Shown here one piece after another: positions 1 to 64,000 of a stretch of DNA of 64,000 nt. How positions within the stretch are numbered: the first letter of the stretch is position 1; every line of letters begins with the position of its first letter. Below the pieces are notes generated by a model. The model worked only from the letters and a program-made list of their open reading frames with translations. It had not been told where the DNA came from and did no database searches. Source of the stretch: Branchiostoma floridae (taxonomy: Eukaryota; Chordata; Leptocardii; Amphioxiformes; Branchiostomatidae); NCBI RefSeq assembly GCF_000003815.2, contig NC_049995.1:11161248-11225247 (forward strand). Reading direction: 5' to 3'. The position numbers were made by a program, and so were the translations under genes.

Positions 1-109
1 ATAAGAGCTGGAGTCGTCTGAGTCATGACGTCAGAATCAGACGATAAGTGATGGATCACTAGCGGCTGGAAGTAGACGCCGCTTTTTCGGGCTATAAATA
101 TACCCAAAA

Positions 110-545
110 AAACAGGTGACGAAAGAGACACAAATGAACAGTTACGTCTACCAGCTCGTAACTATGATAAAGTTTAGGGTTAGCTCAGATGGAAATGACA
201 CAAGGACGGAGAGTCCGAACGAACGTTGCCCTGGCCATCAGCGTCACCAACATAAAACATATTCAATATGCATGTCTTTTTTACAACAAAGGATCATATT
301 TTTCCAGCTATAGATATACGTCACCAACATAAAACATGTTCAAATGTATGTTTTTACACTAAAGGATCATATTTTTCCACCTATAGTTATTGTAAAATGG
401 ATAAAGAAAAGACACACATGTACGTCACGTAAGTCAGCTGGTAAATAAAGTTCAGGGTCATCAGAACTGGGCATAGAAAGGTCAATAGGGGTGGAGTCCG
501 AACGGACGTTGTCCTAGTCCTAACGTTACCGTACATGTTTTTACA
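110..545. repeat. Degenerate tandem duplication, about 285-bp period, with inner 77-bp repeat
   Basis: The block around 165-240 (AAAGTTTAGGGT ... GAGTCCGAACGAACGTTG) recurs around 450-520 (AAAGTTCAGGGT ... GAGTCCGAACGGACGTTG). Inside it, 243-316 (GTCACCAACATAAAACAT ... GGATCATATTTTTCCA) is repeated at 319-395. Function unknown. Confidence 0.65.
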
Positions 546-1096
546 CTAGCTAGTACCTGTAGAACGTCCAATATCATTAAGTCTATCTTTACAGAAAAGT
601 TTGTTTGAACCTATGTTTATTCATGATTTAGTCCGGGCTTGTATACGTTTTATAACGTTATACTCTTATGAATAAACCTAACATGCGTTATATATAAATT
701 CTTTAATTTCAGTATAACGTTACATGTATACGTACGTTTACGTATGAACGTTAACGTTGCACAGAATTTGGAGCTAAGCCCATGTTAAGAAAAGAAAATC
801 GTATTTGGCTTAATGTCTTCCTTTTGACGTTGGACACACGTCATGTATGGCCTTGAATAAAACGGAAGCCACAGTAATGCTAGGGTGGTGTGATCCAGGC
901 ACGTCAGTCGTGTTTGCCCCGAAAGTGCGTTGTACTCCAGTTAACGTTGATGGTCGAAGCGAAGTTTTTAGATCAAGAGCAAATTTTAGTTTTAGTTTTT
1001 TTAGTTTTAGCGAAGAGACACCAGATTTTAGCAGATAGATCTATCTTATTTATGATTTTTTTTAAAAGTCACCAATTAGACATTATTTTCCTTTTA

Positions 1097-1943
1097 GGCC
1101 ATGTTGATTTGATTATATGGATGACATCCTCCGGGAACTCCAAAACTGATGCGAGCGAGCGAATAAAAAAAAAGTTTGGCCAAAAAAAAAAGTTGCCTTC
1201 AGTATGAAATCAAAGTGGCCAGGAAGGTTTAACATAGGACTTAACACACATAGTATGGTATACCAACAGTTAGGTGTAGGGACTAGTACATCACACAGGT
1301 GCAAAACATTTTTTTCTTCTTGGACCAATCCGAAAAAAACAGACCTTAAAAAAAAAACAAGGAACAGCTTTCGCCAATTACAAAATGGACACACTATGTC
1401 GGCAGCCATTTGGGGTCTAACCGGGGAGCCAAGAAGACAACAAGAGCGAAGTCAAGTACAGTTTATAGTCAATTGCACCAAGTTTCTACAGTCAAAGGTA
1501 CAGAGACAGTTAGCCTTCATTACATGGAGATGGGATTTTAAAATGCAGTGGGAGTCCAATAATCCACCAAACAGATTCCTTTGCAGCAAAATTGACCAAT
1601 TACCATTGTTTTGAGTATTGCCAGTTCTCAAGTTTCCACAGACAATCAGGTCCAGGTTCATGTCCGGACCTGGAAATTTCTGTACTGGTACCAACCAACA
1701 ATAGATTTTTTTTTTCTTTCTGGCCTTTCACATCTTATTCTTTGACTTTAGATTCATTTTGGCATTCTATGGCATTAGTTATCTGTTTTCTGATACTTGT
1801 TTTTTCAATCTACGGAATATTTGTGCTCATTTTACAGCTGCTTTGCACAATTTATTGTGTGGTCGAAAACTTTTTTTTTTTTGGAAATGGCCGAAAATTG
1901 GTGCGAGCGCGGATGTCATCCATATAATCAAATCAACGTGGCC
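1097..1943. mobile_element. Harbinger-like non-autonomous DNA transposon (MITE)
   Basis: Terminal inverted repeats of about 33 bp match at 32 positions: GGCCATGTTGATTTGATTAT from 1097 and its complement ending at 1943. They are flanked by TTA on both sides (1094-1096, 1944-1946), the 3-bp TWA target duplication typical of PIF/Harbinger. Length 847 bp; no transposase domain was recognised. Related copies lie at 54661-55064 and about 56031-56390. Confidence 0.85.
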
Positions 1944-2840
1944 TTATCAATAATAATCTTTATTGCAAATTCATGCCCGAGGGCTGATTGCATACAAAAT
2001 AAAGCAGTAACGTTAGTAGTATACAAAATACATGTAATACTTAACAAAGAAGGAAAATGATACACATAGATAAATCAAAAGGGAATAACGACTAGGCTAG
2101 ATGTTTGACTGTTAAAAATATTACGCCAATTCTGCCCAATTAGCCAATGTCTGGTCATAAAGAGCTAGGGTCGGCCGTAGCTCCTTGACATGTTGTAAGT
2201 GATTGCATTCGTCATAACAAGGAGGTTAAAAATCAAAAATTGATTTTTAGCCTTCTTGGTCATGAAGACGGCGGCCCTGTGTATGAGGGCGCTTTAGGTG
2301 TAACCCTCAGCATCAAACCACTGTACATAAAAGAGACCAGCACACGTATCGAGAAGAGAAGGTGTGATGACAAGGCGTGCTTGGTTGAAAACCCGTGCTG
2401 TAGCTAGGCCGGCGCGCCGTTGAATCAATATCCGAGATTCGACCGGAGGTCTAAATTTAATATCGTTGCGTTTGATTTTATTTCAGCCACGAGTACGACG
2501 AAATATAAAGTTAACACTTAGAAACCTAACACGAAGGTCGAAGTCATTGAAGGTGACGTGAGAGTTATCGAAGCTTGAAAAATGTAAAGTTACAAAAAAA
2601 TATTGTGCTTTGATGGACTCGTCAACACTTCTGTTGAAACAAAATGAAAGTTGTCTCGTTAACAACTGGCGTCAAATGTGTTGGATTTACAAAGTAAAAT
2701 CATTCGCTGAAGAAAAGAAAATTATTTCACTTCTTCCTGATGTTCAATTTCTTCCATTGGAAAGGTGTGAAAACGTCATGAGAAATCGCGTAAAACGTCA
2801 CTAAAAAAGTTAACAGGTGGTTACATGGGCGTGCCACTCA

Positions 2841-2999
2841 CCTGTCCCGCAAAGCACCACGGGAAATTCTTCAAACCAAAATGGCGGACAAATATTTATA
2901 AATTTTGGCGTCTCTTGACAACCAGAAGATCAGACTCGTTTTCTGTAGATTCTAGGGCCCCTTTCTGACTATCTGTAGGCGGAGGGTGTTCCTGTCAAC
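2841..2999 (+). promoter_or_regulatory. Promoter-proximal region / 5'UTR of the C8orf34 orthologue
   Basis: Immediately upstream of the start codon. It contains AAAATGGCGGAC at about 2877-2888, a good match to the YY1 site found at many TATA-less promoters, and CACCACGGGAAATTC just before it. The transcription start was not determined. Confidence 0.4.
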
Positions 3000-5900
3000 A
3001 TGGCGCAACTCAAGATTCAAGCATATCTGGATAAACACAAGATTAGCGCGCTTTTTGAGGTATGATTTATCTGTTTTTCTTTGTGGGGAGTGGGGCAGAA
3101 AAACTCCTGACCGATCCAAACATACAGGGGAGAAAAATAAATGATTCAATGCTTTAGGGAACATATCTTTTTATTGGTGGCAGTCAATGAAAGGGGCTCC
3201 TCCAAGCAAATAAGTAAACATGGTGCAACATGGTTATTACAGACATGATTTTGACTTCATAATTTTTAAGGGTATCGACTGGCTGTGGTTCAAGGTAAAG
3301 ATTCAAGGTAAAGATAATTTTTAGCTTCATGAAATAGTTGCATACAGCAAGCTGCTCACAAATTATCTTGTATGTATAATTTGTTTTGCTACTAGTAGCT
3401 ACTAGTAGGTACCTATTTTCACAAGAGTCAAGTAAGGATGTGGGTGTAAAGTGTTTTCCCAATGGGACCAGCTAGAGATTAGAAACCAAGATCTCTAGAT
3501 TCTGACAGAACCACCTAACCAGACTTTAATAGTATGTCAACATCCAAATTCATGGAGCAACTTCCAGCTCCCCTGGCTGAAAAAAATCCTGTGGGTAGGC
3601 ATACCTGTTGGGGACAAGCTGAATGTTGTTGGCAAGCTACCTGAATGGGAGTCCGTATGGCGCATTCGGCAGCACGTTTGACTCAGTCCCAGAAGGTCCC
3701 GAGTTCAAACCCCGCCATGTCACTGATCTTGTGCCCGTGGGAAAGACACTTTACACAACTTTCCTCACTTCACTCAAGTGAAAAATGAGTATATAGGCTA
3801 CAAAGGTCTTCAGCAAGTTGAAGTTGGTAGCCTCAAAATGAAAGAAGAAGAAGAAGTGGTAGAAGGACTGGTGGTTGGGTATCAGGACAATTCCCCGTCC
3901 TACCTTTTCCCCGTCTATGTGGACATTTCCCCGTCGTGTTATGTCGGTGTTAGTATATTGCCCTCCAGTGGTTGTTGGGAGGGAGTCACCACATGCACAC
4001 CACATATTTGATAATATGATATGTCATGTTTTCCCCTCCAGGAGATGATGAGTAAACTGATCCAGGAGCAGCCGGAGGAACCGCTGCCTTACCTCAGCAG
4101 GATGATAGACAGGAAGTGGGAGAAGATCAGGCCAAAGGTGAGTCAGACAGGGAACAGATCAGTAAAAGTTATAGGTAAAGGTAGTTCCAATAGAATTTTT
4201 GTTATGCTGTAAGGGTACTACTGTGCCTTTCCTAAAGACATGAGCCTGGACACCAAGTATAGCCAGGAATTCCAGGAATCAAACCCATGACATCTCAATC
4301 TCCTGTCTGATGTCTTGAGTACAGTATTTGAAAGTTAAGCCCAACCCTCTCCTTCCACTGCCTTTTACCTCATTAACCAAAGTCAATTTTTACACCTGGG
4401 TGGAGTGACAAAAGTCGTGTTAGATGCCTTTTCCAGGAACCAGGAATACTAGGAATCAAACCAGTGGCAACCTCATGTCAGCCAGCCTAGCTACTCGACT
4501 AGTCAATCAGTGTTTGAGAATATTCCAAACATTACGTATCAAACTTTACTATTGCTTATTACCATATGAACATATAAAAACACACATTCAAGTAGATGTC
4601 AGATGAGTGGTAATGTCCCAATACTGGTAAATTATTTGTGTGAACCTCATGAATAATGAATTAGTACAAGAAAGCGTCATTGCCCATGACATAAACATTG
4701 TAATAGATATAGTGAGTAGAGTGCTTGTCTATTGTGCTATATAATTGTCAATGAATTATTCATAGAACCATGACTCAACAACAGCAATCAATCTTTATTG
4801 CACAACAATTGTAATGGGTACATTATATGGCAAGTTCTAGAGCAGCACTTGTACAAGACATCAAGGCTAATGCATGTATGTATACAATTGCTTTCCTAAG
4901 GGCACAAGATCGGTGACATGCCATGATTCAAACCTGGGACCATTTGGTTATGAGCCGAACACTCTGCTGTTGTGCCACATGACCCAACTACAATAAGATT
5001 CTTTAATGAGGCATTGTTAGTCAAAGAACGACTGTAAAGATGGGATCATAGTGTGATATAGATTATGAAATATCCATTTGTTTTTTCCTCAGAGATCTAG
5101 AGAGAACTCTCCAGCTAGGATGAGAACTGCCCCAAGTCCCTCAGCTCTGCGCAAGTCCATGCCAGCAGGTGCTGCAACATGGGCTGGAAATAGTAAGTAC
5201 TCACCCCTATATCTGAATGAAATAATCCTGCACCTGTTTACATTGACTGCATTTTGGAACGTTCTATTTGCATGCAAGGGGAAAATTGTTTGTAATCAGT
5301 TTCTAAAAGCATTCACGTAACTCTATTTTTATCGTTTTTAAAGTTGGCATGGTAATTTTGCATTTGTGCTTAATGGTACTAACACCACAAGGTATTCTTT
5401 TACCATATTTTCTCGATTAAAGTATGCACCTAAATTGAAATATGCACTTCCGATTTGGGGCAAGTCTGAGAGAACTTCTTCTCTGCCAATCTTGATAAAT
5501 TCAAATTTATGATGTTTTCTTGCCGAGGGTAATTTAGAAGATCAGGACATCTATACAAAGTCCTTCAAATTTGAAAAAAAATACTTTGTGGCACTGGCAT
5601 TGTCTCTACAAACTTGAATGTGAAATGCCACGGTGACCGCAAATTACAAAATCATTTAAAAAATAGAAGAAATATTGTATATGAAAACAACAAGTCAATT
5701 TTTTGCATCCTCCCTAATACTGTAGCAATACCTGGTCTATTTGAGGTCCTATCCACCTATAAAACCTCAACTAAAGTATGCAGCCAGATTTTGGCAAGAA
5801 CTTGCCACACCTTTCAAAGTTTGCAAAGTCTTAAAACTTTGTATAAAAAAAGAGTGTATTCTAATCGAGAAAATATAGTACGTCACCAATGCACATCCTG

Positions 5901-8900
5901 TTTCTGTACTAACAATGTCCCGCCATAGGCGAGGGAGCGGTGGCTAAGGATCGGGAGTATGACCGTCCGTGGCTGACTAACGCCAAACGGTCAAGGTCAA
6001 AGGGCAGGTCGGGGGTGGAAGGTCATGATAACATCAGGCCAGGTTGGTGGAGGGGTGTCGGTTTCTCTCGCTATGTTTTCACGCCTTCTCACCCACTTTT
6101 TCATCCCTTTGTAATGCTAGTTCACCTTTATCCGTGGGGTAACCTATACATCTTAAAAGCAGTGTATTCAGGGATATCAAGTCAGTGTACAGAGGTTTCA
6201 AATGGTAATATTTTCAAAATACTGCAGTTTGGTAGCACAGTAACCATACATCGACTTGATTTTAAAATCAATGGATATAGGTTACCCCGCAGAAGTGAAC
6301 TAGTGTTACGTTCACTGGCACTCTTTCACTCACATGCTTACTCATTTTTTCAATTCACCAGTGATTGAATTGTTTATATCCTGGACAGGTTGCAAAAGTT
6401 TGACTCTGATTTTGACTAAACTATAGTTTATGCAGTCATTTATGTTGGTTGCTTTTTTGAATGCATGGGCCTTTTGTATAATTGGTAGGGTTAAAGAAAT
6501 ATCTTTGAATGGATGGGTGGATGGAAGGCTGGATGGATGGATGGATGGAAGGATGAGTGAATGGATAGAGGGAGAGATGGATGGATGGATGGAAGGGTGG
6601 ATGGATAGAGGGAGGGATGGAAGGGTGGATGGATAGAAGGATGGATGAATGAATGGATGTAAAGAAGGAAGGAAGGAAAGAAGGATGGTAGGAAGGAAGG
6701 GAGGAAGAATTTGAGGACTCATCTTTGGTCTCCTTTCACAGAGAAGAAAGATAAGGCCACCTGGAACCCCAACACACAAAAGGTCCCAACAGGTGACTTT
6801 GATGAACTCTTCAAGTTGACCAAAGGTTCGAAGGGGATGAAGGGCAGCAAGTCTGTGGACTTTGGTGAGTCTCTGCTGATATTCATGTGCTATTTATTGA
6901 TAAGTATTATTCTCATGTTACTTTCTTTTGTTTGTCAACATAGTACCATCAATCATAACCTCAAACCTCTGTATGTACAAGAAATCAGCACACTTGATGT
7001 CCCTTCAAAACATAGGTGACTGGTGCAACTCCTATAAAGATTGAACCAAGGATTGAACTGGGGTCTCCCAGTTGCCAAGTACTGTAAATACATTTAAGTT
7101 CGCAGAGATTTGATTTTGCAGAAGTAGGAAAAAGGACTGTTTGCAGTGGTTTTAAATTCGTGGTAGTACCATACAATGTAGTCTCTTACTGCCATGGAAA
7201 AATGTTTGCGGTGAATTTAGGTTCATGGTAAATTTGCAATGCAAAAACTGCGAACATATAACCACCGCAAAAATTTCTACGTTTACAGTTAATTGGAAGC
7301 AGTATCTCAACTTTGTGGCTGGTACCAGTTGAGCTATAGGGACATCCCAAAGAAATAAGATATAGCAATAGAATTGTCTTATTTTGTACCAATAAGGTTT
7401 TCCAACAACTGTTAAAAGATGTCCCTGATAATTCCCCTCTATACCACAGCCATGCTGCAGGCCCAACTAGGGAAGGACGTAGATGAATCCCTCAGGCACA
7501 GTCAGCCCATCTACTATGGACAGCCCAGAGACCAGGCACTGAGGGAGGAGGACAGCCTGAGTTCCGAGCTGAAGGCCCCCATGTCATCCAGGTCTGGTGA
7601 AGAGGAGAGCAGCTCTGTGGACCTGTAAGTATCCCCCTTTGGAAAAATATGTTAGGATTGTCGCGACCTTAAAAGTCAAGCTGAAGCCTTTGTATGTTCG
7701 TCCTCATTTTTGTAGGGTCTGCCGCTAACAGCCCAAAGCTGCCTAGGCAGACACATGTAATGACTTGTCTCTTTGATCATAGTCAAAGTCAAACCCTTGT
7801 GTACTTTTTTGCTAACGGAAATGTCATTAAACTAAGCTCAGTCTACTAGCAAATTTGCCACTCAAAATGCAGAAAATGGCATTTCAGAGCGTCAAAATTT
7901 CAGACTTCCCTTGTGACGCCTTGCTCCTTTGGTGGTCAACATAGTGAAAATATGTTGGACGTCACACCTCCAAAACCCTGGTGTGTTTTTTCGTTAATAG
8001 TCTACCAGCTACCAGCAAGAAAAATGTAACACCCCTATACAGAGAGCTACAGACAGTAATGCCCCACCACAGATATCATGGTTTGTCCCCGTACAGAGAG
8101 TTGCGTACAGTAAAATCCCACAACAGGTTTAATGGTTTGTCCCCTTACAGAGATCTGCATACAGTTAAGCCCCACCACAGGTTTAATGGTTTGTCCCCTT
8201 ACAGAGAGCTGCGTACAGTAAAGCCCCACTACAGGTTTGTCCCGTTACAGAGAGTTGCGTACAGTAAAGCTTCACCACATATTTAATGTTTTTTCTTCTT
8301 TCAGAGAGCTGCGGACAGTTAAGCCCCACCAACACTCGTTACAACACAAGCGACAGCTGGAGGCCATCGTGAAACAGAAGGAGACGGCGTCGGACAGTGG
8401 GCTGGAGGAACCTGAGGATGATGAGGAGTATGAGGAGGGGCTGGAGCTGCTAGGTAATAGGTCATAGGGCATAGGTCAAAGCACATGGAGTCAAGGGGCA
8501 TAGGGCAAAGATGTGATTAAAGCCTCATAAATGTTGATTGTGATTGAAGTACACTTGAATTGGCAATTGACAACATCATTCATCAAATGATTATAAGCTA
8601 GCCTGGTTTTACAGAAAATGTTAAAAGTTTCAACAAAAAAGTAGTGTAGTACTACAGTAGTATTGTACAATCATGTTACAATGTATGTCTAACTTGTACT
8701 TTTGCGATTTCTTCTTTTAGAGAATGCAGATGACTTAGCAAAGGAAGGTGTCACCAATGTAGTTCAATCAGGGCACAAAATCAGCTCGGTAAGTTTGGGT
8801 TGTGTTTTATATCCAAATTTTGGAGCTAGGACTCAAAGAGGGGATTTTTTTGGTCTTCCCATATTCTTATTATTTGTGACATCACAGAGTACAAATATTT

Positions 8901-11900
8901 GATTTTAACTGAGTGATTTTTTGAAGAAAAAAATATAGGGTACAAATTTTCCTCATATTCAAAAATTGTTTTACCCTATCTTTGATATTATACCTACAGC
9001 ATTTGATTTTGTAAGTTTTACCTTGATATTTTATGAGAACATGAAGATAATTAAACTAAAAAAACTGTCTTGTATTGGATGTTTCTTCCTCCAGTCTTTA
9101 AGAAGACCGCCGACTCCTGAACCTCAAGTTAAGGTCACCATCTGTGGTAGATGTGCAAGGTGTGTGTCTTCATTCATCAGTTGTAAAGCTGAAAGTTGCT
9201 ATGCAATATTTTCACTAAAATCTTTTCTCAGAATTTAAAGTAAGATGGGCTCTAGAATATTGGTTGAATTTATTAGTTGATATCTAAAATTGTATGGTAA
9301 GTGTATGTTTAATATCCTAAGTTTTAATACCTGTTCTCAATAATAATTTTGTTAGAATTAACTTGTTTGAATAGCAAGATTCTTTGTACACAACCAGGTG
9401 TTTTATTCAACCAATGTTTTGGTAACAGTCTATCACCTTCCTCAGCCCATCTGTAAGCAGCGCCACCTATGCTGCAGTACAATGTGAACCAGTCAGAATT
9501 GCTCTGAAGAAGGTGACAGACGGTTGATTAAAATACTCGGTTGTGTACAATAATTAAATGACTTACCAACCTCATGAAACTATTCCCAGATGAACACATT
9601 TTTTTATGAACTGATGAACTGTCTTTTTTGGCACTGTCTATATATTGTCCAGCTTTCCCCTTGGTTCATATCAACAGTTTTCAGATAATCTATATTCATT
9701 TCAAGCATTAATTTGTATCAGCAACAGTCTATGGTTGTTCACATTACGATCCACATTAAAAAATGTGTTCTACTAACTGATACTAAACCCCCCTACCTGT
9801 TTTGTCTTTTAAAACACTAGCACTGGTCTGGCAGCAAACTCTGAAAGGTACATGCAGCAGTAAAGCCAACCTTCCAAACTTAGATGTAGATGTAGGAAGG
9901 GTTGGAGGAAAAAGCTGGCCAGTCCATACTGTGGAAGAACCTGTCTGGTATGGTTTCGGGGACGAAAAAGACCTTTTCTGCATGTAATTATGCCCCCTTA
10001 CAGAAAGTGATGGAATTGCAATGGGTATGGTGTGTTCTCGTATATTACAACATAAAGCACATTGATTGGCTATGGCGGTTCAAGTTGGGATATACATTGT
10101 ACAGGAACTCACCATACAGATTGCAATTTGATTGCTTTCTGCAAGAGGGCACAACTACACACAGGTTTTTCTGCTGTTAGGACTGGACAGCTTTTTCCGA
10201 CAACCCACTGTAGGAATATCTGATATGTATTATTTTTGGCAGTAACCTATTAGCAGTCCTTGTATATTAGTTAAACTAACAGTTTTTCTTACTGTCAAAT
10301 TTTTATCTATTTTTATCTATATTTTACAGATTACTGAGTGAAGACACCAGTGTTGTGCGTGAGTGTACAGCTGTATTTTCACACTTATTTGGGTTTTAAA
10401 GTCTCATGCTGATACACATATACGTGGTAAAATAGATGTCTTATGTTTTTAACAATGCCTCTGTTATGATGTATTAACTCATAGGCAAGACTGGATAAAC
10501 CTCAATGACATGGTACAGTTACATATTCACACCTACTCATCCCCCATTAAAGTAATATTCTTCCTAAAAAAAATAATGTACATAAAATAGAATCTGATGT
10601 GTCACTATGTACTACATAGTAGCAGTACATGTGTGACTAGATGGCATGTAAAAAAGGTCTTGGTCCTATCTGTACACTTGGTACTCTAACACAAGGTGTA
10701 ACTTAATGTCCTCTAAAACAAAGTTGGCTCACTACTATATCATGTATGTGTAACTGTCTCAAAGGTTGAGTTTGTAACTTAACTGAAGTCAGACTTCAGT
10801 GGTACATTGTGTCTTTTGTCCATGTTAATTGTTTTTCCCTTGTATACATGTACGTCACATGTTTTAGCATGTTGTACTAATGGCACCCCCCTCCCTCTCC
10901 CCTTCCCTTAAGCCAATGGGGAAACGCCTGACTCCGACTCAGAAGTCAGTGGGAGAGGTACTCCTAAAGCCGGTGTGTAATGACATTCTGTAATACTAGC
11001 CTTTCTGTCATGCCTACTCGTACAACTGTATCATACTTTTTCTGTAACACTGGTTCACCTTTATCTATATCCGTTGTTAAAGTAAAATGGTATTTAGGAT
11101 TGAGTCGATGAAAGGTGGTTTAGAAATGCAATACAGTCAAACCTGTATTAGGGGCCACCTCTACAGAGGGGCCACCTGTCCATAGTGGCCACTTTTTGTC
11201 TGTCCCTTGGGTATTTTATCTACAAGTTGCCACCTCTATACAGAGGCCACCTGTCTATAGTGGCCAAATTTGTCCGGTCCCTTGAGTGGCAGCTATAGAC
11301 AGGTTTGACTGTATTTTCAAAATACAATCGATGAATGGTGGTTTCAAATTGCAACGTTTTCAAAATATTGCGATTTCAAACCACGACCGTTGACTCAATC
11401 CCTAAATACTTTGTGTATAAAAACAACGGATATAGGTTACTCCATGGATAAAGATGAACTTATTAAGTAGTATTACATCATGTATTTGTTTTACTTTACA
11501 ATCGCTCTCCCACACTCTCTATCCAGTATGTTGTCTGTTCTCCGTACACATGTACATTGTATGATTTGAAAATCATTCTCTAATGTCTTTACTTAGTCAA
11601 TATCAAGTTGTTCCCATTTTCACTTGAATGTTGGACAAACTTGTAACTATAAACTTGATTTGGAACAACTCAAGCTGATCATTGTTGTGACTTTCAGATT
11701 ACTGTTTATGACTGGCTAACATACATATCAGCAAATTGCTATGAATTATAGAACATGTTTGAAAAACTAATGACTAGGGCTGTGTACCTAAATACCCGTA
11801 CCTGTACCGTACCTAAAAAATTGTTTAGGTACGCTTCCGGACCTAAACATCTGTGTACCTGTACCTGTACCTAAACAAATTAAATCACTATTAAACACTA

Positions 11901-14900
11901 CTTTTTAAGGCTGCTGGACAAGTAAATCCCGAATCCACAATGACAGTGGTGATAATCTTGCAGTTGAAACTTAAGAAAACTTGCAAAGAAATTGTTTTGA
12001 GATTCAAGTATGTAATTGCCCATACAAAGATGACAATTTATCACTAGAAAAGACAGTTACCTACATGTTTAAGTTACATATACTTGGTTAAACTTTTTTA
12101 GGTACAGGTGCAGGTATGGACCTGTACCTAAACCCGTGTACCTGTACCTGTACCTGAAAATTTGTTTAGGTACACAGCCCTACTAATGACCCCCTCCCCA
12201 CCTACCCAGCATTCCCACCATTGCTGACTGATGATGAATTTGAGAGTGTGTCACAAGTCGAGGGGCCTGTGAGTATATAGAACCCTATAGATTTGTTATT
12301 GACTTATTTTGTCAAAGATTTTGTTCGACAGATCCAACAGCATGGTACAAATCCAAGGACTTCCATTGAATGCTGGTTGAAGTGTTAATATTGCTTCTCT
12401 ATGTTGCAGAGAGCCCCTGTGTGGTATGCAGAAGAGTCAGAGAGTAAGTATATTATATGCACATGAAATACAACATGGCGTACCGGTATTCCATATCACC
12501 GGAGGTATCAGCCTGACTGCGGACATGATTGCCAAAAGACCAGCATCTATTATCATAATACCGGTACGTTTACGACGATTTCTCTAGCCATAATGATTTG
12601 ACACATTGTCAACGCATCATTTTCTCCAGTTACATGTTGCTGCTATAGGTTACCCTTGCCACTTCTTCTGTGTAACTTTTCTGCCACTCTTGTCCTGCTA
12701 AAAGCGTAATATTGTAATTGTAACACGCCGCGGAATTACACGGCGAACGGCGAAAGGCAATCTGGCCCACAGGAGGGCAGGGACCAAGGGGGATGCAGAA
12801 TACAACGTGTTGCATTTCATTTAGGACATACTCATCCGTGAAAACGCACATTTCAATGCAAGATGTACAATGTACCTTTATGTTATGACTGGGAGATCTA
12901 CTGCTATCACCCACTCAGGCTTCCATAGAATCATTCAAATTCACTTGGCATGTACCACTGGCAATAATTGGAATATTGTATTCAGACCTGGGAATTGATT
13001 TTGATAAAACTTGTAAGTTGTGCATATATTGTACATATGACACTGGTCTAATCTGTGTGGGCTCAGATATAGTCATTGTCAGTATGCATTACCCTTGTGC
13101 TTAAAAAAACAGAAGCCAGTTAAAAGTGCTAAATCTAACTACTTGTCTTCTGTACTGTTGTTTTTATTGGGGGTGAAAGTCAATGGTTTTGTCCTTTCCA
13201 GCTGAAGTGTCCAGGAAAGGAGCCCACATGTTAACTAAGGACCCCCGACCTGTCAAGGGCAGACCCATGTTCAGGTGAGTGGGAACATTCATTTGTCAGT
13301 TTCAGTAGAAGTAAAGCAAGTTAACCTGTATCTCCATGGGGTAACCTATATCCGTTGTATTTTAAAACTGGTTATTAGGGATATCAATTACAATGTTTGG
13401 AATATATTGCAGTTTGAGACCACCCTCTGTTGACCCTAAAAATCCTGCTTTTATATGCAATGGATATACATGTAGGTTATTCCATGGATAAAGGTAAACT
13501 AGCATTACATGTCATGTATATAAGAGTTGTCGAATTTGGACCATTAATTGCATAGGTACTGTAACTGACCCATTGGAGTTTGCCTGACTGAGATGAAAAC
13601 TAGATTCTGCTTAACCCTTAGTAAGTAAGTTGTTGTCTATTTTTCCACCTCTTTTCTTTTAAATGTAATGCTTGTTCACCTTTATCCACTGGGTAATATT
13701 TATCGTTTTTTTTCTTCAAGGATATCAAGTCTCAATGTAGTAGCTCTCAAATGATTACATGTAGCTACGAGTCTGTTTTCATGCTTTCATATATCATTCT
13801 GTAATCACGAAGTAGATCTTGATTACTTAGTATGTTTGGGTTTTGATGTCACTGTATAGGTCATGTACTCCATACTTCAGCCATCAAAATTAAGGATAGA
13901 AACATCTTTAACCACACCTTTCATTACCTCTCCAGCCCTGAGCCCCACCAGAAGCCTTTAGCCCTGCCTGCCCCGCCCACTAGTGGTGAGAAGCAGACAC
14001 GCCCCACCAGTACCAGTGCCTTGACTGTCACTCTGAAGGACGACCTGTCTGACTTTGGGGACAGGAAAACCAAATCAACTCGAGCCTTCGCCCTGCCTAA
14101 AGATGACTCTGAGGTAATCAACGATTCTTGTGTTTTGATTGTAGTCATTTTTTTATCCAGTATCTTAGGAACGAGCTTTCAGATGTTGAAATCAAACTAG
14201 CTGGAGCCTTTGCCCTACCTAAAGATGACTACGAGGTAACCAATGATTCTTGTGTTTTGTTTGTATTGTTTTCACCATTTCTTCATCCAGTCTCTTAGGA
14301 ACAAGCCCTCAGACTTTGAATACAGGAGAACCAAACCAGCTCAAGTTTTTGCCCTGCCTAAACATGATTCTTACCAACAATTCTTGTGTTTTGTCATTTG
14401 TTTTAACCACTTCTAATTCTACATCCAGTCTTTTGAGGAAGAAGCTTTCAGACTTTGGGTAGCTAAAAAATGGTACAACCTTCCAATATCTGCTTGGAGA
14501 ATATCACTCTGTATATGAATATTTACTGTAAAATTCACTGTCTGTGCATATATGAAGAGTACAATGTTGATATTATATAGATTTCCCTCCCACAGGATGA
14601 AGTGGTAGATCCCATGTCTGCCCTACCCCCCAGCCTGAGTGGTCGCCCCTGGTCCCCACCCCCTGGGTCTGACTGTGCCAGTGTAGGTGCAGATGTTACT
14701 GTTCTGTGGTGGCATACTCACAGTCTTTATTTTGCAGCTTTTATAACTACAGTTCTACTGATGCTGCACAATTTGGCATGTTTGTACTTGCAGTAACTTT
14801 CCATTTTTTTCTACAGTTCCACTGGTGTCTCACCTGCAAATATTTACAATTTTCATTTGCAGTCGTCAGAAACTTAAGTGTTTGTTTGTTAAGTACTTAT

Positions 14901-15716
14901 TATATACAGATTCATTTTAAAAAGTTTTATGCCACTGTTCCTACACTTTGTGTTCCACCTTTTGTTTAGCATGTGTTTTTTTGCCATAGTGACATCACTT
15001 TTCTTTCAGTATAGTAAGCAGGGTAATCTTCTTCATGTAGATTCATGGTAATCTTCTACATATGCTTCAGGCTATTTACTGTGCTGTAGTCATAAAATTG
15101 TGTTGCTTCTCTTGTTGTTTGTTAGGATGAAAACGGTACGGTGAAGTCAGCCACGGCTCTGTCACTGGGTGGGCGTTCCTGGCATGCCCCGCCTGAAACA
15201 GACGCAGAAAGCGTGGACTTCGATAGAGACAGAGGTGAGTTGTCAGCTACACAGGCTACCACAGCCGCAAAAAGGCTAAGGAACTGAGTATGGGATCTGA
15301 ATCCCCCAGTAGCCATGTTGGAGTACAACTTACAGCTGTAAGTACTCCAATATGGTGCAATTGATGTCCTGTGAAAATGCCTGACACAGGTATAGCTTAG
15401 TCACCAATATACAGTCAAATGCTTCCTGTAAAGACACACATTTTTAGAGGGATGGTGAGCTTTTTCGGTGAACAATAAGTCATGATGTTTTGATTGTATT
15501 GCCATACTTTTCTTGTAGTAGCAATGCCTAACAAGCCTTCAGCATAGTAATGTTCAGTGGTGGCTTTTACACAATCTTACATATCACATTGTAGAGGGCT
15601 GTCCTATACTTAAGCCTGTAAGCCATAACTTTGCCCTGGTGTTTGGTTCATGCTTTATTTCCTTTCCTGTAGTTGGCAGAGTCACAGGTTTTCGGGAGCA
15701 CAAAAGAAGTAGGTGA
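3000..15716 (+). CDS. C8orf34: C8orf34 (VEST1) orthologue, RIIa/DPY-30-type docking-domain protein
   Basis: Eighteen-exon model of about 535 aa, close to the 538 aa I recall for human C8orf34: 3000-3059, 4042-4137, 5093-5192, 5929-6042, 6742-6864, 7450-7624, 8305-8453, 8721-8788, 9095-9159, 10330-10358, 10913-10957, 12210-12268, 12410-12443, 13202-13274, 13936-14113, 14596-14682, 15126-15234, 15673-15716. All introns are GT-AG and phases agree. Residues 5-45 ([19 protein letters not shown]) form the RIIa dimerisation/docking-like helices; in the family this fold binds amphipathic anchoring helices. Other family landmarks seen are [10 protein letters not shown] (exon 4), FDELFKL (exon 5) and VTICGRCAR with a CxxC pair (exon 9). 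The start is the first ATG after a 5'UTR. Exons 16 and 17 resemble each other. The last exon is uncertain: reading through exon 18 gives TGA at 15714, while a splice to an exon at 16209 (stop 16272-16274) is also possible. Exon 11 may extend to 10972. The molecular role is unknown. Confidence 0.88.
3640..3858 (+). mobile_element. tRNA-derived SINE in C8orf34 intron 1
   Basis: Shows a tRNA-like head with a B-box-like GAGTTCAAACCCC at about 3701-3713, then a body (CTTGTGCCCGTGGGAAAGAC, AAAATGAGTATATAGGCTAC) and an AAGAAGAAG tail. The tail sequence (GGCTAC..TTCAGCAAGTTGAAG..GGTAGCCTCAAA) recurs near 49240-49310, supporting a dispersed family. Confidence 0.7.
4190..5000 (-). mobile_element. Degenerate SINE fragments in C8orf34 intron 2
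   Basis: Three short stretches (about 4205-4340, 4424-4500, 4790-4985) carry reverse-complement SINE-like phrases such as CCTTTCCTAAAGACA, CTTTCCTAAGGGCACAAG and GATTCAAACCTGGGACC (an inverted B box). Boundaries are vague. Confidence 0.45.
5401..5880. mobile_element. MITE with 28-bp TIRs and TA ends, C8orf34 intron 3
   Basis: Left end TACCATATTTTCTCGATTAA and right end (complement) TACTATATTTTCTCGATTAG are inverted repeats about 480 bp apart. They fit a Tc1/mariner/pogo-type non-autonomous element. It fills most of intron 3 and ends 48 bp before exon 4. Confidence 0.75.
6112..6308. mobile_element. MITE family copy with GTTCACCTTTATCC ends
   Basis: Inverted ends: TAATGCTAGTTCACCTTTAT at 6112 and ..GAAGTGAACTAGTGTTA ending at 6308. 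The subterminal GGGGTAACCTATA is mirrored by TATAGGTTACCCC. Other copies are at 11043-11476, 13314-13507 and a fragment at about 13665-13760. Confidence 0.7.
6508..6710. repeat. GGAT-rich microsatellite
   Basis: Imperfect (GGAT)n grading into GGAA/GGGA repeats, ending about 30 bp before C8orf34 exon 5 (6742). Frames open through it are repeat artefacts. Confidence 0.9.
7080..7291. mobile_element. Foldback MITE, TACTGTAAAT family
   Basis: Starts TACTGTAAATACATTTAAGT and ends ..CTACGTTTACAGTTA, with internal TTCG-rich inverted modules. A better-preserved copy is at 22818-23029 in an ELOA intron. Confidence 0.75.
8023..8304 (+). repeat. 54-bp tandem repeat of the exon 7 splice acceptor (C8orf34)
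   Basis: Five copies of (CCCCTTACAG)AGAGCTGCGTACAGTAAAGC precede the true exon 7 acceptor. AG dinucleotides fall at 8042, 8096, 8150, 8204, 8250 and 8304, a 54-bp period except for one 46-bp step. Each copy has a pyrimidine tract plus AG followed by sequence like the exon start. From the 8250 copy the frame stays open into exon 7. Confidence 0.9.
9380..9560. mobile_element. Imperfect foldback repeat in C8orf34 intron 9
   Basis: TTGTACACAACCAGGTGTTT at about 9394 is inverted as ..AATACTCGGTTGTGTACAA near 9532-9550. Inner arms CACCTTCCTCAG and GAAGAAGGTGACAGACGGTT also pair. The phrase CAGTCAGAATTG..GAGACAGACGGT-like recurs near 60290, so this is a dispersed family. Confidence 0.55.
10359..10912. 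other. Intron 10 of the C8orf34 orthologue, nothing recognised
   Basis: AT-rich intron of 554 bp without a repeat, RNA gene or coding similarity that I can identify. Confidence 0.4.
11043..11476. mobile_element. MITE (GTTCACCTTTATC family) interrupted by a second MITE
   Basis: The left part starts near 11043 (GGTTCACCTTTATCTATATC) and the right part ends near 11476 (GGATAAAGATGAAC). The halves are separated by the 178-bp element at 11134-11311; removing it joins GAAATGCAATA to TTTTCAAAATAC. Belongs to the family at 6112-6308 and 13314-13507. Confidence 0.75.
11134..11311. mobile_element. Tc1/mariner-like MITE (CAGTCAAACCTGT ends) nested in another MITE
   Basis: Inverted ends CAGTCAAACCTGTATTAG and CTATAGACAGGTTTGACTG with TA on both flanks (11132-11133, 11312-11313). 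Internal GGCCACCTCTACAGAGG-type repeats are typical of this widespread family. Being nested, it is younger than its host element. Confidence 0.85.
11775..12182. mobile_element. hAT-type MITE next to C8orf34 exon 12
   Basis: Termini TAGGGCTGTGTACCTAAA and TTTAGGTACACAGCCCTA, subterminal GTACCTGTACCTG repeats, and a perfect 8-bp target duplication CTAATGAC at 11767-11774 and 12183-12190. Length 408 bp; no coding capacity. The right target duplication leads directly into the C-rich tract of the exon 12 acceptor (AG at 12208-12209). Confidence 0.9.
12630..12815. repeat. Interspersed repeat fragment
   Basis: Contains GGAGGGCAGGGACCAAGGGG and GATGCAGAATAC, matching GGAGGGCTGGGACCGAGGG and GATGCAGAATAC of the foldback at 62286-62379. 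Family unknown. Confidence 0.5.
13314..13507. mobile_element. MITE copy (GTTCACCTTTATCC family), C8orf34 intron 14
   Basis: Left end AAGTTAACCTGTATCTCCAT, right end CCATGGATAAAGGTAAACTA..ATTA; same family as 6112-6308. A 5' fragment of another copy follows at about 13665-13760 (TAATGCTTGTTCACCTTTAT). Confidence 0.65.
14114..14463 (+). repeat. Tandem copies of the C8orf34 exon 15 end and its donor
   Basis: Three further, progressively degraded copies of the 3' part of exon 15 plus flanking intron follow the exon: 14161-14235, 14291-about 14357, 14429-14463 (period about 130 bp). Shared text includes TTCAGA.TTTG, TTTGCCCTRCCTAAA and AATGATTCTTGTGTTTTG; each copy keeps a CATCCAG- or ATCCAG-type acceptor. 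Confidence 0.85.
14161..14235 (+). other. Candidate cassette exon 15b of the C8orf34 orthologue
   Basis: Bounded by ttttttatccag and gtaacc, 75 nt, phase 0 on both sides. It is fully open and encodes [20 protein letters not shown], a diverged copy of the last 25 residues of exon 15. Skipping or including it keeps the frame. Whether it is used is unknown. Confidence 0.45.
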
Positions 15717-16984
15717 TGTGTGTGTGTGTATGTGCATCATGATAATACCCCTGTCACACAGTAGAAAAATCTATTTGCCAGTGCATCTGCAAGCTCTAAA
15801 TGTCATTTTTTTACAGTAAAATGGATGGTGTTCTGTTGATCATCACTCAGTCTAGAGATCGGTCAATGTTCACAGGTCGCCAAGCTCCGAGACTCTCGAT
15901 TTTAAAATCAGGGGACCTTCTGGCAATCAACATATATGTCCAAAACTGTGTGACAAGGGGTATGACATGTAGAACTGACTAGTAATGTTACCTATGTCCT
16001 AACTCATTATTTTGCATGAACAATGCCTAGATTTTGAGCATTTATTTCAATGCATGGCATCTTTGTTTCTGTTTGCTTTGTTTTGCTTTGCTATGGATAA
16101 CAGCATGGTGTCTACATGTATCTTTGATGATTTGTGTAACAAAACAAATGAATTTTGTAAGATTTCAGGTGTTTTGTTGAAATCAATGTTTATTTGTTTG
16201 TATTGCAGGACCATGACAAGAACATTGCTAGTTACCAAATACAAGGTGAAAACTCTGCACCAATGACGGAATAATCTACACTTAAACTTTAATATCAAGT
16301 CATGTAGTCCACCTTTATATTTAAAAAAAATCTAGATAGTAGAAATCAGATGTGGCCTTACTTTCTACTTCCAACCAAACACTGATATTTCTTATGGCTG
16401 TCTATAAAATTTGATATTAAGTAGGTTTTAGATAGGGGACATTTAAAATTTTTTAGATCATTTGCTGCACATTATTATGTTGAATAATGTGGTGGTCTCT
16501 GCAGTACAAGAAATATTGTTACAATATATGCAAAACATCTATTTGAATTAAGTGCTGTCACGACTATAATATTTGTATATGTAGCACTCTACGCAAGCTG
16601 TGTATACTGAATGTTATTAATGTAATTACATTGTAGTAATAGGGCTAAGGGAAAAATGTTGTCAGCTATCAGTTCCCAGCAAAAATTGATGACCCTAGCC
16701 TTTTTTTTCATCTTTATTTTACATTGTTAAACTTCATTTGTTCGATCAGTTTGCCAACACATAACAAGAATATTGTGTAGGACGACGATTGTAACGCATA
16801 ACACAATTGATGTTCCCAGGCCTAGATACAACCAGTGTGAAGTTACATTTTTGCTTCAGAACTATTTCTGTTAACATAACAGCAACTGTGAGAGAATAGC
16901 AAATATATTTGGTAATGTTGTGTCCTACTGTTGTAAACAAATAAGACATTTTGAAATTATTTTGATCCTTATGTTTGCTTTGTG

Positions 16985-16990
16985 AATAAA
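16985..16990 (+). terminator. Candidate poly(A) signal AATAAA for the C8orf34 orthologue
   Basis: A canonical hexamer in AT-rich DNA downstream of both possible stop codons. Position-only evidence. Confidence 0.4.
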
Positions 16991-18391
16991 TTGTCAGCTA
17001 GTTTGCTTGTATTTTTTAAAAATTGATAAACAATGCTTACACCTTTGACTGTGGAAACTACATGAAAATAGGTCTTTATTTTGTTTTATATTTTAGTTGT
17101 GTTCTTATAGGAATGTGATACAAGTAGCTTTACTACATAGCTCCACTTACATCGGTGACAACAATGGTTTCCTGGATAAAGGTTTCCAAAAAACTGACTG
17201 CCTTGCCTCTGTCTGGCTTTTACTGTTGTGTGCTAAACTGTCTTCTGACTTCACTTACAAAGTTTAACAGTTTTCCTAAGTTAAATAGAGTTAGGTAGAA
17301 AAACAACACCAAAGACAACTTGAGTACCAGGCGTTTTACTTTGGACCAAATTAACTTGAGGAGTATTGTACATTTCTTGGTTTAATGAGATTGTCCTAAT
17401 ATCATCTTAAGTATTTAATGTTGAGTATTGTTGAAAATATACTACATAGTAGTTGACTTTTCATCAGGAAAGCAAAACAGTGAACAGACAAGCCAGATCT
17501 AGAATATGAACAATCATCATATTGAAATCTATTCTCTTTATAACTGAATAGGATCATAACTTGACACAAGATTACCTACACTCAGTTCATTTTCTGTAAG
17601 ACAAGTGCACTAAATGATTTGGTAAATTTCTGCAACAATGGAAAAAAACATGCCAATTTAACAGGCTTTTCATAAACTACTACACACAATATACAACATA
17701 ACTTAGACATTGCAGCATCACAATCTCAAAGCAACACACATTGTATGTGCCTAAATATTGTCAACTTTTCATTTCATCATTTTCTTCCTAACATGACTTG
17801 GAGGATCTGAAAAATTAATCTTGCAATTCATAATGCAAATTCTATAAATATTATGTACAATGTGTGGTGTCTGTTATCAGAGTCTATTTCATTAGAAAAC
17901 TGAAGAATGTTATGTTTTGGTGACATGCCGTTTTACAATATTTTCTCAGCCTACAAGTGTAAAGTAAGTTTGCAAATTTTGCAAGAACTAAGCCATTGTC
18001 AGTGTTATCTAAGGCATTTTTGTGAGAACTATGCTGGTCTTATTGTTGGCAAAAAATTCATTTCTAAATCTGCAGGAAATATCAACGAGATCTTGACTAA
18101 TGAGAGTATAAGATACACATTTACAAGTACAGGGAAAAATCATTTAATACATTATACATTTAATACTTACTTTTGCAGCATTACTAACATTGCAATGTAC
18201 AGTCCTATCTTTCATTGCTGTTGACACGGAAATTCCTCAAAATCCTAGAATTCTTCAAACCTTCACCACCCTTGGCTTGCAGCTTGTCAGAAATTCAATA
18301 AATCAAGAAGTCCAACCTATTTACTCTTAGACTTGAAATTCATGTACAAACTTGCAACAACACTGTTCAATTCTTACTTCTACAAATCTCG

Positions 18392-18514
18392 TAGTCTCTA
18401 CCAGACTCCGGATCGCTGGAAAAATCGTAGAAATGGAACAAATCAGAGGAGTAAGCCGGCCAGAGGAATATAACCGGCCAGGGAACAGCACGATCCGGAG
18501 TCTGGTAGAGACTA
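18392..18514. mobile_element. Short MITE with 9-bp target duplication
   Basis: Inverted ends TAGTCTCTACCAGACTCCGG and the complement ending at 18514. The TIRs are 24 bp or more and perfect, and CAAATCTCG is duplicated at 18383-18391 and 18515-18523. Two GGCCGG/CCGGCC modules lie inside. Nine-bp duplications fit Mutator-like elements; hAT (8 bp) is an alternative. Confidence 0.85.
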
Positions 18515-19009
18515 CAAATCTCGTAACTTGGAGACAATTATTTACAAGCACACTATTAAACAATTTACCTTTCCCAATTGACTCTAAACCTTACATTTGT
18601 ACTTCTACAAATAAAGCCTTTTGGCACCAAATTTGCTTATTCAATAAGTTAACTTCAAATATATGTACAATATCAGAAAATGAAGCATTATTAACTAGAT
18701 GGTTTTGCAGCAGAAAAAAAATACTACTTGTGTAGAGAAAAACAGTTATCTGCTTGGAGATTCCCTATGCTATGTTCATCTTAAACCTACTGAAGTTGCC
18801 CTTCTATATTGGTTATGGGTAAGGCAGCATAGAGAACATTACAATAAATACACAGTACACTTAATTGCAGCATGTACTCATAACATGAATGAAAAGCATT
18901 ATTGACTAGATAGTTGTATAGGAACATGTGGCATAATACTAAGTTTCTGGGTAATGCAGGTACAATGTCCCAATAAAAACAAAGAGTTGTTCAAGGTCCC
19001 AATAAACAT

Positions 19010-19470
19010 TACAGCTGTGCCACATGCAGCCGAAATACCTGCAAGGTCCCCATAAATACCACAGCTATAACGCCTGCTTGGTACCACAGCTGTAACACCT
19101 GTGAGGGGTCCTTGTAAATGCCACAGCTGTAACAGCTGCGAGGTCCCTGTAAATACCACAGCTGTAACACCTGTGAGGGGTCCTTGTAAATACCACAGCT
19201 GTAACACCTGTGAGGTCCTTGTAAATACCACAGCTGTAACACCTGTGAGGGGTCCTTGTAAATACCACAGCTGTAACAGCTGCAAGGTCCCTGTAAATAC
19301 CACAGCTGTAATATCTGCAACAGCCCTGTAAATACCACAGCTGTAACAACTGCAGGGTTCTTTTAAGTACCACAGCTGTACCACCAGAATAACCTTGTAA
19401 ATGCTACAGCTAAAACACCTGCAAGGTTTTAATTGACACCAAGGCTGTAACACCTGAAAGGCCCCCATAA
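19010..19470. repeat. 34-37-bp minisatellite with CAGCTG in each unit, ELOA 3' flank
   Basis: About eleven units of TGTAAATACCACAGCTGTAA plus a variable CACCTGTGAGGGGTCC part. It begins about 20 bp beyond the ELOA stop and is probably in the ELOA 3'UTR. Open frames in both directions over it are repeat artefacts. Confidence 0.9.
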
Positions 19471-19487
19471 ACCCCCCAGCTGCAGGT

Positions 19488-22400
19488 TCACCTCCTGAAG
19501 GGGCACCTGAAGGGTGCCAGGTACTTCCCTTTCATCAGCTTCATGGCCTTCTGCATCATGGGGGCTGGCTTGGCAGCTGGGAGAGGAAACAGGTGGGAAA
19601 CATTTCAACTAAATACAGATACAAAATGTATGTGTATGTATCACTTTATTTTATTACTCATTGATTATGCAGGTATAAAGAAGTTGATTTAAATGGTAGT
19701 AAGAAATGTGTTAAGAATAGTGTATAAATATACAGGAAGAGATCAGACCTTACGCAAACCAACTAAACTCACAACGAAGAAAAGAAGAAATAGAAGCAAG
19801 CTGTGCAAGTTCAAGATCAATCTACCTGAAAATTGAATGACATACATTTTGTATCTCATTGACAATGTGTTTATGTGGTTTAGATACTACTACTACTAAA
19901 AGCCAACTTGTAAAAATCAAAGTTCCTTCCAAAGCATCTGCGACTATGAAGACCAGATGACTATTAACTCTCCCTACCTTTAGCCTGCCTACCCCCACTA
20001 CCACTGCTGGGTGTAGAACTGGTCCCAGAGTTGAGCACGTCACCACCACTGTTGTAGGAACTACTGGAGCCATGGCTACTGAATACGTACAACAAGACGA
20101 CTATAAACTCTCCCCCTACCTTTAGCCTGCCTACCCCCACCACTGCTACTGCTGGCTGTAGAACTGGTCCCAGAGTTGAGCACATCACCACCACTGCTGT
20201 AGGAACTACTGGAGCCATGGCTACTGGAGGAGCCGGCTGGTCGAATCTTCTTCACTATTGGCACCTTCCTGGACACAAACATGTGAAATATTACATTGTT
20301 AGTATGAAGAACCAGGGATGAGTATGGGGCATATGATATAATCAATGCAAGTTGGAATACTATGAATGCAAAATAAAAGTTTATAGAATATTGTCCAGAG
20401 ACTGCAAAATACAGTTTTATCTTGCATTCCTGTGTACGAATAAAAGTCACTCGACATTTAACTCAAAGGGTTTAAGACAATGCATTAGACCCACACTCCC
20501 TGTATCATCTAAAGCAGTTATCTCACTGGACTGAGTCAAATTGTGAAAGGCATTCACAAATTGGAAAAAAATCTGCCATTGGAATATACCACAAACTTGC
20601 ACAAAATGACAAACATCCTTCTATTGCAGTGACGTTTTAATGAATGTTTAATGATCATAGTACATTTTTTAAGAAACTGGCAACACTGCAATTTCCAATA
20701 AAGTTAATATTTTGGATAGAAAGTGAGAATGTGACATTGCAAGCATGGCCATTTTATTTATAAGCTTATCTGGGCATGTCAGTGTGACGCAATGAAAAAT
20801 TGGCAAACATTCCCAAAAAGTTGGCACAGTTTCCACACCCAATTTGGCATTAATAATAAGTCCAGCAGAAGATGTCACAGTATCCCACCTTGGTCTGGAC
20901 AGACTGCTGACAGGTTTGTGCTGTGCGTGCGGTCCTGCTGTGCCCAGTTTCTCCTGCTTCCTCCTCACATCACGTGGTGGCTTCACGGGACCGTCTAGGT
21001 ACGCCAGCTTGGTCGTACGTCCTGCGGAGATATGGTATTAGCCAACAACCATGCTCTTACGTTATAGCCTATATAGGTTATATCATTTCCCCCACTGAAC
21101 CATACAGTTTGATATAACTTTGGGAACTTCTCATACTATTTTCTAAAAACTTTCTTTGCTCATATAATTGTGTAATCTCATGTGACACTTGCTATCTGCA
21201 TGCTGTTGGTTGTGGTGCCTAGTGATACATATGGAAGATAGTTTCCTTGCTATTTCAATAGCAGGGTATAAGTTGCTAGCCCTTTCCCTTTTTAATGTAC
21301 TTGAGGTACCTCCTCAAAGATGGGACTCCCATTTTACGTCCCTTCCGAAAGATGGGTGTAGCCCCCAACAAGATGGACAGACACCAGGATCTCCCAGCTA
21401 CCAACTGCGAAAACTGCTCAGAGTAGTGTCACAGGGACATCTCATCACATGGAAAAGTTTGTGGGAGGATATTTTGGTTAGAGGAAAATTATGACTGTAA
21501 AACTATGTTCGTTCCTTCATTTTCTGCATTGTACCTGAGTTCTTATATAATATAGTTTGACATTTGAGTATTAGTCTATTGTGGAAAAGTCTGCTTAATA
21601 CTGACCTTGAGGTTTCCCTGCCCAGGCTGCGCTGACCTTGGCTGTGATGCTCTTCAGTCTCTCCTCCCGCTCCTCATGTTTCCTCTGTGGGACAAAAACA
21701 TCAATTCACAACAATCCTCATCATTAACTTGAAACTTCATGGGTGTTGGTGGGAGTCATTCTGGATTAAAGTTGAACGGTAACTTCCAACACAAAAATTG
21801 CCCAAAAGCAGTTTCACAAGCAACTGGAAACGGTCAGATATTTCAGGTAGTATCCAATACTGTTCAGACATATGAATAGCACTGAGAAATTTATATTCCT
21901 TATGGGTTTTGACAAACCAAACATAGCTAAACCCATACAGTCCTACATTTTCACCATTACCAAGAAACGAGAAGAAGTTGAACTTCTGTGCTAGATTAGA
22001 TCTGTGATGCTTTTACACGTGTATATATATATGTTTTGTCTTGTTGTGACCTGTAATTAGCTCGGTTGGGCAAAAATGTACAATAAAGCTCTTCAGTCAT
22101 TCAATGTTCATAAGTGACACGGACAAAATATAGTGTCACTGACAAAAGATAGTGGATGCTATCTGAAACCTCTGACTGTTTCCGAAATCATATCGAGACC
22201 AGTTGCTTGAGTAACTGCTATTTGGCACAATTTCATATTACCTGGATGTCTAAAATTGGTTACTAATTCCTTGACAAAAACTGGAGCAAGACAAGAAAGA
22301 ATTTTTGTGTTGGAAATTACTGTAAAAGTTCTAAACAAACTTAGATCCAGAATTCTAAATGCTATCACAAAGTGTAACAATTTTTGAAATTCGAATTGAG

Positions 22401-25400
22401 TACTGACCAGGTACAGTTCTCTCCAGGCCTCGAATGAATCCTGGTCCCTCTGTGCATTCCTGAAGTCCCTGTTGCAGTGCATCTGCCATAGGTGGTCTGT
22501 ATCCTCCATTAGGTACTGTGAAACAACAAGATCATAGTGTATACATGTCAGTAAGAGCAGCAGGGCTCTGAATATGATTTTACAGCCAGGTTGGCTCAGT
22601 GGGCAACCTCAGCAAAAAAATAGGTTGTCTACATGACCATTTTAGGTTGCTGCAAATTCAAGTGAATTCTCATACTGTAAGGTTTTCAATTGCTTAACGT
22701 AAGTTTAGTTAACATGAGTTTACAGATTGTTCATGGAAAATTTACACTGAAAAAAACGTCCGGAGGAAGAATCCCTCAGAGAGCCTTGAGTGCCACAAAT
22801 TTGGGTATTTTTCATTGTACTGTAAATGCATTTAAGTTCGCGGGGATTTAATTTCGCGGTAGCGGGAAAAAGGTCTTTTCGCGGTGGATTTAAGTTCACG
22901 GTAACACCATAGACTGCAGTCTAATACCATAATAGAAAAATGTTCGCGGTGGTTTTAAGTTCGCGTTGAAGTGGTCACCGCGAAAACCGCGAACATTAAT
23001 CCACCGCGAACATTTCTGCATTTACAGTATTGCATTCTGCTATGATTAATGATTGGAACATTGATTTTGATCCTTGGTGTACACAATGTGAAAATTTTCC
23101 CTGTCTTGACCAGGCTTGGGCGCAAACTTGGACCATTGGCTCCATGGAATTTGAACCTAAAGTTGCAAGTGATAGGGTGCACAGACCTCTACACCACTGA
23201 TATAAAAAAGTCATGTCTTAAGAAGAGCTGTACTTACAGGGTTCTGTTCCTCCAGGTAACACAGCTGCTCAGGTGTGCACTTGTCAAGGACAGGCTTGAT
23301 GATGTCATAAGGAACCCCGCCTAACTCCTCAAGGGCTGTGGCACAATCATAGAAAGGTTAACAGTGAAGACCAAGGCCTCCTACAATGTGTATTTCTAAA
23401 ATGGTCAAGAATATGCATGTATGTATAAGGTTTTCTGATTATGGATTGGGACAGAGATTTTTCATCTTTTTGTAACAGGCTACACCTCAATGGAGCATAT
23501 TTTAGTAAACCCTTCAGATTGTTTTGAAAACAAAAGAAAAGATCTCTGCACTGTTGAACGATGTTTAGCAGTTACATGCACAAATGACAGACATTTCTTC
23601 TTAACATCAGACCGACTTACCATCAATGTTGTCACACAGGATCTGCATACAGCTGTCAAACAGACTAGGGACCTCTGTACAAGGGGTAGAAAACACTGGT
23701 CAGAGCTTAGTGTGCTGTGGATCTACTTCTTATTTCCAGTAACATGCTGTTGTAAATAGCCCACTCTCATTCACTTACTTTCCGGTTTATTGTCTGTCAT
23801 ATGAGGGTCAGACATGAAATGTTCATGCAAATACCGCTGTCCGTGGCTGTTGGCAAAAGTTGGTTGGACAACTGTAAGTGTGATTTAATCAGGCTATCAT
23901 TTAAAAAAAATAGCCACAAAAGGCATGATAGCCATAATCAAGTGGTAGCCAGCATGAATATTGGCAACAAAAACAGTAGACATGTAGCACAGGGTCAGTT
24001 GGATTCCTTGCTGTCAGGGTTCTGAATCTAATATATAAATCAATCTAGTCCTTACAAGCTTTTGGCATGATTTAAAACACTGAACCTGTGAGTGTGATAC
24101 ATACAACACTAAATAGCAACTGCAAAATACACAACAAAAAGTTATAATAACTTTACTATACTACTACGTAATGAAATCAGTAGCGTCTGAACACCTGTAC
24201 ATGTGTACTTACCTCTCAGGTAATGTGACTTGCGACCTGAGTACACCTGTGTGCGGGTGTTCTTTTGGAAGGCTGCAAACTCTGCATCTTCTAATCCATG
24301 GCCTGGAGAGGAGTGGTACAAACAGCAGGTTATATACATGTATGTGTAGTACACTAGTCCTACACGTACACTAGTACTACACTAGTACGTGTAGTATACT
24401 AATCCCACATATTATAATTAGTGAGAATATAAAACCATTATAATTATCATCCAGCTGTTCTTGAGTTACCTTGGTGACCAACACACATGCACAGGTACAT
24501 AGAGCTCCTTGGTGGCTTGAGTAGTTGTATTTCACTGCCATTTCATTGGTGAACTACAAAGCCGTGAACTTCATGCCTGTAGATGGACCCTCCACTGCCT
24601 GACCCATATGTACACTGTCTAATGTAAAACAAGACCTACCCACAGACCAAATATCAAGACAATCCATATAAAGGCATTATGCTGACAGATGTGCCCACGC
24701 CAACCCGCACGCACGCATGCTTGCCCGCACGCACGCTTGCCCACACGCATGCAGGCATGCACGCATGCAGACATGCAAGTAAGCACACACAAATGCACGC
24801 ACACATGCATGCACACACACACACACACACTGATAAAAACATTGGCTTGAACTTGTTGAAGATGATATCATAAAACCCTGACAAAAGTAAAAAAAAAGTG
24901 ACCTTTCTTCTTGTGAGGAGACATGTCCAGGTCAGGTACAGGCAGACGGAGAGGTCGGTAGTTAGGCTGGATCTCAGGCAGACTGACTGGGTTGTCTGGT
25001 ACGGTCAGGGCTGGGTCCGATATCCTCTGCTAAAGGGATCAAATACATGGTGTTAGACTTTCCGTATCTGTATCTGTATTACCAGTATATAACTGCCCTT
25101 TGACACTACTTATGCAGGCACATGGCATGGCAGCAGCTGGTTATATTACACTGAAAGAGCTGTCACACCTAACTTTTGCACATCTACATTTGTAGCTGCA
25201 TGCATTATCTAAAGTTGTCCAATGAGGATGCCCATACTGTAGTTGTTGGTGACAAGTTCCATTCTACAAAAGCAACAATAGGAAAATGATTTTAAAACAC
25301 TTAACTTACTAATAGTAATTCTAATTAAATTTACTTGATAACTCTGGCACTTCAAGGTATAACAATCTCTTGTTCTTTGTTCTTTAATTCTCAGCTGGAT

Positions 25401-28400
25401 TACGGTAGCTAAATTCTTTGACACATCATTAATACTGTACATATCAAGAAGATATGTACAGCATATATAAGAATCTACAATCGAAATTTCTTAAATTCAG
25501 ACACAACGTAAGTTAATAATGGAGTTGTACTTCATCTTGTACCTCACTGGTGTAAACCGGATGTACAATGATGATGATGATGTAAGTTAAAACATGATCC
25601 TTATGAAGGATGAACACAAACCTTTTTAGATGAAGTTTTCACCTCCGGATCATCAGACGATCTCTTCCTCTTTTCCTTGTCATGCTTGTGACTCTTGGTC
25701 TTGTGGCTGCCCTCTGACCCATGACCTGAATGTGAACCTTCACCTTTGCTCCCTTTGTGCTTGCTGTGATGTTTGTCCTTCTTGTGTTTCGAGTGTTCAG
25801 CTCCAGACGTTGTCTGATGATGAGACTTGTGCATCTTCTTTTCTGATGATTTCTGATCCTTGGTCCCTACATGATTGACAGGTTTGACAGGATTTGCGAC
25901 AAAAGGCTTTTTCACCTTCTTCTTCTTGACCTTCATGACAGGAAGGTCATAATTTAGAAAGTCTTCAAATGACTGAGTCGGTTCTTCAAAGTCCTCATCA
26001 CCACTTCCAAAGCTGTCTTCTTTGGGTTCAGCAAAAGAAACAGTGGGTTTTCTATCAGTCTTTGTTTCCTTGATAACTTCTTTTGGTTGAGAGGTCTCCT
26101 TCATGGAAGGCTTGTTGACCCTTGGCCTTTCACCTGTGACCTGTGGGTGACCTTTGCTCTCATGTTTCACATGTGAAGTGGGTAATTTTTCTACCTTTTC
26201 CCTCTGAGAAGATTTGCTATTAGAACTTGACACTTTCTTGGAAGGAGCTGCTGCACTTTGCTTGACTGAAACAGAATTAATTGACGGATTTTCCCGACTT
26301 TGTTTGTGGCTCGATGATTTCTTAGGAGAATGTTCTTTCTTGTCATGTTGATATTCTTTGACATACGTTTCAATGTCATCCTCTTCTTTTAGTCTTTTTA
26401 CTTTATTGACTTCATGTTGTCTTGCATTTGATGGGTCATGCTTGACCATTTTATGCTCAGATGACCTCTGCTGGTGACCTTGATGATTTACTAACCTCTG
26501 CTGATGACCTTGATCTGTTGATGACCTCTCACCCTGACCCAATGATGACCTCTGACCTCCATTGTTAACATTGTTAACTTTGGGCTCTCTATGCTTTTCT
26601 TTCTTATTATGGGCTTGTTTGTCTTTCTTGTGACTTGAGGAGTCAACCTTGGGCCTTTTTATAGGAGGTTCTTCTGAGACGTCTTGGACAGGTGCCTTGG
26701 GTTTCTCAGGTTGCTTGGTTGGGATGATGATGCCGTCAGCAGGCACCATGCCCTTCCATTTCTGCACCAGCCCACGCGCCTGGTCCCCCAGTTCACCCTC
26801 CTGCTTACGTAGACCGTTCACCGCCTTACCGACTCCCGTTGCCTGAAATAATGGTAATAGAAGAAACTCAAGAAAGACTGTAACATCTATTCACAGTTTG
26901 TATATGAACTGTAGATACAGATAGTAAACATCTGGCCTCCTGTTGTGATGTTTGATAGCCTCCTTTGCAGACTTCCAGTGGGGTTTGCTATACTTTAGGG
27001 AGGGGGATCTGGTTCACTAATTTTGAAGTTGGCATTAGAGAGCCTTAAAGCCAACTTTGAAACTAGCAAAGGAGCGCTCCCCCCTTGAAATTTTCTAAAA
27101 AAAGCAAACCCCACTCTGCAAAGGAAGCCCGCTACCAAACATCACAACATGGTAACATTGTCATAATGCTCAATACTACATGCCTGATTTATATTCATTT
27201 GAGCTAAAGAATATGTATGCATTTCTTACACTTATTTCAACCCCAATTCACAAACCCTGACATGACAGACCATAACAATATGAAATATGTTTATCGCAAA
27301 TTCTTGCCCGAGGGCTAATTGCAGGTACAAACAACATATAAAATAAGGAAAATACAAAGGTGCTAGGAACTACATTCTATGACTATGTTGTGCTACTGAA
27401 GTGTACATTATACTGGTTTGGTTGGGTTTGACTTCTTCTTACAGGCAATAACAATACGCACAACTGTTCACAGAACTGATAAGCACATGTTAATAGTGCT
27501 GATCTTCTTGTAACAGCTGTTTCTGACTACTTGCTTCGGAGAAAGGTTAGCACAATTTAATCCCAGTATCTCCATCAGTAGTAGTCCAATCAATACCTAT
27601 CTAGATTCTGCAACCTTTGACTATCCAATATACATGCATATACTGGCACAAGATTACAACACTTGAGACATGACTGTGTTAGATTTTTAGTCTATCAATT
27701 GTCACCAGTATGTTCAAGTGTCATTAAGTTGGGAAGTCTGAAACAACCAGTGGGCCGAGTAGAACAGAAAGAAACAACATGCCCCATGCCGGAATCGAAC
27801 CAGGGTCGGCAGATCACAAATCACGAACGCTATCACCGTCGCCACAAAAGCACTAGTGCTCTTGGGCAAGGACGATAGGCAGTACTTAAACACCACTAGT
27901 ACTGTTACACTACTCCCCCTTTTCTTCAAGATTCGTCCTCGAATCTCCGAGTTCGACATCCCTGTGTGGCACATCCGCTAGCCTGTTACTCACAGGGTCG
28001 GTGAGGGAACCAGTGAAACAACCAGAGGGGCGAGTAGAACAGAAAGAAACAACATGCCCCCTACCCGGGATCGAACTGGGGTCGGCAGATTACAAATCAC
28101 GAACGCTATCACTGTCACCGCAAAAGCACTAGTGCTCTTGGGCAAGGACGACAGGCAGTACTTAAACACCACTGTTACAAGTCACTGAATAACAAGATCA
28201 TTTGTACAGAACAAAAGTTTCAGTGAGTCTGTCACCTTCCTCATGGCAATTCTGACTGCAAGTTTGGCATTCAGGCTAGATGTATTACTACAATGCAGAA
28301 TCTGTGATACTTACCTGTAGAAGTTCTATTGTTATGGGCAGGCTGTCCAGCCGTTGGAGAATCTTTAGGCGCTGTGATCAAGAAAAGATTTTAGACATTA

Positions 28401-29134
28401 ATCAGAAAGTGTATATTTTCTTAATGTAAAAATATACATATTGTGATTAATATTATTTTCATGTTAGACGTGACACATTGAGTAATGTTGTGTAATGTTT
28501 GTGTGTTAAGTTAAGTAACTGTTAAGTTCCTTTCCCAAGGGCACAACATTGTGGCATGTGCATGTCAGGGGATTCAAACCCAGGAACTCTGGGTTCCAAA
28601 CCAAACACCCTAAACCAGTCACTAATGCGATGCCACAACATGGTTTGTAAAGCAGAATACCATTTATTAGATTTCTATATTTTCATATCATTCCCAAAAG
28701 GCGATAAATCAAGATGTAAGAAAAATGAAGCTAATATTAATTCCCCTAAAATAGGCTTCATGACATTGGCAGTGCATTGTAAACAAAAGTGTTTTGTGCT
28801 CTTTGAAAACAATGAAAAAAAGGGATGATAGTTTGATTTTTCCATATACATGTATTTTCTTCCGTCAACCCAAGGAGCTTTTAGTCAAACTTTTCAATCT
28901 GCAAATGTAACACGTCAAACCAAAATTTTGCTTGACTACAAAAAATCATGTTTGCGACGTGTCTGATTGTGTATGTGTCCTCTGTCAATGTTCTCAATAA
29001 TACAAATAATTCTGGAGTATACTTGACGTATGCTTGACTTGATCATTGCCTCTTTTCTGTCCTACCTTTCCCGAATCGCCGCTGTTCACCAGTTTTTCTT
29101 GTAAATACCGGATTTTGCTCTCCATAGTCGCCAT
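19488..29134 (-). CDS. ELOA: Elongin A (RNA polymerase II elongation factor SIII subunit A)
   Basis: Twelve-exon minus-strand model, about 757 aa: 29134-29066, 28371-28315, 26842-25622, 25029-24903, 24302-24213, 23674-23621, 23335-23238, 22515-22408, 21684-21606, 21021-20889, 20268-20120, 19576-19488. Residues 5-80 are a TFIIS N-terminal (LW) domain (LPITIELLQATGVGKAVN, RKQEGELGDQARGLVQKWK). Residues 85-445 form a Lys/Ser/His-rich low-complexity linker in one 1.2-kb exon. Residues 505-630 are the Elongin A domain (VYSGRKSHYL, LGGVPYDIIKPVLDKCTPEQL, HLWQMHCNRDFRN), the elongin B/C-binding part of the family. Residues 635-665 carry PPRDVRRKQEKLGTAG and the C terminus has PAPMMQKAMKLMKGKY; both match vertebrate ELOA. 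Family role: stimulates Pol II elongation in the nucleus and acts in a CUL5 ubiquitin ligase on stalled Pol II. A tandem copy of exon 11 lies at 20078-19978. The start ATG sits in a YY1-like ATGGCGAC context. Confidence 0.95.
19978..20078 (-). other. Candidate alternative exon 11b of ELOA
   Basis: The copy has its own acceptor (cgtattcag at 20080-20079) and donor (gtaggg). Length is 101 nt, entering in phase 2 and leaving in phase 1, exactly like exon 11. Splicing from exon 10 gives SSHGSSSSYNSGGDVLNSG in frame. Using both copies in series would break the frame, so mutually exclusive use is predicted. Confidence 0.45.
19978..20223 (-). repeat. 145-bp tandem duplication covering most of ELOA exon 11
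   Basis: Sequence from TAGCCATGGCTCCAGTAGTT (20223 downward) through the donor GCTAAAG|gtaggg recurs with 145-bp offset at 20078-19978. Identity is high but not perfect; the second copy lacks part of the Ser codon run. Confidence 0.9.
21300..21460. repeat. Possible dispersed repeat in ELOA intron 9
   Basis: The phrases CGTCCCTTCCGAAAGATGGG and AGACACCAGGATCTCCCAGC look like part of an interspersed family rather than unique intron, but no second copy is present in this window. Confidence 0.3.
21795..22215. repeat. Fragments of a dispersed repeat (GGAAACGGTCAGA..TTTCAGATAGCATCC)
   Basis: Copies in ELOA intron 8: plus orientation near 21800-21860, inverted near 22120-22210. Others in PRPF6 introns at 49903-49990 and about 55910-55955. 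The shared core is CAAGCAACT..GGAAACGGTCAGATGTTTCAGATAGCATCC. The element type is not identified. Confidence 0.6.
22572..22795. mobile_element. tRNA-derived SINE-like element, ELOA intron 7
   Basis: Begins TTACAGCCAGGTTGGCTCAG (A-box-like GGCTCAGTGGGC) and continues to TCCGGAGGAAGAATCCC. A clear paralogue is at 57692-57915 in PRPF6 intron 15, where a B-box-like GGTTCAAGACCC is preserved. Confidence 0.65.
22818..23029. mobile_element. Foldback MITE, TACTGTAAATGCATTTAAG family
   Basis: Starts TACTGTAAATGCATTTAAGT and ends ..CATTTCTGCATTTACAGTA, with several internal TTCGCGG/CCGCGAA modules able to pair. 212 bp, TA-flanked. Related to 7080-7291. Confidence 0.85.
23675..24212. other. ELOA intron 5, nothing recognised
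   Basis: About 540 bp of AT-rich intron without identifiable elements. Confidence 0.35.
24670..24835. repeat. (CA)n and CACGCATG-rich microsatellite, ELOA intron 4
   Basis: Imperfect GCACGCATGC/CACA repeats ending in a pure (AC) run near 24810-24830. Overlapping open frames on both strands are artefacts. Confidence 0.9.
25030..25621. other. ELOA intron 3, nothing recognised apart from a short (GAT)n run
   Basis: AT-rich; a short ATGATGATGATGATG run lies near 25568-25582. No other feature was seen. Confidence 0.35.
26941..27149. mobile_element. Foldback MITE, ELOA intron 2
   Basis: Long imperfect inverted repeats of about 45-50 bp: TGTTGTGATGTTTGATAGCC at the left and ..CCAAACATCACAACA at the right, with inner GTGGGGTTTGCT and AGCAAACCCCAC also pairing. 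Total 209 bp. Confidence 0.8.
27278..27420. repeat. Interspersed-repeat end related to 1950-2060
   Basis: Shares ATCGCAAATTCTTGCCCGAG and GGCTAATTGCA with the segment just right of the first MITE. A TTTATTGC-type end suggests the 3' end of a retroposon; the family was not identified. Confidence 0.5.
27738..28173 (-). mobile_element. Tandem pair of minus-strand tRNA-derived SINE units
   Basis: Two 160-bp blocks (27738-27898 and 28014-28173, about 90% alike) begin GAAACAACCAG and end GGCAGTACTTAAACACCACT. On the minus strand each has a B-box-like CAGTTCGATCCCGG or TGGTTCGATTCCGG and a tRNA-like head. Period 276 bp, so the pair arose by tandem duplication of a larger unit or by serial insertion. 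Confidence 0.7.
28525..28640 (-). mobile_element. SINE fragment, ELOA intron 1
   Basis: CTTTCCCAAGGGCACAAC and GATTCAAACCCAGGAACTC are reverse-complement SINE-like phrases (inverted B box). Confidence 0.45.
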
Positions 29135-29400
29135 GTTGCCTTCTCCACCGCTGACCCGGAAGTAGACGGTGATGCAAGAACGCTGATGACGTCAAACGCG
29201 CGAAATTCGACTCCTCGAATTTACGACCCCGTGAATTAAAAGATCAGGGGAGCAAAAATAAAAAGTGTGATTTTTTTGTGACACTGGTCAAAAATATTTT
29301 TCAAAGTGGATGTTTGTGGATGTTTGACGTTTTGTTGCGCGGGTGTATTTTGTTCGCGTTTGGTTGCGGTTGGATCAGCTGATTTAAATGGCCAGCCAGG
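29135..29400. promoter_or_regulatory. Probable bidirectional promoter ELOA / Kelch gene
   Basis: GC- and CpG-richer than the surroundings, lying between the ELOA start codon and a likely plus-strand first exon ending at 29520. Head-to-head spacing of a few hundred bases is typical of shared promoters. Individual sites were not resolved. Confidence 0.45.
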
Positions 29401-29520
29401 GCACGTGTCCAGTGCACGAATGTGCGGCACGCTCGGAATGACCGCTTTTGGGCCCGTTGTGAGAAGGGCTGCTGGTGCCGACGGCCGCTAACATCCTCGG
29501 ACTGGGGGCAGGATTCTGAG
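29400..29520 (+). other. Probable non-coding first exon of the Kelch gene
   Basis: GC-rich stretch ending in a consensus donor (GGATTCTGAG|gtaagt at 29521). The next good plus-strand acceptor before the Kelch start codon is tatccatag at 33776-33777, 21 bp upstream of the ATG. Linkage is inferred. Confidence 0.4.
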
Positions 29521-32500
29521 GTAAGTCTAAGAAAAACACACCAGATCTTAAGACGTTAGCATTCTTGACTCAAAGACGGTTGCAGTGGTGGTTATTACCG
29601 CAGACTGTACCATTTCCTGCATTGTAAAAGTGACGCAAGAATATCTGATAGCCGCGGTAAAATCTTGGCTGGGTGACGGTTTCCTATTTTAGCTCGGACA
29701 AGTGTCGCATCTGGCGTTACATTTCGTGATGACGAAGGATGTCAAAATGGTGCGATTATACAGAAAAGTACGTGCAAATGATAGAATTGTTTCCTTCAAA
29801 AATTTCAACGAATCGTGTCATTATAAGTTAAAAATTCAAATCACTCTTAAGTGATGAGGATGAAAAATTGGAATTCATCCAGCCATTATAAGAACGTGAT
29901 ATGCCACTAGCCCCCCTCCCCCCAATGTCCCCATATGAACGTGGGTTCCACAATGCAAATTTCTTACGGTATACCATTGGAAAAATGCGCAGTCATTAAA
30001 TATCGTGATTTAATAGATGTACGTCTCGCCAACTATACTTATTGATTACTGTGTATGACACTTCATTTAGTGTACAACGGACATAAAATGTACATATAAC
30101 ATGTATACCGCGATGAACGATTATTTATATGAGCAACTGTTACAATATACTGTATGTTAATCAGATACGCGTATACAAAATTTTGCAACGTAACTCCTAA
30201 TATACGTAACGTTAACTCTATATCACCTAGACTTACAAAGTAGCATATGTGCTGTATATCATATAAAGTTTCTGATGATATATCATTCATAAGTTAAGCT
30301 ACCAAAGTCTAGTTTTCTCACATACGTTCTTGATTCAGAGTTAGAAACAGTAAAACGTTAAAAAAATCAGAAGGAATACATGTCTATTGAAAAATCAGAA
30401 GGAGAATATCTATGGTTTGAGTGTTCTTCCTCAGAAATTTCAGTAATCTAACACAGCAGCACATTCTATAGTCTTATGTAAAGGTTATAGACATAGATAA
30501 GACACCATATAAGACTCAAAACCTATGCACAACGCATATTCTACCATAGAACCAGACAGTGTGTAACGGCCGTAGTCTCTACCTCCACATATAGCTATAA
30601 TCCATGCACGCCCCCTTGACCCTATATACTATAAAACATAGCCTATAGGCAATACAAACTAAAACATTTCGGAAAACCTTCACTATAAAAGCCCATAGGC
30701 AGTACAAACTAAAACACTTCAGAAAAACTTCACTATAAAACATAGCCTATAGGCAGTACAAACTAAAACACTTCAGAAAAACTTCACTATAAAACATAGC
30801 CCATAGGCAGTACAAACTAAAACATTTCAGAAAACCTTCACTATAAAACATAGCCCATAGGCAGTACAAACTAAAACATTTTAGAAAACCTTCACTATAA
30901 AACATAGCCTATAGGCAATACAAACTAAAACATTTCTATAAAACATAGCCTATAGGCAGTACAAACTAAAACATTTCAGAAAACCTTCACTATAAAACAT
31001 AGCCCATAGGCAGTACAAACTAAAACATTTTAGAAAACCTTCACTATAAAACATAGCCTATAGGCAGTACAAACTAAAACATTTCAGAAAACCTTCACTA
31101 TAAAACATAGCCCATAGGCAGTACAAACTAAAACATTTCTATAAAACATAGCCTATAGACAATACAAACTAAAACATTTCTATAAAACATAGCCTATAGG
31201 CAGTACAAACTAAAACATTTCGGAAAACCTTCACTATAAAACATACCCCATAGGTAGTACAAACTAAAACATTTCACCCACAGAAAATCTAATGTATATA
31301 AAACTATAGTTTTGGGAATATCCATAGGAATATTTTCTATGACCTGAAACGCTATCACGACAGATGTGTAAACAAGAGACCACATCTGCCAAAAATTATT
31401 AATAGACATAACGAGGGAGACCCAGATATGGGCGTCGCCTTATTAGAAGAAAATGCCGTTTAACAAAAAGAGAATGAATGATTCTTTTAGACAATACCAT
31501 CACTGAAACTATCAAAGATGTATCAGAATGTAATAGATCACGATTATTCTTGATGACAATAAGAATAGATCACGAACTGGCCATGAATAATAGAAAATAG
31601 ATTGAACATCTGAAAGATGAGAGCAATATTTGCCTGATATGTATTCACCATGCAGTGTAAACGCTTCTGTGCCAAGACTGCTTCCAAAGGCACCAAGTCG
31701 TAAAGTTGTTTTATTGACTGTCAGCGAAGGACGCTGTTTCCAATACTCAGGAGTCAATAACTTCATCAATTTTCATATGTCTATTAGGAGAAACTTACGC
31801 GATCGTTATAACATATGATACCAGTCATAAAACAGACGACTACTTCTCCGTTATATGGTTATATAATGGGGGAATATGGAATTGGTGATTAGACAAAATT
31901 AGATCAATTCGAATTCTATTGTAAGGGATTTTGGCTCAAGGCTTGCAATAGAATTATATCGGAAATATCGTTGCGAAAATCAAGACGCCGATACATTTTC
32001 TAGTAAGCTGTTAAAATGTTAGCTGTTAAAATGTGCTAGCTGCCATATTTGGAGATCTTTCGATGACGTCACGTAAATCTGTGCACAAGTGATTGATTAC
32101 GTGAACACATTGTATTGACCTTGGTCTCGTCATAATGGTTACAAATATGCTGATAACGACAACAGTCAGCGTAGAATGTTGCACTGGGCTCGTATCGTAC
32201 CATATCTATATGCTGTATGAGCAAGTTTTAATGAGTCGGCACGAAATGGGTTTGTCCCGAGCACAACCCTCTTGGTCTAAAAATAGATCAGGTCAACTTC
32301 AACCAACAGAACAGAACTGTTGGCAGCCATGAGCTTGAGGGTAATGTTGACATAAAGGTGTGAGGTTCATTATCAGCAAATACATAAGATTGAAATGCTC
32401 ACCAAGTAGGGCTGAGCCTTGCTAAGAAATATTAGGCGTACAACTCAAATTCCAGGCATAATTATATAGTTTGAAATCTTTTATGAGCATGTACAAATCA

Positions 32501-33777
32501 GTGTTGTCATTACTTTCCAGTGCACGTCCTTTTGAAAATCAGTAGGCAAGTGGGCAGAAAAAGGATGACCGGTTTCAGAGCTTTATGGGTCGTGTTCCAC
32601 CTGACGTGAAAACTTCAAAGGCTCTGTCGAAACGTTTGATGGGGATTCCCTTCGTGTTTCAACTAGAAATAAGTGGGTGTCCGTAGTAAGGGCACCACCC
32701 ACCTTACGTGCAAATACGTGCTGTCTACGTGCCAAAACGTGGGCAATCTTTTGGGATCCGTAAGTGGTAAGTGCCGACTCCGTACGATCTCGTAGGGAAT
32801 CCGACGGATTTTGGAGCACGCAGACACGTCGTAGAACTTTACGTGCAGGCAAAACCCCATCTAACGTAATAGGCCTAGTAGGTGCCGCCTGCAAAGTTAT
32901 GATTACAATGAATGTTGTAAGACGTTGTTAGACGTGTATGAAAGTCTTTGTACGTTATAATTATCAATTAAAACATTTGAGTTGTACCCCTCATTTCTTG
33001 GTAAGGCTCAGAACTCACTTAACATTCCTCATACACTATCCGTTTATCGTCCACAGAAATACGTTATTGGATGCACAGATATCAGTATGGATCACTCCGA
33101 TATATCATTGTAACGTATGAGATCATATCTAGACAATGTGGTGACGTACCTAAGTTGTACTACAATCCGTTGAACAGTAGATTGAATCCTGACACACACA
33201 CACAAAAGAAAGCTTACTGATTAAGCTATTTTCCAATGCAAAGATTGGAATCACCAAATTTTCGGAAGGTCCGCTGGTTCGATCCACTTCCAGAATAGTT
33301 GATGAATATCCCGACATACTTTGGCTTTTTCATAATTCTGTACACCAAAACAGATAAAATTCATGCTAAAATTAGCGACCTTTGACTTCATGTATGACCT
33401 CGCCCCAGCATTATAAGTTGTGCCCCTAGGCCCTCACAATTACGCAAATCAATCTTCAACATCTTTGTCTTTATAGAAAAACGATTTAACAATCTTCTTT
33501 TTAAACAAAGATAGACTCGCCGAATGTGTGTCTTCTCGTCATTCTCACTAAACTCTCTGAAGAGCCGGATTCAGAGAACTGGTCGAAATTGAATCGTTGT
33601 TTCTGCATGTGACATCATGTACCAATTGTATGTGTTAACACAATCTCTCGCTGACTGGGGTTAATGACCCCCTCCTAGGTGGTGGCAACTGTAAGGCCGA
33701 CTGTTAGGAGCGTGATTTTAGTCGTGCTTGTACCAACAGACGAACTTTTCACATTTTTGTCCTCACTGTATCCATAG
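29521..33777. other. Probable 5' intron of the Kelch gene
   Basis: No coding similarity was found. It contains the 54-bp array at 30629-31275 and a GC-richer segment with many ACGTG motifs at about 32580-32890 that I cannot classify. The remainder is AT-rich. Confidence 0.4.
30629..31275. repeat. Satellite-like array, 54-bp unit with 42-bp variant
   Basis: About twelve units of CTATAAAACATAGCCYATAG, GCAGTACAAACTAAAACATT and TCAGAAAACCTTCA. Some units lack the last 12 bp. Units differ by only a few substitutions. It lies in the intron upstream of the Kelch coding exons. Confidence 0.95.
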
Positions 33778-33798
33778 GCTTTGCTGCTTGGAACCACC

Positions 33799-36700
33799 AT
33801 GGCACCGAAAAAGAAGAGGGGTGCAAACGGCAAAACCTCCCGCCCCAACTCTCCCCGACCCCTCCAGTCCTTCGAACACCACGGCAAGGAGATCTCCAGC
33901 GGTTCCCATGGCGACCGCGTCCTGCAGGGACTCAACAGGCTGAGGAACGACCGGTTGCTATGTGACGTCACCGTCGTCTGTAAGGGGAAGACGTTCGACG
34001 CTCACAGGGCCGTCCTGGCGTCGTGCAGCGACTACTTCAGGTCCAACTTTGTTGTTAATCAACAAAATTCATGATATACTCTAGCAATTAGCCAATACAG
34101 AATAAAATATCTCTGAAAATAAACATCATAATGATTACATCATTTAGGTTGGATAGTTCAAAATTGTACAAGAGGGTCGTATGAACAGTAGAAGCCAGTT
34201 AGCTGCACGCCGGATTAACGCACACTTCTGTTAACTTCACGGAATCCCCAAATCCCCAACCGGTGCGGTAAAGCTGGAAAACGTCGCATTATTGCACCAG
34301 TTGGATTATTGCATGAAATACGCTGCAAATAATCTGTATTTCGAGTTGTAAACTGAGGGTTTAGTAGGCAATTCGATCAATTGTAAAACGTTTGGTGTCT
34401 ACAATGTTCACTTGGGTTACGATTTTACTGTTAGTTTTACGAGACAAGAAATACGAACCCCTTAGCATCAGGTAGGCACAGTCTGATTCGTGTTGACTGT
34501 TGAATTGAAGGGTGGAGCCTTATGCTAAGGTCACATTTGCGAGGGTACCCGTCGGGGATGTAGCCCCGGCCGGGCCCCGTAGTCACACATTTGTCCCGGT
34601 AGATTGTCATATACCGAGGGATACCTCTCGGTGCTTTCAAGGGTAGGCCTTGGTCTATTTGTCGCCGTTTTCTGGGCTGATGTTAACTAAGAGTTAAAAT
34701 AAAGTCCGGGGCCCGTTCGGACCCTAAATCAGCCCGGTAGCCACAGGTCGTCCCACGGGGCCTCGTATGGGTCACGTCCGAAAGTGTCAAAAACAGCCCG
34801 CGAGCAGAGCCCCTTTTCCCATTGCAACTGTGACCTAAGCATAAGTTCTGTATATTGCCGAGAAAGTTTACTTTTTATGATTATAGGTCCAACTTCGTGA
34901 AAGACGCCAACAACAAGAACAACGATGTGTTCGAGCTGCACGGGCTGTCCGTCCAGGGTGTCTCCACGGTCATCAACTACGCTTACACCGGGAAGCTGCA
35001 CCTGACGGTCGGCAGCGTGGGCAGCACTATCGCCGCCGCCAGCTATCTCCAGATGCCGGCTCTGGTAAAGCAGTGCTGTGATTTCCTGATGACGGACATC
35101 ACGGTGGAGAGCTGCATCGACATCGCCAACATCGCGTCTTCCTACGACCTCAAGTCCGTCAAGGACTTTGCTGAGAAGTAAATCTCTTCATTTTCACTCC
35201 AATAATTCTTAAGAAATTTAACAGCAAATGTAAGATTTCTTCCATAACAAGACGATCGACAGCGTACTTTTGAACAACGGTTGTCCCGTAATCTTCTTCC
35301 TCTGAAAATGTTTTATATCAGAAAATGTAGCGCTCAATGCCTAATCCAGACAACACTCCGAGCCCATAGGTATACTTAAGGGAGATTAACGAAATAAAGA
35401 CTTTGATAAAGATCACGAGTGCTATATAGTGTACAATGTGAAATGCACCAGAAGCTGAGAAAACGTGTTCAGCTTCAACGAATTTTTGATAGTGACGCAC
35501 TTATTACTTGGCTGCGCGTGAACTGTAGAATTCCATGTGATACAAGTTATCACTCGGTCAAAAGCACATGTATTGAATGTTATCACGGCCCAGGTATGGC
35601 ATAAAGATGATTATGAACCTTTGCGTAGAACATAAAAGACGTATTTACCATTAAACAACGAAATCTTAATGATCCTGATAAATCCACCCTGACTACTCTT
35701 TTTATCCTACACCAGATACATCCTGGAAAACTTTGTTGCCTTCTCTGACGGTGAGCAGTTCCAGCGGCTGAGTGTGGACCAGCTGTGTGGATTCCTGGGT
35801 GAGTTCGTGTTCCATCTTGACCACAACATATACACAACATATATACAATATAGACTAGTCCACCATGGCACCGCTCTTGGCAAGCGTCACCGCCAGAGGC
35901 GACTGATACCCGGGACGGCAGTCGATTCCAAAACCTCCCTGAGGCTAAACGCCCGTAGCAGATCGGCGGGCAGACTGCCTTGGGTCGCGGACCTAATCGG
36001 CTGGCCGTCTGGCACCCAGGGTCACAAAGTATCGGAGGCACGAATTGTAAGGCAGGAAAACTGTTATCCATCCACCTGGTCTCCAGTACAACGTCTGCGT
36101 GCCTCGTTTCCGTGCTAGGGTTACACTCGTTAGCTACTCCCGCACCCACAGGGGCGGCTGAAGTTAAGGTTCCCATCGGTTAAGATGGACGGACATCATT
36201 GTACAACAACTGACATTGAGAATCATGCACTCAGCTTCAACAACACCTCTGAACCACTGCAGTACATGTGGTCATCATAAGGATGATGCATCTGGTGTAT
36301 TATTTGTAGCCAGTATGGAAGATGTTGGTGTTGATTGAAGCTGAATGCATGATTCTCAATGTGAGCGTCAAAGATTTATTGGTATTCCATGCTGATATGA
36401 TTCAATCGGCTTTGCTCATTCCTCAGGTAATGATGACCTGCTGCTGCACCCGGAGCTGACGGTGTTCCAGATCGCCCTGAAATGGCTCAACCATGACCCA
36501 AACACGCGCATGCAGCACGTGGCGAAGGTACGCAGGTCATTGACATTTGCCGTTACTAGTATCTAAGATGCTGTGCATAAAATGCCCTGTTCCGAACATA
36601 ATTTTTGATGGCTGTCGTAAAAATCGATATCCAAGCATCGATATCCGAAACCTCTGCTAGAAGAATAGTGCTAGCCTTCACAAGCTTCTGACTCATTGGA

Positions 36701-39700
36701 TGCATCAAAACGCGAATGTTCCGAGTTGGCTGCAGCAAACGTCAGAGGTTGACAGCTTTCCCTTGGCTACAGATGTAACAAGAGTTCGGAGACCTCATAT
36801 CTCCATGAAATAGTCTGATATTGTAATTGATTTCCACATTTACATAATATATGTTGGGTTATGTACACATTTAGATAACTTGCACTGGCCACAATGTTGA
36901 TCAGTTGATTGCGCAATCATTTGCCATTTAGAAGAATTCTAGGACTTTTACATTAATTATGCAAAATTAGGGACGACACGTATTTGCATAATTGATATCT
37001 GTTAATGTTCCACCAGCCGCAAAGTACATATATGACAGGTATTTGAGTCCTACAATGGCAAACACTACAAATATAGATTGCCCTCATTATTTATGCAAAT
37101 GAAGCACCAGTTTGCATAATTTTCACTTGATTATGTACATCTCTGTCTAAGATGCCTACATACCAAATATCATCTAACTTTGTCGTTCCCTTGTGCAGTT
37201 ATTCTCCTTAGAAGATTTTGAGGAAAACGCCCCTGCAGTTCCAGAGCAACCTGCTAGGGGACCCAAACATGCACAACATATTCCTCACGTCACAAGCTAT
37301 CTGCCATCAAAAAATCAAGACCATAGTACATCCAGATCAAAAGATACAAAAAACGGAATTTCTGCTGCAGTACCAAGGTCACATACCAGGGGGCCCAAAA
37401 TTGACTTTGACCTTTGTCTTCCCAACATCTACCAATATACCAAATATTATGGCAATCCGTCCAGAGGTTCTTGAGTTATGCTGACCACAAATATCCGGAA
37501 ACACAGACACACCCAAAACTATACCTCCATTTTTCATGGATAATTAAGAAAGCTACATATTCGTAGATATGACTATCTTTGCAACATTTGTACGTCCTGT
37601 AGGTCATGGGTCACATCCGGTTCCCGATCATCCCTGCCTCCGACCTGGTCCAGCACGTGCAGACGGTGCCTTTCATGATGAGGGACCCTGACTGTCAAGC
37701 TGCCCTGGTGGAGGCCATGAACTATCACCTGCTGCCTCACCAGCAGAACGTCCTCCAGTCACGCAGGACCAAGCTCAGGTCAAAGGTAAGGAAAGGTCAT
37801 GAACTATCACCTGCTGAACGAAGCTCAGGTCAATGGTAAGGAGAGGTCATGAACTATCACCAGTTGGCTCACCAGCAGAATGTAATCCAGTCACGCAGGA
37901 CCAAGCTCAGGTCAAAGGTAAGGAGGGGTCATGAACTATCACCTGACGTTTCATCAGCAGAACGTCCTCCGGTCACGCAGAACCAAGGTCAGGTCAAAGG
38001 TAAGGAGAGGTCATCACCTATCACCTGCTACCTCACCAGCAGAACGTCCTCCAGTCACGCAGGACCAAGCTCAGGTCAAAGGTAAGGAGAGGTCATGAAC
38101 TATCACCTGCTGCCTCACCAGCAGAACGTCCTCCAGTCACGCAGGACCAAACTCAGGTCAAAGGTAAGGAGAGGTCATGAACTATCACCTGCTGCCTCAC
38201 CAGTAGAACGTCCTCCAATCACGCAGGACCAAGCTCAGGTCAAAGGTAAGGAGATGGCATGACCTATCACCTGCTACCTCAACAGCAATGATTCTTTCAA
38301 TCACGCAGAGCCATTGGGGTTAAAGGTAGGGGGAGGTCATGAACTTTCAATGGGGTCATATGGTGAAAAGTCAAGTTTAGCAATATAGTCCAAGGTCACG
38401 TGAAACACTCTTTTAGAGTACACCAACACGGATCGTCGGACCAGGTTATCATCATCATTCATCAACTGTATTATCTAATGTCACGATTGTGCAACTTATC
38501 AATATCATGTTTTCATCTTCGTCCATCTCCAGTCGCGGGTCCTGGTGACAGTAGGCGGCAAGCCTCCCCAGCTGGACCAGCCTCTCACACGCAGAGTCAA
38601 CATGCTCGACACCAAGACTTCCACATGGCAACAACTGACAGATATGGTAGGTTCAGCACCTGACTGGCATGGTAGGTTCAGCACCTGACAGATATAACAG
38701 GTTCAGCACCTGACAGATATAACAGGTTCAGCACCTGACATGTATGGTGGCTTTAGCACCTGACAGATATGGTAGCTTCAGCACCTGACATGTATGGTGG
38801 CTTCAGCACCTGCCAAATATGCAAGCTTCAGCACCTGACAGGCATAGTTGGATCAGCATCTGACAGATATTGTACTTAGCTTCAGCGCGTGACAGATACG
38901 GTAGGTTCATCTGAAGGCAAACACATCCTTCCAACGCTCACAATATGAAGACTTCTTGACCTACATTCCTAAACCAATGTAATTCACAAAGATAACAAAT
39001 ACAGTATGCCAAATATGGATGATGTTGACATGCAACCAACCCTTATCTAGCATACGAGTGAAGATGATTTACGTTTCTGTACTATGGTTGTGCAGGTTTG
39101 TAAAAGTGGTCATCAGGCGGCAGTGGTGATGGATAACTTCCTGTATGTAGTGGGTGGGGAGGACCAGTACGACGCCTCCAACCAGGCCAAACACAGCGTC
39201 AACACGGCAGTAAGGTAAGAAAAGAAACAATTCTATTTCATTTTGTTCCAATTTGAAATTCTATATCCGTACACAAAATAAAGCGCTTACTAACAAGCTC
39301 TCGATCAGTCCTCTGATCCTTATCAAGTTGAAATGACCCAAAGCCTATGTCACACATCCAGACCGGAAGTGTGATGTCAGCAATGGGTCAAAGGTGCTTG
39401 GAAGTTGGTATCGGCCCCCGTCTCGATTTTATTTGATTTAGTGATAGTCTCCGACAAGTTTCATGTCTTATTGCCTATTGAGAGAACGATAAAGTCGATA
39501 TGTTCCTTGTTGAAAAATGACTTGTTTGATTACAGACGCACACATGAGGAAGCTACACCGTGTACATGGCGTGACAAACAAAAGTCGAATGGAAAGCTAC
39601 TAATCATGTGCATCATGCAATCAATCCACATAGGTCTAGACACCAACCTGTTTTTATGTCTTAAGAGCGGGTATAAACGTTTCCATTGGTAACTCGATGA

Positions 39701-42686
39701 GGGTAGGACAAGATATATTTGAAACGAAAGAACAACAGTCCTAAATCTTGGGTGTTTCCAAATCTCATTTTAGTCTATCATCGAGTCTTTTTTTCTCCAC
39801 AGATACGACCCGAGGTCCAACACGTGGGTGCAGCTAGCGCCCATGAACGAGAGACGCACGCACTTCCACGTTAATGCTGTGTCAGGGCGTCTCCTAGCGG
39901 TAGGAGGCAGGAACGCAGGTGAGACATTTACAGTCACCTCAAGGAGATTATCCAACACAAGAGATATTAAAATGACTCACATCGAATGTCGGGCTGTATC
40001 CATCCGCTATCGTAGGTTATTTGACCCACTTTCCTGAGGAATTGACGTAAGGAGAAGGTCAAAGGCCAGGGTGGCCAGAAGTCGATACCTGCCCCGTCCA
40101 GATTCAAAGTGCGTTGTCGCTGATGAGCCCAATGAACGGCGACAGATATTGATTTATTGACTTTGTTTGCCAAGTTTGTATTTAGGATGCATTCAACTGT
40201 AACTAACTAAAAGTTGAGTCTTGTCCCTTTAATTATCAATTAGTGGTTGGTAGAAATTCGAAAGTATGTATCTACTGCCATGATACCGACCCGGTCCTGC
40301 CTCCTGGGCGAATTCAAAGTGCATTCACCTGCTTACGTTTCAATGTCTATCAGACATCTTCATTGGCGTTTCTGACTGGAGTGCTGCTTCTTGCCGCTAT
40401 ATTAGATCGGTGTACATTGTAAGTGGCGGTTTTGCGGCGAGAACATAATGCCAAACGTGGCTAACGGTTTGTATCACCTCTCAACCGGTGGATCAAGGAG
40501 GCCGTCTGAATGCCGTTAATAAAAAGTTAACACCAGCCATGAACCGGGACGAGGGAGGATACAAACTTACCGCTAGCCACGTTTTGGAATACTGGTTGTG
40601 TAAAAGAAAACTCCAATATCCACGTCAGTATTGTTGTTAAACTGTGCACAATTATATTGCAGGCGGCACACTGTCCTCTGTGGAGATGTATGACCCTGCT
40701 AAGAACGAGTGGACGTACGTGTCCAACCTCCTGTACCCGCGCTGCTGCCACGCAGGGGCTGTGCATGGGGGATTGCTGTACATCGGAGGAGGGTACGTCA
40801 CCTTATAGCATTTATTCGTACAGACAATGTAATGATGGTTGAAAATCAACAAATTGAAAGATATAAATAAACGCCAGTAATCTATACATACATAAAACAT
40901 GTACTTTTGCTAAGTAGCTTAGTTTCTGAGAAAAGTCGCGGTAGCTTCCCGATATGTCATATGAGTGGATCAAACCTATCAGTCTGGTCTTTCACAAAAC
41001 TGGTATGTTACGCCTTTAGGAAGATATGCGAACAAACAAATCTCTACGAATTTCCAGCAGGTACATCCGCGGTACAAATTCCACTTTAGTGGTCGAGAGA
41101 ATCTGCAGTTGTTTCAGACTCCGCATTATTCTTCCTACTTAGACTCTCCTACGTCGTTTAACGTATGAGGCTGTTAGGGTAGTTTGGCTTGCTCTTGGCA
41201 CAGCCAGTCTCATTGCATTCTTCAATCTCCTATTTACTGTCTGGGGATCGTTTGCTGCCAGCTCCTTTGGACGACCCCGCCTTCCTTCTCCAGCCTTCCA
41301 GTTCACAGTTACTTGATCAGCAAGTCTACTAGTCTCCCCTTTAGGCTGTCGAAATCATCAATTATTTATCCATTTGCAGGTACATCGGCGGGACGTACTC
41401 GCGGTCCCTGATCTGTTACCGCCTGTCCGAGGACAGCTGGAGTGACCGGACCTCCATGAGCCAGCCCCGGGGGTGGCACAACATGGTGACGGTGGGGGAG
41501 AAGATCGTCGCGATGGGAGGGAGCCAGCTGAGCGGGAAGGGCGATAGAGTGGACGTCATGCATGTGGAGAGCTACAGGTGAGGAAAGTGCTTATATGGAT
41601 AGGTGTAGAAGGTAAGTATAGTATGGACAGGTGCCGCACCAAATTTCTGCCCCAACAGATTTCTGTCCCGTTGGGTAGTGCTCGTGCGTGGAGAATCCAC
41701 AGAGCGAATGCTCCTCAAAGCTACGCTCAAGCATCTACATGAAAATTACTCTACGACCTCGACATACTTCTTTCCCATGCATGAGGAAACCCCCAAGCAG
41801 AGTCAGTGCAAATATTTGCCGGCAGGGGCCAAAATTTGGGCTGACACCGGGTAGGACAATTGTGTTGGCAGATTTTTCAGTGTAGAATGGTGCCTCACAT
41901 CATCTTCTGCTGAGGTATTACGTAAATTAAAGGCATGTGGAAAACGTTATACTGGACGTACAGTGGATGATGATAACATTGGTTTCTCTAAGTTTTCCGA
42001 ATGAGCATAGGCGATTTTCATATGATATTCAGGCTGTCAATACAGGTACTTTGAGTATTGGCACATTACCCCTTCTCAGATGTTGGAACTAATCATTGAA
42101 TAAATGAATAATCTATATATCATATTAGCTATGAAAAGTATATCGTAGACACAGAGTGAATTGATTATCTATTTGGGAAGATAACGCTTCAAGCTAACTG
42201 TAGACTTCACTAGCCTGGAATCCAGCCATGTACATGTTGTGCTTTGGTCGCTCCCCTGAGGTACGCTTCCTGCCAACACAGGCACTGGGGCAGGAAGTGT
42301 ACCTCTGGGGAGCGACCGAAGCACAACATGTACATGGCTGGATTCCAGGCTAAAACTTCACTACTGGGCACACAAAAAATGAAATACGCTTTTCTGTTGT
42401 TCCCCATAGTCCCATGAACGACCAGTGGACAGCCCTGTCGGGGATCCTATCGGGAGTTAGTACGGCAGGGGCAGCAGCCGTGGGCAACAAAGTCTACGTC
42501 TGCGGCGGCTGGAGCGAGTCTACCAGGCAGTACCTGAAGGCCGTGCAGTGCTACGACGTGTCTCGGGACGAGTGGAGCTGGGCGCCCGAGATGGGCGGGC
42601 CGCTGGTCGCGGTGTCGGCGATAGCCCTAACCGTGCCCGTGGATCGAGTAAAAACTGGTTACCAGTTTGGAACGGAGTCGAAGTGA
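33799..42686 (+). CDS. BTB-BACK-Kelch protein, KLHL9/13-like (CUL3 adaptor)
   Basis: Eleven coding exons, 617 aa: 33799-34040, 34887-35177, 35716-35798, 36427-36527, 37603-37785, 38533-38646, 39096-39214, 39803-39918, 40663-40792, 41380-41577, 42410-42686. The start has a strong context (ACCACCATGG). Residues 45-160 are a BTB domain ([26 protein letters not shown]), about 165-280 a BACK domain ([20 protein letters not shown]), and 302-612 six Kelch blades with GG pairs (LVTVGG, LYVVGG, LLAVGG, LYIGGG, IVAMGG, VYVCGG). KLHL9/13 is the closest resemblance I can recall, including the BACK-to-Kelch linker; KLHL26/32/36 are alternatives. Family role: homodimer linking substrates to the CUL3 ubiquitin ligase. 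Oddities are a basic PKKKR stretch at residues 3-7, duplicated sequence at both ends of coding intron 1, and tandem repeats on the donors of exons 5 and 6. A non-coding exon probably lies upstream (acceptor at 33776-33777). Confidence 0.93.
34031..34901 (+). repeat. Direct repeats at both ends of Kelch coding intron 1
   Basis: AGGTCCAACTTTGT begins at the exon 1 end (34039) and AGGTCCAACTTCGT spans the exon 2 start (34885). The first copy also encodes R-S-N-F-V if read into the intron. The intron is 846 bp and its donor gtccaa is atypical. Confidence 0.85.
34519..34845. mobile_element. MITE inside Kelch coding intron 1
   Basis: Inverted ends CTTATGCTAAGGTCACA (34519) and TGTGACCTAAGCATAAG (ending 34845), GC-rich interior with CCCGGCCGGG-like palindromes. 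No clear target duplication. Confidence 0.7.
35867..36180. repeat. GC-rich unclassified segment in Kelch intron 3
   Basis: Composition differs sharply from the intron; a 197-aa frame is open on the minus strand but has no family I recognise. Possibly a retroposon fragment. Confidence 0.35.
36213..36362. mobile_element. Foldback MITE in Kelch intron 3
   Basis: ACATTGAGAATCATGCACTC..GCTTCAA at the left pairs with TTGAAGCTGAATGCATGATT..TCAATGT at the right; about 28-bp arms, 150 bp in total. Confidence 0.75.
36840..37560. repeat. Old interspersed-repeat remnant in Kelch intron 4
   Basis: Ends with GGCAATCCGTCCAGAGGTTC, then TTGAGTTATGCTGACCACAA and ACACAGACACACCCA, a phrase pattern I recall as dispersed in amphioxus and other invertebrates. 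Frames of 88-93 aa over it are not a gene. Confidence 0.4.
37718..38350 (+). repeat. 82-bp tandem array built from the Kelch exon 5 end and its donor
   Basis: The last 68 bp of exon 5 plus 14 bp of intron (gtaaggagaggtca) are repeated about seven more times, with unit starts at 37836, 37918, 38000, 38082, 38164 and 38246 plus partial units. Nearly every unit ends TCAGGTCAAAG|gtaagg, a strong donor. Confidence 0.95.
38630..38905 (+). repeat. 25-bp tandem array at the Kelch exon 6 donor
   Basis: The unit GTAGGTTCAGCACCTGACAG plus ATATG comes from the exon 6 end (CTGACAGATATG) and its donor (gtaggttcag). About ten degenerate copies follow. Confidence 0.9.
39215..39802. other. Kelch intron 7, little recognised
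   Basis: A GACCGGAAGTGTGATGTCA stretch near 39360 may be repeat-derived; otherwise no feature was seen. Confidence 0.3.
40451..40586. mobile_element. MITE in Kelch intron 8
   Basis: CCAAACGTGGCTAACGGTTT..GTATC at the left is inverted as GATACAAACTTACCGCTAGC..CACGTTTTGG at the right; 136 bp, arms about 28 bp with few mismatches. Confidence 0.75.
40793..41379. other. Kelch intron 9, nothing recognised
   Basis: No repeat or coding feature identified. Confidence 0.3.
42211..42352. mobile_element. Near-perfect foldback element in Kelch intron 10
   Basis: Arms of 64 bp with about three mismatches (TAGCCTGGAATCCAGCCATG... and complement) around a short loop. Flanks AGACTTCAC (42202-42210) and AAACTTCAC (42353-42361) look like a 9-bp target duplication with one change, fitting a Mutator-like MITE. 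Confidence 0.9.
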
Positions 42687-43622
42687 ATGAGAGAAAATAA
42701 AAAAGCAAAACACGAACGCTTTAATCAATACGGTGTAACAAAAGGAACATACAAACTGTACAAAAAAAATGTACGGAGACTTTCCAAATGGTTTCTAACT
42801 TCGCATATCAGTTAATGTAAAATCGTTTTTAATCAATTCTGTTACCCGCAAGTAGGAAGCAAGCATCTTTAATACTTGTTGCAATGGTAAGAAAGATTTT
42901 TCTTTTGGTCTGCGTGAATAAAAGATACACATGTCCCACACGGAGTTACTGTGGTTAAGTGGAGTCACTGTGTCTAAGTGGAATAAAAGGGACATGTAAG
43001 TTGGAGGAGAGTTTGAAGATTTGAAGTTTCTCCAATATGTTAATTGTAGTTCAATAATTATGCAAATTAGGTTTTGATTAACATAACAAGTGTCCACTGA
43101 TCACTTTTCCTGCCACTCTATGACAGATTTTTCAGTTATGAATTTTCCATATGCTAGTCATACATAACGGTGGAAAATATAGACCAAAAACAGCCATGAC
43201 AGTGCCTCCCTGTGAATTAGTATCCACTTTCATTATTAACCCCATGACCCAGAGCATCTGCCAAGCCTGTTAAATGACTAGTTCTACCTCCTCTGACCTT
43301 CACTTCCTGGCATTCAATTCAAGTTTACCATTGCATTTGCAGTCTTCCCACTCACCTCCTGCCAATGTACATGTATTCAAATACTAAACAGACATACACA
43401 AACATCCAGAGTGAGTACAGACACATGAAAACAAAGCCTACAGAGGAAATAAAAGGAAAAGTGCATGAAAAAGGAGGCATTGTACTGTATTCAAGTCTGT
43501 CATACAAGAGACAGAAGCAAGGGGAAGGGACACAGGAAGAAATTACAAACCTTACAAGAAAGTAAGGAAAGAAAAAGACAAAGGAGTTAAAACACTTCTT
43601 GGCATTGTTGATGACTGATGAG
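42687..43622. other. Tail-to-tail region between the Kelch and TPR-TIR genes
   Basis: Presumed 3'UTRs. AATAAA at 42696 (plus) and TTTAAT (ATTAAA on minus) at about 42720 and 42827 are possible poly(A) signals. Nothing else was recognised; the frame at 43365-43565 looks random. Confidence 0.4.
42696..42701 (+). terminator. AATAAA directly after the Kelch stop codon
   Basis: Only ten bases past TGA (42684-42686); if used, the 3'UTR would be extremely short. Confidence 0.3.
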
Positions 43623-46600
43623 TTACTCTAGTGGCAACAATGCACGAAACACTGCCTCCCGAAACTCCGCCCATCTCCTGTCCTTCTGTCCTTGGGAGGA
43701 GTCAAAGAACTCCTCATTATCTATGACAGTACACCCCTTAAACTCCCGTGGGATAGGGTAATGTTTGTACACCACTGCCGCCACACACCCATGGTCCCTC
43801 TCCGTCACCAGTCGTCGTGTCTTCTCAACATATTGTAGGCAATTCCTAGAAGACAAAATATCTAAGATTATCACACACGTACTAGTATGAAGTACAGTAG
43901 TCACAGATAAATTCATCCTGTGAACAACCAAACTTGCCCTCTCATCCTAGGAAGCCTGTCATCTTCTTAGCTAACAAGATAAGCGTGTTCACCATTCGTT
44001 GTACGCATGCGCAGCAACATGAATAGTGGGTAATATCATGTCAAAGGTAAAGGCATGTGATTAATAAACAAAACATGCCTGAACATTGTTATGCAAATCA
44101 AGACAACAGGGCTTGAAATACTGGGTGCATGTGACGGAGCTGTGCACCCAATTATTTTCTGTCTGTGGGTGCACAGGGTGCACCCAAATATTTTTTTGGG
44201 TTTATGTAGGTAAAGATATCAAAATATACTAGCAGACATCATATTCTTGACATCTAAGTGTTAGAAAGATAATAAAAATGTCTGTCATGGTACTTGTTTA
44301 AGAATTTGATAGCATGTAACTAAGTTTTGTTATTAGGTTTTTCTGACATTCTACTTAAATTCAAGTGGTACACCCAAATTTTTTTGTGTGCACCCAATTT
44401 TTTAAGCTGGGTGCACCAGTGCAGCTAATCCCAAAAATGAATTTTGAGCCTTGAGGTCTCATAACACAGTAATTATCCGCGACCCCCGTCCCCAAAAGTA
44501 GTTCGGGTTAAAATAGTGCATCGCGGTACTTGCAAAGGCCGTATTCATTCTTCCGTGCACGACAGCGAGGTGGAATCTATGGTGAATAGTAGAGGAATAC
44601 ATCGGTGTTCATACTGTATAAGTTGGATTACGTCGCTTTTTCGGCCGGCGGGAATTTGCGCCTTGATATGTTACCGGCACTTCCTGTTCGCCGCCTGCAG
44701 TTCCATGACCTCCGCTGGGGGTCAAATCAAAGTGTCTGTTATAGAAAAACGAGCCGGCAAATCTATGCTCATCTTCAGATATTTTGTAGCTTGTACCCTC
44801 AACTTCAACATACTAAATTCTTGTGAATTGTATCTGCACCCTACTATAGGTTTTGAGTCGTCGAACCACCTCACTTTGGGGTCCTTAACCATGTAAATCC
44901 CCATACCCGAAAAACTGTGTTCTGAGACCTTCATCCACAGCGTGAATTCCCCAGGGACGGACAAGCACATTAAATTTGACCGATATATTAGTAATTGACC
45001 TCGGCTGACTTGAACTGTAACATTTTCGTTACCGTCTGACCCGCCGTTACCATGGCAACGGCCGCCTAGACCGTTCCCTATGCTTAAGTATAGGACTTAG
45101 TGCGGTCTAAAGCCCGCTCGACTCCCCCCCCCCCTTTTTCCGCTCTAAAAAAGACAAACCCCCAACCCCAATCACTCAGAACGGTAGAATGTGGTCTGGC
45201 AAGCTCCTTATAACAGAAAAAGTCAACCAGAATATCAAGTTTGTTGAGATAATGAGACCAATAAGCGGCCCCTCAGATAGTCCTTGTACAGTGCCGACAC
45301 CTGTGCTAGGCGCCAAAGTGCAAAGTTGGCCATATCTCAGGAACCATTTGGATTTCTGCTCTAAAATTTGGTACGGTTTTGTATCTTGACTAGTTTTATT
45401 GTATGAACGTAAAGAAATCCAAGGTCAAGTTGGCTTAAGGTCTCATAACACAGTAATTATCCGCGACCCCCGTCCCCAAAAGTAGTTCGGGTTAAAATAG
45501 TGCATCGCGGTACTTGCAAAGGCCGTATTCATTCTTCCGTGCACGACAGCGATATAACGACAAGTGATCTATGACAGGTCAAAAGACTACTTACATGTAC
45601 TTTGTCAAGGGGAAACAACCTGGTCCCTAATTTCTGTTCATGCCAAATGCTTTTGATACAACCTCAGGAAAGTCTGTTTCCATTTGCTAATATTTCTAAA
45701 AAAAATAAAGTTTTGTTGTGTTTTGTAATGCATTAGCTTGCCCATCGTACAATTGTAAGACAAATGCACAGATGACATTACCTGGCGTAGGTCAAGGTTA
45801 AGACATGCAGAACACAGCACGATCGAGACAGACATCTTTCAATGTTATCCATCGGGAACAACCCGGGCTCAAAGTCTCTAGATTCATAACAGCAATGCAG
45901 ACCACAGTCCACCTCCATCAACTTTACCAACTCTTCCGCATGGGCCTGGTCCTTGGGATCATACATGACAAACACATTGTAGTGACAACCGTGGCCACCA
46001 GATTTGTAGTGACAACTGTGACCACCAGATGGCGCTACTGAAGCATGGAATGTGTCGCGATAGACATCACTTGAGATGACTTCACTGATGTCTGCTTGGA
46101 TTCGAGCAACAGCCAGATTGCATTCTGTTAAATGCTGTTTGTCCACGGTGATGCCAAAAGCTGTAAGAAACGTTCGGTACACTTTTGCTTCGCAGAAGTC
46201 ATTGTTTTTGTCACACGTGTCCACCAACTGGCTGAGATACTCTTGTACTTGATCATCTGTACAGACAGATGATGGTAAGGGATAGCATTTCAGCACTGGT
46301 AGATATCTTAACAGTGTAGTAGCGACTTCTCCTGTTGGATTCTTCTCTCGTCCACAGATAAGGTCGCAGACTGATGACTGTATGGGTACGGCTTGTGTCA
46401 ATTCTTTCACACACATCTCGAGCACTTTACACAATAGAACTTTCCCGCGGGCGATGTCGCCCTGATCGAGTAAGTACAGCCCCCACAGCTCCAGAGCATT
46501 TCGAGCACACTTTCGGAACTGTGGCGACCGATCGCCCATGCGGAGTGCCTGCTCCAAAATGCTGAACACTTCCAAAGGATCCGTGCCAAGAGAGTACTTG

Positions 46601-48024
46601 GCTCTTGCAAGGTCCTTCAGGATCACGTTGGGAAAAGAGCCTCCTAGTTCAAAAGCCTTTATGAAGTATTCTCTTGCTCTTTTCAGTAAGGGATTTTTGG
46701 CGTCTTTTAAGACAAGATTCCCTGAGGCAGTTAGAATCCGATCGACCTGTCCTCTTCTTATGGTGTCGGTATTTGCTTCGACTTTTTGAACACACTCAGT
46801 CCTGGTCTCCTTCAATCCTGCAGTGCCACCTGGTTGTTTGGGATGGTGTTGCAGATTTGCCAGTGGTTCAGGGGGTTTGGGTTTTACACTGCGCCAGATG
46901 TCTCCTCTGTTAAACTCTGTCGCACTCCCTGCAACTTTTGTCTGAGAAGTTGGAATATTACTAGCTTGAGACATTTTTGCTGATGACTTAAGACGTGGTT
47001 TGATGTCTTTGTTCCTTGTAGGCCTATAAGGTCTGGGTTTCTTAGAAGATGCCCACTTTTCTAGGTAAACCAGTCCGATTTCATGATATGCAAATGAAGT
47101 TGGCTTGAGCTCTATAGCTTGTTCTAAGATGGGAATGGCAGCGCTGAATTTCTTACAAAGTCTTAGACGGCGTCCTAGTCTTTCTAAGACAAATGCATCC
47201 TTTCCCTGCGCCGTGTCTTTAGCTTTGGTGAAGCATTCTTCTTCAGTAAGATGTGACGCCATTTTCTTCATCAGCTCTTGTTCTGGTCCGGACAAAAAGC
47301 AGAAATACTTCACTTGCATCTCCCCTAGCAACAGCCACGCCCTAGCTGCCATCACCATGGTTCCCTCAGTGACCACGCCTAGAAACATGTCCCTTGCCTT
47401 TCCGTAAAACAAATCCGGATCAAAACCTTCTATTCGTCCACAAACGTCCTCATCCAAACATTTGGATATCAACAAGCCAAGTCCAAACTTCAGAACAAGT
47501 CTGCTCTCTGTGCCCAACACCGAACAAGACAAGGCATTTTCATAGAGTTCGATTCCTCGCTTGTAACACTTTGGTCCAAGTTGTGAACAGCAAAACGCTT
47601 TTTCGCCTAAAGCCACTGCGTTTCTCAGTCCAATCTCATCCTCTGTTGTCTTCTCAGGCGACATCTTGTCTTCAAATTCCTCAAGAACAATCTTAGCCTG
47701 TGTAAGACGATTGTGCTCTAGTAGAATGTAGCCTCTTGTTGTAAAAGCTATGATGTTGGTTGGGTCACGGTCCTTTACTCTCTGAAGACACGCTTTCGCC
47801 TCTTTTGTCATGTTGAGCTTGAAGTACAGAAACCCAAGCATATTTTCCACCTGGTTTTGCAGCACGGGTGACGGACAGTCTTCTCTCTTGCGCTCGACCT
47901 TGTGGAGGAGTTTGATCAAGTCCGTTTTTCTCCACTCCCCGATTCCAAGGTCGGCCAAGTTCGGGAAACTTTGAAAACGGCGCCATAACTGTCTAGCTTC
48001 CGGGTTGTAGAAAGTCGTTTGCAT
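43623..48024 (-). CDS. IFIT-like TPR protein with C-terminal TIR domain
   Basis: Two exons, 48024-45782 and 43845-43623, about 821 aa. The splice (AG|gtaatg to ttctag|G) falls inside the TIR domain and restores the frame. Residues 1-~600 are helical TPR-type repeats, for example MLGFLYFKLNMTKEAKACLQ and IPILEQAIELKPTSFAYHEI; their order resembles vertebrate IFIT proteins. A charged linker near residues 330-410 interrupts the repeats. Residues ~682-815 are a TIR domain: box 1 VFVMYDPKDQAHAEELVKLM, box 2 RDFEPGLFPMDNIERCL, then CVAAVVYKHYPIP. Just before it is a duplicated octapeptide (SGGHSCHY, SGGHGCHY) from a short tandem DNA duplication. The WCxxE-type active-site signature of NADase TIRs is not evident, so a signalling or scaffold role is inferred rather than catalysis. 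The start is the first Met of the long reading frame, 457 bp head to head from PRPF6. The 1.9-kb intron is full of repeats. No vertebrate one-to-one orthologue is known to me. Confidence 0.85.
44107..44453. mobile_element. hAT-like MITE in the TPR-TIR intron
   Basis: Left end CAGGGCTTGAAATACTGGGT, right end (complement) CAAGGCTCAAAATTCATTTT, with GGGTGCACCC motifs inside, typical of hAT ends. Its right end touches the 115-bp direct repeat at 44454. Confidence 0.6.
44454..45551. repeat. Element bounded by identical 115-bp direct repeats
   Basis: Copies at 44454-44568 and 45437-45551 are identical by eye (AGGTCTCATAACACAGTAAT ... TTCCGTGCACGACAGCGA) and bound 868 bp. No protein domain was recognised between them. 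It could be a small non-autonomous element with terminal direct repeats (TRIM/LTR-like) or a recent segmental duplication. A related inverted stretch occurs near 63425-63470. Confidence 0.8.
45045..45058. promoter_or_regulatory. RFX X-box-like palindrome
   Basis: GTTACCATGGCAAC is a consensus-quality X-box (the site of RFX factors, regulators of ciliary genes). It lies in the repeat-bounded block of the TPR-TIR intron, so function is doubtful. Confidence 0.4.
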
Positions 48025-48481
48025 CGTGAAATCTTCCGGTTACGGTTACACTTTGTGTATTTCAGATTTACTACGTGATAGAAACGACCTAATAAATGTC
48101 TCTTAGACACGAATCTAGTGATATAAGAGAACAAAAATACCGCGAAAGTCCTGAGAATGTAGAAAACCAAACTTTTTCGACCATCTTGTATCCAGTAGAA
48201 TATGCGACTCTAAAAATAGGGGGTAAAATAGAGATCATAGGTTAATTATACATAAACATCTGTCAAATACTATACATATTTTTCAAGTCATCAAGTAAAA
48301 TAGATTATATAGCTATTCTTTTCTTTTTACGTACAGAATACCATAATTTTGAAGAAAACATAAGTCTCCATCCTACCTAATATCTCTCTAAGTCTGAGTA
48401 GAATCTTCTACTCTCGTCATCTCAAAGATCTCGTGAGAATCAGCGAGACTTTGTTCAGACGTCCCACAGTCGATCGACAAA
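48025..48481. promoter_or_regulatory. Head-to-head promoter region, TPR-TIR / PRPF6
   Basis: 457 bp between the two start codons. The PRPF6 ATG lies in AAAATGGCGACAC, a YY1-like context. CTTTTCTTTTTACG near 48317 could be read as a weak interferon-response-like element on the minus strand, but I do not rely on it. Confidence 0.45.
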
Positions 48482-62196
<13,715 letters not shown>

Positions 62197-62285
62197 ACTC
62201 AAACACAATCGTAATATGTTACTTATTACAAAGTGAATCAACAACTTATTACACAAAGTGAAAAATGAACATAGAATACAGCAAG

Positions 62286-62379
62286 GGGTATTCTGTATCA
62301 CCCTGGGTAGGATTGCTCGACAGCTGGAGGGCGATATGAACCTCAGGAGGGCTGGGACCGAGGGTGATGCAGAATACCC
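62286..62379. mobile_element. 94-bp foldback repeat in the PRPF6 3'UTR
   Basis: Terminal 19-bp inverted repeats with two mismatches; the interior GGAGGGCTGGGACCGAGGG is shared with 12630-12815. Confidence 0.65.
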
Positions 62380-63045
62380 AAGTTTTATTTTATTTATATC
62401 ATGCCAACACCAGCAAACTCAAGTTTATTGTAAGATAGAGCAAAAGACGTGTCATCACTGCACATCACGTCAACAATTTTAGTCATCAAATCAAACAAAA
62501 GAACCAGGCAAACAGTTGAACAGTTGAGAGCACAAACCTTTGTCATCATTTTCCTTGTAGGAGTTATAAGCTAGATTAGAGGTTATTTTATTTCTTTGGT
62601 ATGAATAGCCAGAGTAGAGACTGAAAACTGTATCAACAAGAAAAGACAAAGGTAGTATGTTACATATAGAATACATGAATGGGTTGCCTTTATAGTAGTA
62701 TCTTATGCTAGTGCTAATGTAAATGCTAAGATAACACAAAAAGAATGAAGGACCATTTATTCACCTTGTGAGTTTGAGTCACAATTCTCTTACTAATAAT
62801 ATATGTAGAAAGTCTACCAGTAGTGATCGAAAATATGGTTTTGTTTAGGCAAGATACAAAATAGTATGACCTTTTCTGTTTTTGAAATAGACACCCTTTT
62901 GTGTATGATTTCATATTGTCAATCTTTGATAGTTGCTAGAGAGAGTAGCAAAAATATGATAAATATTACTTGCTTTGATTTACATGTAGAACTGAAGAAT
63001 GAATGTGTGAATGTATTCTTGGTTTGAATGTGTATAAGATAAGAC

Positions 63046-63051
63046 AATAAA
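63046..63051 (+). terminator. Candidate PRPF6 poly(A) signal
   Basis: AATAAA about 850 bp past the stop codon; a second AATAAA at 63217-63222 is an alternative. Confidence 0.4.
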
Positions 63052-63399
63052 AACAAATGTAAAATACTTTGAAAAAAGTGCATTTACTGTACATGTTACC
63101 CTATTGCAAAACATAGTATACAACACACAATTGTCATTGGAGAAATTAAAGTATATCTTGCATACATGAGAAGTTTTAAAGTCTTCATGTACTTCGATGT
63201 GTAGAATTGATTGTGAAATAAAGAGGCGAGCAAAATGTTGTTTGTGCAGAATTTTTGATTATTTTTATTAAGGGGCTCCTCGGTATTTTGCGGAGGGAGG
63301 CGGTCGTCAAGGGGCAGAGTTATTAAAACTTCCTAGGCAAGATATTTTTCCTAGGCCCTTCCTTCCCCCAGTTCAGTCTTTCACAGTCATAAAGAAGGG

Positions 63400-64000
63400 T
63401 GTCTTATTCACCACGCACTACTTCATGCCCCGAACTGCTTTTGGGGACAGGGTTCGCGGATTTTTTTCGGGGGTCGGTTTCCCTTACTTTCGCGGTCACT
63501 ACGGAAGGTGGTACTTCGGCTACTGTATTTATTGACTAAATCTTGACCGAGCGAGATCGCGACAACTGTTGAATAAGCAGGAGATGATGTTTGACCCATT
63601 GTTTTATACTACTTCCGGGTCAGCTCCGAGTGACTTCCTGTTTGCTGGAAGTTACGAGAGCGTCCAGTAGTCCTGAAAGTTTTTGTCCTTTCAACGCAAA
63701 ATATACCACAACTTCCGCGATTTTAGACAGCCGATTGGCGTTTTCCTGAAAGACAAGGCTTCGGGTTTGTTCAGGTAAGAGGATCTGTTGTATTTTGATT
63801 CGAAAAGCTCTGTAGATTTGATAGAATGTGAAACGTTTTCATGATACATAATTTTTTGAATTTGATGCTGAGTGTATCACTATGTCGGGGTGGTTGGGGG
63901 TCCGTTAAAACTTTCTGCCGTCCGTCTGTTGAGATATCCGTTAGACGCAAGTATACCGAAGTCACGGGTTCCGCACTGGGCGCCCAGTGCGAAATTCGTG
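63400..64000 (+). promoter_or_regulatory. Probable promoter and first exon of a following plus-strand gene
   Basis: GC-richer DNA after the PRPF6 flank. TTCGGGTTTGTTCAG|gtaaga at 63774/63775 is a consensus donor without an obvious upstream coding frame, so a 5'UTR exon is inferred. A fragment related to the 115-bp repeat of 44454 lies inverted near 63425-63470. Confidence 0.35.

Follow-up and report, generated by a model that had tools for sequence, protein, structure and literature searches.

Mirage-type minisatellites on seven splice junctions of four neighbouring amphioxus genes

Tandem repeats that lie over exon-intron boundaries are known in amphioxus as 'mirage' minisatellites (PMC3087553, PMC3902484; these and the other published works below are cited as the available excerpts of each present them). 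They were found in Adh3 of both B. floridae and B. lanceolatum (Canestro, 2002) and in other genes, as cited by PMC3087553, and that paper describes mirages in two globin genes, BflGb6, where the array sits at an acceptor, and BflGb9, where it sits at a donor. Two further mirages lie in PGBD5, and troponin C is mentioned in the same work (PMC3902484), whose authors judged a predicted JGI exon to be a decoy copy. Mirages do not seem to disturb splicing, as seen by RT-PCR for the globins, with normal splicing also published for Adh3, and they have been proposed as a possible source of introns (PMC3087553). In BflGb6 the inner copies are homogenised and the boundary copy is excluded from this, a property that is not defining for all mirages. 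Length polymorphism and somatic instability are further traits that go with the mirage kind. Within these excerpts mirages are reported gene by gene, and among the matches listed for the open-licence literature no title announces a genome-wide mirage count.

Repeats that carry splice sites have also been described in connection with intron gain. Gain by tandem duplication of an AGGT-containing segment (Rogers 1989; Hellsten 2011; potato RdRp) is recounted in PMC4974935. In Drosophila, where new introns have weaker sites, a few recently acquired introns are reported to carry short direct repeats at their splice sites (PMC2809761), and the same paper recounts such repeats for recently acquired introns of Daphnia (Li 2009).

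Here we analyse a window of 64 kb, by which we mean the whole stretch of amphioxus DNA under study, and describe seven tandem arrays that belong to the mirage minisatellites and so to an already known phenomenon. Like the published examples, they are tandem repeats spanning the boundary at donors or acceptors, with many copies that bear GT or AG and with the copies on the intron side, and the units are of similar size (tens to about 160 bp in the known mirages, 25-145 bp here). What differs is that seven of them occur in four neighbouring genes of a single 64-kb stretch and that the homogenisation of inner copies described for BflGb6 is not seen. With intron gain by AGGT duplication, as in the work of Rogers and Hellsten, the arrays share tandem copies bearing splice sites; however, the units here take in intron sequence beside a boundary that already exists, and that intron contains the copies. 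An origin from an exonic AGGT segment was found for none of the seven arrays, every unit containing intron sequence next to an existing donor or acceptor. Set beside the gene-by-gene reports in the excerpts at hand, seven of 108 junctions in one window suggest that mirages may be common.

Gene models and duplicated junctions

Exon models were built with a small, purpose-written dynamic-programming gene finder and then finished by hand. The gene finder uses general splice-site weights without training on Branchiostoma, and the final exon list was hand-picked from the first exon chains, the reading frames and human PRPF6 and ELOA. Decoy copies were called as exons in the first exon chains, a practical warning about simple exon predictors that is in line with the judgement of the PGBD5 authors on a predicted JGI exon (PMC3902484); short-read aligners, too, can invent junctions between repeats (PMC10632439).

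The PRPF6 model (48482-62196, plus strand, 20 exons) matches PRPF6 from spliceosome structures over residues 8-945 (3jcr_G, 1618 bits). The Kelch gene (33799-42686, plus strand, 11 exons) is KLHL22-like, its best solved relative being Kelch-like protein 22 (E 2e-88), and the ELOA model (19487-29137, minus strand, 13 exons) matches Elongin-A (8oev_M, E 4e-67, with a query lacking most of exon 3). The fourth gene (2979-15234, plus strand) matches Pfam DUF5586 (E 2.7e-9), which we take to stand for C8orf34, the name given in the original prediction; the exons of this C8orf34-like gene are provisional, and the reading phase is inconsistent across them. A fifth gene (48039-45781, minus strand) is modelled as one long exon with no junction, and presumably resembles the IFIT proteins.

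To find duplicated junctions, the 80 bases around each of the 108 modelled junctions of the first four genes were aligned with 1.5 kb on either side. Seven junctions have nearby tandem copies, with scores of 41-78, the next best junction scoring 19: the donors of PRPF6 exons 9 and 17, of Kelch exons 5 and 6, of ELOA exon 12 and of the C8orf34-like exon ending at 14113, and one acceptor, that at 8305 in the C8orf34-like gene. The score is high downstream for all six donors and upstream for the single acceptor, which in our gene models makes the copies intronic, with the authentic junction as the outermost one. With the window set to 50, 80 or 120 bases and the reach varied between 400 and 1500, three further settings again rank these seven first, at 30-110. 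Each of these settings also brought one or two extra junctions barely above the control maximum, at 16-21 and far under the seven (the acceptors of Kelch exon 10 at 16-17, of PRPF6 exon 12 at 21 and of C8orf34-like exon 9 at 20).

In one of the control sets (half 40, reach 1500) the maximum was 80. The control was then repeated on 10826 mismatched pairs of junction and neighbourhood, with pairs on the same strand excluded when nearer to each other than the reach, and only three pairs exceeded 20.1 (60.3 twice and 27.8). In all three the junction is one of the PRPF6 or Kelch mirages and the neighbourhood comes from its own gene, presumably reflecting the far end of that junction's own array. 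The original prediction had placed at least seven tandem arrays on exon-intron junctions in four genes; the seven that it lists are all present, each spanning a modelled junction. Its exon numbers agree with ours for Kelch exons 5 and 6 and PRPF6 exons 9 and 17, while its ELOA exon 11 is exon 12 in the present model and its C8orf34 exons 7 and 15 are exons 6 and 11 of the provisional model, at array positions that are unchanged.

The array units of 25, 54, 63, 82, about 102-120, about 122-138 and 145 bp are of minisatellite size, and those at donors extend 15 to 107 bases into the exon. At the donor of PRPF6 exon 17 (58822-59023), a compound 102/120/47-bp array runs from 58948 to 60018 on the plus strand (TRF; score 78) and has GT in 11 of the 12 intronic copies found. 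TRF resolves within it 251-bp blocks that are 99% alike, and these near-perfect blocks may be miscounted in the assembly. The donor of PRPF6 exon 9 (52975-53167) carries a 63/64-bp array at 53147-53281 (plus strand; TRF, sequence and junction scan), with one intronic copy counted. Both Kelch arrays are on the plus strand as well: that of 82 bp at the donor of exon 5 (37603-37785) occupies 37711-38349 (score 69; TRF reports 37821-38349) and has GT in all six intronic copies found, and that of 25 bp at the donor of exon 6 (38533-38646) occupies 38635-38909 (TRF, sequence and junction scan) and has GT in six of nine. ELOA exon 12 (20120-20268) carries a 145-bp tandem duplication on its donor (19955-20226, minus strand; TRF, sequence and junction scan), in which the final 107 exon bases are duplicated and the one intronic copy has its donor at 19977.

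The remaining two arrays lie on the plus strand in the C8orf34-like gene. At the donor of the exon 13936-14113, a degenerate array of about 122-138 bp (14031-14460; repeat comparison, score 50) has about three copies, at 82% and 75% identity. TRF misses this array at 14.03-14.46 kb, which repeat comparison detects clearly; its third copy, at 14.36 kb, is more degenerate, lacks the GT and does not figure among the 30 donor copies counted below. The acceptor of the exon 8305-8453 carries a 54-bp array (8032-8331; TRF and sequence, upstream score 41), whose 3'-most copy is the authentic acceptor, with four decoy acceptors upstream at 8097, 8151, 8205 and 8251. A 14-bp short array (8457-8510) begins four bases past the donor of this same exon, the one with the mirage on its acceptor. 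The introns that carry a mirage (median 570 bp) do not exceed the other 46 in length (median 624 bp), which disfavours simple intron growth.

Splice sites, reading frames and divergence of the copies

Copies were counted as ungapped matches at 62% identity or more. GT is present in 26 of 30 donor copies and AG in four of four acceptor copies, and the earlier statement that the copies hold a usable GT or AG is borne out, with at least one such copy in each of the seven arrays. By the general splice-site weights, which are not host-specific, 21 of the 26 GT-bearing donor copies equal or outscore their authentic donor. With the same general weights, all 11 GT-bearing decoy donors at PRPF6 exon 17 lie above the authentic site (5.5 against 3.7), five of six decoys at Kelch exon 5 equal it (7.3), and the only acceptor array, at 8305, has a stronger authentic site (5.9 against 2.3-4.2 for the decoys). 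Because decoy donors are often as strong as the authentic donor or stronger, site strength cannot explain the presumed use of the outer donor; position in the transcript and nearness to the exon can account for it.

Extension to the nearest inner site is in frame and open in two of the seven arrays. At PRPF6 exon 17 the nearest inner donor adds 120 nt, or 40 codons, and at the 8305 acceptor the nearest inner acceptor adds 54 nt, or 18 codons in a provisional frame. The first inner site of the other five arrays leads to a stop or a frameshift. The idea that several arrays stay in frame is accordingly right for these two and wrong for the rest, and the suggestion that the arrays supply new exons finds little support here, since five of seven first inner sites give a stop or frameshift.

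Joining the exons at the outermost donor gives a gapless alignment with PRPF6 of the solved spliceosomes for both PRPF6 exons 9 and 17. Against the solved Kelch relative, the same joining is gapless for exon 5 and leaves a one-residue gap beside the junction for exon 6; ELOA exon 12 aligns with Elongin-A just loosely. For four of the seven arrays, protein homology supports the outermost copy as the probable authentic site, with the protein unchanged.

Divergence among copies was measured in five arrays, leaving out Kelch exon 6 and the acceptor array. Exon-derived parts differ from the authentic copy at 145 of 1103 positions (13.1%) and intron-derived parts at 57 of 473 (12.1%), a similarity that should be seen in non-coding copies. 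Among codon positions the third stands out (0.174 against 0.120 and 0.101), which is what silent change in the authentic exon, too, would produce. At the GT itself, one of 42 positions differs, against 12-13% elsewhere in the five arrays, which could hint that decoy donors are kept, although the copies are non-independent and three of the nine copies at Kelch exon 6 have no GT. Individual copies are 1-34% different from the authentic one, six of 21 by at least 26%. No homogenisation of inner copies is seen in the two arrays for which more than three copies were measured: inner copies resemble one another no more than they resemble the authentic copy (0.805 against 0.839, and 0.820 against 0.885).

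Placement of the arrays and competing explanations

A comparison of junction windows with all intron windows was tried as an enrichment test and rejected. At a score of at least 32 it gives 7 of 108 junction windows against 150 of 1385 intron windows, with 8 of 187 for exon windows, and so opposes enrichment; it is misleading because intron windows inside arrays are counted many times, and an array-level placement test was therefore used instead. For each array, a unit of its length was placed at random within the gene spans, without wholly coding positions and extra array copies. Twelve of 18 repeat blocks were kept, the dropped ones being microsatellites (6481, 50411, 61631) or outside the coding spans (221, 19011, 30601), and for block 11771 a 75-bp unit was assumed. 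Junctions are dense in these genes, with 106 internal junctions and coding sequence making up 8.4 of 44.5 kb of gene span (about one junction per 420 bp), so random units often land on one: a random 102-bp unit spans a junction at 27% of positions.

Seven of the 12 intragenic arrays span a junction, against 2.67 expected (P = 0.005), and without the C8orf34-like gene five of eight do so (P = 0.012). Lengthening the units 1.5-fold or 2-fold raises P to 0.03 or 0.085, and adding five non-junction arrays raises it to 0.04; the latter run covers the four short TRF arrays in gene spans below the scan threshold (3289, 8457, 22113, 24349). The test is post hoc, the locus having been chosen for its odd look, and the excess of junctions over random placement is suggestive, not established. 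Donors exceed acceptors 6 to 1 (one-sided binomial 0.06). The original prediction held that junction overlap exceeds random placement, which survives weakly in the main test and loses ground at 0.03-0.085 under the harsher settings; of the two readings it offered, tolerance fits the arrays, whereas a bias of duplication towards splice sites is not upheld by an excess this modest (P 0.005 to 0.085).

The most likely explanation for the seven mirages is that they are local tandem duplications straddling the boundary, which persist as nearly neutral while splicing still works at the outer copy. Slippage or an unequal exchange would duplicate a short unit of 25-145 bp across the junction, to be re-duplicated later; the exon-side copy would retain the exon and its site, and all beyond would become intron. 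Use of the outermost site would then yield the original mRNA, the remaining copies going with the intron, while use of an inner copy would mostly give a frameshift or stop and the RNA would be destroyed. Since the outer copy would still give the original mRNA and wrong choices mostly destroy the frame, the duplication would be near neutral and would expand and contract as minisatellites do, and so last. The arrays, where and in which direction they lie in the gene models, the divergence of the copies, the site scores and the frames are observed; that splicing uses the outermost site, that the duplications are neutral and that misspliced RNA decays is what we infer here from sequence. No new introns are needed to explain the gene models.

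Near-neutral duplication predicts equal numbers at donors and acceptors unless splicing treats the two differently, and the count of 6 to 1 leans to donors. In donor arrays a stronger authentic site would be unneeded, because the 5'-most donor is transcribed first and adjoins the exon. In an acceptor array the outer acceptor would be transcribed last and a copied AG upstream could be taken first, a possible cause of the donor excess. The difference between donors and acceptors would in this way be tied to an idea about splicing, the first donor made against the first AG after the branch point, and if mirages are common, whether duplication prefers donors and why fewer acceptors are affected become countable questions. 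If the excess over random placement is real, neutrality by itself does not suffice to explain it.

One way to account for that excess is that a feature at 5' splice sites, such as a shared short sequence, R-loops or transcription-replication collision, starts the tandem duplication. The placement result, with or without the C8orf34-like gene, and the six donors against one acceptor speak for such targeting, as does Kelch exon 5, where the exon-side start of the unit, GAGGCCATGAACTATCA, resembles the intron sequence past the last copy, GAGGTCATGAACTTTCA, and could have primed the duplication. However, this shared sequence may equally be the edge of a last partial copy, no shared sequence as long was found at the other five donor arrays inspected, the P values weaken with longer units or added non-junction arrays, and the locus was picked for its odd appearance; we regard targeting as unlikely. 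A more sweeping version, in which a lineage-wide pull draws tandem duplication or its retention to 5' splice sites, several percent of junctions carry a mirage, introns turn over from the donor end and the genome as a whole draws new introns and exons from this pool, strikes us as similarly doubtful. AGGTCA motifs near donors were considered as duplication seeds and rejected, 46 of 53 intron starts (first 60 bases) having neither GGTCA nor TGACC.

That the copies serve as functional decoys, which bind U1, tune splicing or store alternative exons, would agree with the frequent GT, with the many decoy scores at or above the authentic site and with the open in-frame alternatives at PRPF6 exon 17 and 8305. 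We nevertheless think such a role quite improbable: exon-derived and intron-derived stretches of the copies change at much the same pace, five of the seven arrays have a first inner site that breaks the frame or follows a stop, three of the nine Kelch exon 6 copies have no GT, and the scores come from general weights and not from the host species. Least credible of all, and very improbable in our judgement, is that the arrays are artefacts of assembly or of haplotype merging. The 251-bp blocks at PRPF6 exon 17 are the kind of sequence that assemblers misjudge, and the copy number of the PGBD5 repeats differs between two assemblies, yet those repeats were confirmed by new sequence data (PMC3902484), and misassembly would not create the divergence from the authentic copy measured in the five arrays.

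Other repeats in the window

The Kelch gene also contains a repeat unlike the arrays. A 14-nt direct repeat flanks its intron 1 (34039-34052 and 34885-34898, plus strand), lying across both splice sites with 13 of 14 bases identical; it is the best of 53 introns and stands above all 2756 mismatched donor-acceptor pairs. The donor of this intron is the weakest in the modelled set, with a score of -3.3 by the general weights. In both the repeat across its splice sites and the weak donor, Kelch intron 1 is like some newly gained introns reported in Daphnia and Drosophila, whereas the seven mirage arrays are of another kind than introns gained with direct repeats.

Several further repeats occur in the window. 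A 35/72-bp array at 19082-19427 begins about 60 bases past the ELOA stop, off the coding junctions and probably in the 3' untranslated region of ELOA. Between ELOA and the Kelch gene, a compound 54/41-bp array at 30628-31276 could sit on an unseen UTR junction. ELOA intron 2 holds two copies of a repeat of about 276 bp (27711-28206) that by eye resembles a dispersed mobile-element fragment. Tandem repeats also occur within coding sequence, with units of 30 bp at 26460-26529 in ELOA exon 3 and of 27 bp at 45977-46030 in the IFIT-like exon, both multiples of three. Finally, at 40772-41400 in the Kelch gene, the last bases of exon 9 and the first of exon 10 have GTACATCGG(A/C)GG in common, which gives YIGGGYIGG across the intron, a weak signal with a score of 16-17.
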